Assembly (NCBI GenBank): GCA_030345135.1
Contig: CP128386.1
Location: 2,753,677 to 2,817,676, forward strand
From: Chitinophagaceae bacterium DXS
GTDB lineage: Bacteria; Bacteroidota; Bacteroidia; Chitinophagales; Chitinophagaceae
Direction of reading: 5' to 3'
DNA: 64,000 bases
The translations under genes and the position numbers were made by a program. The notes beneath the pieces are model-generated. The model did not search any database. It was not told where the DNA came from and worked only from the letters and a program-made list of their open reading frames with translations. Shown one piece after another: positions 1 through 64,000 of this stretch. Each line of letters opens with the position of its first letter. Position 1 is the first letter of the stretch.

Positions 1-1
1 A

Positions 2-1279
2 AAGGTCAGGGGCTATCGGATAGAACCAGCAGAAATTGAGTATGTCGTAAATGAGAGTAAGCTCGTGAACCAGGTAGTTGTTGTATCGAAAGAGGGGACA
101 AAGGGAGATAAGCGACTTGTCGGGTACGTGGTGCCCGGAGAAGCGTTTAATGAGGAAGCTTTGCTCTTATATTTAAGAAGCCGGTTACCGGAGTATATGG
201 TTCCACTTATTTGGGTTAAGCAAAAACAATTGCCCCTTACAAAGAATGGCAAAATAGACAGGAACGCCTTGCCGGATACTGATGCGGGGCTCTTGCCAGC
301 TAAATATAGTCCTGCAAAAACTGAAGTTGAAGAAAAATTGGTCGATGTTTGGAAAAGGCTCTTTCATATTGAAAATATTGGAATAGACGATAATTTTTTT
401 GAACTGGGAGGGGATTCTTTAGAGACAATAACGCTGGTAAATGAAATGAGACAAATGGACTTCAATGTAGCCCCTAAAGATATTTTTGTATTTCAGACAA
501 TCAGGGGACTGTCAAAGTTCATTGAAGAACACACCTTAAAATCTGTCGACCGGGAAAAAGCGATTGTCCCGATTCAAAAAAATGGGAACAATCCGCCTTT
601 TTTTGCTATTCCGGGTTTTTTGCTTTATCGCCAGCTCTCATGTCACTTAGGAGCGGATCAGCCGTTCTATAGTTTTGAACCTACTGATTTGTATGAAAAA
701 AATATTTCAACAAAAGACATTGCCAAACAGTTTATTGATGAGATGAAAGATGTCCAGCAATCCGGACCATATTTTATGGGTGCATTTTGTGGACATGTAA
801 ACGTGTTATTTGAAATGGCGCACCAGCTTTTGGAACGAGGTGACAATGTGGGGTTAATTGTATTATTTGAGTCATACGGCCCCAACGCCATGCGAAACAA
901 ATATTCGACCGCGTATATTTATGAAAAGTTGAAATCCTATAATAAAACACTGTCCGGTAAATCTATTTCCGAAAAAATTAAATTCTTCCCGAAAGAATTT
1001 TACAAAGGATTGACAGCAATTCGTTCTGTTTTGTTCAAACAAAAAAAAGCGGAAAATGATCAATATAAGTTTTACCCGGGTAAAGTTGTATTGATTAAAT
1101 CGAGCATTGTGAGTCCTTTATTTTCCGATGCACCGCAAATGGGTTGGTCAGGTTATTTCAACGAAGCACCCGTCATCACGATAAGTGGAAATCATATGGA
1201 CATTATAAGAGGCTCAGGTGTTGAAGAGCTTGCTGAACGGCTCAATGATGTATTAGAAGATGCTAGAAAAAATATGTGA
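2..1279 (+). CDS. Nonribosomal peptide synthetase, C-terminal end (A-domain tail, carrier, thioesterase); 5' end outside window
   Basis: Reading frame is open from base 2 and has no start in the window, so this is the end of a longer NRPS. The first codons give an A8-like adenylation motif (RGYRIEPAEIE), followed by the A10 lysine motif NGKIDR (Lys at 251-253). A peptidyl carrier domain follows with FFELGGDSLE; the phosphopantetheine serine is at 416-418. The last ~220 residues are an alpha/beta-hydrolase type I thioesterase that would release the peptide. Its nucleophile elbow reads GAFCGH, with Cys (788-790) where Ser is usual. The acid position reads LFESYGP, with Glu instead of Asp, and the His is in GNHMD (1193-1195). 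The gene is followed after 61 bp by a type II thioesterase and then a beta-hydroxylase on the same strand. Substrate of the module cannot be read because the A-domain core is missing. Confidence 0.93.
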   Translation, partial: KVRGYRIEPAEIEYVVNESKLVNQVVVVSKEGTKGDKRLVGYVVPGEAFNEEALLLYLRSRLPEYMVPLIWVKQKQLPLTKNGKIDRNALPDTDAGLLPAKYSPAKTEVEEKLVDVWKRLFHIENIGIDDNFFELGGDSLETITLVNEMRQMDFNVAPKDIFVFQTIRGLSKFIEEHTLKSVDREKAIVPIQKNGNNPPFFAIPGFLLYRQLSCHLGADQPFYSFEPTDLYEKNISTKDIAKQFIDEMKDVQQSGPYFMGAFCGHVNVLFEMAHQLLERGDNVGLIVLFESYGPNAMRNKYSTAYIYEKLKSYNKTLSGKSISEKIKFFPKEFYKGLTAIRSVLFKQKKAENDQYKFYPGKVVLIKSSIVSPLFSDAPQMGWSGYFNEAPVITISGNHMDIIRGSGVEELAERLNDVLEDARKNM

Positions 1280-1340
1280 GTATTATTTTAAAAATATCCT
1301 TCGTATTAGTATGACTACTATTTATTAAACAAAGCATTCG

Positions 1341-2069
1341 ATGAATAATTCCTTAAATATTTTTTTTCTACCTTATGCGGGAGCAAATAAATATTCCTAC
1401 CGTGAATTTCAAAAGAGTGCACCTCCCTTCTTACGCATAATTCCATTGGAACATCCGGGGAGGGCAGCGAGAATCAACGAGCCGCTGCTATCTGAAATAA
1501 ATATGCTGGTAGATGACCTGTACAACCAGGTTGTTGCACACCTTGATACCGATTATGCCATTTATGGTCATAGCATGGGCGGCCTGACAGGTTTTTTATT
1601 AACGCATAAGTTGATTCGGCATGGACATCGCAGGCCATTGCATTTATTCATAACGGGTACATGCGGACCATCGGCTGCAAGCAGACAAGAAAAAATCCGG
1701 TATGATCTTCCTCAGAACGAATTTGTACAAGCGATAAAAAATATTGGCAGACTGTCTTCTCAGGTTTTGGAGGATGCTTCTGCCCTGACTTATTTCGAGC
1801 CTATTTTAAGGGCTGATTTTAAAGCGTGCGAATGTTATGTGAATATGCAGCATGAACCATTGGATGTTCCCATAACTGTAATCACAGGAATGGAAGACGA
1901 TATTACGAAAGAGGACATTCGCCTATGGCAATTGGAAACCAGGCATACAGTTGACTTCAGGACAATGCCTGGTGGCCATTTTTTTATCTTTGATCATGTT
2001 GCTGAGATAATTGTTCTGATTAGCAGAAAACTATTTGTTAACAACGCAAGCATTTATCATGAGCGATAA
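1341..2069 (+). CDS. Type II thioesterase (GrsT/SrfAD-like)
   Basis: A 242-residue alpha/beta hydrolase of the stand-alone thioesterase family that removes wrongly loaded acyl groups from NRPS carrier domains. Visible family marks are FFLPYAGA near the N-terminus, the EHPGRAARINEPL segment matching the usual L-PGR-R--EPL, a canonical nucleophile elbow YGHSMGG and a C-terminal GGHFFIF with the catalytic His. Unlike the fused thioesterase of the upstream NRPS, it keeps the normal Ser elbow. It overlaps the next gene by 11 bp, indicating co-translation. Length is normal for the family. Confidence 0.93.
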   Translation: MNNSLNIFFLPYAGANKYSYREFQKSAPPFLRIIPLEHPGRAARINEPLLSEINMLVDDLYNQVVAHLDTDYAIYGHSMGGLTGFLLTHKLIRHGHRRPLHLFITGTCGPSAASRQEKIRYDLPQNEFVQAIKNIGRLSSQVLEDASALTYFEPILRADFKACECYVNMQHEPLDVPITVITGMEDDITKEDIRLWQLETRHTVDFRTMPGGHFFIFDHVAEIIVLISRKLFVNNASIYHER

Positions 2070-3690
2070 AATGATGTATTTAAAGCCAAACGTTGTTTTT
2101 GAACCGTTGGTTGACAATTGGTATGCATGGAGTCACTTAATATCTCCCGCGACTGCGGCGATGAATATTGTAGCCCGGCACCTTACAATAATTGATTCAT
2201 ATCTTTTAGCTCCGGCCATTCACGCCGAAGCCGTACGAACTCCCAAAATGCGTGGCGGCCCCTTTATGGACTTGAAGGGTGAAAGAGTTGATGATGTTAA
2301 AAAACTAAAAGCCCAAACGTTGGAAAAACAGCAGAAGCTCATTGCCTTTTATGAAGCAATTAAAGAACTGGAAAATCTTATACAGGCAGAAGCAAAGGGG
2401 TTTGGTTTGGAAGCACTTTATGAAAAAGTGCCGGCGTTGTTGAAGGGATATGTAGAGCTTTATTATGACCGCAACAACAACCCGGGATTCAGATTTTTTG
2501 AATCGTTGCTGTACAAAAGCGAATTCTACAACAAAAATTCACAAAGCATAGCCTTATGGCTTACAAACAATGATCACAGACCCTTTTGCCTAAGCACTCC
2601 GCGACTAAATGAATGCAATGTTCTTCCACTTAATATAAGTTTTGATCATGCCGGTATTGATGAGCTGGCAAAAATGAAAAGAACGCCGCAAAGCCTGCCA
2701 TATATTAAATCACTGCTTGGACTAACTCAGTCGCAGGAACCTTTATTTGAGACTTTTTTCACAGAAGAGAAACCTCCGGTATATGATAAGTATAAAGGCA
2801 ATAAAATACGCATGCGCTATTTTGGGCATGCCTGTATACTAGCGGAAACTAAGAATATAACCGTACTGGTCGACCCGCTAATCAGTTACTACGGATATTT
2901 TTCAGACGTTGAGCATTTTTCTGACGCTGACCTGCCTGACATAATTGATTATGTTTTAATAACCCATAATCACCAGGACCATATACTATTTGAGACTTTG
3001 TTGCCGCTCAGGCATAAAATAAAGAATATTATAGTACCCGCAACCTCAAGTGGAAAGCTGGAAGATCCCGATCTGAAACTGATGTTTAACAATATTGGTT
3101 TTCACCAGGTAAGATCGATACATGAGATGGAAGAAATACAATTTGGCGACGTAACCATTACAGGTTTGCCATTTACTGGTGAACACAGCGATTTGAATAT
3201 TCTGACAAAATCATGTTATCTCGTACAGATTGGCGATTTTAAATTGATTTACATGGCCGATTCGCGGATCGTTGAACCAGCATTATATAAACATGTTCAC
3301 GATCAGATCGGGGATGTTGATGTCGTGTTTATTGGAATGGAATGTGACGGAGCGCCCTTAAGTTGGTTGTATGGCCCATTGTTCATAAAAAAACTGCAAA
3401 GAGATATGGATGGTAGCAGGCGGCTCGCCGGTTCTGATTGTGCAAAAGCTGTTTCCCTGATAGAAATTTTTAATCCAAAAGAAGTTTATGTGTACGCGAT
3501 GGGGCAGGAGCCATGGGTAGAATTTATAAGTAGCATAAAATATACGGATGAATCTAACCCCATCATACAGTCGGACAAGTTGATAAAAATCTGTACAGAA
3601 AAAAAGATTTTAGCGGAGAGATTATTTGGAGAGAAGGAACTTTTATATGACATGGATATTGTAAACAGACAACAAAGTTCGGTTGAGTAA
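2059..3690 (+). CDS. CmlA-like non-heme di-iron beta-hydroxylase (metallo-beta-lactamase fold)
   Basis: Predicted 543-residue protein. The N-terminal ~245 residues resemble the CmlA N-terminal domain (starts YLKPNVVFEPLVDNWYAW) and the rest is a metallo-beta-lactamase fold. The metal motif THNHQDH gives His303, His305, Asp307 and His308. Glu375 (FTGEHSD) stands where ordinary MBL hydrolases have a His, and Asp401 (YMADSR) is the bridging ligand. This Glu replacement is the mark of CmlA, which hydroxylates the beta carbon of an aminoacyl group held on an NRPS carrier. The numbering runs two below what I recall for CmlA. I chose ATG 2059 (MSDKMMYLKPN) over a TTG 24 bp upstream. Its place right after the NRPS and thioesterases suggests it acts on a carrier-bound amino acid of this pathway. 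Confidence 0.88.
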   Translation: MSDKMMYLKPNVVFEPLVDNWYAWSHLISPATAAMNIVARHLTIIDSYLLAPAIHAEAVRTPKMRGGPFMDLKGERVDDVKKLKAQTLEKQQKLIAFYEAIKELENLIQAEAKGFGLEALYEKVPALLKGYVELYYDRNNNPGFRFFESLLYKSEFYNKNSQSIALWLTNNDHRPFCLSTPRLNECNVLPLNISFDHAGIDELAKMKRTPQSLPYIKSLLGLTQSQEPLFETFFTEEKPPVYDKYKGNKIRMRYFGHACILAETKNITVLVDPLISYYGYFSDVEHFSDADLPDIIDYVLITHNHQDHILFETLLPLRHKIKNIIVPATSSGKLEDPDLKLMFNNIGFHQVRSIHEMEEIQFGDVTITGLPFTGEHSDLNILTKSCYLVQIGDFKLIYMADSRIVEPALYKHVHDQIGDVDVVFIGMECDGAPLSWLYGPLFIKKLQRDMDGSRRLAGSDCAKAVSLIEIFNPKEVYVYAMGQEPWVEFISSIKYTDESNPIIQSDKLIKICTEKKILAERLFGEKELLYDMDIVNRQQSSVE

Positions 3691-3781
3691 TTGCCAGGTT
3701 AGTGAGTGTTTCGGGTGCGAAAGTTGATCACAAATTTTTGCCGGTCAGGGAAGAAATACGCACCTTAAAAAAAACTTAGTC

Positions 3782-4576
3782 ATGAAAGATAAATTGTTTT
3801 TAATCCTCGGAATTTTTCTTTTGTGTGGTTGCAGTAATTATTCGAAAAAAGAGAATTTGACAACGCCTCAAATGACATACAGCCTCACTAATATACATAT
3901 GCATGATTCAACAGCGTTTACTGAAGGATTATTTTTTTTCAATAATAAAATTTATGAAAGTACGGGGTCTCCTGAAGATTTTTCTAACACCGGATCTGTT
4001 TTCGGCAGCATTGATCTTAAAAAAGGCGTGCTTAACAAAATAATTGAATTGGATAAAACAAAGTATTTTGGTGAAGGAAGTGTCGTTCTGAACGGCAAGG
4101 TATTTCTGTTAACATATACTTCGAAAATTGGTTTTGTATATGATTTTAGTACCCTGGAAAAAGTGGCCGAATTTAAACTTCCCGGTAAAGAAGGGTGGGG
4201 GTTGACAACAGATGGAATTCATCTGATAATGAGTGATGGTTCCAGCAGGTTATGGTTCATAGATCCGAATACTTTTGAGATAGTCAGGCAAATTGATGTT
4301 ACTGATGGAAAAGGCCCCGTGCTAAATATTAATGAGCTTGAACTGGCTCATGGTGCAATTTATGCTAATGTTTTTTTGACTAATAAGGTCATTAAAATTG
4401 ATAGTTCTAGCGGTAAAGTTATAGGTGAAATAGATTTGGATCCACTCGCGCAGGATGCAAAAATTGCCTATCCGGGATCGATGGAAATGAATGGTATTGC
4501 ATACGACGAGCAGACGGACCGGTTTGTTGTTACCGGCAAGATGTGGCCATATTTGTATGAGATCAGGATAAAATGA
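3782..4576 (+). CDS. Glutamine cyclotransferase-family lipoprotein (glutaminyl-peptide cyclotransferase-like)
   Basis: A 264-residue protein with a lipoprotein signal (MKDKLFLILGIFLLCGC, lipid Cys at 17), so it should sit on a membrane facing the periplasm. The rest matches the beta-propeller glutamine cyclotransferase family: TAFTEGL, IYESTGS, GWGLTTDG, IMSDGSS, LNINELE, MNGIAYD and VTGKMWP are spaced as in the family. These enzymes cyclise an N-terminal Gln to pyroglutamate. In an NRPS cluster it might cap a peptide with pyroglutamate or protect the product; that is inference, and such genes are also common as stand-alone genes in Bacteroidota. There are 92 bp between it and the hydroxylase, so it may have its own promoter. 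Confidence 0.85.
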   Translation: MKDKLFLILGIFLLCGCSNYSKKENLTTPQMTYSLTNIHMHDSTAFTEGLFFFNNKIYESTGSPEDFSNTGSVFGSIDLKKGVLNKIIELDKTKYFGEGSVVLNGKVFLLTYTSKIGFVYDFSTLEKVAEFKLPGKEGWGLTTDGIHLIMSDGSSRLWFIDPNTFEIVRQIDVTDGKGPVLNINELELAHGAIYANVFLTNKVIKIDSSSGKVIGEIDLDPLAQDAKIAYPGSMEMNGIAYDEQTDRFVVTGKMWPYLYEIRIK

Positions 4577-4802
4577 TCTGTACATATTATCATTATGATA
4601 TGTTTGGATGCCTTATCCGGAGATGCGACAAACGTTTGTCATCAATTGCTTATCACCTCTACCAATTTCGCAGCGCAATTATTATTACGCTGAAATTGTT
4701 TATGATATGCCTTCTGCGAAAGGAATACAATTTTAAAATAGGTGCTAAAAGAAGGAAATTCAAAAAAAGAATGGGTATTCTAAAAGAATTTAATCACACT
4801 TC

Positions 4803-5450
4803 ATGATCTCGATTTTGTATACAACTTTTGACTACCGGTTTAGTCACAACCATTTGTGCGGTCTGGTGGAAAAAATGCCGTTCAAAATCAAGGAAAAGAT
4901 CACCAGATTTAAACGGTGGGAGGACGCGCATGCATGTTTGCTGGGAAATTACTTACTCCTTAACGCTCTTTATAAAGCCGGGTTAAGATATACTTTGGAA
5001 GATCTCAAATATGACGATAATTACAGGCCATTTTTATGTGAAAATTTTGATTTTAATATATCACATTCCGGTAATGCAGTTGTCTGTGCATCCACATGTT
5101 ACGGTAGAATAGGAGTAGACATAGAGGTAAAGAAACATCTTGACATTTCTAATTTTAAAGACCAGTTTTCTTCGGCCGAATGGGAGGCTCTAATGAATGA
5201 AATACATCCCTGTACCCAATTTTATAACCACTGGACCAGGAAGGAGTCGGTTTTGAAAGCTGATGGCAGGGGGCTCTCATATTCACTCGCTGAGCTTGTT
5301 ACAAAAGAAAATGATACTATCAATTTAGATGGTCGATCCTGGTATTGCCGCAACATCAAAATATTAGATGGTTACGCCTGCCATATTGCATATAATGTTC
5401 AACAAGACTATGTTGCAGAATTGGTTAATTTCAGTGAAAGTTATCTATAA
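4803..5450 (+). CDS. 4'-phosphopantetheinyl transferase, Sfp type
   Basis: A 215-residue enzyme that moves 4'-phosphopantetheine from CoA to the carrier-domain serine, here presumably Ser at 416-418 of the upstream NRPS. The magnesium-binding GVDIE (Asp106, Glu108) and the WTRKESVLKADGRGL segment (Glu148, Lys152) are both present, and FNISHSG precedes them as in Sfp/EntD enzymes. A 226-bp gap with no convincing gene separates it from the lipoprotein gene. Its location at the end of the cluster is typical for a dedicated activating enzyme. Confidence 0.94.
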   Translation: MISILYTTFDYRFSHNHLCGLVEKMPFKIKEKITRFKRWEDAHACLLGNYLLLNALYKAGLRYTLEDLKYDDNYRPFLCENFDFNISHSGNAVVCASTCYGRIGVDIEVKKHLDISNFKDQFSSAEWEALMNEIHPCTQFYNHWTRKESVLKADGRGLSYSLAELVTKENDTINLDGRSWYCRNIKILDGYACHIAYNVQQDYVAELVNFSESYL

Positions 5451-5706
5451 GCAGATAGTTCACCTGTATGTTAATTCACAGCACAACATGATAACAATTT
5501 ATTTACGCTTTGCGCAGTAACAACAAGTTAAATTGGAAAGCTCGTTATCGTTTTTGAAATGCCGATACCTCTTTCACCTCCTCAGGAGAACCCTCTTTCC
5601 TGAAATAAAAACACATGTGAGAACTGACTTGCAGGAATAATAGGCGGGGCCCTCCAGGCAGCCTGGAAGTTTCATGGTGTAATGGATTTGTTGCAGCAAA
5701 TCATCA

Positions 5707-6204
5707 TTAAGCGTAATGCTTTGCCCGTGTTTTTGCTGCTTTTTTTGCCGCAGCGGAGCGTTTGGCGGGACCTTTGGTCCTTGAAGCCTTACGGGCAGAA
5801 GCGGAACGCTCTGCAGCCGTACGTTCCATCGCCGCCGCATGTGCCTGTCTTGACAGCGCCGTATGCGAAGCTGATGAAGTCGGCTCTTTTTCTAATGCAT
5901 GTTGCCTTGCTTGCGATCTTGTTTTGGAAACAGGTTCATGCCTTTGTCCCTTGGTATAAGCCTGCTCTGCGCTTTTGCGGGTTTTCTCCGATGTTTTTCC
6001 TTTTTCGGGCGGCTTAAGATCGACCCCGGCCCTGCGCGCCTCTGACAGACCAATGGCGATGGCCTGCTTTGCGGACCTTGCGCCATGCTTTCCGTGCTGT
6101 ATTTTTTTTATCTCTTCATGTACGAACTCGCCTGCCTGCGTGCCCGGTGATTTGCCTTCACGCTTGTCACGCTGTGCTTTCTTTATTGTTTTGTTTTCCG
6201 GCAT
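5707..6204 (-). CDS. DUF6496 protein with lysine/alanine-rich histone-H1-like tail
   Basis: 165 residues. The first ~65 residues (MPENKTIKKAQRDKREGKSP, then TQAGEFVHEEI, GKHGARSAKQAIAIGLSEAR) match a small conserved family known as DUF6496, common in proteobacteria and Bacteroidota and often seen in stress-related loci. The remainder is a basic, low-complexity Lys/Ala/Arg/Ser tail (SAAAKKAAKTRAKHYA at the end) resembling histone H1-like proteins, suggesting nucleic-acid binding; this role is inference. No signal peptide or membrane segment. It is convergent with the PPTase gene. Long overlapping open frames on the other strand come from its high GC content. Confidence 0.8.
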   Translation of the reverse strand: MPENKTIKKAQRDKREGKSPGTQAGEFVHEEIKKIQHGKHGARSAKQAIAIGLSEARRAGVDLKPPEKGKTSEKTRKSAEQAYTKGQRHEPVSKTRSQARQHALEKEPTSSASHTALSRQAHAAAMERTAAERSASARKASRTKGPAKRSAAAKKAAKTRAKHYA

Positions 6205-6371
6205 AACTCTTTTTTATAGAAGCCACAACAGACATGCCAGCAAAAGAAGTTGAACAGTTAATGGATTGCGACGGTCGCCGTTAATGGAGGCGAAAAAAAC
6301 ACGTACTCTGCTCTGTTAAGCCGGGTGGCATGCTAGTTGTCGTATTAAATCTGGAATCAAAAAATGCAGTT

Positions 6372-6917
6372 ATGAAAAAGTATCTTTTGAACCTCTTCCT
6401 CGCTGCTGCAGGCGGCCTGTTGCTGCTGCCGGCGTATGTTAAAGGTCAGCATGATGACAAGATTATCCAGGACAGCAAAAATGCCCGTGAAGAATTTATT
6501 AAAACGGACCGGTTGATGCAAAGTCTTTTTGAAAACAGTTACGGATATGCCATTTTCCCCAATGTCGGAAAAGGGGCTGTTGGCGTTGGCGGGGCCGCAG
6601 GGAATGGTGTTGTTTATGAAAAAGGAAAACTCACTGGCATGGCCAAGATGATACAGGCTACCGCCGGCTTCCAGTTTGGCGGACAGGCCTACCGGGAAGT
6701 GATATTTTTTGAAAACAAGGCAGCGCTTGATCACTTCAAAGAAAATAAATTGGAATTTTCTGGCCAGGCATCGGCAATAGCAGCCAAAGAAGGGGCAGCG
6801 GCCAATGTTAAGTACAGAGAAGGGGTCCTTATATTCACGCAAGGGAAAGGAGGGCTTATGGTAGAGGCTGCCGTTGGCGGTCAGAAGTTTACCTACGAGC
6901 CACACAATGCGAAGTGA
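6372..6917 (+). CDS. Secreted SYLF-domain (YSC84-like) lipid-binding protein
   Basis: 181 residues from ATG 6372, chosen because it starts a clear signal peptide (MKKYLLNLFLAAAGGLLLLP, cleavage near VKGQ); an in-frame ATG at 6330 would bury it. The mature part is a SYLF domain: SYGYAIFPNVGKGAVGVGGA, GFQFGGQAYREVIFF, then a GVLIFTQGKGGLMVEAAVGG end. Members bind lipids or phosphoinositides; the role in bacteria is unclear, probably envelope-associated. Followed by a strong hairpin terminator. Confidence 0.88.
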   Translation: MKKYLLNLFLAAAGGLLLLPAYVKGQHDDKIIQDSKNAREEFIKTDRLMQSLFENSYGYAIFPNVGKGAVGVGGAAGNGVVYEKGKLTGMAKMIQATAGFQFGGQAYREVIFFENKAALDHFKENKLEFSGQASAIAAKEGAAANVKYREGVLIFTQGKGGLMVEAAVGGQKFTYEPHNAK

Positions 6918-6991
6918 TGTAAACGGCATGGAACCGTGCCAACTACCATGACTAAAATTTAGTTTCTTTATGGTGTTCATCAAATGGAACG

Positions 6992-7021
6992 AAAGGCTCT
7001 TACTAATTTTTAAGAGCCTTT
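6992..7021 (+). terminator. Intrinsic terminator after the SYLF gene
   Basis: Perfect 11-bp inverted repeat AAAGGCTCTTA / TAAGAGCCTTT with an 8-nt loop, 74 bp downstream of the SYLF stop codon. The stem ends in a T-rich stretch, as expected for rho-independent termination. Confidence 0.8.
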
Positions 7022-7066
7022 ATTGTTTATGACTTGCTTACAGATGCCCTATTACCCTTTTTTCGA

Positions 7067-7340
7067 TTACTTTATTACATCAACCATGTCCTTCAATATC
7101 TTTTTTTCGTCAACATCTGCATAACCTTCTTTTGTAGTGCCAATCTTACTATACCCAAATAATTTATTTGTAGTTTCTATTGGAACGACATTTTTCAAAT
7201 TGAATTCTTTTGTAAAAATCTTCTCGCATTACGTGTGTCCAGGTCCTGAGGACGACCTAAAATTCCTGCGATAATTTTCAAATTGCGATTAAGGTCCTGA
7301 TTACTTATATAAAGAAAAATTGGGCATCTGGAAATGGCTG
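7067..7340 (-). pseudogene. Degraded tyrosine recombinase (integrase), C-terminal remnant
   Basis: On the minus strand, two frames joined by a frameshift near 7215-7225 spell the C-terminal catalytic half of a Bacteroidota-type integrase: ISNQDLNRNLKIIAGIL, then the region normally HTARHTFAT (here DTRNARRFLQ), then KEFNLKNVVPIETTNKLFGY and SKIGTTKEGYADVDEKKI, ending with a stop at 7067. These align with the family's SNQKLN, VPIETVSKMLGH and TTQIYAKV segments. The catalytic Tyr position survives in EGYADV but the catalytic HxxR region is mutated. It is clearly non-functional and marks past integration into this stretch. Confidence 0.75.
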
Positions 7341-7555
7341 CAGAAGTCCAAGAATGTCTTCCCATGATTGGTTAAGCAACGTCAGGAACAGGAATGCCAC
7401 ATAATACAGTATTCTTGTGCCGGACATATCGGATTAAGAGGTGAAAATCATTGATATGAGTTTAACCTGAAAAACAGAATTTGGGCATAGCTACTACTTG
7501 GACAAAAATAGCACACTACCGCAACCGGAGAAGGAAGTAACACTGCGAGTAAACA

Positions 7556-7594
7556 CAAGGTTGGAGTACTATCGATCTAAGACGACCAACCTTG
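7556..7594. other. Stem-loop in the gap upstream of doxX
   Basis: Perfect 9-bp stem CAAGGTTGG / CCAACCTTG with a 21-nt loop, followed by GGGGACGG rather than a T run, so it is not an obvious terminator. The rest of 7341-7638 shows no gene that I can support. Confidence 0.4.
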
Positions 7595-7638
7595 GGGACG
7601 GCGGGGCATTTATTAGTATTACCAACTCTATAGTTCCT

Positions 7639-7699
7639 CTGGCCCCTTTAAAATGTAACAACTGGTCCCCGTAACTAAAATGCGAGGGAACTACCTTTG
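7639..7699 (+). promoter_or_regulatory. Predicted MocR operator and promoter of doxX
   Basis: Two direct half-sites, CTGGCCC at 7639 and CTGGTCC at 7662, are 23 bp apart. A perfect Bacteroidota -7 element TACCTTTG lies at 7692-7699, exactly 30 bp after the second half-site and 20 bp before the doxX start. No TTG -33 element is visible, which fits activator-dependent transcription. The same 23/30 geometry recurs at two other promoters around the MocR gene. Confidence 0.65.
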
Positions 7700-7718
7700 A
7701 TTTTAATCCCGAAAAATC

Positions 7719-8165
7719 ATGAAGAATGTTTCGAGAATAGGTCAGCTTTTATTACGATTAGCTATTGCGGTTAGCTTTTTAATGGCTGTAATGGACAGGT
7801 TCGGCTTATTGGGGCCACCTGGTTCCGGAACGGCATGGGGTGACTGGAAGCATTTTGTTGACTATACTCATACGCTTGTTCCTTTTATAAATAGGCCAAT
7901 AGCCAATATAATGGGCATTGTTGCTACAATCGCGGAAATTGTATTCGGAATACTCCTCATCGTGGGCTACAGAGTTAAAGCAGTTGCATTGGGTGCCGCT
8001 GTCCTGACCCTTTGTTTCGGCCTTTGCATGGCAGTATTTGTGAGCATAAACGCTCCGATCAGTTACCCCGTTTTTGTTTTTACAGGAGCCGCATTAGTTC
8101 TTTCAGGTCTTGATCATCACGCGTGGAGTATAGATAGCTATATCAAAAGAAGTATCGATAACTAA
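7719..8165 (+). CDS. DoxX family membrane protein
   Basis: 148-residue integral membrane protein with about four hydrophobic segments (IGQLLLRLAIAVSFLMAVM, GIVATIAEIVFGILLIVGY, AVALGAAVLTLCFGLCMAVF and a C-terminal one). The RLAIAVSFL start and the AEIVFGILLIVGY segment fit the DoxX/DoxD family. Such proteins are linked to redox and thiol stress but their biochemistry is poorly defined. It is preceded by a predicted MocR operator and followed 27 bp later by an acetyltransferase gene, probably in one operon. Confidence 0.8.
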   Translation: MKNVSRIGQLLLRLAIAVSFLMAVMDRFGLLGPPGSGTAWGDWKHFVDYTHTLVPFINRPIANIMGIVATIAEIVFGILLIVGYRVKAVALGAAVLTLCFGLCMAVFVSINAPISYPVFVFTGAALVLSGLDHHAWSIDSYIKRSIDN

Positions 8166-8192
8166 ACGACAATATAAAAATTAGAAATAATT

Positions 8193-8624
8193 ATGGAATG
8201 TAAAAAAGCTACCACCAAAGCTGATGTTGAATTTTGTAAAGAAGCGATCCTGGAATTTCGACCAAACCTGAATCCGGAAACGGCAGTTGACCTGGTATTG
8301 GAATTAATTAATAGCAACGAGTTTGAATTGGTATTTATACCGAACGCGAGTAATACAAGAGCAGGTGCATTTATAACCTATCGGTTTTTAAATCTGCTTC
8401 GTACTGGACCTATGATTTACGTAGATGACTTGTTCTCGTTTCCTGAATGCAGAAATCAGGGTTACGCAGGTAAATTGTTAGACTATGTTACAGAACGTGC
8501 TACTAATAAGGGCATAAAAAGCATCCATCTTGATAGCGGGTACACGCTGCACACGGCACACAGATTATACTTGAATAAAGGTTATTATCTTGCCTGTAAC
8601 CATTTTGCCAAAGCAATCAATTGA
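8193..8624 (+). CDS. GNAT family N-acetyltransferase
   Basis: 143 residues with the GNAT acetyl-CoA binding core: YVDDLFSFPECRNQGYAGKL carries the R/Q-x-x-G-x-G/A loop (RNQGYAG), followed by HLDSGYTLHTAHRLYLNKGY, the usual strand-helix with Tyr near the C-terminus. Substrate unknown. Lies 27 bp after doxX; its last 8 bp overlap the convergent, frameshifted oxidoreductase gene. Confidence 0.85.
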   Translation: MECKKATTKADVEFCKEAILEFRPNLNPETAVDLVLELINSNEFELVFIPNASNTRAGAFITYRFLNLLRTGPMIYVDDLFSFPECRNQGYAGKLLDYVTERATNKGIKSIHLDSGYTLHTAHRLYLNKGYYLACNHFAKAIN

Positions 8625-9258
8625 TTTTGTTTGAAGCCATTTCTGTTATTTTATTATAAACCGTTTTGGTAGACTGCTTATATATTTCTTTGTCGAAGGC
8701 GCTGCCATTTAACGCAACCTCCTGAATATCGGTAAGGCCCATAATATTAAATACGGTTTTAAGGTAATCAGCTTGAAAATTCATATGGGTAAAATATTCA
8801 CCTTTTTCATAACCTGCATTTCCTCTGCTAAAAAGCATGTAAATTTTTTTATCCTTTAATAAACCCCTGTAAGAGTTTTTGAGGATCATCCGGCCTCATT
8901 TTAACAGTTTCGTTAGCTCTTATTACCTGGTCTAAATAAGCATTCAACGCACTTGGGATTGACCAATTGAACATCGGCGTCCCTAAAACGATCACGTCGG
9001 CCGCTTTAATTTCAGCAATGAACTGATCGCTGATTTTCAGTTCATTAGCTTCGACTTCAGTCCTTAATTCGGCAGGTTTAGCCAACGCAGCAATCATAAT
9101 TCGGATACGTGCGGTATAGCATCCCGACCTACTTCGCGGTGGCGGATTGTGTAGTCCGGATGAGCTTCAATCCACTTGGTAGCAAATAAACTAGTAAGCC
9201 GTCTAGTGACTGATCTTTCATCTCTCGGACTCGCATTGATGATTAGTAAATTTTTCAT
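8617..9258 (-). pseudogene. FMN-dependent NAD(P)H-quinone oxidoreductase/azoreductase, two frameshifts
   Basis: Three adjoining minus-strand frames together give one AzoR-like flavodoxin-fold protein. The start is MKNLLIINASPRDERS (ATG at 9258; FMN phosphate loop), then AADVIVLGTPMFNWSIPSAL with an LDQVIRANETV stretch, then SYRGLLKDKKIYML and SRGNAGYEKG. At about 9098 one G appears lost (a TGG codon reads TG). At about 8880 a run of five A replaces four. Restoring both gives a continuous ~200-residue protein matching the family end to end. Either a recent pseudogene or two homopolymer-type sequencing errors. Divergent from the MocR gene, with an operator and -7 box between them. Confidence 0.8.
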
Positions 9259-9361
9259 TCCGTATTTGTTAAATTCATATGAAACGATCTTAGCTTCCTT
9301 TAGGTCACGCATAAATCATCGTAGACTAAAATTTTGTTGAATATGATATCTTTGCACACAA

Positions 9362-9422
9362 CAAACTTAAATATGGCTATTTAACACTTGGGGTACCAGT
9401 TTTTTGTATTCAGAGTGACCAG
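9362..9422 (-). promoter_or_regulatory. Predicted MocR operator and promoter of the azoreductase-like gene
   Basis: Read on the minus strand, CTGGTCA begins at 9422 and CTGGTAC at 9399, 23 bp apart. A perfect -7 element TAAGTTTG begins at 9369, exactly 30 bp after the second half-site. The site lies in the divergent region between the oxidoreductase and the MocR gene, so it could also autoregulate mocR. Confidence 0.7.
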
Positions 9423-9462
9423 CACAATTATTCTCATAAGAAAAACCTTGTCTTGTTTATTT

Positions 9463-10929
9463 ATGCTTCCCTTTAAAACGCTGTTAAAGATCGATAGAAG
9501 AAGCACCGAAGCCGTGTTCAAGCAAATCGCCTCACAGTTGGTACTTTTAATTCAAAAAGGTATACTATTACCAGGGGGCCAACTGCCCAGTGCACGCATA
9601 CTCGCGGCAGAACTTGGCCTTCACCGAAAAACTATAATGGCTGCTTATAATGATCTAATTACAGAGGATTGGATTATCAGTAAAGAAAGAAAGGAATATA
9701 GGGTCTCAACCCTTTTGCCTATTATAAAACCCCGAACTTATGCAGACAAAGCTAGATCGAGTTATAAGGCTAAATCGATAATCTCTTTTGACAAGTTGGA
9801 GCATGTGCCATCATTAAAAACGATAAGCTCTGACTTTAAGGTTATTGTAAATGACGGTTTCCCGGACGTTAACATATTTCCTATAGAAAGGGTCTCAAGC
9901 GAATACCGAAGGCTCCTTACTCACCAGCATTTAAAAAATGCCTCATCAAATTTAAATATCGACGGCTGCTCGGTTTTTAAAGAAGCGCTATCATTATTTT
10001 TAAATGACACTCGTGGGCTTAATATTGAGCCCGAAAACGTAATGGTTACCAGGGGCGCTCAGATGGCTATTTATATAGCTGCGGCAATGATAATAAAACC
10101 CGGCGATAAGGTTTTAGTTACTACCCCCAGCTATTTTTTTGCAGATGCAATCTTCAGACAATTGGGTGCTGAGTTAATCACCATTCCAGTAGATGATGAG
10201 GGAGCAGATGTTGATGCTTTAGAGGATGTATTGATAAAAAATCAAATAAAACTGCTGTATATTATTCCGCACCACCACCATCCAACAACTGTTACACTTA
10301 GCTCACCACGCCGAGCAAAGTTGTTGGAGATCATAGCGACCCACCAGTTAGCCGTTATTGAAGATGATTACGATTACGATTTTCAATATCAATATAGCCC
10401 ATATTTACCCCTTGCCAGCGGAGCACATAAAGGCAATGTAATATATATAGGTTCGTTGACTAAAGTATTAGGTCCTAATTTCAGGCTTGGATATATAATA
10501 TCAACTCCCGATTTTTTGAGTAGTGCCATTAAATTAAAAACATTAATTGATTTAAGGGGTGATGTTTTAATGGAGGAAATAATTGCGTCGCTTATGGAAA
10601 GTGGTGAGTTCTCAAGGTTTATTATGAAAGCAAACAAACTCTATCGACATAGGTGCGATTATGCTGCAAACCTCATAGCCAATGAATTAGGCCATCTTGT
10701 TGATTTTAAGAAACCACAAGGAGGAATGGCTCTTTGGCTGAAGTTTAATGAAAAATATCAGCTCGCCAATATAATTAATAGATCCGCCGCTTGGGGATTG
10801 CAATTTTCCGGGCGAGCTTATTTTAAAGGGAAAGATTTACCCTATGATGCTGTTCGGTTTGGATTTGCGGCGGTCAATGAACAGGAAATAGATTTTGCTG
10901 TTGATGTACTTAGAAAAATCACATCCTGA
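9463..10929 (+). CDS. MocR/PdxR-type GntR regulator with aminotransferase domain
   Basis: 488 residues from ATG 9463 (MLPFKTLLKIDRRSTEAVFK); the longer frame starts at a TTG inside the operator and is unlikely. Residues ~10-80 form a GntR winged helix-turn-helix (FKQIASQLVLLIQKGILLPG, LPSARILAAELGLHRKTIMA). The rest is a class I aminotransferase fold binding PLP, with the lysine in YIGSLTKVLGPNFRLGY and the EDDYDYDF segment with the PLP-pyridine Asp. MocR proteins bind direct repeats and switch transcription on when PLP chemistry with an effector changes their shape. Three predicted operators flank it, so I infer it controls the doxX, azoreductase and nitroreductase units. The effector is unknown. 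Confidence 0.9.
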   Translation: MLPFKTLLKIDRRSTEAVFKQIASQLVLLIQKGILLPGGQLPSARILAAELGLHRKTIMAAYNDLITEDWIISKERKEYRVSTLLPIIKPRTYADKARSSYKAKSIISFDKLEHVPSLKTISSDFKVIVNDGFPDVNIFPIERVSSEYRRLLTHQHLKNASSNLNIDGCSVFKEALSLFLNDTRGLNIEPENVMVTRGAQMAIYIAAAMIIKPGDKVLVTTPSYFFADAIFRQLGAELITIPVDDEGADVDALEDVLIKNQIKLLYIIPHHHHPTTVTLSSPRRAKLLEIIATHQLAVIEDDYDYDFQYQYSPYLPLASGAHKGNVIYIGSLTKVLGPNFRLGYIISTPDFLSSAIKLKTLIDLRGDVLMEEIIASLMESGEFSRFIMKANKLYRHRCDYAANLIANELGHLVDFKKPQGGMALWLKFNEKYQLANIINRSAAWGLQFSGRAYFKGKDLPYDAVRFGFAAVNEQEIDFAVDVLRKITS

Positions 10930-11179
10930 ACTGTGAGGTTACGTTCGTAAATATGTACAACACTTCTTATCTTTTGTTTCCAATCTCCGCAAGCATATCC
11001 ATCGTAGGTTCCCCACTCTTTTTTATGACTAAGTTTGAGGCTTCGGTCCAAACGAAGCGGCTGACCTGATTCAAGATCGCATGACAGACCAACTGACAAT
11101 TCCGAATCTAACTATTGGTAGAAAGGGTGATACTTCTGCTCATTTCTAAATGAAATGTCAATAACGTTATAAATCCTAA
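10930..11179. other. Intergenic region with no supported gene
   Basis: Between the MocR gene and the nitroreductase operator. A minus-strand open frame reaches into this region from inside mocR, but I recognise no family in it and it overlaps the regulator's 3' end. No tRNA or convincing terminator seen. Confidence 0.4.
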
Positions 11180-11240
11180 CTGGTCCCCGATACATTTTAA
11201 ATCTGGTCCGCTAAGCTCGTCAACTGGTGGCATAATTTTA
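11180..11240 (+). promoter_or_regulatory. Predicted MocR operator and promoter of the nitroreductase operon
   Basis: CTGGTCC at 11180 and CTGGTCC at 11203 are 23 bp apart. A -7-like TAATTTTA (7 of 8 matches to TAnnTTTG) begins at 11233, 30 bp after the second half-site. A third partial copy, CTGGTGG, is at 11224. The operon start codon is at 11278. Confidence 0.65.
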
Positions 11241-11277
11241 CTTGAAATAAATTATTATCCACTTTATTATTAAAATT

Positions 11278-11895
11278 ATGACCAACGCTGTCATTGACAC
11301 AATTCTTAGCCGTAGCGCCGCAAAGTACTATGACCCTACCGCTACACTGACCGACGAACAAATCCGCGAACTGGTGAAAATTGGTACCTCCGCGCCAACT
11401 TCTTTTCACCTACAAAACTGGCGTTTTATCGCTGTTCGCACGGCTGATGCTAAAGCCCGTCTTCGACCGATCGCCTGGAATCAGCCCGCGATTACAGACG
11501 CAGCTGTTACCTTCATTATCGTTGGCCAATTGGTTGACACCAGCGTGATACCAAGTCGCCTTGAGCCGTTGGTGAAAGCGGGCGTCATGCCGGAAAGCAT
11601 GGTGCCAGAATGGGAAATTCCTGCGCGTGATTTATATATGGCTTACCCCCAACGCCGCCGCGATGAAGCGATACGCACCGCTACATTCGGTGCCGCTGCG
11701 ATAATCTATGCGGCCCGCTCACTCGGCTATGGTTCTACACCAATGATAGGATTTGACTTTGATGCGGTAGCCAACGAGTTTGGACTGGTCGAGGACGAGG
11801 TACCAGCAATGTTATTGTCTGTAGGCCCAGAACGCCCAGGTAACTGGAAGCAAAAGCCGCGCCGTCCGATTGATGAAGTTCTTGATTTAGTATAA
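11278..11895 (+). CDS. Nitroreductase family protein
   Basis: 205-residue FMN-dependent nitroreductase fold: SRSAAKYYDPTATLTDEQI, SAPTSFHLQNWRFIAV (the flavin-binding SAPSxxNxQPWRF segment with variations), ATFGAAAIIYAARSLGYGST and a C-terminal LLSVGPERP. It probably reduces quinones or nitro/aromatic compounds with NAD(P)H. First gene of a unit that continues with two AhpD-like proteins (gaps of 30 and 65 bp). Its base use looks more GC-rich and less AT-biased than the flanking genes, by eye, which may indicate acquisition from proteobacteria. Confidence 0.88.
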   Translation: MTNAVIDTILSRSAAKYYDPTATLTDEQIRELVKIGTSAPTSFHLQNWRFIAVRTADAKARLRPIAWNQPAITDAAVTFIIVGQLVDTSVIPSRLEPLVKAGVMPESMVPEWEIPARDLYMAYPQRRRDEAIRTATFGAAAIIYAARSLGYGSTPMIGFDFDAVANEFGLVEDEVPAMLLSVGPERPGNWKQKPRRPIDEVLDLV

Positions 11896-11925
11896 TTTTT
11901 TAAAAGCAAACTTAACGACTCTACA

Positions 11926-12471
11926 ATGCCTAGAATTGAAGCACTTAAACCGGAATATGTACCGGCTGATTCAAAACCGACTCTTGATGTGTTCACCAAG
12001 AACATCGGATTCACTCCAAATATGATGGCGACTTTCGCGACCAGCCCAATCGCGTTCAACGCATGGGCTGCCTTCTTCGGGATCATGACCAAGGCGCTGG
12101 ATGTAAAGACACGAGATAGCATCGGCCTCGCTGTTTCTGAAGTTAATGGCTGTAACTACTGCCTGACGGTCCATAGTTATACTGCCAAGCATATGGCCAA
12201 ACTTCCGGACGACGAAATTATTCTCGCCCGAAAGGGTAACGCAACCGACCCTAAGCGTGGTGCAGCAGTTCAATTTGCACGTAAAGTGATTGAAACCCGT
12301 GGTAAGATTAGCGATGCCGATTTCGCTGCGGTACGGGATGCAGGCTACTCAGATGCAAATATTATCGAGATAGTTGGCCTTGTTGCGATGTATTCGCTGA
12401 CGAATTTTATCAACAACATGGCTGATCCTGAAACGGACTTTCCGCCAGTTACACCTGCGGGTTCTATCTAA
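11926..12471 (+). CDS. Carboxymuconolactone decarboxylase/AhpD-like peroxidase-related protein, copy 1
   Basis: 181 residues. The core carries the family's CxxC redox motif in VNGCNYCLTVHSYT with the downstream His, preceded by REtype helix KTRDSIGLAVSEVNG. The N-terminal MPRIEALKPEYVPADSKPTL and NIGFTPNMMATFATSP match the peroxidase-related subgroup. Likely a thiol-dependent reductase of peroxides or electrophiles. Tandem with a close paralogue at 12537. Confidence 0.87.
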   Translation: MPRIEALKPEYVPADSKPTLDVFTKNIGFTPNMMATFATSPIAFNAWAAFFGIMTKALDVKTRDSIGLAVSEVNGCNYCLTVHSYTAKHMAKLPDDEIILARKGNATDPKRGAAVQFARKVIETRGKISDADFAAVRDAGYSDANIIEIVGLVAMYSLTNFINNMADPETDFPPVTPAGSI

Positions 12472-12536
12472 TCTTATGGTGGCGATTCATTTGCCACTAA
12501 TCTAAATTATTGATTTAGTAACTTAACAACACTACA

Positions 12537-13079
12537 ATGCCAAGAACAGATGCTTTAACGCCGGAGAATGTGCCGCCCGATTCGAAACCAACGCTCGACA
12601 CCTTCACCAGGAACCTGGGATTTACACCAAATATGATGGCGACCTTCGCAAAGAGCCCCATCGCATTCAACGCATGGGCAACCCTCCGCGGCACTTTGAA
12701 CAAGGCGCTCGATTTGAAGACGCGCGAAATTATAGGCCTGGCCGTTTACGAGGTTAACGGCTGCGACTACTGTTTGGCCGTTCATAGCTATGCGGCGAGT
12801 ATGGCCAGGTTGCCGGCAGATGAAATTATGCTTGCTCGCAAGGGGCATGCAACTGACCCAAAGCGAGATGCCGCTGCGCAGTTTGCATATAAAATTATTA
12901 AGTCACGCGGTCAGGTTAGTGAGGCCGATCTGAAAGCTGTTCGCGATGCTGGCTACTCAGATGCGAATCTCATAGAAATCGTCGCACTTGTCGCTATGTT
13001 TTCGTTGGCGAATTTTTTTAACAACGTGTTTAACCCTGAGAATGATTATCCGGCAGTTACGGCGGCCGGCCCCATCTGA
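12537..13079 (+). CDS. Carboxymuconolactone decarboxylase/AhpD-like peroxidase-related protein, copy 2
   Basis: 180 residues, collinear with the preceding gene and sharing most residues (start MPRTDALTPENVPPDSKPTL, then GFTPNMMATFAKSPIAFNAW, and CxxC in VNGCDYCLAVHSYA). A tandem duplication whose DNA has diverged at many third positions, so it is not very recent or was inherited as a pair. Same predicted operon and role as copy 1. Confidence 0.87.
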   Translation: MPRTDALTPENVPPDSKPTLDTFTRNLGFTPNMMATFAKSPIAFNAWATLRGTLNKALDLKTREIIGLAVYEVNGCDYCLAVHSYAASMARLPADEIMLARKGHATDPKRDAAAQFAYKIIKSRGQVSEADLKAVRDAGYSDANLIEIVALVAMFSLANFFNNVFNPENDYPAVTAAGPI

Positions 13080-13102
13080 TCTAAGTAGTTCATCTCTGTC
13101 AA

Positions 13103-13346
13103 ATGATTGAATATCTTTCGTCTCATATTCTAGTTATCGCGTTTACGTTTTTTGTAGCCGGGTTCGTCAAGGGCGTGTCCGGGATGGGGCTGCCGACCGT
13201 CGCTATGGGTGTTCTCAGTGCGTTCATACCGCCAGCAGGCGCAGCTTCATTGCTGGTTATTCCATCTTTTGTCATCAATTTTTGGCAATTGTTCAGGGGC
13301 CCGAAGACCGAAAAACAAGACTACCAGCGTCTTACTATTGGGCGTG
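13103..13346 (+). pseudogene. TauE/SafE-type anion permease, N-terminal fragment
   Basis: Begins with the family's first membrane segment (VIAFTFFVAGFVKGVSGMGL, then LPTVAMGVLSAF and PPAGAASLLVIPSF) and the WQLFRGP turn. After about 80 residues similarity stops near 13346; the frame drifts into Lys/Thr-rich non-family residues and ends at 13471 inside the next gene's leader. Full TauE proteins are about 250 residues, so roughly two thirds is missing. The deletion appears to have joined the 5' part of this gene to the promoter/leader of the following oxidoreductase. Confidence 0.75.
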
Positions 13347-13455
13347 TTTTTTTAAACTTTCCAGTGACAACTATAATTCTAAAAAAAACAAAAATGAAAA
13401 CAGTAATATTTAGCAACACCACTTCACCTAACAGGTGTTTGCTTATTAACAAAAA

Positions 13456-13463
13456 AGGAGGTG
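13456..13463 (+). promoter_or_regulatory. Strong Shine-Dalgarno site for the MDR oxidoreductase
   Basis: AGGAGGTG ends 4 bases before the ATG at 13468. Such a near-perfect anti-16S match is rare in Bacteroidota and stands out in this window; it supports the chosen start and suggests a foreign origin of the gene. Confidence 0.6.
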
Positions 13464-13467
13464 TATT

Positions 13468-14385
13468 ATGAAAGCAATTGTTGTAACAGATCAGAATGCA
13501 GGATTAGCCGGAATGAAATTGGTTGAGCTGCCCGAGCCTGTGGCGGCTATAAATGATGTTGTTGTCCAGGTTTATGCGGCAAGCATTACTGGGGATGAGC
13601 TGTCGTGGCCGTCGACTTGGACCGATCGCGCTGGTCGTGACAGAACACCATCAATTCCCGGCCATGAGTTGGCAGGAGTAGTAACAGCCATTGGTTATGG
13701 CACTACAGGCCTGTCGGTGGGACAGCGTGTGTTCGGTCTTCAGGACTGGTATCGAAATGGTTCATTGGCAGAATTCGTGGCCATCGAAGCTCGAAATCTA
13801 GCGCCATTACCAGACGACATTGACTTCAATGCAGGTAATGCGCTTGTGATGCCAGGGTTAACGGCTTGGCAGGCCCTCTTTGATCAAGGCCAACTCCAGG
13901 TGGGGCAGAGAATTCTCGTTCATGGGGCTGCCGGGATTGTCGGCTCAATGGCCGTTCAGCTCGCACGTGAAGCCGGCGCATACGTTATTGGTACCGGGCG
14001 TGCCGCGCACCGCGAAACTGCATTTGCCTTTGGTGTAAACGAGTTTGTTGATCTAGATTGCGATGCATTAGAAAATATAGACAAAGTCGATTTAGCGCTT
14101 GACATACTTGGTGGCGATATCGCGAAGCGATCTCTGAATGTGATTCGCACGGGAGGAAGATTTGTGTCCGTTACCGGCTGGAATGAGGAACAAGTTGACG
14201 GAGTTCAAAACACAGACTTTGTTGTCGAAGCTGATCGGTCTCAATTAATTGAGATTGCGAAAAGGTTCCGTGAGGGACGATTGAAAACAAATATCGGTAG
14301 CATCGTTACTCTTGAAGATGCGATCGCTACGTATAACTCTGCCGATCGAGTTAAGGGCAAAACTATTGTTCGTGTTCGCCCATAA
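13468..14385 (+). CDS. NAD(P)-dependent quinone oxidoreductase-like MDR protein (zinc-independent)
   Basis: 305 residues of the medium-chain dehydrogenase/reductase superfamily. N-terminal GroES-like domain with IPGHELAGVVTAIG; Rossmann domain with the nucleotide loop VHGAAGIVGSMAVQLAREAG. The zinc ligands of alcohol dehydrogenases are not seen, as in quinone oxidoreductases and zeta-crystallins. C-terminal GRLKTNIGSIVTLEDAIATY is typical. It is preceded by the best ribosome-binding site in the window and by the TauE deletion junction, so its promoter may be hybrid. No MocR operator half-sites found upstream. Confidence 0.88.
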   Translation: MKAIVVTDQNAGLAGMKLVELPEPVAAINDVVVQVYAASITGDELSWPSTWTDRAGRDRTPSIPGHELAGVVTAIGYGTTGLSVGQRVFGLQDWYRNGSLAEFVAIEARNLAPLPDDIDFNAGNALVMPGLTAWQALFDQGQLQVGQRILVHGAAGIVGSMAVQLAREAGAYVIGTGRAAHRETAFAFGVNEFVDLDCDALENIDKVDLALDILGGDIAKRSLNVIRTGGRFVSVTGWNEEQVDGVQNTDFVVEADRSQLIEIAKRFREGRLKTNIGSIVTLEDAIATYNSADRVKGKTIVRVRP

Positions 14386-14943
14386 ACTCATTCTCAATTA
14401 GTATTTACTGCGTTAACATAATTTCCATGACGAAGGAGACGGTTTTTTGTCTTGACGTGCTTCGTGTGAGTTTGATATAAAACAGAAATTGGGGTTGTAG
14501 CTTGATTTAAAATCAAACATTCTCGATAGACTTAGCTTTACCGCTTGTAAGGCTAATTCTTCATTTAGTTTGAAAGTATAATAAATCGATAAAAATGAAG
14601 CAAGTCAAGAAAAAACGTTGATGTAGTTCAACTTTTTCTCCGGGTTCTCTTATTTCTGATTCTTGAGAGGAGCACTTAAACAGCTTTCAACTAATATGCA
14701 GTGGAGGAATTGCAATTTGTCATGCACTACCATATGCTATAGTCGCGATTTTGCAAGGAGCTGGACATACAGTCGTTTAATTTACTTGTCCTTTATTTCT
14801 ATGATGTACATGCGATATTTAGAACTCGAGGAATGTTCGTCAGTTAATAGCTAAGGAAATCATTGAAACACTTATAAACATCAAAGGATTATGTAGTAGG
14901 AAGTCGGCATGCTTTAAAAGTGTCATTTTTTTATCTTTAGATA
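14386..14943. other. Intergenic region without recognisable gene
   Basis: 558 bp, AT-rich. A 63-codon open frame at 14663-14854 has no recognisable family and looks random. Close to its end, TATCTTTA at about 14932-14939 resembles a -7 box for the next small gene, but it lies so near the start codon that it is doubtful. Confidence 0.35.
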
Positions 14944-15264
14944 ATGAAAAGTCTGATAATATTCTCGATTCTATTTGCTTTACCATTTCTATTGATAGCA
15001 CAGAAAGACACTGTACAAACTGGTGAGCGTTTCGGATATCCGGTTAACAAAAAAGGCCAATTTCTAATTCGGCATACCGATACTGCGAAGGATGTAAGGA
15101 ACGCGGACATTATAGCACGAGCCAAGTATGTATCGGCAGATCATAAAGGCCCACAACCCTATGTTGCTGGTAGTGTGGTGTTCTCTTGTTCGTGTCTCAT
15201 GCAGCAAGAAATAATTTATTTCAGCGATATATATCGTTGCGGCTTTGGAAAAAAGGACGAATAG
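14944..15264 (+). CDS. Small secreted protein of unknown function
   Basis: 106 residues with a good signal peptide (MKSLIIFSILFALPFLLIAQ). The mature part is polar, with ERFGYPVNKKGQF, and a Cys-rich segment FSCSCLMQQ near the C-terminus. No family recognised. Isolated between an AT-rich gap and gene fragments, so it may be a relic or a complete small gene; the signal peptide is the main reason to keep it. Confidence 0.45.
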   Translation: MKSLIIFSILFALPFLLIAQKDTVQTGERFGYPVNKKGQFLIRHTDTAKDVRNADIIARAKYVSADHKGPQPYVAGSVVFSCSCLMQQEIIYFSDIYRCGFGKKDE

Positions 15265-15319
15265 CAAGAATCAAATAAGTTAGTTGCGACTTGTAAAACT
15301 GTGATCGCGTTAAACATGT

Positions 15320-15620
15320 TTACATAATATTTGATGGCGGGAAAAAAGACACAGCTTCCTGTATTGACTCAAAGAAATTGATTTTTTCTGATCTTAAATA
15401 GGCTTTTGCCGCTTCCATGGCTTCACCGCCAAGTAATACAGGCAAAAGTTTTGTTTTAAAAGGCCGGTCTTTTAAAATTGTACAGATCTTTTCAGGATGT
15501 GTCATAAACTGCGGTGTAATAACAACATAAATGGCATCCGCACCAAATTCATCCGCAACAGTTATCGTTGCTAGGTAACATTGGTAGGAGGCGTCGCCGA
15601 TAATGTCTACAGGATTATTA
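15320..15620 (-). pseudogene. Fragment of an NDP-forming acyl-CoA synthetase/acetate-CoA ligase family protein
   Basis: Minus-strand residues from GNNPVDIIGDASYQCYL through ADEFGADAIYVVITPQFMTH, PVLLGGEAMEAAK and EKINFFESIQEAVSFF match the succinyl-CoA-ligase-like subdomain of ADP-forming acetate-CoA ligases, including the conserved NPVD-x-x-GDA. Only ~95 residues remain; the frame stops at 15320. Upstream (towards 15640) similarity ends where the plus-strand NHL protein begins. The rest of a ~700-residue enzyme is missing. Confidence 0.7.
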
Positions 15621-15639
15621 CCTGTGTGTGAAAATGCAG

Positions 15640-16634
15640 CTTTCCGCAGGCCAATGGGCACAGCTGTTGATGAGGCCGGGAACGTATATGTTGCAGATGT
15701 TGATAACAACTGCATTAGAAAAATAACACCTGACTGGGCGGTTACAACGCTTGCGGGAGGTTCCAAGGGCTTTCTGGATGAAGTAGGGGATGCCGCGAAA
15801 TTCAACCAGCCTAACGGGGTTGCTGTTGACAGATATGGTAATGTTTATGTTGCAGACGCGGGTAATAATCGCATCCGCAAAATATCTCCAGCCGGAGTAG
15901 TTACTACTGTTGCCGGAAGCACCGCAGGCTTTGCAGACACCACGGGCGTGTTGGCAAAGTTTAATCAGCCGAAAGGAATTGCGGTAGATGCTGCTGGAGT
16001 TATTTACGTATCGGACGCTGTTAATAATCGCATTCGAAAAATAAGCATACCTGTGCTTAAACCGTTCACAACAACGCAAGGAAGGCCTTCATCTACACAG
16101 TCGGTTACAGTAAGCGGTTTGTTCTTGAGGGCTAATGCCACTTTGTCTTCACCTCCGGCCTTCGAAATTTCACTATCACCAAATACTGGCTATAAGTCTG
16201 TATTAACAATATCACCTATAGGACGGGAAATAACTTCATCATTGATTTATATCCGCGTTAAAGCATCCGCCCTTGCAGGAACATACAATGGCAATGTTAC
16301 AATTAGCAGTTCTGGTTCAGCAACGCAAAAAATGCCGGTAAAAGGAACAGTGATGGCCTCGGATGCAGACAATCTAATAGGACATAACAAACTCAATATA
16401 TTTCCAAATCCTTCAAAGGGTGCCTTTACGATTCAGCTAAAGGATGTTGAAGAAACTGAACTGAAGTTGAAAATTTACGATGAAAACGGTAAGATTGTTA
16501 TGTATAAAAATGTGAAGCAGGTAGGTAAGATACAAGGCATACCTGTTCAACTTGCAAACCCGTCAAGTGGCGTGTATTTTATTCAGATCACAGGTACGAG
16601 AAATGTATTTGCGTCTAAGGTAATAGTTGAATAA
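15640..16634 (+). pseudogene. NHL-repeat protein with T9SS sorting domain, 5'-truncated
   Basis: Frame is open from 15603 but family similarity starts near 15640 with MGTAVDEAGNVYVADVDNN. Three NHL repeats follow (each with NVYVAD or VIYVSD, NNRIRKI and GG/GS turns), then an Ig-like beta region (16070-16360). The end is a type A Por/T9SS sorting domain with LNIFPNPSKGAFTI and GVYFIQITG, ending KVIVE. Such proteins are exported by the type IX system and usually have a signal peptide and many more repeats; both are missing. The 5' end abuts the acyl-CoA synthetase fragment, so this is a rearrangement product. The gene is probably not exported even if translated. Confidence 0.75.
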
Positions 16635-16848
16635 AGCAATAGCAAGTGTGCTGCTGCTTTATAGGAATTTGATTGAAAAGTAAATGAATTTCGCTTTATC
16701 GGCTCTTCCGAATCATTAAATTGCTGTTTCTTGTTGTCCAGCATATCGAGAAAATCATGAAATCAAATCATTCTAAAATATATCAAAAATATTGTAACGA
16801 TTTGATATCAAAATAGTTGCAAGGTTTTCATGAGACAATTTAGCGCTG

Positions 16849-16882
16849 AAAAAAGTCTCATGGATTTTCTCATGACTTTTTT
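16849..16882 (+). terminator. Terminator-like hairpin after the NHL gene fragment
   Basis: AAAAAAGT-CT-CATG pairs with CATGACTTTTTT across an 8-nt loop, with a 2-nt bulge, followed by T-rich sequence. The remaining bases of 16635-16976 show no gene. Confidence 0.5.
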
Positions 16883-16920
16883 GAACTTTTTTGACATTGT
16901 TTGGTACATAAACAGAATAA

Positions 16921-16953
16921 AAAAGCCCGTAAACCAATCATTTACGAGCTTTT
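16921..16953 (-). terminator. Terminator of tRNA-Pro
   Basis: AAAAGCCCGTAAA pairs with TTTACGAGCTTTT (one mismatch) around a 7-nt loop. On the minus strand the stem is followed by a run of T, 24 bp downstream of the tRNA 3' end. Confidence 0.75.
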
Positions 16954-16976
16954 GAATCATTTTGAATTGTTATTTG

Positions 16977-17050
16977 TCGGGATGACTGGATTCGAACCAG
17001 CGGCCTCTTCGTCCCGAACGAAGCGCGCTACCGGGCTGCGCTACATCCCG
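16977..17050 (-). tRNA. tRNA-Pro (CGG anticodon)
   Basis: Folds as a 74-nt cloverleaf on the minus strand: acceptor CGGGATG/CATCCCG with discriminator A, anticodon stem CTTCG/CGAAG enclosing TTCGGGA (anticodon CGG), and T-loop TTCGAAT with stem GCTGG/CCAGT. CCA is not encoded. The apparent protein frame on the other strand containing GMTGFEPAAS is the well-known false translation of such a tRNA. Confidence 0.95.
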
Positions 17051-18560
17051 AAAAAGTGGAACAAAAATAAAATTTCATCCTTCACAACCAAAAGAATTTT
17101 ATTACTGCAAAGCAGTTTCTTCCAACGATTTATCAACACGAATAACAGTGTGTTGTTAAGTACGCCAGATAAAGCTGCGCAACAAATATTGTTATGAAAA
17201 TAACAAATTGCTGCGCAGCAAATTTATCACTCCACATGTGCTGGAGCAGCTATAATTTTCGCAGGGCTACTCATCATATCTCTGATATATTTCGTAGATC
17301 ATGCGCCGACTAACGGGAGTGGGATCGGGTACAATTTTGCGACGGCGTAATCAAATAGTGTTGGAATGATGATCATGTTATTGGTAAGCCACTCGCTGTG
17401 CTGCATACCAACGGCGGTCAAATAGTGTTGGAATATACATTCTGTCCCGAAGTTAAGGGTATTCAGTCTGGCATTATAGGTACGATGCTGGCCTCAGGTT
17501 TTCGCCATTGTCGTCAGATTAGAGTTATTGATTTTCAATGCAAACCAACTGTAAATTGAAAAAAAATATTGAGATAGCTAAGGGGCAGGAAATTTAGCAA
17601 GCTGGGAAATGGGAAAGTGCAAGTTGATGATTATGTTGTTAGTACACGAGCCGTACATTGTATTGTAAAAAGCCGATCTGCAGTGCCTGACCCAAATCAA
17701 CAAGCAAGTAAATGAATCGAAAAACAATAATTATAGTAGCTGTGATACTTCTTACAATAATTGTATCCTTCTTTTTGATAGATCGGTATGTTGGAAATTT
17801 ATGTGATTTACATCCGCCAGAATAGTCAATCCTTTTGCCTCTGGCACAGAAACGTGACCGTCGTTGTTGGTGTGCAGGGCAGGTTGGTGAGTAAGCGCAC
17901 CAACAAGTGAGGCTTTTCGAAAGCATAGAAAAAGCTCGAGTCGATCACTATGTTGTTGATACGCCACGTGCATTGGCATCGCTGCATACAAACCGGCGGT
18001 CATCGTGCAAGTTCAGCTGTGCAGGCTTAAGACGTTTGCAGGTATCTCGCACAAGCTGAAAGCTGGGGTTATTAATAAAAGAATATCAAACCAGGAATGA
18101 GGAGATGCGAAGTGGAATTAACAATCAGACTATGGCTAGCAGAATTTTGACTGAAGCGGCCTACGAGGGGTGTTTTCAAAATTATTACTTAACATAATAT
18201 AAATTATAGGAAAATAATATAGTTTTTAAAAAGAACTGCATGTGGCTCAAATGCTTGTGATCATTGGTTTCCGCCTGTGTCTTCAGGTGATTGCCCTGGA
18301 ACGTAATTGCGTGGCTCGATAAATTGGTCACAACGGAATCATTACAAATTTGCAAAGCCTTCGTTGAGGAATTTTAAATTCCAAGTGGCGCGAAATTGTT
18401 TATCACGGGCAAACAGATTCCTTGAAATACTCTCGCGAATGACTGTTTTGATCAAACTATTTTTTGCGTTTTCATTCTGTTTTTGGGAATATAAAAAGCG
18501 TTCAGCTTACAAGTCGAGATTTCTGTCCAACGCCTCAGATTGATTCAGTCTCAGAGAATT
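17051..18560. other. Large gap with degenerate short repeats, no supported gene
   Basis: About 1.5 kb. A 17-base word, TCAAATAGTGTTGGAAT, occurs exactly twice, 67 bp apart (17351 and 17418). A second, imperfect pair of ~50-base segments lies at about 17379-17420 and 17950-18001, sharing ATGTT(A/G)TTG, GCTGCATAC and CGGCGGTCA. Minus-strand open frames such as 17752-18003 have no recognisable family and carry no start context. It looks like the remains of decayed, duplicated genes. Confidence 0.4.
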
Positions 18561-18565
18561 TGAAT

Positions 18566-18597
18566 TAAAAAGGCCAATCTAATTGATTGGCTTTTAA
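18566..18597 (-). terminator. Terminator of signal peptidase gene
   Basis: GCCAATC/GATTGGC stem extended by A/T pairs, with a 5-nt loop, 20-50 bp after the lepB stop codon and ending in a T run on the minus strand. Confidence 0.75.
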
Positions 18598-18619
18598 TTT
18601 ATTGAATCTGATTACCTGA

Positions 18620-20140
18620 TTATTTTATTGATTTAAAGATCCTTTTCCATCGAGGCCCGTTATTCCAGCTAAACCAGATCAACGACGCTTTGCCTACAAC
18701 ATGTGTTTCAGGAACAAATCCCCAGAAACGGCTGTCCTGGCTGCGGTGCCTATTGTCACCCATCATCCAATAGTAATTGTACTTAAGCGTGTATGTATTT
18801 GTAGGCTTTCCATTGATCACGAACTGGCCGTTATTTTCCTCCAATGTGTTTCCTTCATAAGTCGTTATAATTCTTCTGTACAAGGAAATATTGTTATTAT
18901 TCAATGTTACAACTTCTCCTTTTTTAGGTATATGCAACGTACCGAAGTTGTCAGCGTTCCAAGGAAAATTCTTTGTATCGAACGGAAACATTTGCGGGTT
19001 AACAGTTCCGGTAGCTTCATTGTTTGGCTCAATGCTTACCACATTTGGCTGTGTTTTCAGGTTAGCAAGCATGCTTTCAGTACAGTTGATGTTGAAGGTA
19101 TTTTGAGCGACAGGCATGAAATTATCAGCATCATCCGGACCGTCTTCAGTGATCTTTATGCCAAGTACATCGTGCAGATACTCGTTAGAGAATGGCGCCT
19201 TTACAGTTACAATATAATCTGACTGAGCGTCTGGTGCTACAAATGCCGGCTGATTGTTCACGTAAAGTCTTCCTTCTTTTATAAAGATATTGTCGCCAGG
19301 CATGCCCACGCAACGTTTAATGTAGTTATCCGTTTTATCCATTGGATGAACGATCACGTCGTGCTCAGCGAAAAGCTTGTTCCGGTCGCCACCATACTGT
19401 GCGCGCAAAACATCATAATACGGCCTCAAACTGAGATAGTCCGGTTCATTGATAATGGTATCACCAGCGGGGAAATTAAATACAACTACATCATTACGTT
19501 TAATTTCAGTAAAGCCTGGTAATCTCTTGTAATCCAATTGAATCCACTTAACATAAGATGGCGCGGTTCTGCTGAACGGCAGCGTATTATGAACAAATGG
19601 AAAGCTAATGGGTGTCTGCGGAATGCGCGGACCATAGCTCATTTTATTTACAAAAAGAAAGTCGTTGATCATGAGCGTTTTTTCCATACTTCCCGTCGGG
19701 ATGACGTAGGCTTCAAAAACGAACGTTCGGATCAGTGTCGCTGCTACAACTGCAAAAACTGCAGCGTCAATCCATTCGCGGGCTGAAGATTTTTTGTAAA
19801 GCTTCACTACTTCAGGGCCTCCCCATTTTACATCATCCGAAAAACCGAGATATGGCAGATAGATGAATGGAACAAATACTGTTAGGATATGTTCCCACAA
19901 AGTGAACTTGCCGAAATGCATTACGAATATGATGGTGATCCAGATGGTTACAAACTGACCTGCGATTGGGATCAGCTGCATCCAGAACCAGAATTTCTTT
20001 ATACCGCAAAGCTTAACGATGTACCAGGTATTATAGAAAGGAATGAGTGCTTTCCAGGGTTCTATGCCTGCTTTTTTAAACATGCCATAAAGTCCAACGT
20101 GCCAGCCTACTATAAATAAAATAAAAATGATCCAACCCAT
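18620..20140 (-). CDS. lepB: Signal peptidase I
   Basis: 506-residue membrane serine protease that removes signal peptides from exported proteins. Three or four hydrophobic segments occupy residues 1-110 (for example MGWIIFILFIVGWHVGLYGM and WIDAAVFAVVAATLIRTFVF). The catalytic Ser is in IPTGSMEKTL and the general-base Lys in YIKRCVGMPGD. The family box MMGDNRHRSQDSR (GDNxxxSxDSR) is present near the C-terminus. It is longer than the E. coli enzyme (324 residues) because of an insert between the Lys box and the final box, normal for Bacteroidota. It lies downstream of the GH2 gene but separated by a 369-bp repeat gap. Confidence 0.96.
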   Translation of the reverse strand: MGWIIFILFIVGWHVGLYGMFKKAGIEPWKALIPFYNTWYIVKLCGIKKFWFWMQLIPIAGQFVTIWITIIFVMHFGKFTLWEHILTVFVPFIYLPYLGFSDDVKWGGPEVVKLYKKSSAREWIDAAVFAVVAATLIRTFVFEAYVIPTGSMEKTLMINDFLFVNKMSYGPRIPQTPISFPFVHNTLPFSRTAPSYVKWIQLDYKRLPGFTEIKRNDVVVFNFPAGDTIINEPDYLSLRPYYDVLRAQYGGDRNKLFAEHDVIVHPMDKTDNYIKRCVGMPGDNIFIKEGRLYVNNQPAFVAPDAQSDYIVTVKAPFSNEYLHDVLGIKITEDGPDDADNFMPVAQNTFNINCTESMLANLKTQPNVVSIEPNNEATGTVNPQMFPFDTKNFPWNADNFGTLHIPKKGEVVTLNNNNISLYRRIITTYEGNTLEENNGQFVINGKPTNTYTLKYNYYWMMGDNRHRSQDSRFWGFVPETHVVGKASLIWFSWNNGPRWKRIFKSIK

Positions 20141-20182
20141 AATTTTATATTAATGCTGGCAAAAATACCATTATAAACAACC

Positions 20183-20509
20183 TTACAAAATGAACAATGG
20201 GAAAGTTTTATAAAAAGCCGTTAAATTGGGTGGAACCAGGGAGACAGCGCGACACTGAGAAACGCTGAGACTTTTTGCCGCTAAGACGCTAAGGCGCAAA
20301 GAAGTGCTAAGGGTTTTTGAAACACAGAGACACTGACGGCACGGATAACCATAAGGGAATTTTGAACCACGGAGCGCCAACGCGCCGAAATGTGCACAAA
20401 GCTAAACGCCGCGCCGCTGCCTCGTTGCGTGCGTGGCGTAAAACTCTCTTCTATAATACATGAAGCCAACAAGGGCTTAAACGTATAACGTAAAACTTAT
20501 AACGTACAA
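20183..20509. repeat. Intergenic repeat: CACGGAG/CGCAAAG words and a GTATAACGTAAAACT heptad array
   Basis: Non-coding. 20220-20420 carries degenerate copies of the words GGAACCAGGGAGAC, CTAAGACGCTAAGGCGCAAAG and GAACCACGGAGCG, the same family as at 23290 and 34920. 20477-20510 is a ~7-nt period array (CGTATAA, CGTAAAA, CTTATAA, CGTACAA) whose last bases run into the stop codon of the GH2 gene. Confidence 0.65.
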
Positions 20510-23257
20510 CTAGAAAGCGAACCACAGCTCTCCTTCCACTGGCTTATTATTTAACAACATATTCTTCTGACTTTCAGGGCCCATGGATGTGGCTTGTTGA
20601 AATTTAGTTCCAATTGCAGGAATTGCGCTCATGAATCCAAGCGATGCATTTGGGAATGCCGGAGTAACATTATCATTTGTCATTGTCTTTGGCTTTTGCG
20701 GAACCAGCATCTGAAGAAAAACGTTGTCGTTATTGGTGTAAATGGTAAAATCAGATTCTTTGGTCTGGATGGTTGTCCAGTACACATTGGCATGGTATCC
20801 TTTGAACTCTGGATAGTTCCAGTTCTCGCCGGTAACTGTGTTGTTGTATGCTTTTTGCCACACACCGAACTGCATTCCCTGCAGGCGGTTCTTCCAAACG
20901 CGGTATGGTCCGCGGCCGAGCCATTTCATCCCCGTGATTTTTTCTTCAGGATAATTAAAAGTAATTCCCATGAAATCCCGTTCGCCTTTTGGCGCGTATT
21001 TGTATGAAAGCTTCGGCAGTTTGCCCGGCGCGAAAGTCCACGACATCTTGCTCCAGCCATTGCCGGAATAAGATATTTCCAGTATAACAGTGTCCTGATT
21101 TTTCGTTAGATCAAATGATTGTTTCACCTGATCCGGGCCTGCTGATGGTCCGCCCGATAATGAAATCTCTTTGCCTGAAGCATTGGTTACTTTTTGTAAA
21201 TACCCGGAAGTTGTGTCGAAGGTATAAGTAATGTTGTTGGATACGATCTGCAATAACTTATCGTGATTTTTTATTTCGGTAGCAGTGTTTAATGTATTGG
21301 TTACCAGTTTTTTATTTACCTGTATTGCAGTTTGTAGTGGCCAACTCCAGGTGCTAATTTCTTTGCCGTCTTTGGCGATGGCTGTAACGTATAGCGCCTG
21401 GGATTTTGGCAGACTTGAAAGCACGGGTAATGGTATGGAGCGCTTCTCTCCTGGCAAAATGGATGGCATGTTAATGAAACCAGAATCAACCCAATTGGTC
21501 ATTGATTCATTCCCCTTTGACGAAGAAAAGTTCGCCAGCTTCCATTTCAATTTACAGTCACTTAAGTTGGTGAAATGGTATCTGTTTTCAACAAGCAGAT
21601 TTCCGTCGAAGTCAACAGACAATGTTTTCGTAGAAATATAAACCGGACTCCAGATCTGTTTGATGGCATAATAACTTGCTTCTTTTTCCCTGTACGGACC
21701 AATAATACCGTCAGGTGCGTGATTTCCGTGGCAATCTATCATGCCATTCATATCTGTTCTGACAACACCCTCATCATGAAATGCCCATAAGAAGCCTCCT
21801 GCATTTGCATGATACGTGCGCATGCGTTCCCAAAAGTCTTCCAGACCTGCTGCATGGCCGCCATCATAAAGTCCATGCATATATTCTGTCGGAAAGAACA
21901 CATCGTTGCCATAAAGGCTTTCATTAACGATGTACTTGTAGTCCGGGTAATGTTTGGTATCTGTGCCGTTGAACTTCTCCCACGGATGAATCACCAGTCG
22001 CTTTTGCGGATCATACAACGCATAGTCATTATCCAAAGCGCGGTTCCAGCCACCTTCATTACCATTATCCCAAATAACAATGCTTGGATGATTAACATCG
22101 CGGGTCACCAACTCCTTCACCAATCTTTTGCCTGAGACTGTATCGTATGCTGCCTGCCAGCCGGTTAATTCATCGAGTACCATCAGTCCCAATGAGTCGC
22201 ATAGATCAAGAAATTGTCTGTCTGGTGGGTAATGACTCATTCGGACCGCGTTCATATTCATGTCCTTTATCAGGCCTATATCCATTAAGTGAATGTCGCG
22301 GCTTAAGGTTCTTCCGCTGGCTGGCCACTCGCTATGTCTGTCAACACCTTTGAAGACGACTTTTGTTCCATTGAGATAAAAGCCATCATGTGGCTTTAAA
22401 ACTGCAGTTCTAAATCCAAAACGCTGGTTTACAGAGTGTATGATTGAGTTGTTTCTTATAAGATTAAAAGTGATCTGGTAGAGATTGGGTTGTTCGGGAT
22501 TCCATAAAAGAATATGATCAAATGATTGCGTCAATATAGATTCATTGCCTGCCAACGATACAGTAAAAGATTTTCCAACAACTGTTCCGTTAAGCGTTTG
22601 TACCTTGGCTTGTATAACGTCGCCCGGTTTTGTATTGTTATGAAAGATTGTAGCTTCAAGATTTCCGTCAGCTGTTGCATTAATTGCGGTACGCTCTATA
22701 TGTGTTTGAGGTAGAGCTTCGAGATAGACTGGTCTGTAAATTCCGCCAAAAGCCCAGAAGTCTCCTCCCCTTTCAGCTTTTTCTATACTGGCATTTGATG
22801 AAGCTTTACTAACTGTAACATCTAATTTATTTGTTGCGCCAAATTTTACAAGACTGGTTATGTCATAACTGAATTCATAAAATCCGCCCTGGTGAACTGG
22901 TCCGCATGACTTGCCATTGACTTTCACTTCCACATCTGTCATGGCTCCTTCAAAGATGATCTTTACTATTTTATTCTGCCATGATGCCGGAACCGTAAAG
23001 CTGGTTTTGTATAATCCTTGTTCATTGATCTTGTCTTTATCATGGCCATAAGTGTATTGACCAAAACCCTGCAGCTCCCAGTTGGATGGCACGGCAATCT
23101 TGGTCCATTTACCACTGTTGTTTCCTTTAGTGCAGAAAAAACCCCATTGAACGGTGTGGTCTTTATCTGTACCGGAGATGTATTGCCTGACGGTTTGTTG
23201 TGCGTGAAGTGATTGAAAAATGATGAATAGTAAAAAGAGGAATAAGACTTTTTTCAT
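20510..23257 (-). CDS. Glycoside hydrolase family 2 (beta-galactosidase-like), secreted
   Basis: 915 residues from ATG 23257, chosen because it begins a signal peptide (MKKVLFLFLLFIIFQSLHAQ). Residues ~25-220 form the jelly-roll sugar-binding domain (KIAVPSNWELQGFGQYTYG, RGGDFWAFGGIYRPVYLE). Then come an Ig-like domain with FGFRTAVLKPHDGFYLNG and the TIM barrel with KGVDRHSEWPASGRTLS, MSHYPP, the acid/base WDNGNEGG and a FLWAFHDEGV strand. The C-terminal part has a further beta domain with YPEEKITGMKWLGRGPYRVW. Probably removes beta-linked galactose or a related side-chain sugar at the cell surface or in the periplasm. Last gene of the susC-led PUL. Confidence 0.9.
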   Translation of the reverse strand: MKKVLFLFLLFIIFQSLHAQQTVRQYISGTDKDHTVQWGFFCTKGNNSGKWTKIAVPSNWELQGFGQYTYGHDKDKINEQGLYKTSFTVPASWQNKIVKIIFEGAMTDVEVKVNGKSCGPVHQGGFYEFSYDITSLVKFGATNKLDVTVSKASSNASIEKAERGGDFWAFGGIYRPVYLEALPQTHIERTAINATADGNLEATIFHNNTKPGDVIQAKVQTLNGTVVGKSFTVSLAGNESILTQSFDHILLWNPEQPNLYQITFNLIRNNSIIHSVNQRFGFRTAVLKPHDGFYLNGTKVVFKGVDRHSEWPASGRTLSRDIHLMDIGLIKDMNMNAVRMSHYPPDRQFLDLCDSLGLMVLDELTGWQAAYDTVSGKRLVKELVTRDVNHPSIVIWDNGNEGGWNRALDNDYALYDPQKRLVIHPWEKFNGTDTKHYPDYKYIVNESLYGNDVFFPTEYMHGLYDGGHAAGLEDFWERMRTYHANAGGFLWAFHDEGVVRTDMNGMIDCHGNHAPDGIIGPYREKEASYYAIKQIWSPVYISTKTLSVDFDGNLLVENRYHFTNLSDCKLKWKLANFSSSKGNESMTNWVDSGFINMPSILPGEKRSIPLPVLSSLPKSQALYVTAIAKDGKEISTWSWPLQTAIQVNKKLVTNTLNTATEIKNHDKLLQIVSNNITYTFDTTSGYLQKVTNASGKEISLSGGPSAGPDQVKQSFDLTKNQDTVILEISYSGNGWSKMSWTFAPGKLPKLSYKYAPKGERDFMGITFNYPEEKITGMKWLGRGPYRVWKNRLQGMQFGVWQKAYNNTVTGENWNYPEFKGYHANVYWTTIQTKESDFTIYTNNDNVFLQMLVPQKPKTMTNDNVTPAFPNASLGFMSAIPAIGTKFQQATSMGPESQKNMLLNNKPVEGELWFAF

Positions 23258-23289
23258 ATGCAGTTGCGTTGAGAGCATGCAATATCGTG

Positions 23290-23920
23290 ATTTTTTTGAA
23301 CCACGGAGGCACCGCGAATGAACGAAACACGGAGATCTTTGCCACAAAGACGCAAAGACGAGAAGGGGGCACAAAGTTTATGAACCACGGAGGCACGGCG
23401 AATGAACGAAACACGGAGATCTTTGCCACAAAGACGCAAAGACGAGAAGGGGCACAAAGTCTATGAACCACGGCGGCACAGAAGGCACAGGCGAAACACA
23501 GCAATTTTTTGCCACTAAGACTGCAAGTGGCAAAGATACTTTAGACCAAAAAGTGATTTAAAAAACTTAGTGCCTCTTTGTGTTCCTCGTGTCTTCGTGT
23601 TTCAGAAAAGTCTGTCGTGGTTCTTCGTGTCTTCCGTGCCTCCGTGGTTTTATTTTCTTCGTGCCTCTTTGCGTCCTTCGTGTCTTCGTGTTTCAGAAAA
23701 GTCCGTCGTGGTTCTCCGTGCCTTCTGTGCCTCCGTGGTTTTATTTCTTCGTGCCGCTTTGCGTCCTTCATGTCTTGGTGTTTCAGACAAGTCCGTCGTG
23801 GTTCTTCGTGTCTTCCGTGCCTCCGTGGTATTGTTTCTTCGTGCCGCTTTGCGTCCTTCGTGTCTTCGTGTTTCAAAAAAAATCCGTCGTGTTTCTCCCT
23901 GTCGCCCGTGCCTCCGTGGT
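23290..23920. repeat. Inverted arrays of ~88-90 bp intergenic repeats
   Basis: Left arm, 23293-23520: two near-identical ~88-bp units plus a partial third, each with GAACCACGGAGGCAC, GAAACACGGAGATC and CACAAAGACGCAAAGACG. Right arm, 23565-23920: about four ~90-bp units of the same word family in the opposite orientation (CTTTGCGTCCTTCGTGTC, GTGCCTCCGTGGTTTTA). The two arms can pair into a large hairpin. Open frames of up to 279 codons here arise from the repeats and are rejected. The right arm abuts the stop codon of the GH9 gene. Confidence 0.8.
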
Positions 23921-23921
23921 T

Positions 23922-25709
23922 TTACCAGCCGGCTTGAGGCGCGAGTGCTTCGAAGGCATTGGCGATGTATACAAGCGGTGCGTTCCAGTTGATGGCGATT
24001 TCGTTGCTGGCATATGCGGGATCAATATCAACATACGCTGTCTCCGGTTCTGTGAATTCATATTTGCTGCCGTCCTGGCGACCGGGATTGGGACCGCCTG
24101 CCAAAAGGCCGGGAATAGGAGCTGCAATATTATCCGCAACAGAAGGACGATGATGAGGATGCATGGTGCTTTTACAACCTACGCCTGTTACGAAGCTATA
24201 GCCAGTAGCATTCCGGCCAAGAATATAATCAAGATTGGAAAGTGCGTTGGTAAGATATTTTTTATCGCGTGTTTGAAGCCAGGCATTGATCAAAATAATA
24301 GACTGATTAGCTGCATTGGAATTACTACCCCAGTTAAAGTCCTTTGGCGATCTGCCCATTACCGTTTTAAAGGCGTTAGCCTGCACGGGCTCCAGATAGC
24401 CATCAGCAAATGCAATTAATTGTTTACTCACAAATGCAATATCATTTGAATAAGCAGCCAGATTATTTTTTCTGCGGAGCAAAGTATAGTACCCAAGCAT
24501 CTGCACGTTGCTCCATGAAGGAAGTGTCATTGTAGTATTGATGTGTTGCTGCACTACAGCATAATATTGCTTGTCTTTTGTCGTAGCCAATAATTCGCTG
24601 GCTGCCCAAAACCATTCGTCGTCAAAATGCTTGTCGCCATAAGCACCTGTCGTTATTTTGGGAGAGAATGTTTTATTGATCTCTTCCTGGTTATATGCAA
24701 CAGCCGGATTAGCCAATGCCCATTGCCAAGCGGATTGAGAAGCTTTCAGACAACTGTCACTTAATCCGGGCAGTTGCTTGTCGAACTTCTTAAAGATGCG
24801 GCAAGCCTGGGCCGTTACGGCTGCAAAATCCAGTGTGGCGGCTGTTCCTTTTTGCACCACATATCTTGACAGTTTCGTAATACCCGGCATCACCATGCCG
24901 TCAAATGCAGCATTGGTACATTTATGATACACGCCGCCATCATTAGGATCCTGCATGGTGAGCATCCATCTTAAATTATAACATACTTCGTTTAATATGT
25001 CGGGTACTTTATCATTGCTTTCCGGAATATTGGTTTCCAGTGTATCGAAGTATGTGGTAAAATCCTCGTACGCAGATAACAAGGTTCCCATTGTAATACC
25101 TGAATTCACAATGTATTTGTTATAGTCGCCGGCATCATACCAGCCATACGGACTGGAGATGACAAAACCTTCCGGTCTTTTTGGTGTTGCTGCTGAAGCG
25201 TGGATCAACACTGCGGTATCCGGATGTCCCGCAGGCCTTGCCCATTTGCCTGCATATTTCTCTTCCAGGGGCATCGAAACCCGCTGGTAGTAAAAGCCTT
25301 TTAATGATGAAACCGCTACAGCATGTTGTGCATGTTGTTTGATCTCAAAGCTGCATGAGTTGGGATAACCGGGAATAGCTACAACATATTTCCCATTTTT
25401 TTGAAAGGATGAAAAATCTGCATAACGCGTCTTCAATGACGAATTCTTTGATTGCATTTCATTTTCAAGCTTTCCTTTGAAAACAGTATCTTTTTTGGAT
25501 TCGGAGAGAATAAAAAAATCATCACTGTTAACAGGTGCAATAATGATTGCGGCTTTGGGACCTTTGGTATAATATCCTACGTGGTTAATGCGAATCTTAT
25601 TTATCTCAGATTGAGCTTTTGCGGTGACGTACATTGGCAACGAGAATAAAAGCAAAATCAATTTCGATAAATGTCTTTTTCTGTTTAATGGTTCGTGATT
25701 CGCAATCAT
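23922..25709 (-). CDS. Glycoside hydrolase family 9 endo-beta-glucanase-type enzyme, secreted
   Basis: 595 residues. Hydrophobic signal near residues 15-33 (LSKLILLLFSLPMYVTAKAQ), then an N-terminal Ig-like CelD-type domain (RINHVGYYTKGPKAAIII) and an (alpha/alpha)6 barrel. GH9 hallmarks are YGWYDAGDYNKY (catalytic-base Asp), the MHPHHRPS box and FTEPETAYVD with the proton-donor Glu followed by YASNEIAINWNAPL. Cleaves beta-1,4-glucan backbones such as xyloglucan, mixed-linkage glucan or glucomannan. Third from last in the PUL, between the GH-A hydrolase and GH2. Confidence 0.92.
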   Translation of the reverse strand: MIANHEPLNRKRHLSKLILLLFSLPMYVTAKAQSEINKIRINHVGYYTKGPKAAIIIAPVNSDDFFILSESKKDTVFKGKLENEMQSKNSSLKTRYADFSSFQKNGKYVVAIPGYPNSCSFEIKQHAQHAVAVSSLKGFYYQRVSMPLEEKYAGKWARPAGHPDTAVLIHASAATPKRPEGFVISSPYGWYDAGDYNKYIVNSGITMGTLLSAYEDFTTYFDTLETNIPESNDKVPDILNEVCYNLRWMLTMQDPNDGGVYHKCTNAAFDGMVMPGITKLSRYVVQKGTAATLDFAAVTAQACRIFKKFDKQLPGLSDSCLKASQSAWQWALANPAVAYNQEEINKTFSPKITTGAYGDKHFDDEWFWAASELLATTKDKQYYAVVQQHINTTMTLPSWSNVQMLGYYTLLRRKNNLAAYSNDIAFVSKQLIAFADGYLEPVQANAFKTVMGRSPKDFNWGSNSNAANQSIILINAWLQTRDKKYLTNALSNLDYILGRNATGYSFVTGVGCKSTMHPHHRPSVADNIAAPIPGLLAGGPNPGRQDGSKYEFTEPETAYVDIDPAYASNEIAINWNAPLVYIANAFEALAPQAGW

Positions 25710-26348
25710 CGTATGTAAATTGTAATTTATAGATTATCATTTTTTCGAACGTTCTTTTGGCTTGATCCAAAAAACTCCCACCTGAATGACGACAGTCGGG
25801 CAGGAAAAACTTAAGGCAAACATCCGCCCGGATGAATCCGTTCGGACGGGCGAATGCCTCCGTCCCCACAGTACTGTGGGGACCGCCAACGTCTCTCCAA
25901 ACTGCAGCTTGCACTGCCTTGTACAGGCGGGCTCTACATTTTTATTTCAATCAGCAATAAACTATTAACTCCTTCTATCGCCGGTACCGCGATGTAATTT
26001 TTCGTCTTGAAAATCTTTAACAGCGTGGCTTTACTTGCCAGTCATAAAAACCTGCAACGTCTCATTTAAAACGTACAACGTATCACATAATACTTATAAC
26101 TCCCTTTCAGAAACCGTCACCGGCATAAAGCCGGCAACGGTGCTGTTATTCCCAATATAAGACACTCGAGTTTTACGTTGTAAGTTATACGTTGTACGTT
26201 TATGAAAATACCTGTAAACATCGTGATCATAGTCTTGCATTTGAGTTCGAAAAGACAAGCTACAACATCCTTTCTGTCATAAAACTTACAACTAAGAACT
26301 CACCCTGGTTTTAGGCTTTAAGCTTTAGGCTTTGGGCTTTCTTACAAC
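25710..26348. repeat. PUL intergenic region with palindromes and inverted heptad arrays
   Basis: Non-coding. It holds: a CACCTGAATGACGACAGTCGGGCAGG-type element at 25778-25803 (given here as parts CACCTGAATGACG and ACAGTCGGGCAGG), related copies at 36281 and 43398; a perfect 22-bp palindrome GTCCCCACAGT/ACTGTGGGGAC at 25862-25883; inverted arms of a CGTACAACGTAT-type heptad array at 26069-26103 and 26170-26202; between them a hairpin ACCGT-CCGGC/GCCGG-ACGGT at 26113-26141; and a GGCTTTAAGCTTTAGG heptad array at 26310-26340 ending at the stop codon of the next gene. Confidence 0.65.
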
Positions 26349-28097
26349 TTACTTCTCCACAACGACGAAGCTAACCGACCTCGCCGGAGCCAGCATCCTG
26401 ATGCCATCTTTAACCATCGCGGCATTTGCCTGGATGGATGTATAATTATCCGGGCCGCCTGAAACGCCTGAAGGACCAATACCATTAATATACACTTTCC
26501 TTGAGAATTCACCATTGTCATTGCCGCCGGTAAGTGTATACCAATAGTATTTTTCGCCTGATTTAAAGTTCTTCAAATTAATCGTGACTGTTTTGTCGCC
26601 GGTACCCGTATTTACAATAGCGACTGCACTTTGCCCGGATGAAAAGGTAGTGGCATATGAGACAATATCGGTTGAAGACGATGTTGAATTGACCAACCGG
26701 TCTCCCATATACTTCTGGAAATAATACATATGGTAAAATGCCGGACGCGGGCTCCATTTGGCCACTCCACCCGGTTCATCGCCTGCATTGAACATACCAT
26801 GATCATTTCCATTATCCCAACCATTTGACAAATCCCATCGCGAAGCCATGCCAAACTTGTTCTTCATCAACTCTCCCAACACCATTACCGCATGCATTCC
26901 GGAAACATGAGATACCATTTGCAGGGAACCTGTCGCAAAAATGTTCCATTCTGTCAGAGCAATGGGCTTAACGGTTCCGCCGTTTGAAGCAATATTTCCT
27001 GTGACATATGTCATGATGTTTTTTGGTACTGACGATGCAGCGTTAAGAATGTCTGCAGCTTTTGAGTTTGTGTTGTAGGGTGTGAAATAACTATGCACAA
27101 TATAAAAATCAGTTGCACTCCCTGCTTGTTTAACCACGCCGTTGTTCCAGTTTTGATCAGTCGGCGTTTGCCATGATGCAGGTGCAGTTTCAAGCAGTTG
27201 AGATCCGATGTAAATTGTCTTGCCAATTTCCTGTGCGGCTCTACGCATGGAATCAATAAACACTTTTACATGTTTGCCATATAACTCACCGGTGATATAT
27301 TCCGGCTGTCCGTCTTTATTCTGTGAGACATCAATACGATAGCCAGCCTGCCAGGTGCCATTACTTTCATTGCCAATTTCCCAGTATCTGGTTCTGCCAT
27401 TATCATAACGAACCCAGTCAGCAGCAAGGTGTGCTGCATCTGCAACCGGATCAGCTCCGGTTCCATAACGGGCATAACCATAGTTAACAGTGATCATGCC
27501 TTCGTTGCCGGATTGTTGTAAAGTGTTATAATAATTATCGACCGATAATGTCCAACCCTCTTCATTTTTTCCGAACCAGTAACCAGCGTCAATGTTGGCT
27601 CCGTTAGCATCTTTTATTTTCAGCGGAGCGGTAGCCGGTACTACACCTTTGGCCGCGTTCCATAGATAAACGCTGCTGATATTTCCACCCGGGAATCTTA
27701 TGATTTTAGGATGAAGCTGTTTAATATTATTTAGCAAAGCCGGCTCCGTTACAATCTGACTCATGTATGGGTTGGCATTGTTGCCAAAAAGATTGGTCGA
27801 TATTTTGGTAACAACATTTGTCGCATCTATATCAATGGTAACAGCCGGATTACCGGGTTTTTCCATCATCGTACAGGTTGGCACGGTAAAATTTTTCGCA
27901 GCCCAGTCATCCATAAAAAATCCCTGCGTATTTGCTGGTGGAGGGTCAACAGCAGCGGGAATGGTTACAGTTGTATCTGCTCCGCCGCCATTGTTATTAT
28001 TATTGGTTGTATTGCTCTTCTTACATGAATAACTCAATGTGGTTATACATATCATTGGCAGTAACAAACAATAGACTTTGTGTTTGTAGCTGTACAT
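26349..28097 (-). CDS. Clan GH-A glycoside hydrolase lipoprotein (arabinofuranosidase/GH51-like)
   Basis: 582 residues. Lipoprotein signal ending ITTLSYSCKKS (lipid Cys ~25) followed by an Asn/Gly-rich linker, consistent with surface display. The TIM-barrel part has NLFGNNANPY, HPKIIRFPGGNISSVYLWN, the acid/base RYWEIGNESNGTW, and a likely nucleophile in PIALTEWNIF. A C-terminal beta domain (FSSGQSAVAIVNTGTGDKTV, ending SVSFVVVEK) follows, as in alpha-L-arabinofuranosidases of COG3534. Assignment to an exact GH family is uncertain; it could be an endo-acting enzyme, since it sits directly after the surface glycan-binding protein where PULs usually place the surface endo-hydrolase. Confidence 0.75.
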   Translation of the reverse strand: MYSYKHKVYCLLLPMICITTLSYSCKKSNTTNNNNNGGGADTTVTIPAAVDPPPANTQGFFMDDWAAKNFTVPTCTMMEKPGNPAVTIDIDATNVVTKISTNLFGNNANPYMSQIVTEPALLNNIKQLHPKIIRFPGGNISSVYLWNAAKGVVPATAPLKIKDANGANIDAGYWFGKNEEGWTLSVDNYYNTLQQSGNEGMITVNYGYARYGTGADPVADAAHLAADWVRYDNGRTRYWEIGNESNGTWQAGYRIDVSQNKDGQPEYITGELYGKHVKVFIDSMRRAAQEIGKTIYIGSQLLETAPASWQTPTDQNWNNGVVKQAGSATDFYIVHSYFTPYNTNSKAADILNAASSVPKNIMTYVTGNIASNGGTVKPIALTEWNIFATGSLQMVSHVSGMHAVMVLGELMKNKFGMASRWDLSNGWDNGNDHGMFNAGDEPGGVAKWSPRPAFYHMYYFQKYMGDRLVNSTSSSTDIVSYATTFSSGQSAVAIVNTGTGDKTVTINLKNFKSGEKYYWYTLTGGNDNGEFSRKVYINGIGPSGVSGGPDNYTSIQANAAMVKDGIRMLAPARSVSFVVVEK

Positions 28098-28112
28098 AGA
28101 TTGAGTTTAAGC

Positions 28113-28345
28113 CTTCAGGTGTCAGGTATCAGGTACCAGTTTTAGCGTCAGCTTTCAGAAAAAAGGTAACAGGTATCGGGTATCAGTTGCAGGTTTAAGC
28201 GCGTTTGTTTTTAAGCCTCTGCCTGCATGATCAATTTCGATGAATTAGTTTGCCAGTTATCACCGGATAAGATACAGCTACCCTCCCAGATAGGCTGTAC
28301 CCCGATCGCTGATACCTGATAACCTGTTACCTGATTCCTGATAGC
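28113..28345. repeat. Inverted CAGGTAT heptad arrays between SGBP and hydrolase genes
   Basis: Left arm 28114-28193 (CAGGTGTCAGGTATCAGGT and GGTAACAGGTATCGGGTATC); right arm 28308-28344 in opposite orientation (GATACCTGATAACCTGTTAC). About 115 bp lie between them. The right arm ends 9 bp before the stop codon of the glycan-binding protein gene. Confidence 0.65.
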
Positions 28346-28352
28346 ATACAGC

Positions 28353-29618
28353 TTAGTTTGCCACTTTTACTATCCTGATATTATCTATTGCCATTGTTGC
28401 GCGGATATCGGCTGTTGTTCCATTCGAGATCACAATACGCATTGTCTGGCTGTTGTTCAGATCCTTGTATTTATTCAGGGCATTTCCACCACCGTTAACC
28501 AGTTTTCCGAGGTTTACTGAAACCGTGTACCACTTGCCGTCGGCGCTTTTTACAAAGTTTTTCAGCGGAAGGTTAATGCCATAGTCGCCTTGTGATAATT
28601 GTAGTATGAGCTCCCCTATCGGCTGCAATGTGGACATTTCAAACTTCAGATCATAACTCGCAAGTGGTGTTTCTCCGTCATACTTATCTGCAGGAGTCTG
28701 AGGAAACAACTTGCCGCCGTTAGTGCCGGACCAGTTGTCCATGTCAATTACTTTATCATTTGTCCAGCCCCAGTTAGCAGGAATGTTAATGTTGATCATG
28801 GCGAAATTGTTGTCGATCGCATTGATTCCAGGGTATGTATTCATTACAGCTTTACCTGCATCCAGGCCCCATCCGAAATTCAATATTCCGCCCCCGTCAT
28901 TTTTGGTATCCCAGTCAAGCGTCATTCCAATTCCTGAATGATCATACAATTTGTTTTCGCGTGTATCTGCAGACCATCCGCTTTGCGATTTTACAAAAAT
29001 GCCGCCGGTCGCGGGAGTCACCCCGGAAGGGACCGTTACGGTTAAAGATGTTCCATCTGCTGATGTGGTAAAACCTGTTGTTATAGCTGCACTTCCGGGA
29101 AAAGATATGCTATCTACAAAGAAGAAATATTTCCCATAAAGCGTGATAGATTCACCGGCTCTCGCATATTCATTACTGATCTGATCTATAGCTGGAGGAG
29201 GCGGCAATATCTTGAATTTGTAAACTGCTTCACCCTTGGGTGTGGTCACTTTTAGTTCATCAGGAACGTTTGGATTGGTTGCAACGGTCGGCACAGAGTC
29301 GGGCACCGTTATCACCAGGTATTGATCCGTTGCATAAACGGGGTTTACATCAACCACATAACCGTTAAATGCAACGGTCGTCGCACCAACAAGATTCTTA
29401 CCAACAATAGCAAGTGTACTTCCCAATGTTGCCTGGCTCAGGCTGCTATCGGTTGTTTTCGGATCAGTCAATCTTACCCTTTCAATTGAAGGAGGTCCTG
29501 CCGCCACAGGTATGTCAAGGTTATCTTTTTTACAGGAAAAAAAGAACGCCATACTTCCGCACAAAAGAAGCAGTAAGTGGCTTATTTTTTTAGGGAAGAT
29601 GATATTTTGATATTGCAT
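28353..29618 (-). CDS. Surface glycan-binding lipoprotein with IPT/TIG domains (SusE-position SGBP)
   Basis: 421 residues. Lipoprotein signal with LLLCGSMAFFFSCKKD (lipid Cys ~29). Two tandem IPT/TIG immunoglobulin-like domains: residues ~40-140 (ATLGSTLAIVGKNLVGATTV) and ~143-220 (ARAGESITLYGKYFFFVDSI). The C-terminal ~190 residues form a separate beta-rich, Trp-containing domain (TLDWDTKNDGGGILNFGWGL, ending MAIDNIRIVKV), in the position of the glycan-binding domain of SGBP-B proteins of xyloglucan and mixed-linkage glucan PULs. It would hold polysaccharide at the cell surface next to SusCD. Lies 78 bp after susD in the operon. Confidence 0.85.
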   Translation of the reverse strand: MQYQNIIFPKKISHLLLLLCGSMAFFFSCKKDNLDIPVAAGPPSIERVRLTDPKTTDSSLSQATLGSTLAIVGKNLVGATTVAFNGYVVDVNPVYATDQYLVITVPDSVPTVATNPNVPDELKVTTPKGEAVYKFKILPPPPAIDQISNEYARAGESITLYGKYFFFVDSISFPGSAAITTGFTTSADGTSLTVTVPSGVTPATGGIFVKSQSGWSADTRENKLYDHSGIGMTLDWDTKNDGGGILNFGWGLDAGKAVMNTYPGINAIDNNFAMININIPANWGWTNDKVIDMDNWSGTNGGKLFPQTPADKYDGETPLASYDLKFEMSTLQPIGELILQLSQGDYGINLPLKNFVKSADGKWYTVSVNLGKLVNGGGNALNKYKDLNNSQTMRIVISNGTTADIRATMAIDNIRIVKVAN

Positions 29619-29695
29619 AATTTATCTTTTAAATTGATCGCGCAGATCGTTTAAGATTCGTTTGATTATTTCTTTGCGCCATTTTTATCAGCCGC

Positions 29696-31348
29696 TTAAA
29701 ATTGATATGGAACCGGAGGCTTCGCCAGGTTGGGCGCCATCGTCATCTCTGTTGATGGGATCGGCAAATAAAAATTTGCTTCTGATACAGGATAAGTAGC
29801 TTTTTGATCTGACTGAATTTTCCATGAAGTGGCATTTGTCAGCTCATTGGGATAAATCCTGTAAGAGCCCCTGTCCTGGCTATTCAGGATCTGTACAGCT
29901 TTTGTTGGATTGTAATAATGCAACTGCACAATCTGGTACCATGCCTGACCTTCCATCGCAAACTCGAGGAATCTTTCTTTAAAAATATCATCAGCCGTAA
30001 TAGCAGTTTTGGGATCAAGGCCTGCACGCTGATGTACCGCGTTAAAGAATTGCAAGGCAGTAGCATCACTGGTGGAATTGTTGTTGCCCAATATTGCCTC
30101 AGCTAATACCAGGTACACGTCAGCAAGGCGAAGCATGTATGTGTTAATTTCAGTGCGTTGTTGAAGTACTTTTCCATCATTATCAGAAGGTCTGCCTACT
30201 ACATATTTCTTTGTCCACGCGCGTGCCCCATATTGAATTTGATTTTCGTCTTTTGATCTTACCGGAACATCTAACAATACTTCAATTGTTTTCTTTGCAT
30301 CATTGGGGTCAGGAACACCCTGGTGAATGTTAGTATAATGATCACCGGGGAACATAAATGTCGATTTGCGGCGCTTGTCAAAATTTTCATACATGCTCAT
30401 GATGTACATAGAAGCACCAATATCACCGCCCCAGCCATCACCAAAACCTGTAATGCTTGGATCAAAGGCGAGATATGCCTGCACACTGTTTTGCGTACCC
30501 CAATCTCCATCGTACTTCCATTGCAGTGCAAAAAGGCTTTCCTGGTTATTGTTGTTCTTCATTAAGAAGAGATCATCATAGTTCTGCATGAGCGATGCCC
30601 CGCTGTTGGTAATTACATCCTGTGCAAGAATTTTAGCACTGTCAAGATCTTTCTGATTTCGCGTACCTGTTTGTCCGACACCTGAACGCACCAGGTACAT
30701 TTTTGCCAGCATACCCTCTGCTGCCCATTTCGTTAAACGTCCTTTCTGTACGGGTGATGCAGGAAGATTTTCTGAAGCAAAACGCAAGTCGCGCAAGATA
30801 AACTGCCACACACTTTCCACCGTGTTTCTCGTAATGCTTGTATCAAGCAAGGAACCACTGTTGTCTGTAATGATGGGCACCGGCCCCCAGTTCTCAACCA
30901 AAAAGCTGTAGGCAAGACCTCTCATAAAGCGTGCTTCGGCTATCGCATGTTGTTTAACATTTTCAGGAACGCCTGCTCCCGAATATTTTTCAACGTTGAT
31001 GATCAGGCTGTTTGATTGTGCGACCACGTTGAAGAATGACTGCCATGAAGCGCTTACTTCAGGCGTAACAGAAGTCGTCTTCATTTGGATATTGTCAATC
31101 TGGTAAGATCCGGAGAATAAAACACCGCCTCTTGCATCGCCAATACCATGCGATGCCTTGTCATTATAATCAAACCAAACCTTGTTATACAACGGAGCAC
31201 TTCCTGCCAGTACCTGGTCAGAGGTTTGATAAAAGTTCGCATCCACAATACTGTCTTCCGGCTTTACTTCCAGGAATGCTTTGCTGCAACTACCCAAAGA
31301 TCCGGCGAGGAAAAGCGCAGCGACTATATATAAATTTTTCTTTTTCAT
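29696..31348 (-). CDS. SusD/RagB family starch-binding-like outer-membrane lipoprotein
   Basis: 550 residues from ATG 31348 (MKKKNLYIVAALFLAGSLGS, lipid Cys in GSCSKAFLEV). SusD features are SCSKAFLEVKPEDSI, the TPR-like region with AIAEARFMRGLAYSFLVENW and GPVPIIT, ADVYLVLAEAILG, and a C-terminal FLEFAMEGQAWYQIVQLH with LPIPSTEMTMAPNL. It forms the lid of the SusC transporter and captures oligosaccharides. Starts 26 bp after susC; no independent promoter expected. Confidence 0.95.
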   Translation of the reverse strand: MKKKNLYIVAALFLAGSLGSCSKAFLEVKPEDSIVDANFYQTSDQVLAGSAPLYNKVWFDYNDKASHGIGDARGGVLFSGSYQIDNIQMKTTSVTPEVSASWQSFFNVVAQSNSLIINVEKYSGAGVPENVKQHAIAEARFMRGLAYSFLVENWGPVPIITDNSGSLLDTSITRNTVESVWQFILRDLRFASENLPASPVQKGRLTKWAAEGMLAKMYLVRSGVGQTGTRNQKDLDSAKILAQDVITNSGASLMQNYDDLFLMKNNNNQESLFALQWKYDGDWGTQNSVQAYLAFDPSITGFGDGWGGDIGASMYIMSMYENFDKRRKSTFMFPGDHYTNIHQGVPDPNDAKKTIEVLLDVPVRSKDENQIQYGARAWTKKYVVGRPSDNDGKVLQQRTEINTYMLRLADVYLVLAEAILGNNNSTSDATALQFFNAVHQRAGLDPKTAITADDIFKERFLEFAMEGQAWYQIVQLHYYNPTKAVQILNSQDRGSYRIYPNELTNATSWKIQSDQKATYPVSEANFYLPIPSTEMTMAPNLAKPPVPYQF

Positions 31349-31374
31349 TTTGTTCACGTTTAATAATGGCTCAA

Positions 31375-34300
31375 TTAGAAATCCACTCCGATGTTTAAAG
31401 TGTACACGCGTGTTAACGGATAACGACCTGCGTCAATTCCATACACCTGGTTGCTTGATGAAACGTCTCTTCCTGTAAATGCGCCGATCTCGGGATCGTA
31501 GCCTTTGTATTTAGTTATGGTTGCGAGGTTTTGAACGCCTGCTGCCAGACGTATGCCCTGTATTACTTTCAGCTTGTTCAAAATGCTCTTCGGTACGTTG
31601 TAACTGAGTGTTATGTTTTTTAAGCGGAGGTATGAGCCATCTTCAACAAAATTGCTGGCATATCTTTTATAGTTACCATTGGGATCGCCATTACTGATCC
31701 TTGGAATAACGGTGCCCGGGTTTGCTAAGGTTGGGTTAAGCGGATCACCTGCAAGTCGTGCATAATTAAATGTTTCAGCCAGCAGGTTACGGCCAAGATT
31801 TATATTATTAGGATTGGTGTTATCGTAACGAAGCTGGTTGTAGATATCGTTGCCTTGTGAGCCAATGATGAGAACACTCAAATCAAATCCTTTATAGCTG
31901 AAGGTGTTGGTAAACCCATACGTGAATTTGGGCCATGGATTACCAATGATGGTCTGATCCCGGTAATCAATAATGCCATCTTTATTCATGTCTTTGTATT
32001 TGATATCACCAACCCAAACACCACCCGGATCTGCGTCCAGTCTGGTAACACCATCGGACTTAACAGGAACAGCACTTGCTTCAATTTCTTTTTTGTCTTT
32101 GAATATGCCTTCCTGAACATAGCCATAAAATAACCAGGGAGCTTGTCCAACTGCGGAGCGTTCAATAAAACCAATACCATCACCATTAGAAATCGACCAA
32201 ACCTGCCTGTCAATAACCGCCGTTGGCTGATAGAACTTGGTGATCTTAGTCTTGAAAGCGGAAATATTTAAATTACTTCTCCATGTAAAGCCTGATTTTG
32301 CTGTAATGTTTACTGTGTTCAATGTAAACGCCCATCCACGATTTTCAAGTGCTCCGATATTTACTGTGGGAGCTCCTATTGAGCCTTGCCCGGATGTGCC
32401 CATGTATGCAGGCTCAGGCAAGCCCATTAACAGGTTGGATGTTTTGCGGATATAATAATCTCCCTCTAACTGAATTCTGTTTTTCAACATGCTTAAATTA
32501 AAGCCAATGTTATTTGTCTGGGTGCTCTCCCATTTTACATTAGGATTGGCAAACTTGCTTACCATGAAGCCGGTTCCAAAAGGGGTAGTTACGGCTGATA
32601 ATGGTGCGAGGTAACCCTGGCCGCTGCCCTGGTTGCCGGTTAAACCTGTCTCTACTCTTATTTTAAATTCATTCAACCAGGTAAGCTGACGCATAAATGA
32701 TTCTTCTGAAACGCGCCATGCAGCTGACGCTGAGGGGAAATAACCCCACCTGTTATCCGGTGCAAAGTTGATGGAACCATCTGCCCTTATTGCGCCCTGA
32801 ATAATATATTTATCATCATAAGTATAATTTACGCGAGCGAAATATGATTCCATGGCCCAGGTGCCTTTGTAACTGCTGTTGGTCTGTCCCTGGGCATTGC
32901 CAAGTGGAAGTGAAACAACATCGTTTGAAACGAAGCCCTGGCGCGAACCAGAAATGCCTGAATATTGACTTTTCTGCGCCTCGTGGCTGGCCATTGCACT
33001 AATATCGTGCTTGCCAATTTTCGTGTTGTATTGCAACATCTGGTTCAGGTTCCAGTATGTGCTTGTTGAGTTACTCAGATCCAGCTTTGCCACGTTTGTT
33101 GCCACTACGCCAATTTTGTAGGACGGCATGAAATAACTTCCGTTACTCCAGCTCGCGTTAGCGTTAAGGCTGGTGCGGAAGGTGAGTCCTTTCAATATGT
33201 TTATCTCTGCAGAAATGCCTCCCAAACCGTTATAGCGTTTCAGGTTATTCTGCACAAGGCTGGCAATTGCCACAGGATTAACCGGTGTGAACTGCAGCTG
33301 AGAAGAACCGGGACTGTTGGTATTATCAGCGCCGGCCCAACTTCCGTCAGCATTTTTAACCGCGATGTTGGGCGGCATCTGAATGGCATTTCTGATAACG
33401 GATTCACTGGTAGTACCGAGTTTTTCATTGGTTTGGTTAAATGCAAGATTAGCGCTTAGTTTCAGCCATTTGCGTGCCTGGTTGTCAAGGTTCAGACGAA
33501 CCGAACCCCTGTCAAACTTGGAGCCAATGGCCACACCTTCCTGCGTAAAATATTCACCGGATAAATAAAATGTAGTGTTGTTAGAGCCTCCGCTTAAGTT
33601 AAGCTGATGCTTTTGCATAGGCGCACCTTTATATAAGGCGTTCTGCCAGTCAGTACCCGGGCCAAGAATCGATGAATCGGCAAATTCAGGTCTGCCGGTT
33701 CCGCCGGTTTGTAAGCGCCTGATCTCGTTTTCCATGGTAGCGTACTGGGGAAGATCCATGATGTCGAGTTTGTTAGGCTTATCCTGGTGTGAGTACATAT
33801 AATTATAGCCCACTTTAAGCTGACCGGCCTTTCCTCTTTTTGTCGTGATAAGCACAACGCCGTTGGTGGCCCTGGAACCATAAATGGCAGTAGCTGAAGG
33901 ACCTTGAAGAATGTCGATGGACTCAATATCAGAAGGATTCAATCCGGCGATCAGCGGATTTTGGTTGGCAGAACTGCTGCTTCCATAACCCACATCTTCC
34001 GACTGCTGAACCTGTACGCCATCTATTACATACAGTGGCTGTGTTCCGCCGTTTAGCGTACTGATACCGCGGATGTTTACAGATAAACCGCCACCTGGCT
34101 GACCTGAATTTTGCGTTACATACACACCGGCGGCCCTACCCTGTATGGCCTGTTCTAACGTTGTGTTGACTGTTTTATTGATATCTGCGGCAGAAACAGA
34201 AACCTGCGCACTACTGAGGTCAGTTTTCTTCATTTTGCCATAACCAACAACTACTACTTCGCTCAGTTTTCCGTAGTCTTCAGCCAGATCAATCATGATT

Positions 34301-34611
34301 GATGTGGAGCTGCCTACGGGCATGCGTCTTACTCCAAAGCCCAGGAAGGATACTTCCAGGACGTCTTCCTTTTTTGCATCGATGGAGAATTCTCCTTTGG
34401 CATCAGTAACGGCGGTATGAGTTGAACCTTTTACAGAAACGTTCGCTCCCACTATCGGTTCTCCCGTTGCTTTAGAAACAACCTTACCTGTTAATTTATG
34501 TGTATTTGATTGCTGCGCGCTGCCTGTAAAAGGCGACATAAGCACACAGCAGGAAAGCAGTATGCACCATATTATAAATGGCAGCCTTCTCCATTGTTGG
34601 TTTGGTTTCAT
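31375..34611 (-). CDS. SusC/RagA family TonB-linked outer-membrane transporter
   Basis: 1078 residues from ATG 34611 (MKPNQQWRRLPFIIWCILLS, signal peptide to SAQQ). A carboxypeptidase-regulatory-like domain (LTGKVVSKATGEPIVGANVS) is followed by the SusC signature LSEVVVVGYGKMKKTDL, the plug (LEQAIQGRAAGVYV, IDILQGPSATAIYGSRATNG) and a beta barrel ending YTLNIGVDF. Imports oligosaccharides with TonB energy. There is no STN domain, so ECF-sigma signalling through it is unlikely. First gene of the PUL; no regulator gene is visible next to it. Confidence 0.96.
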   Translation of the reverse strand: MKPNQQWRRLPFIIWCILLSCCVLMSPFTGSAQQSNTHKLTGKVVSKATGEPIVGANVSVKGSTHTAVTDAKGEFSIDAKKEDVLEVSFLGFGVRRMPVGSSTSIMIDLAEDYGKLSEVVVVGYGKMKKTDLSSAQVSVSAADINKTVNTTLEQAIQGRAAGVYVTQNSGQPGGGLSVNIRGISTLNGGTQPLYVIDGVQVQQSEDVGYGSSSSANQNPLIAGLNPSDIESIDILQGPSATAIYGSRATNGVVLITTKRGKAGQLKVGYNYMYSHQDKPNKLDIMDLPQYATMENEIRRLQTGGTGRPEFADSSILGPGTDWQNALYKGAPMQKHQLNLSGGSNNTTFYLSGEYFTQEGVAIGSKFDRGSVRLNLDNQARKWLKLSANLAFNQTNEKLGTTSESVIRNAIQMPPNIAVKNADGSWAGADNTNSPGSSQLQFTPVNPVAIASLVQNNLKRYNGLGGISAEINILKGLTFRTSLNANASWSNGSYFMPSYKIGVVATNVAKLDLSNSTSTYWNLNQMLQYNTKIGKHDISAMASHEAQKSQYSGISGSRQGFVSNDVVSLPLGNAQGQTNSSYKGTWAMESYFARVNYTYDDKYIIQGAIRADGSINFAPDNRWGYFPSASAAWRVSEESFMRQLTWLNEFKIRVETGLTGNQGSGQGYLAPLSAVTTPFGTGFMVSKFANPNVKWESTQTNNIGFNLSMLKNRIQLEGDYYIRKTSNLLMGLPEPAYMGTSGQGSIGAPTVNIGALENRGWAFTLNTVNITAKSGFTWRSNLNISAFKTKITKFYQPTAVIDRQVWSISNGDGIGFIERSAVGQAPWLFYGYVQEGIFKDKKEIEASAVPVKSDGVTRLDADPGGVWVGDIKYKDMNKDGIIDYRDQTIIGNPWPKFTYGFTNTFSYKGFDLSVLIIGSQGNDIYNQLRYDNTNPNNINLGRNLLAETFNYARLAGDPLNPTLANPGTVIPRISNGDPNGNYKRYASNFVEDGSYLRLKNITLSYNVPKSILNKLKVIQGIRLAAGVQNLATITKYKGYDPEIGAFTGRDVSSSNQVYGIDAGRYPLTRVYTLNIGVDF

Positions 34612-34825
34612 ACGTAAACAATTGTGGTTTGAAAAAGTCATAAGCAGAATTTGCGTTGATTTTGTAGCTGAATTAGTCCGAACGGGTGAAATGGTCATAC
34701 GGTTAGATATTCTTTATACATCCGTCCGGAATGTTTTAATATTAAGCGTGGTAATACACCTGTCCGTGAAGTGGCAAGTCTGTGGAGCATAAGCAATCGA
34801 TTTTAGTCTGTAAGTATGGTTTGTT

Positions 34826-34850
34826 AACACTTTTGGTGTAAAAGGTGTAA
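34826..34850 (-). promoter_or_regulatory. Candidate operator upstream of the hemicellulose-type PUL
   Basis: AACACTTTTGGTGTAAAAGG followed by TGTAA is near-palindromic and contains two direct GGTGTAA words 9 bp apart. It lies ~215 bp before the susC start. Based only on symmetry and position. Confidence 0.25.
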
Positions 34851-34919
34851 CTAAATTACTGGGAGGGGGCTCAAAACAGGGTACTCAAATGTTTATATGT
34901 TGGGGTTGAAATGTTAACT

Positions 34920-35547
34920 AAACCATGGGGACAGGGCTGCACGGGAGAAACAAGGGGATTTTTTGGGAGACGAAACCACGGAGGCAGGGCGACACGGAGA
35001 AACACGGTGTTTTTTTTGCCGCGAAGATAGGAAGGCTCAAAGGGGTACAAAGGTTTAAACCACGGCGACAGGGCGGTACGGGGAAACACGGCGATTTGTT
35101 GCCACGAAGACAGGAAGGCGCAAAGGGGCACAAAGTTTTTTACCACGGCACCAAGAACGCCAAGGGGCACAAAGATTTTTAAGAAGGCGCTAAAGCGCTG
35201 AAAAGGGCGCAAATATTTAGGCTAACATGTTCACTGTTAGGGTATGCGTAAGTAGGGAAAATATTATTAGGTCTTAGCGTCGCTGCCTCTTTGCGAGCTT
35301 TGCGTGAAACAATTTGTGCGGTAAGATCGTTGCGTCTCTGCTTCTTTGCGAGCTCTGCGTGAAACAATTTGTGCGGGGAAAGTCGTTGCGTCTCTGCTCC
35401 TTTGCGAGCTCTGCGTGAAACAATTTGTGCGGGGAAGCCGCTGCGCCGCTGCTCCTTAGCGAGCGCCGCGAGAAACAAAAAGCCCAAAACTCAGCGAGCT
35501 TTTGGAACAGCTTCGCCGGGTTTTAGGCTTTGAGCTTTAGGCTTTAA
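34920..35547. repeat. Intergenic repeats: forward CACGGAGGCAGGG arms and reversed TTTGCGAGCTCTGCGTGAAAC array
   Basis: 34920-35215 holds three or four degenerate ~85-bp units with words such as ACCACGGAGGCAGGGCGAC, GAAACACGG, CGAAGACAGGAAGGCGCAAAG. 35278-35480 holds four units of 50-56 bp in the opposite sense, each with CGTTGCGTCTCTGC, CTTTGCGAGCTCTGCGTG and AAACAATTTGTGCGGG. 35518-35550 is a GGCTTTGAGCTTTAGG heptad array that overlaps the SGNH-gene stop codon. Open frames here are repeat artefacts. Confidence 0.75.
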
Positions 35548-35549
35548 GC

Positions 35550-36227
35550 TTATCTAATGTTTTTAATCTGTTCCCACATGGCTTTAGACACCATTTCGTT
35601 GCCAAGATCGTTGAGATGAACGCCATCAACAGTTAAAACGCCCTTGTCGGTATTTTGGCTATTGTTTGATTTTTCGTAATCGGTGAACAATTTTCTCAGG
35701 TCAACAAGTGGCAGATTCAGATCTTTTGCCATATTACGAATAATGTTACTGTATTTGTTCAGGTCACCGTCCTGTTCGTTGCTGTAATCATTTTTCTCGC
35801 CAATGGTAGCGGGTGTACAAACAATTACCTTGGCGTTAGCAGCCTGCAATTTTTTGATGATGGCGCGGTAGAATTTTTCGAATTTGTCGGGATCAGTTCC
35901 TGTTCCGAAAGATCTTTTGTGCCATACATCATTCACACCTACATAGATGATAACGATGTCCGGGGATTTGCTCAGCACATCATCTTCCATTCTTAAATAA
36001 AGGTCATATACTTTATTGCCGCCAATTCCGGCGCCGATCAGTTCGTAATCATTAATACCTTGCTGTTTCAATGTCTTATCTAAAACGGTAATATAACCAT
36101 TCGGAGAAACGCCAGCCTGGGTGATGGAGTCACCAAAGAAAACAACCTTCTTTTTTTTCTGTGGAGCAAATGAGGCCGAGACAAGCAAAATCACAAACAG
36201 GGCAAGCCAAATCAGTTTACTATTCAT
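35550..36227 (-). CDS. Secreted SGNH/GDSL hydrolase (carbohydrate esterase-like)
   Basis: 225 residues with a signal peptide (MNSKLIWLALFVILLVSASF). All four SGNH blocks are visible: FFGDSITQAG (Ser), a GIGGNK block (Gly), VGVNDVWHK (Asn), and DGVHLNDLG (Asp/His). Members deacetylate xylan, pectin or glucomannan, or act on other acyl esters. Placed just upstream of GH125; may act on acetylated plant polysaccharide taken up by the nearby PUL, but substrate is inference. Confidence 0.88.
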   Translation of the reverse strand: MNSKLIWLALFVILLVSASFAPQKKKKVVFFGDSITQAGVSPNGYITVLDKTLKQQGINDYELIGAGIGGNKVYDLYLRMEDDVLSKSPDIVIIYVGVNDVWHKRSFGTGTDPDKFEKFYRAIIKKLQAANAKVIVCTPATIGEKNDYSNEQDGDLNKYSNIIRNMAKDLNLPLVDLRKLFTDYEKSNNSQNTDKGVLTVDGVHLNDLGNEMVSKAMWEQIKNIR

Positions 36228-36253
36228 GTTGGTTAGAATTTTAGCCTATAAAT

Positions 36254-36420
36254 GTAATTAAAAGTCAAAAGTAAAAAGTCCCCGCCTGACCGTCGGGCGG
36301 GAAAATTCAAAACTTCCGGTTCGGTCTTGCGTACTTTCTTTTACAGTTGAATGCTGCTAAAGTATAGTGAAGCTCTCCGATTTGAATTTTTTGAATTTTG
36401 ACTTTTTACTTTTGAATTAT
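36254..36420. repeat. Inverted AAAAGTC heptad arrays around a CGCCTGACCGTCGGGCGG hairpin
   Basis: Left arm 36254-36280 (AAAAGTCAAAAGTAAAAAGT). Hairpin CCCGCCTGA/TCGGGCGGG core at 36281-36302. Right arm 36381-36418 in opposite sense (TTTGAATTTTGACTTTTTAC), ending 4 bp from the stop codon of the GH125 gene. Confidence 0.65.
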
Positions 36421-36421
36421 A

Positions 36422-37873
36422 TTATTTCAACAAGTGCGGCCTTTCCCTGTACACTTTCCAGATAAACTCACCGAAAATGGTGTTTGCCCATGCAAACCAT
36501 TTGCGCGTGAATTTGGTTGCGTCGTCTTTATCAAAGCTTTCGTGCATAAAGCCGGTTCCACCATGTGATTTTTGTAACATGTCTAGGCAGAACTTGATTT
36601 CTTTATCGTCATTGCTGGTCATACCACGTATAATGATACTTAGCGGCCAAATGGTGTTGATGCCTGTGTGCGGTCCACCGATGCCCTCTCCTGCTTTTCC
36701 TTTGAAGAAGAACGGGTTTTCAGGTGACAACACAAATTTTCTTGTATTGGCGATCAGTGTTTTGTTGGTGCTGAGATAATTGAAATCATCTTCCATAAAT
36801 TCCAGGTTCAACAGATAAGGGAGCGACAGCAAGGATGGCACGTTAGCATCGTCCATCAGGTTGTAACTACCGAAGCCATTTATTTCAAACGGAATAACAT
36901 CGCCGAACTGCGGATGTTTGGCAACCGCATATTTTTTCAATGCGTCCTGGACCTGGTTGCTCAGTTGTCGTGCTTCCTGGATGAATGGATCGCCGGGAGC
37001 TATTTTGGTAAAGATCCTTGCCATTTGTTCAAGGCTGATCACAGCAAACCAGTTGCTCGGCACCAGATAAGGGAAGATGGTAGCGTCATCACTCGGCCTG
37101 AACATGGAACAGATCAGTCCGTTAGGTTTTACCGGGTAGCCATATCCGCTCAAAGGAACGCCGTCTGTGGCCCATGATGTTTCACGCTGAAAGCTGTAAG
37201 GGCCTTGTCCGTGAAAACGTTGTTGTTCTTTAAATGTTTTTACGATCAGTTTCATGGCTTCTTTCCACTGATCATTAAAAACAGAAGTGTCGCCGGTCAC
37301 TTTATAATAGCCATAGCTTAAACGCACAGGGTAACAAAGACTGTCAATTTCCCATTTACGTTCGTGAATGCCGGGCTTCATATCAGTGTGGTCGGTATGT
37401 TTCCATTCACTCACCTTGCTTGCATCTTTATAAAATGCGTTAGCGTAAGGATCGAGGTGAATGTTTTTTACCTGCCTGTTAATCACACCTCTTATTAACT
37501 GCTGTAATTCCTTATCGTCTTTACATAAGGGCAGATAGGGCCAAACCTGCGCGGTACTGTCACGCAACCACATCGCATCAATATCTCCGGTAATTACGTA
37601 AGTATCGGGAACGCCGTTGTTCATTTCAAAATCAACGGTCGTATCAAGGGTATTCGGGAAACAGTTCTCAAACATCCAGGCTATTTCCTTGTTGCCGATA
37701 TTTTTCTGTACATCAGCTATGATTTTTTCTACGGCAACGCTTTTAAATTTGCGTTCGCCCGCAGCTATACGTACAGTTGGGAAACTACCATTCTCTCCCG
37801 CCATTCCATGTTTGCTGAATGCCATTGCTGCAGAGGCCAGTGCGGCCTGTTGAATAAAGGTTCTTCGTTTCAT
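36422..37873 (-). CDS. Glycoside hydrolase family 125 (exo-alpha-1,6-mannosidase-type)
   Basis: 483 residues. Tat-like signal (MKRRTFIQQAALASAAMAFS; twin Arg at 3-4). The (alpha/alpha)6 barrel matches GH125: AWMFENCFPNTLDTTV, DIDAMWLRDSTAQVWPYL, VKNIHLDPYANAF, YGYPVKPNGLICSMFRPSDD, IGGPHTGINTIWPL and the C-terminal GGTGFMHESFDKDD. Known members release non-reducing alpha-1,6-mannose. With GH92 at 43443 it forms an alpha-mannan or N-glycan trimming capacity, though the two genes are not in one operon. Confidence 0.93.
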   Translation of the reverse strand: MKRRTFIQQAALASAAMAFSKHGMAGENGSFPTVRIAAGERKFKSVAVEKIIADVQKNIGNKEIAWMFENCFPNTLDTTVDFEMNNGVPDTYVITGDIDAMWLRDSTAQVWPYLPLCKDDKELQQLIRGVINRQVKNIHLDPYANAFYKDASKVSEWKHTDHTDMKPGIHERKWEIDSLCYPVRLSYGYYKVTGDTSVFNDQWKEAMKLIVKTFKEQQRFHGQGPYSFQRETSWATDGVPLSGYGYPVKPNGLICSMFRPSDDATIFPYLVPSNWFAVISLEQMARIFTKIAPGDPFIQEARQLSNQVQDALKKYAVAKHPQFGDVIPFEINGFGSYNLMDDANVPSLLSLPYLLNLEFMEDDFNYLSTNKTLIANTRKFVLSPENPFFFKGKAGEGIGGPHTGINTIWPLSIIIRGMTSNDDKEIKFCLDMLQKSHGGTGFMHESFDKDDATKFTRKWFAWANTIFGEFIWKVYRERPHLLK

Positions 37874-37910
37874 CCCTTATTTATTTAGAGTTAAAAGACA
37901 ACAGATAAAT

Positions 37911-38830
37911 CTCTGATGTCTGATTTAAAGATCTCTGATTTCTTATAGCTCATCTTACGTTTGCAATTCAAACAAGCAAAGTATTCATCTTACAATTTCC
38001 TGCCCGGCACCCTTCCTCACATTTGCATATTTACACATTTGCAAATTCGCACATTCTTATCTCTGATGTCTGATTTAAAGATCTCTGATTTCTTATAGCT
38101 CATCTTACGTTTGTAATTCAAACAAGCAAAGTATTCATCTTACAATTTCCTGCCCGGCGTCCTTCCTCACATTTGCATATTTACACATTTGCAAATTCGC
38201 ACATTCTTATCTCTGATGTCTGATGTAAAGATCTCTGATTTCTTTTGGCTCAAGCTTGCTTTGCAATTCAAACAAGCAAAGTATTCATCTTACAATTTCC
38301 TGCCCGGCATTCTTCCTCACATTTGCATATTTACACATTTGCAAATTCGCACATTCTTATCTCTGATGTCTGATTTAAAGATCTCTGATTTCTTATAGCT
38401 CATCTTACGTTTGTAATTCAAACAAGCAAAGTATTCATCTTACAATTTCCTGCCCGGTATCCTTCCTCACATTTGCATATTTACACATTTGCAAATTCCC
38501 ACATTCTTATCTCTGATGTCTGATGTAAAGATCTCTGATTTCTTTTGGCTCAAGCTTGCTTTGTAATTCAAACAAGCAAAGTATTCATCTTAGAATTTCC
38601 TGCCAGGCATCTTTCCTCACATTTGCATATTTACACATTTGCAAATTCGCACATTCATTATCAATTCTCCACTATCAATTCTCCATTAATATTTGAAGAT
38701 CTCTGATTTCTTATAGCTCATCTTACGTTTGTAATTCAAACAGGCAAAGTATTCATCTTACAATTTCCTGCCCGGCATTCTTACTCACATTTGCATATTT
38801 ACACATTTGCAAATTCGTACATTCATTGTC
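37911..38830. repeat. Tandem satellite: five copies of a 150-bp unit plus a partial sixth
   Basis: The word CTCTGATGTCTGAT starts at 37911, 38061, 38211, 38361 and 38511, an exact 150-bp period. A further partial copy runs ~38695-38820 after an insertion of CAATTCTCCACTATCAATTC-type sequence. Each unit contains TCTGATT heptads, a CTTACGTTTGTAATTC segment, CAATTTCCTGCCCGGC and an ATTTGCATATTTACAC octad array. Copies alternate slightly (third and fifth carry TTTTGGCTCAAGCTTGC). Non-coding. Confidence 0.92.
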
Positions 38831-38845
38831 AATTCTCCATTAATT

Positions 38846-39238
38846 CTAGTCTCTCCCTTTCAGTTCAATCTTCGGGAACAAAGTCATTAGAAACATCACA
38901 AATGACAATATCAGTAAAAGATAGATACCGGCTCTTTTTTCGGGACAATCGCCAAGATAACACGAGGTCACGAGGATGTAGTTGCGTATTGACCAGGCAA
39001 AATTGAAAATAGCGATAAACATGTTCGTGCGTTTCGACCAGATGCGTGGTACCAGGAAGAATATGATTGCAACAATACTCATGACAATATTTACAAGACC
39101 CGGCTTTCCGAAGGATGTGCCCGTAGCCTTTAGCCCCGTAATTGTTATTTGCTGGCTGGCAACATAGCTCCAGGGCATAAAACAGTTCGCTATAATGGCC
39201 AATGCAACAACAACACCTATTATCTGGGAATATTTCAT
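38846..39238 (-). CDS. Small four-helix membrane protein of unknown function
   Basis: 130 residues with four hydrophobic segments: IIGVVVALAIIANCFMPW, LVNIVMSIVAIIFFLVP, MFIAIFNFAWSIRNYILV and GIYLLLILSFVMFLMTLF. Two Cys in TSCYLGDCPEK. No named family recognised, but such small integral membrane proteins are common in Bacteroidota. Its stop codon is formed at the edge of a CAATTCTCCATTAATTC array. Confidence 0.65.
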   Translation of the reverse strand: MKYSQIIGVVVALAIIANCFMPWSYVASQQITITGLKATGTSFGKPGLVNIVMSIVAIIFFLVPRIWSKRTNMFIAIFNFAWSIRNYILVTSCYLGDCPEKRAGIYLLLILSFVMFLMTLFPKIELKGRD

Positions 39239-39370
39239 GAATACTTAATTTTTAGCCGGCGGCACCGGCATTCTCAATGGCGCAAATATAGTGTAAGAGT
39301 GCATCCAAAAGTTCAAAGGCTGAATTGGCGGAACATGTGTATATTCAGGCCGTTACCAATCAGATGCATT

Positions 39371-40381
39371 ATGAGTCATTTCCCGGTCTCGAGCTCTAAT
39401 CTTTCAGCGGCTCACCTTGGCAGTTATTTAAAAGATCAATACAATATAGAAGGAAATGTCCATTGCTCGCTTCTAAGAGCTGGCGTTAATCACACATATT
39501 TGCTGGGATGTGGTGATGAGCGTTTCGTTTTTCGCGTATACAGCCTCAACTGGAGAACCAGGCCTGAAATTGAGGAAGAGATAAAACTGGTCCGATACTT
39601 AAAAGAGAAAGCCATACCTGTTTCTTATGCTATTCCGGACAGGAACGGAAATCACATCCAGGTTTTGAATGCCCCGGAAGGTGAAAGATTGGGTGTATTA
39701 TTTTCCATTGCGGAAGGTGATAAACTTCACAATTATCCTGAAGAGCTGCACAGCGCTGTGGGAGCAATTATGGCTAACATGCATCTTGTAACCGAAAACC
39801 TCGAAATTGAACGGACGGATTATACCTGGGATGTTTTTCTTGTGGATCCATTTAAACATATACGTAAGTTCATTTCAGCGGATAGTGAAGAAATGCAGTT
39901 TTTGGAGAGAACAGCAAAATGGTTGTCGAAACAGTTGTCCGATGCAGACGCCAGTAAGCTTCGCAAAGGCGTTGTGCACCTGGATATATGGTTCGACAAC
40001 CTGAATATTACAGAGAGCGGCAAAATAACACTTTTTGATTTTGACTTTTGCGGTAACGGCTTTCTGTGCCTTGATGTTGCTTACTATGTATTGCAACTTT
40101 ATCATGTGGAGCGGGATGAAGAAACACGTGACAAAAAATTAGCCGCATTCTTTAAAGGGTATGAATTCATTGTGCCACTAAGTCCGGAGGAAAAAAGAAT
40201 CTTACCAATGCTCGGAGTGGCGTTGTATATTTTCTATTTGGGTGTTCAGAGCAACCGTTATGAGAACTGGTCCAATTCTTTTCTAAGCGAGAGTTATCTG
40301 AAGCGATTTATTTCGCAACTTGTGAAGCGTTATTACGACTTGCATGGATTAGGAAAGGAAAGAGAGATGGCTGATGGCTGA
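39371..40381 (+). CDS. Aminoglycoside phosphotransferase (APH)-family kinase
   Basis: 336 residues from ATG 39371 (MSHFPVSSSNLSAAHLG); the longer frame overlaps the divergent membrane gene and is unlikely. Kinase-like fold: LLRAGVNHTYLL, FVFRVYS, the catalytic loop VVHLDIWFDNLNI (HxD...N) and the metal Asp in LFDFDFCG. Resembles homoserine/choline kinase-like APH enzymes; probably phosphorylates a small hydroxyl metabolite, target unknown. The last residues MADG and the stop are encoded by the start of a GCTGATG heptad array. Confidence 0.85.
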   Translation: MSHFPVSSSNLSAAHLGSYLKDQYNIEGNVHCSLLRAGVNHTYLLGCGDERFVFRVYSLNWRTRPEIEEEIKLVRYLKEKAIPVSYAIPDRNGNHIQVLNAPEGERLGVLFSIAEGDKLHNYPEELHSAVGAIMANMHLVTENLEIERTDYTWDVFLVDPFKHIRKFISADSEEMQFLERTAKWLSKQLSDADASKLRKGVVHLDIWFDNLNITESGKITLFDFDFCGNGFLCLDVAYYVLQLYHVERDEETRDKKLAAFFKGYEFIVPLSPEEKRILPMLGVALYIFYLGVQSNRYENWSNSFLSESYLKRFISQLVKRYYDLHGLGKEREMADG

Positions 40382-40677
40382 TTTCCGGATTGCTGATTTT
40401 TTGAATTAAGGGATACCAATATCTAACATTCAGAAAAATAGTACGATCACATCAGGAACCGGGCGCTCTCTCCTGTCGTCATTTTCTGGTAAACACGGAT
40501 CGTCATGTGAACTATGAAAATTGGTTTGCCTCAAGCAAAAGGAAAAGGCAATACACTTAAGCTGAATTCCCTAAGGGAAAAACTGTCTCTGTCGTGAAAT
40601 CTGTCATTGGCACGACAGGGAACATTTCCCACAGTCGGGATGTAGGACACATTTTCGCCCACCTGATACCTCACCCC
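40382..40677. repeat. Dispersed intergenic repeat, paralogous to 58850-59125
   Basis: 40382-40410 is a GCTGATT heptad array. 40480-40620 contains TTTCTGGTAAACACGGATCG, CGTCATGTGAACTATG, TACACTTAAGCTGAATTCCC, AGGGAAAAACTGTC and CTGTCATTGGCACGA, all with close counterparts in the same order at 58850-59125. 40655-40690 is a CTCACCC heptad array that encodes the last residues and stop codon of the next gene on the minus strand. Confidence 0.65.
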
Positions 40678-41340
40678 TCACCCCTTACCCGTCCCCAACT
40701 CAATAATATCCTTCCCATCTATAACTTGCTTCGGATATGGTTCAAGAGCAACATGGATCATGGCAAGACCAAGCTCCTGTAGTGTACAAAATCCTTTAGG
40801 ATATAAGGCCCGGCCAATGGGAAACATCCAATTGATGTATTTGTAAAATGATTTCGCATTTTTCAGTCCGGGAGTCGGTTTAATAAAACCCGGTCTTACG
40901 GCATAGACTTTTTTAAAGGGAAGCTTCATGAGATCATTTTCAGTTTTCCCTTTTACTCTTGCCCATCTGCTCCTACCCCTTTCAGAACTATCGGTGCCAG
41001 CTCCGGAAATATATTCAAAAACCATTTGCGGACTTTGCCTGCTCAATGTTTCCGCTACATGCATGGTAAGCGTATATGTCATCTTATAATACTCATCCGC
41101 AGATATGCCGACGGAAGAAATACCCAGGCAGAACAAACATGCATCATAGCCTTTCAGTTGATCTTCAATAGCAGAAAGATCATAAAAGTTCCCATGAATA
41201 ATTTCTCTAAGCTTCGGATGACTTATTCCCAAAGGCTTTCTGCTTATCGACAATACCTCATCAACAGCAGGATGCAGCAAACATTCATGCATCACGCCCT
41301 CTCCCACCATCCCCGTCGTTCCTGTAACTATAACTTTCAT
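40678..41340 (-). CDS. NAD(P)-binding epimerase/dehydratase-like oxidoreductase
   Basis: 220 residues with an N-terminal Rossmann loop TGTTGMVGEGVMHECL and LFCLGISSVGISADEYYKMT, followed by FEYISGAGTDSSE and KGKTENDL, where the Tyr-x-x-x-Lys pair of the extended SDR family is only partly kept. C-terminal YAVRPGFIKPTPG. Similar to NAD-dependent epimerase/HTATIP2-like oxidoreductases. Substrate unknown. Probably separate from the AraC-SDR pair. Confidence 0.82.
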   Translation of the reverse strand: MKVIVTGTTGMVGEGVMHECLLHPAVDEVLSISRKPLGISHPKLREIIHGNFYDLSAIEDQLKGYDACLFCLGISSVGISADEYYKMTYTLTMHVAETLSRQSPQMVFEYISGAGTDSSERGRSRWARVKGKTENDLMKLPFKKVYAVRPGFIKPTPGLKNAKSFYKYINWMFPIGRALYPKGFCTLQELGLAMIHVALEPYPKQVIDGKDIIELGTGKG

Positions 41341-41394
41341 CTTTTTCTTTTCTTATTAGTTATCTTATTTCTCGTCCACTCTTCTCTTCTTTCC

Positions 41395-41475
41395 ATCTTA
41401 CCCGTCTTACATGTCTTACGATCTTACGGTCTTACGATCTTACAATCTTACTGTCTTACAATCCTACTGTCTTAC
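41395..41475. repeat. TCTTACG octad array at the end of the AraC gene
   Basis: About ten degenerate copies of an 8-nt unit (CTTACGAT, CTTACGGT, CTTACAAT, CTTACTGT). It runs into the AraC coding region: the final residues VRQ and the stop codon are encoded by the array. The same word family, in the same sense relative to the gene, follows the CDS at 62600. Confidence 0.75.
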
Positions 41476-42276
41476 CCCCGAAGGGTTCACCCCAAACATC
41501 TTTTTAAACGAGTAAGAAAAATGTGCAATGCTTTCGAAGCCCACTTCGAGATAGACATCAGAAGGTTTCTTTCCCTGCTCTTTGATTAGATAATAAGCTT
41601 CCTGCAATCTTTTTTGTAATAGCCATCGACTTGGCGATGTACTGAATATTTTTTCAAAGTCGCGTTTGAATGTGGCAAGACTCCTTCCTGTAAGATAAGC
41701 CAGTCTTTTTAGCTCAACGTTAAACTTAAAATTCTTATTCATGAATTCCTGGAGATCTATTTTGCCGGGATCATTGAAATCAAACAATGTATTCTTTAGG
41801 GCGGGGAATTTTTTCAATAATAGAAAAAGTGCCTCATTCACTTTCAGTGAAACTAATTCAGCCGGTAAAGGCTCATCCAGATACGGCAGTATGGATGTAA
41901 CATAACTTTGCAAAAGCGCGTCGGGAGCTATATGCATAATTGCATCTTCAGTGGGTTCGTGTCTGTCAGTTGTGTAATTGTAATCCATGCTGAATTTTCG
42001 CAGTGTATCCTGATCGAATATGACGGATAACAACTTAAAAGTGCCGCCGTTTGATGGCGGTACCTTGGTAAACTTGGCAAGATGATTTCTTCTGAAAAAA
42101 GCAAAATCGCCTTCTTTAAATGTGAAAGTCCGGTTCTGAAGCTGAATGATCATGCTTCCGGATATAAGATGTCCGAAAACATGTTCCGGAATAAATTGCT
42201 CACCCTCGCGGCTAAACGCCGTGTAGCATGAATAAAGTATCCCGGAAACCTGTTTGTATTCAGTTAATGCGTCCAT
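41464..42276 (-). CDS. AraC-family transcriptional regulator
   Basis: 270 residues from ATG 42276 (MDALTEYKQVSGILY); a TTG start 18 bp upstream would overlap the SDR stop. N-terminal cupin-like sensing region (FGHLISGSMIIQLQNRTFTF, EGDFAFFRRNHLAKF) and a C-terminal double helix-turn-helix (LKRLAYLTGRSLATFKRDFE; DVYLEVGFESIAHFSYSFKK). Likely the regulator of the SDR gene 14 bp upstream, with which it probably forms one transcript. C-terminus is set by the octad array. Confidence 0.9.
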   Translation of the reverse strand: MDALTEYKQVSGILYSCYTAFSREGEQFIPEHVFGHLISGSMIIQLQNRTFTFKEGDFAFFRRNHLAKFTKVPPSNGGTFKLLSVIFDQDTLRKFSMDYNYTTDRHEPTEDAIMHIAPDALLQSYVTSILPYLDEPLPAELVSLKVNEALFLLLKKFPALKNTLFDFNDPGKIDLQEFMNKNFKFNVELKRLAYLTGRSLATFKRDFEKIFSTSPSRWLLQKRLQEAYYLIKEQGKKPSDVYLEVGFESIAHFSYSFKKMFGVNPSGVRQ

Positions 42277-42290
42277 TTGTATTAAATTCT

Positions 42291-43178
42291 TCAATTGTTA
42301 GCGTTCGCCATGGTAAGAATTTGTGCTGCATCTGTTTCAAAGAAATTAACGGCGTCGTCATGGTCTGTTGAAAGTGTTACATCCAGCCATTTATTAAATT
42401 CTTCTTCGCGATCTGCATTTGCCCGTTTAAGAAGTCCGGCAGCATCACTTCCCAACAACAAATGTAACGGAGGTTGAGCATGATTTGCAACATCTATCAT
42501 CACCTTTGCCGCTTTAACAGGATCGCCGGAGGGAACAAAATCACTTCTTAACACTTTTGCCATTACGCCGACGGTTTGATCATAGTCCGGGATATTTGTT
42601 GCATACGTCATTGAAGAACCAGCCCAATCGGTGCGGAAGCCTCCGGGTTCAATAATCGTGATCTTTATACCCAGTGGTGCAACTTCTTTAGATACAGCTT
42701 CAGAAAAACCGACAAGGGCAAATTTTGCCGCCTGGTAGATGGATACTCCAGGTGTGCCAACGCGCCCACCGATAGAGCTGACCTGTAAAATACGCCCGGA
42801 CTGCTGTTTGCGAAGATGAGGAAGAACTGCGCGGGTAACATACACTGCACCCCAGAAGTTTGTATCTATCTGGCTGTGCATCTGTTCCCTTGTAAATGCT
42901 TCTGCTGCGCCAGTGATTCCAAAGCCCGCGTTATTTACAACAACATCTATTCTACCGAACAGGCTAACAGCTTCATTCACCACAGATGTAACCGCTTGTT
43001 CATCAGTCACATCCAGTTGTAATGTTTGCAATTGACCGGGATACTTTTCTTTAAGATCCTTCAGTGCTTCTGTGTTTCGTGCAGTAGCTACAACACTATC
43101 GCCGCTATGTAAAACGGCTTCCGTAAGGCTGCGTCCAAGACCTCTTGAACTTCCTGTGATAAACCAAACTTTTTTCAT
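42291..43178 (-). CDS. Short-chain dehydrogenase/reductase (SDR)
   Basis: 295 residues of the classical SDR type: cofactor loop FITGSSRGLGRSL, DVTD, NNAGFGITGA, the catalytic Ser in LQVSSIGGRVG and YQAAK (Tyr-x-x-x-Lys), then EPGGFRTDW. Oxidoreductase of unknown substrate; annotated in many genomes as an oxidoreductase paired with an AraC regulator, as here. Confidence 0.93.
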   Translation of the reverse strand: MKKVWFITGSSRGLGRSLTEAVLHSGDSVVATARNTEALKDLKEKYPGQLQTLQLDVTDEQAVTSVVNEAVSLFGRIDVVVNNAGFGITGAAEAFTREQMHSQIDTNFWGAVYVTRAVLPHLRKQQSGRILQVSSIGGRVGTPGVSIYQAAKFALVGFSEAVSKEVAPLGIKITIIEPGGFRTDWAGSSMTYATNIPDYDQTVGVMAKVLRSDFVPSGDPVKAAKVMIDVANHAQPPLHLLLGSDAAGLLKRANADREEEFNKWLDVTLSTDHDDAVNFFETDAAQILTMANANN

Positions 43179-43268
43179 TTTTTATTGCTTTTGTGATACA
43201 AAGATCACTCAGCAATGAGCCTGGTTGTTTTCGTGAAAAGCTCAAATTTAGTTTCGTGAAAAGCTCAG

Positions 43269-43444
43269 TTTTTTAATGGAGAGTTGAAAATTGACAATTG
43301 AAAATGATGGCCACTGAAACACTGAAGCACAGATTTATTCGTCTCGCGTCCCGGGCAAAAAGTGACTCTTTCGGCGCTTTCCACCATTATCAATTTTCCC
43401 CGCCTGAATGACGTCAGTCGGGCAGGAATTTTCAATTTTCAATT
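43269..43444. repeat. Inverted AATTGAA heptad arrays with a CGCCTGAATGACGTCAG element
   Basis: Left arm 43272-43310 (GTTGAAAATTGACAATTG); right arm 43384-43444 in opposite sense (TTTTCAATTTTCAATTA). A CCCGCCTGAATGACG..CAGTCGGGCAGG element is embedded at 43398-43425. The right arm supplies the stop-codon context of the GH92 gene. The core 43311-43380 shows no gene. Confidence 0.65.
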
Positions 43445-45746
43445 AGTCTTTCCCCCAATGCTCATTCGGCTTACTGCCCATCTCTAACTCCAGCGTTCCT
43501 CCTTTCGCGATATCCTCATGCATTATATAGCATTTGTTATAAGGCTTTCCATTAAGCTTAGCGTTTTGTATGTATTTGTTTTCGGGAGAATTGTTATGAG
43601 CTGTGATAGTAAATTGTCTACCTGCATAATATTTACTTTCCAATTGAAATGTAACACGGCTAAATACCGGGCTCGTGATTTCATAACGTTTATCTCCCGG
43701 GCACACCGGATGTAATCCGCTTGCGGCCAAAACATACCATGCCGACATCTGCCCCACATCTTCGTTACCGACCAATCCTTCTACAGAATTGTGATAAGCT
43801 GAAGAACAAATCGTTCTTGTCCACTGCTGTGTTAACCATGGGTAACCGATTCTGTTGAAGATAAAAGGCACATGATGAACAGGCTCATTGGCATGATTGT
43901 AATAATCGTTCCACATCATGTTCTTCGGCGTTTGTTCGAAAAAGTAAACGAGATCATTTTTTACTTTTTCTTTTCCGCCCATCAGCTCCACCATACCATC
44001 AATATCCTGCGGTACAAACCAACCCTGCTGATAAGGATTGCTTTCTACTGTTCCGTAATCCTGTTTTAACCTTCCTTTTTCAGGCCATGCCTCCCAGCTT
44101 CCATCTTCTTTCTTTGGCCTGAACCAACCTTTGTCTTTGTCGAAAATATTCTTGTAGTCAGATGACTTTGCCAGATATTTTTCCGCATCGGACTGCTTGT
44201 TTGTCGCCTTAGCTAGCTGCGCCATGCACCAGTCGAAATAGGAATATTCAAGCGTTGTTGATATGCCGCCGGGCGAATATCCTCTATCGTTGTTGTCAAA
44301 TTTAGCTACGGTATTTAAGGCATACTGATATGCTTTGCTCATATCATAATTGCGAATGCCTTTTGAATAAGCGTCGGCCAATACAGAAACTGCCGGATTA
44401 CCGATCATACAACCGGAATACGCGTTGAGAAACTCCCATCTTTCCAAATAGTTTTTGCCTGATTCATCCGCAAGTGTAACGAGCGAATTAATCATGTCAT
44501 TTACCAAAGATGGATTGATGATCGTCTGCAGCGGCATCTGGCTTCTGAATACATCCCACCCGCTGAATATAGTGCGTTTTGAAAAGCTGCTACTTTCATG
44601 AATCTTTCCATCACCGCCCGTATATTGCCCGTTGACATCAGAAAAATTGCGGGGATCAATCATGGTGTGGTATAGTGCAGTATAAAATACAGCTTTCTCC
44701 TCTGCCGAGCCGCCTTCTATTTTTATTTTTTGCAAAGCATTGTTCCATGCATTTTGAGCAGCCTTATGCACTTTATCAAAATTCCAGTCAGCAATTTCCG
44801 CTTCGAGGTTTTGTTTTGCTCCCTCAACACTCACAAAAGAAATTCCCGCTTTCATTTGCACCTGCTCATTTGCTTTTGTAGCAAATTCTGTATAAAAGCC
44901 CAGGTGTTTGCCTTCCATTTCTTTTGTATTTGGCAACACCTGTGCGGAAGCAACACGTTCATGGTATTTTTCACTTTCAACATCTTCACGTTTCCGTTTC
45001 CAGTCGTCGGGGATATCGGCGCTCCAAACACCGTAGTTGGTAATCGGCTTGTCGAATTGTGCATAGAAATAAACAGTATAGTCAGGATGACCATCCCCGT
45101 TGCCCCAGCCGCCACCATCCGGAGTACACTTCATCCATCCTTCAATGGTATTGCTGTTTACAACCTTTACATATTGCAGCACAGAAGTGCCTCCTACCCT
45201 TCTTGCAAGATCTATCTGGATACGAGATTGTTTGTTTTCCGGGAAAGTAAATCGTAACATGCCACTGTGTGGGGCTGCGGTCATTTCTGCTTTGACATTA
45301 TATTTTGATAATATCACTTCGTAATAACCTGCTGCTGCCTTTTCTGTCTTTTTATCAAATGATGACCTGTAACCGTTTTCGGGCTTTTGTATTGTACCGG
45401 AAAAGGTTTTTAATGGCCCCGTGGTTGGCATCGCCAGAAAATTTCCCAAATCTCCATACCAACCTATTCCGCTCATTTGTGTGAATGCAAAGCCCTCAAT
45501 GCTGGTGTGTTCGTAGCTGTAGCCGGATCCGTTGTCACCACCGGTTATTGTATTTGGGCTTACCTGCACCATTCCAAAGGGAGTTGCTGCCCCGGGAAAT
45601 GTTTTGCCTAAACCGTGATAGATGCCGGCGGCTCCAACACTGGTGCTGGCGCCAACAAACGGGTTGACATACGCTGCAGGTAATTGTGCCTGTAAATAAA
45701 AAGAACCGGATAATAATAATGAAATGGCTAAGTTGATTTTTTTCAT
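43443..45746 (-). CDS. Glycoside hydrolase family 92 alpha-1,2-mannosidase-type enzyme, secreted
   Basis: 767 residues from ATG 45746 (MKKINLAISLLLSGSFYLQA, signal peptide). GH92 features in order are VNPFVGASTSVGAAGIYHGL, FPGAATPFGMVQVSPNT, GYSYEHTSIEGFAFTQMSG, RTIFSGWDVFRSQMPLQTI, HANEPVHHVPFIFNRIGYPW with the catalytic Glu, and VGNEDVGQMSAWYVLAASGL. Calcium-dependent exo-alpha-mannosidases that trim alpha-mannan or N-glycans. Length is normal. Single transcription unit; no SusCD pair of its own is adjacent. Confidence 0.95.
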   Translation of the reverse strand: MKKINLAISLLLSGSFYLQAQLPAAYVNPFVGASTSVGAAGIYHGLGKTFPGAATPFGMVQVSPNTITGGDNGSGYSYEHTSIEGFAFTQMSGIGWYGDLGNFLAMPTTGPLKTFSGTIQKPENGYRSSFDKKTEKAAAGYYEVILSKYNVKAEMTAAPHSGMLRFTFPENKQSRIQIDLARRVGGTSVLQYVKVVNSNTIEGWMKCTPDGGGWGNGDGHPDYTVYFYAQFDKPITNYGVWSADIPDDWKRKREDVESEKYHERVASAQVLPNTKEMEGKHLGFYTEFATKANEQVQMKAGISFVSVEGAKQNLEAEIADWNFDKVHKAAQNAWNNALQKIKIEGGSAEEKAVFYTALYHTMIDPRNFSDVNGQYTGGDGKIHESSSFSKRTIFSGWDVFRSQMPLQTIINPSLVNDMINSLVTLADESGKNYLERWEFLNAYSGCMIGNPAVSVLADAYSKGIRNYDMSKAYQYALNTVAKFDNNDRGYSPGGISTTLEYSYFDWCMAQLAKATNKQSDAEKYLAKSSDYKNIFDKDKGWFRPKKEDGSWEAWPEKGRLKQDYGTVESNPYQQGWFVPQDIDGMVELMGGKEKVKNDLVYFFEQTPKNMMWNDYYNHANEPVHHVPFIFNRIGYPWLTQQWTRTICSSAYHNSVEGLVGNEDVGQMSAWYVLAASGLHPVCPGDKRYEITSPVFSRVTFQLESKYYAGRQFTITAHNNSPENKYIQNAKLNGKPYNKCYIMHEDIAKGGTLELEMGSKPNEHWGKD

Positions 45747-45771
45747 GGCGCACAATATTACGAAAGCATCT

Positions 45772-45812
45772 TTAGTTAATGGATAGTTGAAAATTGAAAA
45801 TTGATAATGAAA
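45772..45812. repeat. AATTGAA heptad array upstream of the GH92 start
   Basis: GTTGAAAATTGAAAATTGAT, same word family as the arrays at 43272 and 43384. Lies in the gap between the GH92 gene and the hybrid sensor gene. A second, looser array (TTTGAAATTTGACTTTTTAT at 45921-45940) abuts the stop codon of the sensor gene. Confidence 0.5.
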
Positions 45813-45937
45813 ACGCAAAACACGATGTTTCCTACTGTAGTCTCGGGTGGAATAAAAGACCTCATGTCTGCGCTAAAATTTAACAGTGACAAATTCCTGC
45901 AAGCCCTTTTGCCTTTTTACCTTTGAAATTTGACTTT

Positions 45938-48706
45938 TTATCGTTGTGATTTAAACGCAGTCGGCGATACGCCTGTTTTTGTTTTAAATACGGTTGCAAA
46001 ATAAGCAGGTGAAGAGAATCCTGTTTTGTAAGATACTTCTGATACCGAAAGGTCTTCGTGCTGCAAATAATATTTTGCTTTTTGTAACCTGGCGTTGAGG
46101 ATGTACTCATTAATGTTCGTGCCCATCAGTGTCTTTACCTTACGATATAATTGTACTTTCGAAATACACATTGCTTTACAAATATCATCAATAACAAAAT
46201 GATCATTGCTGATGTTATTCTCTACCACTGAAATAAATTCAGACACAAACTTTCTGTCGGTTTTTTTCGCTGCACCCGGTCTTATTACAGCTGGCACTTC
46301 TGTGGTAAAATGTTCTTTTAGTTTATTCCTGTTGGAAAGCAGGCTTGTTAAAGTCTCATTCAGCACGGCGAACTGAAAAGGTTTGGTAATATATGCGTCT
46401 GCCATGCTTCTGAATCCTTCAATTTGTTGCTCCATGGCTGTTCTTGCTGTAAGTAATATTACCGGGATATGTGATGTGCGGATATCATTTTTCAGCAAAC
46501 CGGTTAGCGTAATACCATCTTTTCCTGGCATTGTAATGTCGCAAATTACAACATCAGGTAAATTATCGAATGCCATTTGTAGTCCTTTTGTTCCATTATC
46601 CGCTTCGATTATGTGATATCTTGCCGACAGTTGTGTATGCAGAAATTGCCTCAGCTCAGGATTGTCCTCAATAATTAAAAGTGTTTCCTTTCTCTTTTCA
46701 GATACCGGCGCGTCTTGTTCATCTATTACAGGTATTGAAGAAAGCAGATCCGCGATAAACAATTCTTTTTCGCTGTCTGCTAACGGTCCTGCATCTGCTG
46801 TTGCAATTTCCTCCGGCGAAAAATGGCTGTTACCTAGCGGAAGTGTGATAGTAAAGGTGGTTCCTTTGCCTTTTTGACTATTTACACTGATAGAACCACG
46901 ATGCAGTTCAATTAATTCTTTTGACAGCGAAAGCCCAAGACCGGAGCCCTTGTGGCTTTCATGATCGCCTTGATAGAAAGTGTCAAATGCGTGCGCCTGT
47001 TCATCCGGCGTCATGCCAATACCGTTATCCTGCACATGAATGATGGCTTGATCCGTTTCACTGTTTTTCTCAATGCTTAAAATAATAGATCCGTTGTCCG
47101 CTGTGAACTTGAATGAGTTTGAAAGCAGATTATACAATACTTTGTCAACCATTGTTACATCTATCCAGACGGGCAGTTGTCTTTCTTTTGTGAGCATTCT
47201 GCAATCAATACCGCGTTTACGCGCAATTTCCTGAAAGGCCTGTACTATTTCATTTGCAAAAAATACAAGGTCATTTTCTGAGGCCCGTATTTTCCATTTA
47301 TTAAACTCGATCTTCCTGAAATCAATTAGCTGATTAACCAGTCTCAATAAACGCATGGCATTGTTGCGGATCAGCATAAGTTGTTGCCGTGTGTGCGCCT
47401 GCAGCTTTGGATTTTCAAGCATTCCATCTACAGGTCCCATGATCAGCGTTAAGGGCGTCCGGAACTCATGCGAAATATTGGTGAAGAAATTCAGCCTGGC
47501 TTCGTGTGCGGCCTGGGCCCTGGCTGACATTTCTATTAGCTGTGCGCTTTGCCTGGATATTTCGTCATTTTGATTTGCGAGCTGTTTGTTGATCTTTTTA
47601 TTAAGATTGCGGGAATAAAAAAGAAGTCCCGCGAAGAAAATGGCGAGCCCTAATGAGCAGGTTAATACATAAAGGAGTGCCCGTTGGTTATTGTAAATTC
47701 TTTTTTGCTCGGCCAGCATGTCCTGTTGCTTCTCAATGTCCCGTTGCTGGCTAAGCATTTTGTCAGATTGCAACTTCATTAAGTGTACGTTGCTGGAATC
47801 CACCACTAAAGTCTGTAAAAGTGTTTCTTTGCCGAGTGATTGCCCGTTTAAAATTTTAACCGCATTGCGTATGGCCTCTGCGCCGCCTGTTGGATATAGC
47901 ATAGATGCGGTAAGTATTTTATTAGACACAAGCTCCATCCCCATGCCCGGGAGGGCATCAACACCAATTATTTTTATATTATTTGCGCCATTTGTTTTGC
48001 AGGCTTCATAAGTTCCACGTGCCATTACATCATTGTGGGCAAAAATGAGGTTAGCAGATGGCAACATTTGTTTTAAGGACGATATTTCTTTTTCAGCTTT
48101 AGGTTTTATCCAGTCACCGGGTACTTTCGCAATAAGATGGATCTGCTTAAATGTATTCAGCGCATCGCGAAAGCCGTGGTCGCGATCGATGGCAGGTGAA
48201 GAAGCTGGCAGACCTGTTACTTCTATAATATTTCCCTTTCCCTGTAATAATGAAGCAACATAGTCGCCGGCCATTTTACCAAGTTGATAATTGTCCGCAC
48301 CTATATAATTAGAATAAAGGGATGAAGCGATCTTTCTGTCCACAACAATCACCGGAATTCCGCTATTGAATGCTTCTTCTACTACCGGTGTAAGCGGTTG
48401 AGCTTCGTTCGGAGAAATAATGAGCAGATTAATTTTTTCTTTTAGTAGCGCCCTTACCTGTTGAACCTGTTTCTCGCTGTTGTCATCTGCCTGTTTATAG
48501 AGCAGCTCCATTTCGGGATAAAATGCCAGCTCGCGTTTCATTTCTCCAAGCATGGATTTTCTCCAGTCGTCAGCGTCCCCACACTGCGAAAAGCCAATCC
48601 GGAATTTTCGCGTTTCCTTATTTAGTTCACAAGACGACATGCATGTCAACAGGCAGACACATATAAATAAGGAGAAGTATTTCCTGGCAAAGTCCCGATA
48701 AAACAT
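45938..48706 (-). CDS. Hybrid two-component system regulator (sugar-binding sensor, kinase, receiver, AraC HTH), BT1754-like
   Basis: 922 residues combining sensing and transcription control. Lipoprotein-like or TM N-terminus (ICVCLLTCMSSC), then a type 1 periplasmic sugar-binding domain ~35-305 (RIGFSQCGDADDWRK, NLLIISPNEA, PVIVVDRKI, IIGVDALPGMG). TM ~345-365; HisKA with His413 (NISHEFRTPLT); HATPase ~485-625 (DNGIGM, GSGLGLSLSKEL). Receiver ~675-785 with Asp723 (ICDITMPG) and Lys775; AraC-type HTH ~815-920. This ribose-binding-like sensor layout is that of B. thetaiotaomicron BT1754, which binds free fructose. It is divergent from the fructan genes that start at 49026, which it should activate. 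Confidence 0.95.
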   Translation of the reverse strand: MFYRDFARKYFSLFICVCLLTCMSSCELNKETRKFRIGFSQCGDADDWRKSMLGEMKRELAFYPEMELLYKQADDNSEKQVQQVRALLKEKINLLIISPNEAQPLTPVVEEAFNSGIPVIVVDRKIASSLYSNYIGADNYQLGKMAGDYVASLLQGKGNIIEVTGLPASSPAIDRDHGFRDALNTFKQIHLIAKVPGDWIKPKAEKEISSLKQMLPSANLIFAHNDVMARGTYEACKTNGANNIKIIGVDALPGMGMELVSNKILTASMLYPTGGAEAIRNAVKILNGQSLGKETLLQTLVVDSSNVHLMKLQSDKMLSQQRDIEKQQDMLAEQKRIYNNQRALLYVLTCSLGLAIFFAGLLFYSRNLNKKINKQLANQNDEISRQSAQLIEMSARAQAAHEARLNFFTNISHEFRTPLTLIMGPVDGMLENPKLQAHTRQQLMLIRNNAMRLLRLVNQLIDFRKIEFNKWKIRASENDLVFFANEIVQAFQEIARKRGIDCRMLTKERQLPVWIDVTMVDKVLYNLLSNSFKFTADNGSIILSIEKNSETDQAIIHVQDNGIGMTPDEQAHAFDTFYQGDHESHKGSGLGLSLSKELIELHRGSISVNSQKGKGTTFTITLPLGNSHFSPEEIATADAGPLADSEKELFIADLLSSIPVIDEQDAPVSEKRKETLLIIEDNPELRQFLHTQLSARYHIIEADNGTKGLQMAFDNLPDVVICDITMPGKDGITLTGLLKNDIRTSHIPVILLTARTAMEQQIEGFRSMADAYITKPFQFAVLNETLTSLLSNRNKLKEHFTTEVPAVIRPGAAKKTDRKFVSEFISVVENNISNDHFVIDDICKAMCISKVQLYRKVKTLMGTNINEYILNARLQKAKYYLQHEDLSVSEVSYKTGFSSPAYFATVFKTKTGVSPTAFKSQR

Positions 48707-49025
48707 ATTGGCTGCAATTGGTTAAGAACAATTGAATGAGCTACGAATAACTTCATTCAAATCGTGAATAAAAATATCTGATTTAAGAAATCAACTACTT
48801 TTCAAAGAAGGAAGATCGGTGAAAAATGGAACTATTTTAAAAATTTTTGTTCCAAAAACGAAAGTGTCTCGTTGACACGTATCAGAATAAGAGAATACAA
48901 TTTATTTATTTTCAATTAGTTAGAATAATTTGAACAGATGAAATGATTTTGAAAGTAAAAGAAACTTGTTTTAATAGCATCCGGCCTGTGCCCGGCTAAT
49001 TTGCGCTAAAACATTGCTTACCGTT
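48707..49025. promoter_or_regulatory. Divergent control region of the fructan PUL
   Basis: 319 bp between the sensor gene and the MFS transporter. It contains an inverted pair TGGAAC/GTTCCA about 16 bp apart (near 48828-48855) and GTGTC-TCGTT-GACAC at 48864-48878, both plausible operator-like symmetries. No protein gene or RNA recognised. Which of these binds the regulator is unknown. Confidence 0.35.
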
Positions 49026-50351
49026 ATGAATAGAAAAGTTGTTTTGTGGAGCATTATTGTTGCGCTTGGCGGGTTCCTTTTTGGGTTTGATACCGCGGTT
49101 ATATCTGGTGCTGAACAATCTATACAGAAGTATTGGAACCTTACTCCCTTTGAACATGGCCTTACTGTATCTATCGCTTTAATCGGTACGATCATAGGAT
49201 CGCTTACAGGTAGTTATCCTTCTGAAAAACTCGGACGACATGCCACTTTATTGATTATTGCTGCTACCTACCTGGTCGCTTCGGTTGGAACGGCCGTTGC
49301 TACCAATTGGTACATATTTCTTGCTTTCCGTTTTATGGGCGGCGTTGGCGTTGGTGCTTCGTCTGTTACCGCACCGGTTTATATATCTGAAATTTCTCCG
49401 GCAAAAGCGCGCGGACGCCTGGTTGCCCTTTTCCAGTTTAATATAGTGCTGGGCATTCTCATATCCTATCTGTCAAATTATCTTATCGGTCAGGGAAGCG
49501 AAACGTCCTGGCGCATGATGCTCGGCGTTCAGTTTATTCCTTCTTTGTTGTTCCTGGTGTTACTTAAATATGTGCCGGAAAGTCCGCGCTGGTTAATTGT
49601 AAAAAGAGGAAAGATAAAAGAGGCCGAAGCTGTACTGAAGATCGTGAATCCCGAAGGATACCGGGACGACCTGAATGCGATTATTGCTGACGCTGCGCAG
49701 ACGCCAGGCGATGAAGCGGAAGTGCTCTTCTCACGGAAAAACCGCCTTCCTGTATTTATGGCAATCGCGTTCGCTGTGTTTAACCAGGTATCCGGCATAA
49801 ATGCGATTATCTATTACGCCCCGCGCATTTTTGAAATGACTGGATTGGGAAGACAATCATCGCTGTTATCCAGCGTGGGTATAGGCGCCGTGAATTTCAC
49901 ATTTACATTGCTGGCATTAAACTTCATAGACAAATTCGGCAGAAGAACACTCATGCTGATTGGTTCGATCGGGCTCATACTTACACTTACACTAGTTTCC
50001 CGTGCCTTCTACCTGAACGATTTTGGTGGATTTACAGTAACCATTTTGTTGCTGGTGTACATCGCATTTTTTGCTTTTTCCCAGGGTGCAGTGATCTGGG
50101 TATTTATCTCTGAAATATTCCCGAACCAGGTGCGTGCCAAAGGACAAACCCTTGGCAGCCTTACACATTGGGTGATGGCTGCCGTTATTGCATTCGCATT
50201 CCCCATGCTTACTGAAAGCCTGGGTGGCGGTCACACATTTCTTTTCTTCTCCATTATGATGGTGCTGCAGTTGCTGTTTGTCTGGAAGGTGATGCCGGAG
50301 ACAAAGGGCAAATCATTGGAGCAGCTGGAACATGTACTGGTGATGCATTAA
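49026..50351 (+). CDS. Sugar porter-family MFS transporter (likely fructose importer)
   Basis: 441 residues from ATG 49026 (MNRKVVLWSIIVALGG); a TTG 12 bp upstream is less likely. Twelve hydrophobic segments. Sugar-porter marks are GFLFGFDTAVISGA, SEKLGRHATL, PVYISEISPAKARGRLV, YVPESPRWL, NQVSGINAIIYYAP, DKFGRRTLM and VMPETKGKSLEQLE. Its place between a BT1754-like sensor and a PfkB kinase mirrors the fructose permease of the B. thetaiotaomicron levan locus. The stop codon flows into an AAAGCCT heptad array. Confidence 0.94.
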   Translation: MNRKVVLWSIIVALGGFLFGFDTAVISGAEQSIQKYWNLTPFEHGLTVSIALIGTIIGSLTGSYPSEKLGRHATLLIIAATYLVASVGTAVATNWYIFLAFRFMGGVGVGASSVTAPVYISEISPAKARGRLVALFQFNIVLGILISYLSNYLIGQGSETSWRMMLGVQFIPSLLFLVLLKYVPESPRWLIVKRGKIKEAEAVLKIVNPEGYRDDLNAIIADAAQTPGDEAEVLFSRKNRLPVFMAIAFAVFNQVSGINAIIYYAPRIFEMTGLGRQSSLLSSVGIGAVNFTFTLLALNFIDKFGRRTLMLIGSIGLILTLTLVSRAFYLNDFGGFTVTILLLVYIAFFAFSQGAVIWVFISEIFPNQVRAKGQTLGSLTHWVMAAVIAFAFPMLTESLGGGHTFLFFSIMMVLQLLFVWKVMPETKGKSLEQLEHVLVMH

Positions 50352-50395
50352 AGCTGAAAGCCTAAAGCCTAAAGCTCAAAGCTTAAAACTTGTGA
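50352..50395 (+). repeat. AAAGCCT heptad array directly after the transporter stop codon
   Basis: Five or six 7-nt units (AAAGCTG, AAAGCCT, AAAGCCT, AAAGCTC, AAAGCTT) starting with the last A of the TAA stop. Same word and same sense as arrays after the genes ending at 26349, 35550 and 56211. Confidence 0.75.
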
Positions 50396-50474
50396 TATCA
50401 TAAACAAACGCCGGGATACTGGTTATCAATGGAATTCCGGCATTCACTAATATATCCTCCTATTTCTTCTTAAT

Positions 50475-51377
50475 ATGAATACACACAATATTGTTTGCTA
50501 TGGTGAAGTGCTTTGGGATTTATTGCCATCCGGCGCCAAAGCCGGTGGAGCTCCCATGAATGTTGCTTACCACCTTACGCAGCTGGCCCAGGCCCCTGCG
50601 TTTGTTTCACGCATCGGGCTTGATGACAGGGGCAAAGAACTGCTTGGCGTTCTTAAAGAAAAAGGTGTCAATACAGAATTCATTCAATTGGACTATGACA
50701 TGCCAACAGGCATTGTTCATGCTGTCGCGGATAGCAACGGCGACATGCAATATGATATCGTGGCTCCTGTAGCCTGGGATTACATTGATGTAGATAGTGA
50801 CCTCACGGAACTCATCGGGCAATCTTCCCATTTCATTTTTGGCAGCCTGGCGACAAGAAACAAACAATCACGCGCCACTTTGTTTTCCCTGCTGGAACAG
50901 GCCAACACAAAGGTGTTGGACATTAATCTTCGTGCACCTCACTTCAACAGAAATATTGTTGAGGACCTGCTTGAAGAAGCCGATATGCTAAAAATGAATA
51001 TCAGCGAACTGGAATTGATCACCGGTTGGTTTGCAGATTTTAAAAGCGTAGAAGGCAGAATTGCATTGTTGCAGGAGCGCTTTAACATCCCCACCGTAAT
51101 TGTTACCCTTGGTGCTGACGGAGCAGTAGTAAACATGCAAGGCAAAGTTTACAAACATCCAGGATTTAAAGTAGCGGTTGCAGACACCGTAGGTAGCGGC
51201 GATTCCTTCCTCGCCGCCTTTTTAACTGGCCTTCTTGAAAATAAGGAGGCTTCGGATGCATTGATCTTCGCCAGCGCACTGGGCGCACTCGTTGCTTCAA
51301 AAGCAGGCGGCTGCCCGGACTACACCATCAACGAAATATATACACTTATCAACAACTCGGACAAGGTCATCTTGTAA
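50475..51377 (+). CDS. PfkB-family carbohydrate kinase, probable fructokinase
   Basis: 300 residues. N-terminal VCYGEVLWDLLPSG and AGGAPMNVAYHL are the PfkB substrate-binding signature; C-terminal DTVGSGDSFLAAFLTGL carries the anion hole and catalytic Asp. ATP-dependent phosphorylation of fructose is the expected step after import by the preceding transporter. 124 bp after the transporter gene, with a heptad array in between; 16 bp before susC. Confidence 0.93.
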   Translation: MNTHNIVCYGEVLWDLLPSGAKAGGAPMNVAYHLTQLAQAPAFVSRIGLDDRGKELLGVLKEKGVNTEFIQLDYDMPTGIVHAVADSNGDMQYDIVAPVAWDYIDVDSDLTELIGQSSHFIFGSLATRNKQSRATLFSLLEQANTKVLDINLRAPHFNRNIVEDLLEEADMLKMNISELELITGWFADFKSVEGRIALLQERFNIPTVIVTLGADGAVVNMQGKVYKHPGFKVAVADTVGSGDSFLAAFLTGLLENKEASDALIFASALGALVASKAGGCPDYTINEIYTLINNSDKVIL

Positions 51378-51392
51378 ATAAAACTACGCTAA

Positions 51393-54300
51393 ATGAAAAA
51401 AATCGTAACGATGCTTGCCGCTTTCCTGTTTACGGCAACACTACTTGCACAACAAAAGAAAATAACAGGGCGCGTACTTAGCGGAACAAGCAATAAGCCA
51501 ATTGAGGGCGCCACCGTAAAGGGCAAAGGAAACTCCGTGGCAACAACCTCGGCTGATGGTAGCTTTACATTAGATGCTAATGAAGGCGACGTCTTAAAAG
51601 TGTCTTTTATTGGATTTGGAGACAAGGAAATTAAAGTAACATCAGCTTCCGGATACGATATTAACCTCGAAGCTACTGCCAACAACCTGGAAACAATAGT
51701 GGTGACAGGTTACCAGGTACAAAAGAAGGCGGATCTTACCGGAGCCGTTTCTGTAGTAGATGTTGATGCAATTAAGAACAGTCCGGTGGGTAGTCCAACC
51801 AAAGCTTTGCAGGGCCGCGTTCCCGGTGTATTTATTACTTCCGATGGCTCGCCTTCCGGTGGTTCAACCGTACGCATTCGTGGTGTGGGTACATTGGGCA
51901 ATAACGATCCGTTATATGTCATTGATGGAGTTCCAACCAAACGAGGGCTTCAGGAATTGAATCCGGATGACGTTGAATCCATCCAGGTCCTGAAAGATGC
52001 ATCGTCTGCAACCATCTATGGCTCCCGCGCAGCGAATGGCGTAATTATCGTAACAACCAAAAAAGCTAAAAAAGGTTTTTCAAGAGTGGATGTAGATGCT
52101 GCCGGATCATTACAATTCTACATAACCAAACAAAAGATGCTGGATTCAGATGGCAGAGGAAAGGCTTACTGGCAGGCTGCTGTAAATGACAAAACAGACC
52201 CCAATGCCAACCAGATCTATCAATACGACTGGAACGGTGATTACAACAATCCGGTATTAAATAAGATACGCTATCCTGAATATATTGATGCTGCCAAAAC
52301 AATGAAACCTGCAAATACCAACTGGTTCAATGAAATTGCGCAGACATCTCTTATTCAACAATACAACGTCTCTTTAAGCAATGGCGGAGAAAGAGGCAAT
52401 ACAATGTTATCAGTTGGTTATTATGATAACAAGGGAATTGTTAAGGCTTCCAATAGCCAGAAGCTCACTGCGAGATTAAACTCAGACTTTAACTATTTCA
52501 ACAACAGGCTGAAAATCGGTGAGAATATTAACCTTACCTACATCCGCAACTCACTGATCCCTGCAAGCGATATCCTGTTTGCATCGCTCGTTCAACAACC
52601 TGTAGTACCCGTGCATACAGTAGATGGTGGTTGGGGCGGACCTGCACCCGGAATGACCGACAGACAGAATCCTGTGAGATTGATTGAAGATAACAAACAA
52701 AACTTCAGCAATTTTTATCGCCTGATGGGTAATATCTATGCAGATCTTACCATTATTCCCAACCTTCATTTCAGAACAAGTTTAGGTGCGGATTATAACG
52801 GAACGTATCAACGAACGCTACGCAAATCATACACTTCTGGCTTCTTATCAGATCCGTCCAACCAGGTTGTAACAAGCCAGGCATATGATGGTAACTGGAT
52901 CTGGCAGAATACACTTACTTACAATGTAACACTTGACAAACATCGTCTCGACTTCCTTGCAGGACAAGAGACCATCAAGTACATGAACCAGAATTTTTCC
53001 GGATCAAGACAGGGTTATGCATTGGAAAATATAGACTATGCTTACCTGGATGCAGGTTCTGCCAACAAAGACAATACGGGTAACGGTACCGGCTATGCGT
53101 TGCTCTCTTACTTTGGTAAAGCGAACTATACTTATGATAATAAATACCTGGCTTCAGTAACACTGCGTCGCGACGGTTCTTCACGTTTTGGTAAAGAATA
53201 CCGTTATGGTATGTTCCCTGCATTTTCTCTTGGTTGGCGTGTAAGTAAGGAAGCTTTTATGCAAAACCAGGATATTGTTTCCGACCTGAAACTACGTTAT
53301 GGCTGGGGTAAGTCTGGTAACCAGGAAATTGCCAACAATGCAACCTATGCCTTGTATTCTGCAATCTACGGTATAGATCCAACATGGGATTTTGACAACG
53401 GAAGCGCGTATGATATTAACGGTACCGGCTCAGGACAATTGCCTTCAGGCTTTACACGCATTCAGCAAGGTAACGATTCATTAAGATGGGAAACAACAAG
53501 AGAATCCAACTTTGGTGTTGACTTCGGCTTATTCAAAAACAAGATCACCGGTTCAGTAGATTATTTCATTAAGAATACTTCAGACATCTTGATCAGTCCG
53601 GGTTACCTGGCGGTTGTTGGCGAAGGCGGCAACTATTGGTTCAACGGCGCCTCCATGCAAAACAAGGGTATTGAAGCAATTGTTTCTTATAGCGACGCCA
53701 TTAGCCCGGATTTTTCATTCACTATTACAGGAAACGTTTCTTCTTACAAGAACAAAGTGACTTCTCTCCCTCAACAGGTATTGACTTCATATCCCGGTAA
53801 CGGCACCGACAAAACAATTTTGGGCCGTTCTATCAACTCAGTTTTTGGGTATGTGGCCGATGGGTTGTTTACTACGCAAAAGGATGTTGATAATTCTCCC
53901 GCACAGGTTGGTAAAGGCTTAGGCAGGATCAGGTATAAAGACCTGAACAACGACGGTACTATTGACGATAAGGACAGAGATTTTATTGCAGATGGAAATC
54001 CAAAACTGTTATATGGATTGAATGTTGAGCTGAACTACAAAAACTTTGATCTCAGCTTCTTCCTGCAAGGTGTTCAGGGTAATGATGTTTACAATGATTT
54101 TAAAACATACACAGACTTTTCTTCTTTATGGGTAGGCACCAACTGGGGACAAAGAACATTGGATGCATGGACACCTCAAAATCCCAATGCAACAATTCCT
54201 GCGCTTACTTTGGTGAACAGGAACAACGAGGGCCGCACTTCCACCTATTTCTATGAAAAAGGTTCTTACTTGAAACTTAGAACGGTACAGTTGGGATATA

Positions 54301-54473
54301 ACCTGAAACATGCGCTAAGAAAATCGAAAGTTCAGAACGCCCGTGTGTATATACAGGGAACCAACCTGGTAACATTTAAAAACAAATCATTTACGGCAGC
54401 AGATCCGGAAATACCAACCAACGCGTTTCCTATTCCTGCTATTGGCACCATCGGTTTAACTGTATCATTCTAA
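51393..54473 (+). CDS. SusC/RagA family TonB-linked outer-membrane transporter (fructan PUL)
   Basis: 1026 residues. Signal peptide (MKKIVTMLAAFLFTATLLAQ), carboxypeptidase-regulatory-like domain (KITGRVLSGTSNKPIEGATV), SusC signature NLETIVVTGYQVQKKADL, plug with IQVLKDASSATIYGSRAANG, and a barrel ending AIGTIGLTVSF. No STN domain. Imports fructo-oligosaccharides with the SusD below. Short spacing on both sides marks it as an internal operon gene. Confidence 0.96.
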   Translation: MKKIVTMLAAFLFTATLLAQQKKITGRVLSGTSNKPIEGATVKGKGNSVATTSADGSFTLDANEGDVLKVSFIGFGDKEIKVTSASGYDINLEATANNLETIVVTGYQVQKKADLTGAVSVVDVDAIKNSPVGSPTKALQGRVPGVFITSDGSPSGGSTVRIRGVGTLGNNDPLYVIDGVPTKRGLQELNPDDVESIQVLKDASSATIYGSRAANGVIIVTTKKAKKGFSRVDVDAAGSLQFYITKQKMLDSDGRGKAYWQAAVNDKTDPNANQIYQYDWNGDYNNPVLNKIRYPEYIDAAKTMKPANTNWFNEIAQTSLIQQYNVSLSNGGERGNTMLSVGYYDNKGIVKASNSQKLTARLNSDFNYFNNRLKIGENINLTYIRNSLIPASDILFASLVQQPVVPVHTVDGGWGGPAPGMTDRQNPVRLIEDNKQNFSNFYRLMGNIYADLTIIPNLHFRTSLGADYNGTYQRTLRKSYTSGFLSDPSNQVVTSQAYDGNWIWQNTLTYNVTLDKHRLDFLAGQETIKYMNQNFSGSRQGYALENIDYAYLDAGSANKDNTGNGTGYALLSYFGKANYTYDNKYLASVTLRRDGSSRFGKEYRYGMFPAFSLGWRVSKEAFMQNQDIVSDLKLRYGWGKSGNQEIANNATYALYSAIYGIDPTWDFDNGSAYDINGTGSGQLPSGFTRIQQGNDSLRWETTRESNFGVDFGLFKNKITGSVDYFIKNTSDILISPGYLAVVGEGGNYWFNGASMQNKGIEAIVSYSDAISPDFSFTITGNVSSYKNKVTSLPQQVLTSYPGNGTDKTILGRSINSVFGYVADGLFTTQKDVDNSPAQVGKGLGRIRYKDLNNDGTIDDKDRDFIADGNPKLLYGLNVELNYKNFDLSFFLQGVQGNDVYNDFKTYTDFSSLWVGTNWGQRTLDAWTPQNPNATIPALTLVNRNNEGRTSTYFYEKGSYLKLRTVQLGYNLKHALRKSKVQNARVYIQGTNLVTFKNKSFTAADPEIPTNAFPIPAIGTIGLTVSF

Positions 54474-54492
54474 CAATCCAAACAACAATACA

Positions 54493-56211
54493 ATGAAACG
54501 AACAATAATACTGATCACGATGGCTTGTGCCTTATCGTTATCCTGCAAAAAAGTACTTGATGAAACGCCGCAGGGTGTTATATCAGACGACGATTTAAAT
54601 ACACCTGAGAACGTTGACAAGCTTGTTATAGCGGCCTACTCCGCCCTTGGCAACGATCACTATACCGCACCTTTCTCCAGCATGTGGCCCTATGGCAGCA
54701 TCCGCGGAGGCGATACTTATAAGGGCGGGGATGGTCCTGGTGACATCAGCGAATATCACCTCTTTGAAACGTTCTCTTTAAATCGCGTGGACAATGGTTT
54801 GATAGACCTTGTTTGGTATCGCCTGTACGTAAGTATCGGCCGCGCAAATGATGCGCTTAGAAGAATGAATAATTTAAGCGATGCTGATTATCCCCAAAAG
54901 GCAACAAGACAGGCTGAGCTAAGATTCTTAAGGGGGCATTTTTATTTCCTTGCAAAGATCCTCTTCAAATATGTTCCATATATTGATGAGAACACACCGC
55001 AAGCGAATTATGATACTGTCTCAAACAGAACCTATTCAAATGAAGCATTGTGGACCAAAGTTGCAGACGATTTTCGTGCAGCAGTAAATGGACTGCCTGA
55101 TACCCAGACTGAGATTGGCCGTGCAAATAAAAATTCTGCTAAGGCATACCTGGCCAAAGTATTGCTGTATCAAGCTTACCAGCAGGATGAGAACAACAAC
55201 GTAACTTCTATTAATGCCGCGATGCTGCAGGAAGTTAATCAGCTATGCGACGACGTAATAAACTCAGGCAAGTACGCGCTGAACACAGATTATGCAGATA
55301 ACTTTCTTGCTCAGACTGATAACAGTAAAGAATCTGTTTTCGCCATACAGTATTCAAAAGGCGATGGTACACCCAAAGGCCGGTTGGATTATGGTCATGC
55401 GCTTAACTATCCGATGAACCAGGAATATGGCTGCTGCGGTTTTCATGTGCCAAGTCATGATCTGATCAATGCGTTCAAGACCGATAAGAATGGACTGCCG
55501 ATGTTTGATACTTATAACGCAAGCGACGTTGCAGCTTCAGGCGATTATAAAACCGGCACTTTTGATCCGCGTTTAGATCATACTGTTGCCATTCCCGGAC
55601 ATCCTTTCAAATACATAGCGGATTTCCTGTTTGCAAAATCCTGGGCACGTGCTCCCGAGGTTTACGGTGCATTTGCCAGTCTGAAAGAAGCAGTCGGTCC
55701 GGAAGATGCGTCTTTCCAAAAGATCCCACCATTTATGTCAAGCTCAAAGAACTGGGATATCATCCGCTTTGATGATGTACTCCTGTTTAAAGCTGAAGCG
55801 TTGATCCAGTTGGGCAGACAAAATGAAGCGTTGCCGTTGATCAACCAGGTACGTACACGTGCTGCAGCCAGCACGGCTCTGCTAAAGCAAGCAGACGGCT
55901 CTTCTACTTCCAACTATGGAATGACCGTGTATACGCCGGGGGTAAACTGCACGTGGACAAAAGACTTTGCCTTTAAGGCATTGCAATGGGAAAGAAGGCT
56001 TGAGTTCGCAACTGAAGGTTATCACTTCTTTGACCTTGTACGCTGGGGTATCGCAGCAGAATACATCAACAAATATTTTGCAATAGAAAAAACAAGATCA
56101 TCACATCTGTCTGATGCATCGTTTAAAAAGAACAGGGATGAATATTTTCCTATTCCTTTAAACCAGATCAATTATAGCAGAGGATTGTATCAACAGAATA
56201 CGGGATGGTAG
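54493..56211 (+). CDS. SusD/RagB family outer-membrane lipoprotein (fructan PUL)
   Basis: 572 residues; lipoprotein signal MKRTIILITMACALSLSCKK (lipid Cys 18). SusD-type features are DETPQGVISDDDLNTPENVD, ELRFLRGHFYFLAKILF, a Cys-Cys pair in EYGCCGFHVP, DVLLFKAEALIQLGRQNEAL, and the C-terminal WERRLEFATEGYHFFDLVRW with YFPIPLNQINYS. Surface capture partner of the preceding SusC. Stop codon directly followed by an AAAGCTC/AAAGCCT array. Confidence 0.95.
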   Translation: MKRTIILITMACALSLSCKKVLDETPQGVISDDDLNTPENVDKLVIAAYSALGNDHYTAPFSSMWPYGSIRGGDTYKGGDGPGDISEYHLFETFSLNRVDNGLIDLVWYRLYVSIGRANDALRRMNNLSDADYPQKATRQAELRFLRGHFYFLAKILFKYVPYIDENTPQANYDTVSNRTYSNEALWTKVADDFRAAVNGLPDTQTEIGRANKNSAKAYLAKVLLYQAYQQDENNNVTSINAAMLQEVNQLCDDVINSGKYALNTDYADNFLAQTDNSKESVFAIQYSKGDGTPKGRLDYGHALNYPMNQEYGCCGFHVPSHDLINAFKTDKNGLPMFDTYNASDVAASGDYKTGTFDPRLDHTVAIPGHPFKYIADFLFAKSWARAPEVYGAFASLKEAVGPEDASFQKIPPFMSSSKNWDIIRFDDVLLFKAEALIQLGRQNEALPLINQVRTRAAASTALLKQADGSSTSNYGMTVYTPGVNCTWTKDFAFKALQWERRLEFATEGYHFFDLVRWGIAAEYINKYFAIEKTRSSHLSDASFKKNRDEYFPIPLNQINYSRGLYQQNTGW

Positions 56212-56367
56212 TTTTAAGCTTAAAGCTCAAAGCCTAAAGCTCAAAGCTTGTTGGTGCGCGAGACTTGTGTATACTATTATTGATAGAAAAGTCTTGGGAA
56301 GTCCATTAATAAAGTTTTTTCTTTGAACGTAGTTTTACGCTTTATGCTTTTGGCTTTAAGCTTTCCA
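56209..56367. repeat. Inverted AAAGCCT heptad arrays between susD and GH32
   Basis: Left arm 56212-56252 begins at the susD stop codon (TTAAAGCTCAAAGCCTAAAG); right arm 56329-56365 in the opposite sense (CTTTTGGCTTTAAGCTTTC). About 75 bp lie between them. In an operon this could fold into a hairpin that lowers read-through to the GH32 gene. Confidence 0.7.
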
Positions 56368-56399
56368 TTTAAGCTCATTAATCAACATAGTCAAAAAAT

Positions 56400-58112
56400 A
56401 TGCTTTCCAACATGAAAAGAATATTAACCAGTGTTTTATTTAGCGGTGTGGTCACGGCCGCATGCTTCGGACAGGATAATTCAGGATCGCAGCGTCTTGA
56501 AAATTTCAGCAGCTTTTTTACCGGTGAAAAAAAATGGCTGGTACTGCCAGTAAAGAATGGTGCTCCCAAAAAGAACCTGGAGTTATGGGTTAATGGAGAA
56601 TTGACGAGATGGTTTGATATGGAAGTAGCTGACGAAAAGCCTGACTGGTTTGCTTATCTTGATATCAGCGACTGGAAGGGACAAAAGATGGAACTAAGAG
56701 TTGATGCGCTTAGCACTGCATCACAAGCCTTTACAACAATAAGGCAAAGCGATGTCGACACAAATGCGGCTCCGTTATATAAAGAAAAATTACGCGGACA
56801 GTTCCATTTTTCTCCAAAACGTGGCTGGACAAATGATCCTAACGGAATGGTATATTACAATGGCGAATACCACCTTTTCTTTCAGCACAATCCTTATGGA
56901 CGTGGCTGGGGAAATATGCACTGGGGACATGCAGTAAGCACAGATCTATTGCATTGGAAAGAAGTGGGCGAAGCACTTTATCCTGATAAGCTTGGCCCAA
57001 TGTTTAGCGGCAGTGCCGTAGTGGATGAAAAGAACACAAGCGGACTTGGAGAAAGCGGAAAACCAGCCATGGTTATGTTCTTTACCGGCGCCAAAGCCTG
57101 GGCGCAGGGTTTGGCATGGAGCAACGACGGACGTACCTTCCATAAGCTGGATCGCGCAGTGGTGACCAGGATCAATAAAGATAATCGCGATCCGAAAGTG
57201 ATCTGGCACGAGCCTTCAAAAAAATGGGTAATGGTTGTTTGGGTTGAAAGGGATCATGGACAAAACAGCATGCAAATACTTACTTCTCCCAACTTAAAGG
57301 ACTGGACCGAAGCAAGTGTAGTTTATGGAGGCAAAGGTGACGACCGTTATTTATTTGAATGCCCCGAATTTTTTGAATTGCCGGTCGATGGAAATCCTGC
57401 TGAAAAGAAATGGGTGCTGACTGCAGCCAACAGCCAATATGCGATAGGAACATTTGACGGCACCAAATTCACACCGGAAGTTGAAAGGCTCAATGGCCAG
57501 CTTGGACGCGATTTTTATGCATCACAAACATTTAACAACGAACCTAAAGGCAGGCGTATTGAAATAGGCTGGTGGCGTACACATACGGATAAAGACGATA
57601 TGACCTTCAATCAATCCCAAAGCATTCCGATGGAATTAAAACTGGAAAGAAAGGCTGAAGGCTTGCGGTTGACGAGAACTCCCGTAAAGGAACTTGAGTC
57701 TTTGCGTGTAAAGACTTATCCATTCTCCAAACAAAAATTGAAAGAAGGTGGCGCCAATCCGCTTTCTAAAATTGATATTGAGCTGGCGGAGATACGTGTT
57801 GAGTTTGAACCCGGAACTGCGAAAGAAGTTAAGTTTGATGTAAGGGGCGTCCCGGTTGTTTACAACGTTTCCAAACAAGAGTTGACAATTGACGGCGTTA
57901 CCTCTCCTGCCCCATTGCAAAATGGTAAACAACGGATAACCATTTATGCGGATAGAACTGGTCTGGAAGTTTTTGCAAGTGACGGAATCTTATTCATGCC
58001 AATCAATAAAAATATTCCTGCAGAAAACAGGTCGCTGTCGCTTACTGCAAGCGGAGGTGCTGCAAATGTGAGCAAGCTGGATGTATACGAGTTGAAGAGC
58101 ATTTGGGATTAA
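56400..58112 (+). CDS. Glycoside hydrolase family 32 (levanase/inulinase-type), exported
   Basis: 570 residues; a second ATG at 56412 (MKRILTSVLFSGVVTAACFG) may be the true start, giving a signal peptide with possible lipid Cys. An N-terminal beta domain at ~35-115 (KKWLVLPVKNG, NLELWVNGELTRWFDMEV) resembles the extra domain found in Bacteroides GH32 enzymes. The five-blade propeller has the nucleophile Asp146 in WTNDPNG, Asp264 in RDPK and acid/base Glu320 in ECPEFF. A C-terminal beta-sandwich follows. It hydrolyses beta-linked fructans; exo or endo mode cannot be told from sequence alone. Last gene of the fructan PUL. Confidence 0.95.
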   Translation: MLSNMKRILTSVLFSGVVTAACFGQDNSGSQRLENFSSFFTGEKKWLVLPVKNGAPKKNLELWVNGELTRWFDMEVADEKPDWFAYLDISDWKGQKMELRVDALSTASQAFTTIRQSDVDTNAAPLYKEKLRGQFHFSPKRGWTNDPNGMVYYNGEYHLFFQHNPYGRGWGNMHWGHAVSTDLLHWKEVGEALYPDKLGPMFSGSAVVDEKNTSGLGESGKPAMVMFFTGAKAWAQGLAWSNDGRTFHKLDRAVVTRINKDNRDPKVIWHEPSKKWVMVVWVERDHGQNSMQILTSPNLKDWTEASVVYGGKGDDRYLFECPEFFELPVDGNPAEKKWVLTAANSQYAIGTFDGTKFTPEVERLNGQLGRDFYASQTFNNEPKGRRIEIGWWRTHTDKDDMTFNQSQSIPMELKLERKAEGLRLTRTPVKELESLRVKTYPFSKQKLKEGGANPLSKIDIELAEIRVEFEPGTAKEVKFDVRGVPVVYNVSKQELTIDGVTSPAPLQNGKQRITIYADRTGLEVFASDGILFMPINKNIPAENRSLSLTASGGAANVSKLDVYELKSIWD

Positions 58113-58129
58113 GGCGATCCGCGGTCACT

Positions 58130-58180
58130 GCAAAAAAAAATTGTCCTACACTTTTAAAGTGTAGGACAATTTTTTTTGCA
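58130..58180. terminator. Bidirectional terminator between GH32 and LprI-like genes
   Basis: Very strong hairpin: ATTGTCCTACACTTT pairs with AAAGTGTAGGACAAT and is flanked by 8-9 A on the left and 8 T on the right. Serves both convergent genes. Confidence 0.93.
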
Positions 58181-58202
58181 TCTGGGATTGCGATTCGGGA
58201 TG

Positions 58203-58234
58203 TTGTAAAGGCGCGATGCATCGCGCCTCTACAA
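58203..58234. repeat. REP-like palindrome
   Basis: AGGCGCGATGCATCGCGCCT is a perfect 20-bp palindrome, extended by TTGTA/TACAA on the outside with one mismatched pair. Sits just downstream of the LprI-like gene. Confidence 0.65.
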
Positions 58235-58241
58235 TTTCGTA

Positions 58242-58670
58242 TCATTGCATCTGTTTTAACGTTTCCAACAGATCTTCCAATTCCATTGCCCGCTGCTTTG
58301 TAATATCCATCACCTTTTGCGCACGCACTATCCGCCACATGGTTCCATGCGCACTGCCATAAGTAGCATCTATAAGATCAATTTCTTTTTCTTTGAATTT
58401 GATCCATTGACGCTGGGCCTCAATCAATGAGTTTTTTGCAGTTGAATCTAGTTTAGCTAAAAGAGATTTATAGGTAGTATTTAGTTTTGCGTTCCATTTG
58501 TTCAGGGCTTTGTATGCGCAGTCAACCATGCCCGCAGTTGACTGATTTTCTTTTTTATCCAGGCATTGCTGTAATTCACTGTCTATTTTGTCTTCTTTAC
58601 TTTTCGTTTGCGCAAAGCCGGCTCCCGTTAGTAATAATGCAAATAAAACAAGACAAGTTTTTAATTTCAT
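58242..58670 (-). CDS. Secreted LprI/DUF1311-like protein
   Basis: 142 residues with a signal peptide (MKLKTCLVLFALLLTGAGFA). Mature part matches the lysozyme-inhibitor LprI-like N-terminal domain: LQQCLDKKENQSTAGMVDCA with the two conserved Cys, then NKWNAKLNTTYKSLLAKL and IEAQRQWIKFKEKEIDLI. Likely periplasmic; function in Bacteroidota unknown. Confidence 0.87.
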   Translation of the reverse strand: MKLKTCLVLFALLLTGAGFAQTKSKEDKIDSELQQCLDKKENQSTAGMVDCAYKALNKWNAKLNTTYKSLLAKLDSTAKNSLIEAQRQWIKFKEKEIDLIDATYGSAHGTMWRIVRAQKVMDITKQRAMELEDLLETLKQMQ

Positions 58671-59182
58671 GCGACATATTTTATCGTATCACAATATGTT
58701 GTTGACAATTCAATGTCGTTTAGTTAAGAATTGTCATTCTTGAATATCCATAAACGATCGCAATCAGGCCCTGTTCGGGAGACCTCTCCTATCGCCGGGG
58801 TGACGACGCGGGTGCAGCCTTTCCTATATCGTTCATCGGTGCTGAAATCAGTTTTTCTGATAAGCCAGGACCGTCATGTCGACTGGGAAATTTGGTGAGC
58901 CACAATCAAAGAGAGATGACAGTACACTTTTCGTCAATAGTCCGTAGGACTTAAAGCTTAATAGAAGCTCTAACCTACCAGGTCCTTCTTGTCCGTAGGA
59001 CATTAACCCCATTTATTTGGTTAAAGTCCGGACGGACTATGATGGTCTCAATTCGCATATTTCTATTAAGCTTAATTCCCTACGGGAAAAATTGACACGC
59101 TATGAATCTGTCATTGGCACGAAAGGAGAGATCTTCCAAAGTTGACGATGTTCGCTTAACCAAACGACATTACGTTGCCAGA
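58671..59182. repeat. Intergenic region with GTCCGTAGGAC palindromes, paralogous to 40480-40620
   Basis: Three short palindromes: AGTCCGTAGGACT (58939), GTCCGTAGGAC (58991), AGTCCGGACGGACT (59025), and TTCCCTACGGGAA near 59083. CCGTCATGTCGACTGGG (58871) and CTGTCATTGGCACGAAAGG (59108) have counterparts at 40500 and 40602, so the two regions share an element with an insertion here. No gene supported. Confidence 0.6.
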
Positions 59183-59800
59183 TTAGTTTCGTTTTTTAAA
59201 ACAGCAAAACAAAAAATTCTGCCTGGTGTTAAATGGTGTTACGTGATCTTCCGTTATGCACTTCATCTTTTCAAATGCGCTTTGAAATGTTGCATTCAAC
59301 GTTTCTTCATTGTACTGCGAAATATCCAGCCCGCTGCATTTCTTCGGGCCCTCAGTTGAAAATGTACCAAGGATCAGGTAGCCGGCAATTGTTTTAGTTG
59401 CGATCTCAACATACTTCGAAATTTGCTCTTTCGATGTAAGAAAATGAAAGGCCGCTCTGTCGTGCCAGATATCAAAACCAGTCTCAGGTTGATACGCTGT
59501 TACATCACTCACTACCCAGTTAATTTTATTTGCTTTATCACCAAGACGAACTTTCGCTTTTTCAAGTGCCCTGGCGGAAATATCCAGTACGGTGATATTT
59601 TCGTATCCTTCTTCGAGTAAACAATCAGCGAGATTGCTGTCGCCTCCTCCTACATCTATAATTTTTGCTGTTTTCGGCAAATCAAGTGACTGGATAAACT
59701 CCATAGATGTTTTTGGATATTTCTGCGTCCAGCTTACCTCTTTGGGACTCTTTGATTCATAAACATTTTCCCAGTGCTTTTTATTTATAAGAGAACTCAT
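59183..59800 (-). CDS. Class I SAM-dependent methyltransferase
   Basis: 205 residues from ATG 59800 (MSSLINKKHWENVYESK). SAM-binding motif I IIDVGGGDSNLADCLLEEGY, motif II NITVLDISARALEKAK, then VVSDVTAYQP and DIWHDRAAFHFLT. Looks like the small methyltransferases (type 11/12) acting on small molecules or metals; substrate not evident. Gene stands alone between repeat-rich sequence and a divergent gene. Confidence 0.88.
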   Translation of the reverse strand: MSSLINKKHWENVYESKSPKEVSWTQKYPKTSMEFIQSLDLPKTAKIIDVGGGDSNLADCLLEEGYENITVLDISARALEKAKVRLGDKANKINWVVSDVTAYQPETGFDIWHDRAAFHFLTSKEQISKYVEIATKTIAGYLILGTFSTEGPKKCSGLDISQYNEETLNATFQSAFEKMKCITEDHVTPFNTRQNFLFCCFKKRN

Positions 59801-59940
59801 TTTATAAACTTTATGAGGCAATTGAATTGTCCTTGTTGTAGTATTTTAATTAGTATTCGTCGATAAAACTACCTAAAAAAATGTATATTGGAATTAAGCC
59901 CGCAGAGGCACTCACCTACTTTATATCTAAAGCTTATCGA

Positions 59941-60780
59941 ATGGAACCCTTTGCTAATCTAACCCCGGACGAGAAACGTCATATCGAAATGGAGGAACAA
60001 TTTCGTCACGAAATAAGGAAAAGTCTTGAAACCGGCGAAAATAAACCTCCTTCATCTTCAAGGATATGGAATTTCTTCAACAGTAGTTTTGGTTTGTGGT
60101 TTTTGTCAACCTGCGTAGTTGGTTTTATTACTTTTTTATATACGCAAAACAAAGAACAACAGGATGCTAAAGCCAAGCAAGACTTGGCAGAAATAGAAAC
60201 GCATCGTCAAAACGCATCTCTCATCACATTACTTCTACCTTATCTCGCATCGCCGGATGACAAGCAATGGAGGATGGCAATAGAAATCACCAAATATTTG
60301 AAGGGAAACGGCAAATTGCCCGGTGAACTTGAATCAGCATTAGAAGGCATTGTTCATAGTGCCGCAGATACCAGTAAAAACGCTGTAAGCCAGCAAAAGA
60401 TCGATGCAGCTGCCGCGGTTATTGATATAAAAGACAACTCGGCTCCTGATAAAAAAGTAGTAGCCTCAACTTTACCACCGCGCGTATATATTCAAATTGC
60501 TAATGACAGCCAGATGGATCTGGCTAAAGTGCTGCAGGCAACGCTTCGTAAAGAAAATTTCATCGCACCTGGCGTTGAAAATGTTGGACGTAAGGGTGCT
60601 GACATTCCCAACGCAATTGAAGTCAGGTATTTCCGTGCGGAAGAAATGGCAGAGGCGCAAAGAATTATCTCTATCATCAAATCGATGAATATGGGGCTCA
60701 GGGTAAATGAGTCTCCTCAGCTTGCAACAGATAACGATGCCAGGCCCAGGCACTATGAAGTGTGGTTTTCAAACTCCTAG
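59941..60780 (+). CDS. Membrane-anchored protein of unknown function
   Basis: 279 residues from ATG 59941 (MEPFANLTPDEKRHIEMEEQ); an in-frame ATG at 59881 is possible. Charged N-terminal 45 residues, one transmembrane helix (FGLWFLSTCVVGFITFLYT, ~51-69), a helical middle with Lys/Gln/Asp-rich stretch, and a C-terminal ~80-residue alpha/beta domain (PPRVYIQIANDSQMDLAKVL, IEVRYFRAEEMAEAQRIIS) whose layout recalls SPOR or LytR-C-type domains, without a firm match. Topology suggests a short cytoplasmic head and an outer domain, or the reverse. I do not recognise the family. Confidence 0.7.
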   Translation: MEPFANLTPDEKRHIEMEEQFRHEIRKSLETGENKPPSSSRIWNFFNSSFGLWFLSTCVVGFITFLYTQNKEQQDAKAKQDLAEIETHRQNASLITLLLPYLASPDDKQWRMAIEITKYLKGNGKLPGELESALEGIVHSAADTSKNAVSQQKIDAAAAVIDIKDNSAPDKKVVASTLPPRVYIQIANDSQMDLAKVLQATLRKENFIAPGVENVGRKGADIPNAIEVRYFRAEEMAEAQRIISIIKSMNMGLRVNESPQLATDNDARPRHYEVWFSNS

Positions 60781-60789
60781 CATCGGCGA

Positions 60790-61962
60790 TCAGTATTGGA
60801 CAGCGCGTGTTTTTGGCACTTGTTGTTTTCTTTTGTTGAGTATTTTGTCTCTTAATAAAAGAAAAGGCTTTTCAACGATTTTGTTAAGTATAAAGGCTGC
60901 CAATAAAGAGGTTGATATACAGATAAACATCATCAGGTTACTATTCTTATCAATGTCAAGCTTAGCGAATTGTACCTGGGTTACATGGATAACAATTTTG
61001 TGCGATAGATAAAGTGCATACGATAGTTTTGCAATAGCAGCCGTTGCATTGGATTTAAATTTAAATAGAAGGCCCGACGGGCTTACTGCTCCTGCAACCA
61101 TTAAACCATAACCGATGCTCACCAAAGGGAAGCCAACAACGGACGCTGCAAATGAAGATGATTCTTTGCATAAAAGATATGCGGCTATTAATACTGATAA
61201 GCTTAACAATAAGAGTAGATTTCCATTTTTCCGGAGCAATTGACTTAACTGCGGTTTGAATTGAAAAATAGCTGCGACAGATACGCCCGTTAATAATCCA
61301 TCCAACCTGGACCACGTCGGATAGTAGATCCATTTATACCAACGAATGATAAAATCATCGTTTTGTGCATAAGGCGTAAGCTGATAGTTGTATAGTAGAG
61401 CTCGCACAAGCAATCCCGCAACAAAAAATGCCAATATAATTACAAGCCCTTTTTTCAGCATTTTAAATCGTGCCAGGCCAAGGAGAATCAACGGCATGAA
61501 TAAATAAAACTGCTCTTCAATGCATAGTGACCAGGCATGAGAAAATGTACCCTGTGAATGAAGATCGAGTCCCAGGTTTTGGGTGAATGTTAAATATTTC
61601 CACAGAGGCGCAGGCGCTTCCCGCTCTCTCAATAAGGGAAACAAAAAATACAGCACCACTATTACCAGGTATGCTGGTATAATTCTGAAGAATCTTTTTA
61701 TAAAAAATTCCTTCAGGGATATTTTTTTAGCTTTCGCGATCTTTTCAAAAAGCTGAGAAGATATTAGGTAACCGCTGAGTACGAAAAACAAATCAACTCC
61801 CGTCCATCCGAATTCGGCGAGGCTGAGTACCCAATCCGGATGAGCAAAAATTCCCCCGTAATGATAGAAAAAAACATAACAAATAGCGAATGCCCTTAAA
61901 TGATCAAGGCCGAACAGTTTTTGCGTAAGCTGATGTTTTTCAATACCTTTTATATGTGTCAT
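60790..61962 (-). CDS. Acyltransferase 3 family membrane protein
   Basis: 390 residues from ATG 61962 (MTHIKGIEKHQLTQKL). About ten membrane segments. Family marks are LDHLRAFAICYVFFYHYGG (with the conserved Arg-Ala and His), GVDLFFVLSGYLIS, FFIKRFFRIIPAYLVIV and the HAWSLCIEEQFYLFMP box. These enzymes O-acylate surface polysaccharides or lipids. Convergent with the preceding gene (10-bp gap). Confidence 0.92.
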   Translation of the reverse strand: MTHIKGIEKHQLTQKLFGLDHLRAFAICYVFFYHYGGIFAHPDWVLSLAEFGWTGVDLFFVLSGYLISSQLFEKIAKAKKISLKEFFIKRFFRIIPAYLVIVVLYFLFPLLREREAPAPLWKYLTFTQNLGLDLHSQGTFSHAWSLCIEEQFYLFMPLILLGLARFKMLKKGLVIILAFFVAGLLVRALLYNYQLTPYAQNDDFIIRWYKWIYYPTWSRLDGLLTGVSVAAIFQFKPQLSQLLRKNGNLLLLLSLSVLIAAYLLCKESSSFAASVVGFPLVSIGYGLMVAGAVSPSGLLFKFKSNATAAIAKLSYALYLSHKIVIHVTQVQFAKLDIDKNSNLMMFICISTSLLAAFILNKIVEKPFLLLRDKILNKRKQQVPKTRAVQY

Positions 61963-62276
61963 GGGAAGTCCTGGTTGTAATGCCGGGGAACACAAATATC
62001 CGCGGATAACAAGGTACAATTGCCAATGTTGATAAAAAAGATGGTGTATTCAACATTATCATCAAAATGTGAACTTCCGGACCCAATATCAACAACCGTA
62101 AGACATTGACCGCGTCGTGTTCGCGGTTGTTTTTATGTTCCGGAAGAGAAAGCAAGAAAATTATTCAAAACTAATTTTGCGTCGCAATAAAGCAAAGAAT
62201 TGAAAATGCAAGACATGTTATGGTGACGCACAACAGCATAATCAAACCGGCACCTTGTTAACTTAAGACCTCAATT

Positions 62277-62600
62277 ATGCATTCTAACCTAAAAACGATT
62301 TACTCTTCTGATATGTGTTCTTCCCGTATTATAGCAGGCGCATTTACGCCATTTTTGATTGCTCCGGCGTCTGCCGGCAGCATGGATAAACTCGTGCTGA
62401 AATACCACGAAAAAGTAAACAGCATACATCTGAAAATATTCACCAGGTGGGGTTCTGTTATTTACGAAACAGACAACTACGACAACTCCTGGGACGGTGA
62501 CAATGTCAGTGCGGGCACTTATTACTACGAAGCAGCCGTCTCCTCTCCTGCTTTGGCAGATGAAAGGCCACACAGAGGATGGATTGTGGTGGTTAAATGA
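62277..62600 (+). pseudogene. Fragment with gliding motility-type (CHU_C) T9SS sorting domain
   Basis: The last ~70 residues match the type B sorting domain: VNSIHLKIFTRWGSVIYETD, YDNSWDGDNV and SAGTYYYEAAV. Upstream of this the 35 residues carry no signal peptide and look degenerate. In intact genes this domain ends long adhesins or surface proteins. Directly followed by a GTAAGATA octad array. Confidence 0.65.
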
Positions 62601-62603
62601 AGA

Positions 62604-62680
62604 CGTGTAAGATAGTAAGACCGTAAGACAGTAAGATAGTAAGATAGTAAGATAGTAAGACAGTAAGATAGCACGAGAGT
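62604..62680 (+). repeat. GTAAGATA octad array after the CHU_C fragment
   Basis: Eight or more 8-nt units (GTAAGATA, GTAAGACC, GTAAGACA, GTAAGATA) beginning within 10 bp of the stop codon. Same word and same sense as the array ending the AraC gene at 41464. Confidence 0.8.
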
Positions 62681-62749
62681 AATAAAGCAAAGCCAGAACA
62701 TTATTAAGAAATGAAAAACGGCAAGACACCCTTACTCCTTCGCTTCGAT

Positions 62750-62785
62750 AAACGTAAAAACGTAAAACGTATAACTTACAACTCA
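62750..62785 (-). repeat. CGTAAAACGTATAAC heptad array at the ABC permease stop codon
   Basis: Units CGTAAAAA, CGTAAAA, CGTATAA, CTTACAA run to the stop codon of the minus-strand permease. Same word family as the arrays at 20477 and 26069/26170. Confidence 0.65.
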
Positions 62786-64000
62786 CTCCGACCTCAAACT
62801 CTTAACCGGATTTGCCATCGCCGCTTTTATAGCCTGGAAACTTACCGTAGCAAGTGCGATAATCAACGCAATGATACCCGCCAGTGCAAACAGCCACAAC
62901 TGTATGGTTATGCGATAAGCAAACTCCTGCAACCATTTATTCATAGCCAGCCAGGCGACAGGCGTTGCTATTACGACCGCGATGCAAACCAGCTTTACAA
63001 AGTCGCCCGATAACATGGCAATGATGCCGGTGACGTTTGCACCCAAAACCTTTCTGATGCCAATTTCCTTGATCCGTTGTTCGGCTGCATAGGTAACCAG
63101 TCCTAGTAATCCAAGGCAGGCTATAAGAATAGCAAGTATTGAAAATGTTATTGAAAGTGAACCGGTACGCTGATCGGCCTGGTATTGTTTATTAAATTCT
63201 TCATCCATAAATGTATAGCTGAACGCGTGTGAAGGCGCCATCACTTTCCATTTTGATTTGAGTTGTGATACCAAACCAGGGATGTCCGCTGTATTAATAC
63301 GGAGTGCAAGGCTTCCCAGGTTTTTACGGTACAACAAAGCTAACGGCGTTACCTGTTCCCTGAGTGAATTAAAGTTGAAATTCTTGATAACCCCGACAAT
63401 ACTAAAGCTGGAGATTTTCTTTGTTGCTGCATTTTCAACGGCGTACATTTTCTTGTTAATCGGATCTTTTCCTTCAAAGTATTTTGCCGCAGCTTCATTT
63501 ATGATGATAGCGTTAGAATCGGTTGCAAAATCTTTTGAAAAATTTCTTCCGGAAACCAGTTGCATCTGCATTGTCGGAATGTAATTTTCGTCAACTTCCC
63601 ACTCCTGCGACAATATCGCATTCTCTACATCAAAATTCATATCAGGAAAAAGCCCGGTACTGTTGCGCCAGTTGTTGGTGGGCAAATAACCGGTAAATGT
63701 AGCTGCCTTTACAACCGGTAACTGCATTACTTCATTTTTAAAAGCCTCAGACTGAGAGCCGAGGGCAGATGTATTTTGTATGATCAACACCTGTTCTTTA
63801 TTAAAGCCGACGTCTTTTTGATGTATGTAATTGAGTTGACTGTAAATAACCGTCGTGCCAACCATCAATGTAATTGAAATAGCAAATTGGAATACTACCA
63901 GTGCATTACGCAAAACAGAACCTTTAAAACCCTTTGCCAGCTTGCCCTTTAATACATCTACCGGTTGGAAAGATGAAAGAAAAAAGGCCGGGTAGCTACC
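62783..64000 (-). CDS. ABC transporter permease, MacB/FtsX type; 5' end outside window
   Basis: Open from the right window edge to the stop at 62783 (406 codons including the stop). Reading in: end of one transmembrane block with PVDVLKGKLAKGF, then TM (ALVVFQFAISITLMVGTTVI), a periplasmic MacB_PCD-like domain (SGRNFSKDF, IIINEAAAKYF, FSIVGVIKNFNFNSLRE), then FtsX-type TMs (FSILAILIACLGLLGLVTYA with EQRIKEIGIRKVLGANV, and two more) ending FQAIKAAMANPVKSLRSE. Bacteroidota carry many such two-block (~800-residue) permeases for efflux or lipoprotein/peptide export. The partner ATPase is not in the window. Confidence 0.92.
   Translation of the reverse strand, partial: GSYPAFFLSSFQPVDVLKGKLAKGFKGSVLRNALVVFQFAISITLMVGTTVIYSQLNYIHQKDVGFNKEQVLIIQNTSALGSQSEAFKNEVMQLPVVKAATFTGYLPTNNWRNSTGLFPDMNFDVENAILSQEWEVDENYIPTMQMQLVSGRNFSKDFATDSNAIIINEAAAKYFEGKDPINKKMYAVENAATKKISSFSIVGVIKNFNFNSLREQVTPLALLYRKNLGSLALRINTADIPGLVSQLKSKWKVMAPSHAFSYTFMDEEFNKQYQADQRTGSLSITFSILAILIACLGLLGLVTYAAEQRIKEIGIRKVLGANVTGIIAMLSGDFVKLVCIAVVIATPVAWLAMNKWLQEFAYRITIQLWLFALAGIIALIIALATVSFQAIKAAMANPVKSLRSE

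Follow-up and report, generated by a model that had tools for sequence, protein, structure and literature searches.

The window, meaning the whole stretch of 64,000 nucleotides of Chitinophagaceae bacterium DXS analysed here, contains genes of the GH2, GH125, AraC and SusD families and a sugar transporter gene, at whose 3' ends lie short arrays of degenerate 7- or 8-nucleotide units. The arrays, array pairs and related repeats are listed below, with the tools that support them.

20480-20510, minus strand: heptad arm TTRTACG, overlapping the stop of the GH2-family gene that ends at 20510 (TRF, array scan, Pfam)
23566-23924, unstranded: long-unit (90-bp) tandem array with CACGGAGG/CTTCGTG-type words that extends to the stop at 23922; a separate class of repeat, similarly placed (TRF)
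26170-26200, plus strand: heptad arm TTRTACG, sharing its gap with the arm at 26307 (array scan)
26307-26340, minus strand: heptad arm AAAGCCT, 8 bp off the stop at 26349 (TRF, array scan)
28115-28342, unstranded: gap with AGGTATC-type arms, plus-strand at 28115-28139 and 28161-28184; the inverted array at 28309-28342, which matches the seed word weakly, adjoins the stop at 28353
35519-35551, minus strand: heptad arm AAAGCCT, overlapping the stop at 35550 (TRF, array scan)
36260-36413, unstranded: AAAAGTC-armed cassette (36260-36279 plus, 36389-36413 minus), adjoining the stop of a GH125 gene at 36422 (Pfam)
37909-38824, unstranded: 150-bp tandem repeat with an octad array of the AATGTGCG family inside each unit (TRF, array scan)
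40661-40690, minus strand: heptad arm GGGGTGA/GGTATCA, overlapping the stop at 40678 (TRF, array scan)
41414-41475, minus strand: octad arm GTAAGANN, overlapping the stop of an AraC-family gene at 41464 (TRF, array scan, Pfam)
43284-43444, unstranded: ATTGAAA-armed cassette (43284-43305 plus, 43427-43444 minus) whose right arm adjoins a REP-like palindrome at about 43398-43426; similar sequence is present in other genomes
45787-45924, unstranded: weak pair of an ATTGAAA arm (45787-45808) and, close to the 45938 stop, a marginal lag-8 array (45903-45924)
50350-50391, plus strand: heptad arm AAAGCCT, directly at the stop of a sugar transporter gene at 50351 (array scan, Pfam)
56210-56364, unstranded: AAAGCCT-armed cassette (56210-56248 plus, 56334-56364 minus) located at a SusD-family gene's stop, 56211 (Pfam)
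62607-62786, unstranded: mixed pair between convergent genes, with octad arm GTAAGANN at 62607-62679 after the stop at 62600 and inverted heptad arm TTRTACG at 62757-62786 overlapping the stop at 62783

The initial annotation had placed such arrays at 16 gene ends, and at 13 of these (20510, 26349, 28353, 35550, 36422, 40678, 41464, 43443, 45938, 50351, 56211, 62600 and 62783) a lag-7 or lag-8 array touches the stop or lies within about 13 bp of it, the end at 45938 being marginal with a score exactly at the cut-off of 9.0. The longer-unit version described at 23922 is indeed a 90-bp-unit array by TRF. The remaining two ends fall below the array threshold: at 40381 TRF gives 2.4 copies of GATGGCT, and near 38846 the octads lie within the 150-bp tandem repeat, the ORF itself being absent from our gene calls. 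As had been noticed, arrays extend into the stop codon itself.

Array abundance was assessed in the window together with 20 evenly spaced 20-kb stretches (464 kb of the 7.29-Mb chromosome), genes being called by an ORF/hexamer script of our own, with no annotation used. Intergenic DNA, 78.5 kb of this sample, holds 118 lag-7 arrays, where dinucleotide shuffles give about 0.8, and 37 lag-8 arrays, where they give about 0.6; the 380 kb of coding DNA hold five and none. Lags 9 to 13 yield 0-6 arrays each in the same sample, and the excess lies mainly at lags 7, 8 and their multiples. With 191 intergenic arrays in 464 kb, about one per 2.4 kb sampled, the arrays represent a major share of the non-coding DNA of this genome. 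Across the chromosome AAAGCCTAAAGC occurs 321 times and its reversed control once. In the 100 bp after stops, lag-7 autocorrelation exceeds that of shuffles by 0.050 in the 20 stretches (n=183) and by 0.033 in the window (n=30); the corresponding values before starts are 0.032 (n=217) and 0.025 (n=32). In four relatives the excess ranges from -0.012 to 0.006 (n=12 to 40 each). The predicted enrichment after stops, above both shuffles and the start side, is thus found genome-wide. An array lies within 60 bp of 76 of 252 stops and of 38 of 282 starts; the assignment to 3' ends therefore holds as a preference, starts being used too. The arrays are genuine, genome-wide and well above chance, and stop codons are preferred. 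Rather than being local inventions, their words belong to at least 11 recurrent families in the window's own genome.

The words have a direction. Across the 20 stretches they point inward from both edges of the gap in a ratio of 125:24, a count that excludes arrays fitting no seed word (31 of 220) and arrays outside gaps (16 of 189). The ratio rises to 50:1 for arrays no more than 20 bp from a stop, upholding the earlier statement that a recurring word keeps one sense orientation after stops, and within 20 bp of a start 17 of 19 arrays point inward, the behaviour expected of a partner arm. For 5 of the 11 seed words (F5, F6, F8, F9 and F10) the orientation was chosen with knowledge of the sample, so the six that the window itself orients were counted separately (57 of 68 inward; near stops 28 of 29) and a split-half prediction was run (117 right, 24 wrong; near stops 47:2). 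Given inward orientation at both edges, the far edge often bears a reverse-complement partner. In 19 of 30 gaps the two outermost arms belong to one word family, where permutation gives 3.8. The initial annotation had thus caught half of the structure, since an array is usually one arm of an inverted pair.

An arm comprises four to five units, the 7-mer span having a median of 31 bp in three genomes and the 8-mer span medians of 34-39 bp. Of the tandem gaps in these genomes, 41 of 97, 41 of 97 and 43 of 165 have an arm no more than 15 bp from the stop, and 10, 10 and 10 have one as near to the start; convergent gaps with an arm at one stop only number 5, 2 and 16, many gaps being one-armed. 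Fixed unit order, as from a master copy, found weak support: order between arms scored 47, 51 and 45 against 37.9 (mean), 53.5 and 38.4 in unit-shuffled controls, and mirrored order (p=1.5e-5) is a small effect. Likewise, GTG[CT][AG]GC was considered as a common inner motif. It is enriched beside arms (8 of 165, 9 of 118 and 5 of 106, against 0.8, 0.5 and 0.4 when shuffled), yet since it accompanies only about 5-8% of arms it is not a defining part.

Copies and orthologs were sought within the genome and beyond it. A search of the window's own genome with one array-rich 20-kb stretch (L003) returned, for its paired cassettes, only arm-length matches and no core-containing copies; its longer matches were octad arrays, long-unit repeats and other dispersed repeats, and one octad gap of the window has a match over 140 bp at 77%. 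Among 84 cores in the samples, orthologs included, 2.4% of pairs exceed the 99% null level, and most are unrelated. In 73 ortholog pairs with four other family genomes, an array is present in the window's genome only in 35, in the relative only in one and in both in none; two stretches (L003 and L011) were picked for this test as array-rich, which inflates the first count. A comparison of orthologous gene ends had been recommended, and what it reveals is near absence of arrays in these four genomes and different words in a genome (G009) of a related genus. At gene ends shared with the latter, G009 has an array in 5 of 12 cases where the window's genome has one and in 4 of 13 where it has none, about the base rate, and conservation of array position between genera was accordingly rejected. 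By eye, none of the five ends with arrays in both has the same word. In another genus, the ortholog of the gene end at 50351 has AATTAAT where the window has AAAGCCT, and that of the SusD-family gene end at 56211 has AATTAAG arms. As a separate observation, a 26-mer arm occurs in seven contigs of a viral collection, several with further arrays, according to array lists only.

In the related genus, represented by the sister species G009 and G024, we observe dispersed copies with a shared core and replacement of whole cassettes. This genus also bears AATAACTG octads. Five cassettes from one 20-kb stretch of G009 match elsewhere in that genome at 71-93% over about 85-200 bp. Among 20 fetched copies, which are the top of the hit list, core similarity exceeds all 500 shuffles in 17, while the other three have arms in common but not the core; 7 of the 20 lie between two convergent open frames. 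In a block of the sister species chosen for synteny rather than at random, 132 gaps longer than 30 bp have both neighbours conserved, with arrays in both species in 55, in one only in 11 and in neither in 66. Where both sisters have paired arms (24 gaps), both families are kept in 16, both arms have changed in four, the right only in three and the left only in one (p=0.014, with 8 of the 11 seed words for these species picked after looking). Some whole cassettes have been replaced between conserved flanks, with borders that look sharp by eye. Only a one- or two-letter difference separates AATTAAG, AATTAGG and AATTAAT, so some of the changed arms represent small changes. In 6 of the 24 gaps the words are unchanged and the cores are no more alike than shuffled ones (z under 2), and one changed pair has a core z of 2.6. 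One core has opposite orientations in the two species (z 4.8 when inverted, 1.2 direct), one gap (gap 103) seems by eye to hold a heptad pair inside the remnant of an octad arm, and unit number differs between orthologous arms.

A candidate mover was sought near transposases and between widely spaced arms. None of seven Y1_Tnp loci has a seed-word array in its fetched flanks of about 1.5 kb, and linkage of the arrays to Y1/RAYT genes was discarded on this basis; one locus has an unrelated octad more than 1 kb away, and some have palindromes of their own. Scanning 464 kb plus two 200-kb regions for inward same-family arms around a longer gap gave two pairs, one enclosing GH32 and RibD_C genes and the other no ORF above 80 aa, and thus no candidate enzyme in these sequences.

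We propose, with a probability of about 0.5, that the arrays are the terminal arms of short non-autonomous inverted-repeat cassettes, akin to MITE or REP elements, which occupy 3' slots and are perhaps transcribed as hairpins. Like MITEs, the observed units are short, non-coding and flanked by terminal inverted repeats. A cassette would consist of an arm of four to five degenerate 7- or 8-nt units, a core of mostly 15-200 bp and a reverse-complement arm, would measure about 75-260 bp when it fills the gap, and would probably sit between the stop codon and the next functional sequence. Once transcribed, the inverted repeat could form a 3'-end hairpin that ends transcription or shields the mRNA end, and this action may be why cassettes are tolerated or favoured in that slot. 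Copying or exchange would be carried out by a putative trans-acting enzyme or by recombination between similar arms. The difference in word from gene to gene would follow from at least 11 families per genome, with words drifting and families replacing each other slot by slot. The initial annotation had favoured a common process over one spreading element; a common structure with many words does emerge, although spreading units, of many families, are involved.

The mobile unit could be smaller, namely a single arm of about 25-35 bp inserted inward at the gap edges, the core being whatever lies between. Arm-only matches of paired cassettes in the own genome, mostly unrelated cores, arms that are not locus-specific and the many one-armed gaps all agree with this, but the core common to 17 of 20 fetched copies, the travelling of cores with their arms in several sister-species gaps and same-word pairing in 19 of 30 gaps do not, and we regard it as rather unlikely. 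Alternatively, a selected 3'-end RNA element, in which the arms pair as the stem of a hairpin that terminates transcription, insulates or protects the mRNA, with word changes as compensation, would account for arrays after stops and between convergent genes, for concordant changes of both arms and for the folding of 20 gaps (mean z -4.3). It would also suit the lower frequency of intrinsic-terminator-like hairpins at array-bearing stops (pooled OR 0.48, p=0.0035; significant by itself in one of three genomes only), which may reflect the space that arrays occupy. Within-locus arm complementarity is, however, 20.7 against 20.4 to same-family arms elsewhere (p=0.41), and arm lengths within a locus are uncorrelated; both results argue against strong selection for a perfect stem, and compensatory stem evolution within loci found no support. 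Moreover, cores change too in changed gaps, unlike in-place compensation, and relatives lack arrays at orthologous ends, leaving this explanation improbable. A 3'-UTR or RNA role of the arrays, as first suggested, is possible; in the window, Rfam 15 at gathering score returns tRNA alone, the arrays matching no RNA family.

In-place slippage, whereby replication slips by 7-8 nucleotides in weakly constrained 3' gaps and arms and words are neutral by-products, draws on the marked array excess, largely at lags 7 and 8 and their multiples, the variable unit number of orthologous arms and their poorly conserved unit order. It fits badly with few recurrent word families, inward orientation, a narrow arm length of about 31 bp, inverted partners with the same word, G009 cores copied along with arms and arms that change together, and we consider it quite improbable; a process building 7-mers, as initially envisaged, does not by itself and in place account for recurrent words, shared cores and inverted pairing. 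Least credible is that the arrays serve a DNA- or RNA-binding protein (a post-transcriptional regulator or nucleoid protein) as binding sites spaced at 7-8 nt, as proposed for the TAACTGA repeats of Beggiatoaceae. Four to five evenly spaced units per arm would be apt for such a protein, but words vary between families, genes and sister species, several families stand side by side in one genome and no protein candidate has come to light, which makes it very unlikely.

The cassette reading has several relatives among known repeats. The short tandemly repeated repetitive sequences and small dispersed repeats of cyanobacteria, studied by Elhai and colleagues, are reportedly intergenic heptamers. 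REP, BIME and REPIN elements are short dispersed inverted repeats found mainly downstream of genes, between convergent or unidirectional genes, and as here a stop codon can come from the element's termini (Di Nocera et al. 2013, PMC3733652); the present cassettes differ in having no linked Y1 transposase and arms that are arrays. BrickBuilt of Porphyromonas gingivalis, an intergenic Bacteroidota MITE with tandem repeats, is described in the passages considered as having a 23-nt repeat inside the element and lying 49-591 nt from genes (Klein et al. 2015, PMC4596501), whereas here 7-8-nt repeats form the inverted termini. The small variable segments or dimorphic loci of E. coli and others likewise involve segment replacement between conserved flanks, but their description, in the part drawn upon, is without heptad-armed inverted repeats (Touzain et al. 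2010, PMC2884548). Direct repeats of TAACTGA, known from Beggiatoaceae and from some Cyanobacteria and Bacteroidetes and suspected of horizontal spread, are likewise intergenic heptads across several phyla, with the AATAACTG octads of the related genus as a further parallel; in the main genome of that report the TAACTGA repeats lie mostly just upstream of start codons, whereas our arrays favour stops, and inverted cassettes are not part of their description in the sections used (MacGregor 2015, PMC4679880).

The closest system in the published material considered is that of the GGGAATC/GGGGA(T/C)T heptads of Xanthomonas campestris, X. axonopodis and Anabaena, which are intergenic, mostly of four units, and lie 0-50 bp from stops on the coding strand and from starts on the non-coding strand, overlapping stops; convergent inverted pairs number 70 and 75 in the two Xanthomonas species (Rehm et al. 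2015, PMC4692102, as excerpted). Inward orientation, distance to stops and starts, about four units and inverted pairing are common to both. The excerpts describe one G-rich, quadruplex-capable word type, in contrast to at least 11 mostly A-rich families plus octads here, with seed words such as ATTGAAA, AAAAGTC and AAAGCCT that lack G-runs. Core copying with the arms and cassette swapping, both seen in the related genus, are further differences; relative to the heptads as so described, many words per genome and the swapping of cassettes are new. Somewhat speculatively, 3' gaps in at least three phyla (Bacteroidota and, from the literature, those of Xanthomonas and Anabaena) might be slots for exchangeable inverted-repeat cassettes with four to five units of 7-8-nt pitch at each end, a class of mobile element set by the pitch and size of its ends and not by their sequence, whose mover, an enzyme or an exchange reaction, would read array geometry and tolerate drifting words. 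Scattered reports of heptameric repeats would then become a testable picture of arrays as the ends of units competing for space after genes. If true, this would explain the change of word from gene to gene, the differing words at orthologous ends and the arrays touching stops, and sister-genome pairs would offer a means of catching exchange and seeking the enzyme.

The initial annotation had claimed that arrays with a 7-8-nt period abut approximately 16 stop codons of the window, with a word that differs from gene to gene. At the 16 gene ends listed, 13 arrays (one marginal) touch or closely follow the stop codon and one further end carries the long-unit array described there; those at 38846 and 40381 fall below threshold. 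The periodicity expected after stop codons was also borne out in 20 evenly spaced 20-kb stretches of the same chromosome, a single contig of 7.29 Mb, where the lag-7 autocorrelation excess is 0.050 downstream of stops compared with 0.032 upstream of starts; it is approximately zero in small samples from four relatives. When the window and these stretches were pooled (464 kb, 364 called genes), the 78.5 kb of intergenic DNA contained 118 lag-7 and 37 lag-8 arrays, compared with approximately 0.8 and 0.6 in dinucleotide shuffles, with further large excesses at lags 14, 16, 21 and 24, and the 380 kb of coding DNA contained five and none, respectively. A slightly lower threshold with merged lags yielded 212 arrays, 191 of them intergenic, which extrapolates to approximately 3,000 per chromosome. 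The earlier observation is thus confirmed and extended.

Both the position and the orientation of the arrays are constrained. An array lies within 60 bp of 76 of 252 stops versus 38 of 282 starts. Eleven seed words, each defining a family, accommodated 189 of 220 arrays (31 unassigned), 173 of these in intergenic gaps. Read from the nearer gap edge, 125 arrays of the 20 other stretches point inward, into the gap, and 24 outward, with ratios of 50:1 within 20 bp of a stop and 17:2 within 20 bp of a start; the window alone gives 20:4. For six words, the orientation was set by the window and is inward in 57 of 68 cases (28 of 29 near stops). The orientation of the remaining five was chosen with knowledge of the sample, and 68 of 81 of their arrays point inward. 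A split-half test on all words predicted the orientation correctly 117 times and wrongly 24 times (47:2 near stops). Since the inward excess is found from both sides, opposite gap edges bear arrays in inverted orientation. We refer to these arrays as arms, to the DNA between two of them as the core, and to the resulting inverted repeat as a cassette. Inward arms flank 30 gaps on both sides; in 19 of these the two outermost arms are of a single word family, where permutation predicts 3.8 and reached a maximum of 12 in 10,000 trials.

A similar placement was examined in G009 and G024, sister species of a related genus, alongside the window's own genome (G000). In tandem gaps of G009, G024 and G000, 41/97, 41/97 and 43/165 stops, respectively, have an arm no more than 15 bp away, compared with 10 starts in each genome. 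Convergent gaps carry such an arm at both stops in 9/20, 6/19 and 5/43 cases and at one stop in 5, 2 and 16. Arms consist of four to five units and are narrow in size. The median periodic span of 7-mer arms is 31 bp in each of the three genomes, and that of 8-mer arms is 39, 34 and 35 bp. The lengths of left and right arms are uncorrelated (Spearman 0.11, n = 116), and their unit order is shared slightly more often than in unit-shuffled controls (101 pairs, p = 1.5e-5, a small effect). Exact 24-mers common among arms barely exceed the control (47 vs 37.9, 51 vs 53.5 and 45 vs 38.4), and an arm is no more complementary to its partner at the same locus than to arms of its family at other loci (20.7 vs 20.4, p = 0.41, 24 pairs). 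The folding of 20 gaps was more stable than that of shuffled sequences (mean z -4.3, range -14 to -0.1).

Several other repeats occur in the vicinity. A REP-like palindrome, CCCGCCTGA...TCGGGCAGG, adjoins heptad arms at approximately 43398-43426 and at 36280-36301 of the window, and in gap 30 of G024 such a palindrome looks like a clean insertion of approximately 28 bp in one of the two sister species. At 37909-38824, a 150-bp unit with octad arrays inside is present in approximately five tandem copies, as though a cassette-like unit had been amplified. Another repeat class near gene ends of the window comprises the following arrays.

Tandem arrays of 55-90-bp units with CACGGAGG/ACGAAGAC/TTTGCG-type words
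23293-23479, tandem array
23566-23924, tandem array
34973-35149, tandem array
35277-35478, tandem array

Elsewhere, the fetched stretch L022 contains dispersed long inverted repeats that start at or near stop codons (5396-5630, approximately 230 bp; 18455-18558, approximately 100 bp), both with many copies in three congeneric genomes. Array-bearing gaps of stretch L003 hold further dispersed repeats (8148-8328 and 5350-5445) that recur at other places in that genome, the former also in two relatives. Glycan-utilisation genes lie at 20510-56211 of the window (GH2, GH92, GH125, a surface glycan-binding protein, a sugar transporter, a TonB receptor and SusD) and include a hybrid sensor kinase with a periplasmic sugar-binding domain. 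The SusD and TonB-receptor families indicate that the genome belongs to the Bacteroidota.

When gene ends were compared with those of orthologs in four other genera of the family (73 pairs), an array was present in G000 only in 35 cases, a count inflated by the selection of loci for array richness, in the relative only in one, in both in none and in neither in 37. Against G009 (25 pairs) the corresponding counts were 7, 4, 5 and 9; judged by eye, the words differ at all five positions arrayed in both. The C-termini of orthologous proteins mostly lie within a few residues of each other, so in most cases an array comes after a stop that is itself conserved. A 12.9-kb locus of Flavihumibacter sp. 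ZG627, the one named relative identified (one gene shares 62% protein identity), showed no array at the threshold used. A 26-nt ATTGAAA-type arm (up to one mismatch) was detected in 15 of 294 family genomes. Its copy number is high in two genera (G000, 49; G009, 324; G024, 146; G025, 104) and one to five in 11 other genomes; across the phylum, 4 of 395 sampled genomes, including G000, contain it.

G009 and G024 (approximately 90% DNA identity) permit turnover to be followed within a 200-kb block of 165 orthologs with a median protein identity of 97%. Among 132 gaps longer than 30 bp with conserved neighbours, arrays are present in both species in 55, in G009 only in 5, in G024 only in 6 and in neither in 66. 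By eye, the whole arm-core-arm unit has been replaced between still alignable flanks in gaps 44, 119, 127, 43 and 139; beside the swapped cassette of gap 119 is a highly conserved stretch resembling a small structured RNA gene, possibly that of the SRP RNA. In 24 gaps paired in both species, both arms kept their family in 16, both changed in 4, and only the right or left changed in 3 and 1 (Fisher p = 0.014). Of the 15 unchanged gaps that could be tested, 9 have cores more alike than shuffles (z over 2.5); six gaps with unchanged words have a core z under 2, indicating that the core can change while the word stays. The four gaps with both arms changed gave core z values of -1.3, 1.2, 1.7 and 2.6. 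The core of gap 43 matches better inverted (z 4.8), gap 103 has a heptad pair of one species inside an apparent remnant of the other's octad arm, and gaps 12, 28, 174 and 181 show, by eye, a heptad/octad cassette in one species and a different inverted repeat in the other.

When a 20-kb stretch of G009 was compared with its own genome, five cassettes found matches of approximately 85-200 bp at 71-93% identity, on both strands partly due to their palindromic form. Of 20 copies from the top of the match list, 17 have a core that beats all 500 shuffles and three match in the arms only; the fetched copies sit at other genes, 7 of the 20 between two convergent mechanically called ORFs. At least these 17 are therefore dispersed arm-core-arm units. 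Pairwise comparison of 84 sampled cores, orthologs included, placed only 2.4% of pairs above the 99% null level. In G000, the paired cassettes of L003 matched their own genome over roughly arm length, the longer matches being octad arrays, long-unit repeats and other dispersed gap repeats. From the window, the octad gap at approximately 41336-41475 is matched elsewhere over 140 bp (77%) and the palindrome-bearing piece at approximately 43378-43444 over 67 bp (94%). Core-containing copying is thus evident only in the related genus, and the spreading unit in G000 may be the single arm.

Collectively, these arrays most likely represent families of short inverted-repeat cassettes with heptad/octad termini that fill the space downstream of genes and show rapid turnover. 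As for a mover, the fetched flanks of seven Y1 transposase loci of G000 contain no seed-word array. The IS200/RAYT-like (Y1) genes of stretches L025 and L030 have their own flanking palindromic repeats, by eye unrelated to the heptads. In two cases, arms of the same family face each other across a longer gap; one pair encloses GH32 and RibD_C genes and the other no ORF above 80 aa. Hairpins resembling intrinsic terminators are rarer at arrayed stops (odds ratio 0.78, p = 0.68 in G009; 0.23, p = 0.002 in G024; 0.52, p = 0.14 in G000; pooled 0.48, p = 0.0035), a deficit that fits arrays as a terminator substitute and that available space can confound. An Rfam search of the window returned tRNA only.

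Many coexisting words, cores copied with their arms and slot swapping were not found in the literature searched, mostly without subscription papers. REPs are also located downstream of genes and can provide stop codons (PMC3733652). Rehm et al. 2015 (PMC4692102) set out a strand and distance rule for GGGAATC-type heptads in two Xanthomonas genomes and Anabaena. In the two Xanthomonas, the repeats mostly have four units and form 70 and 75 inverted pairs, and the prominent ones lie at different genes. Of the features tested, the G-rich word is the only one lacking in the G000 arrays, which obey the same strand and distance rule. The resemblance is so close that the two can be regarded as one kind of structure.
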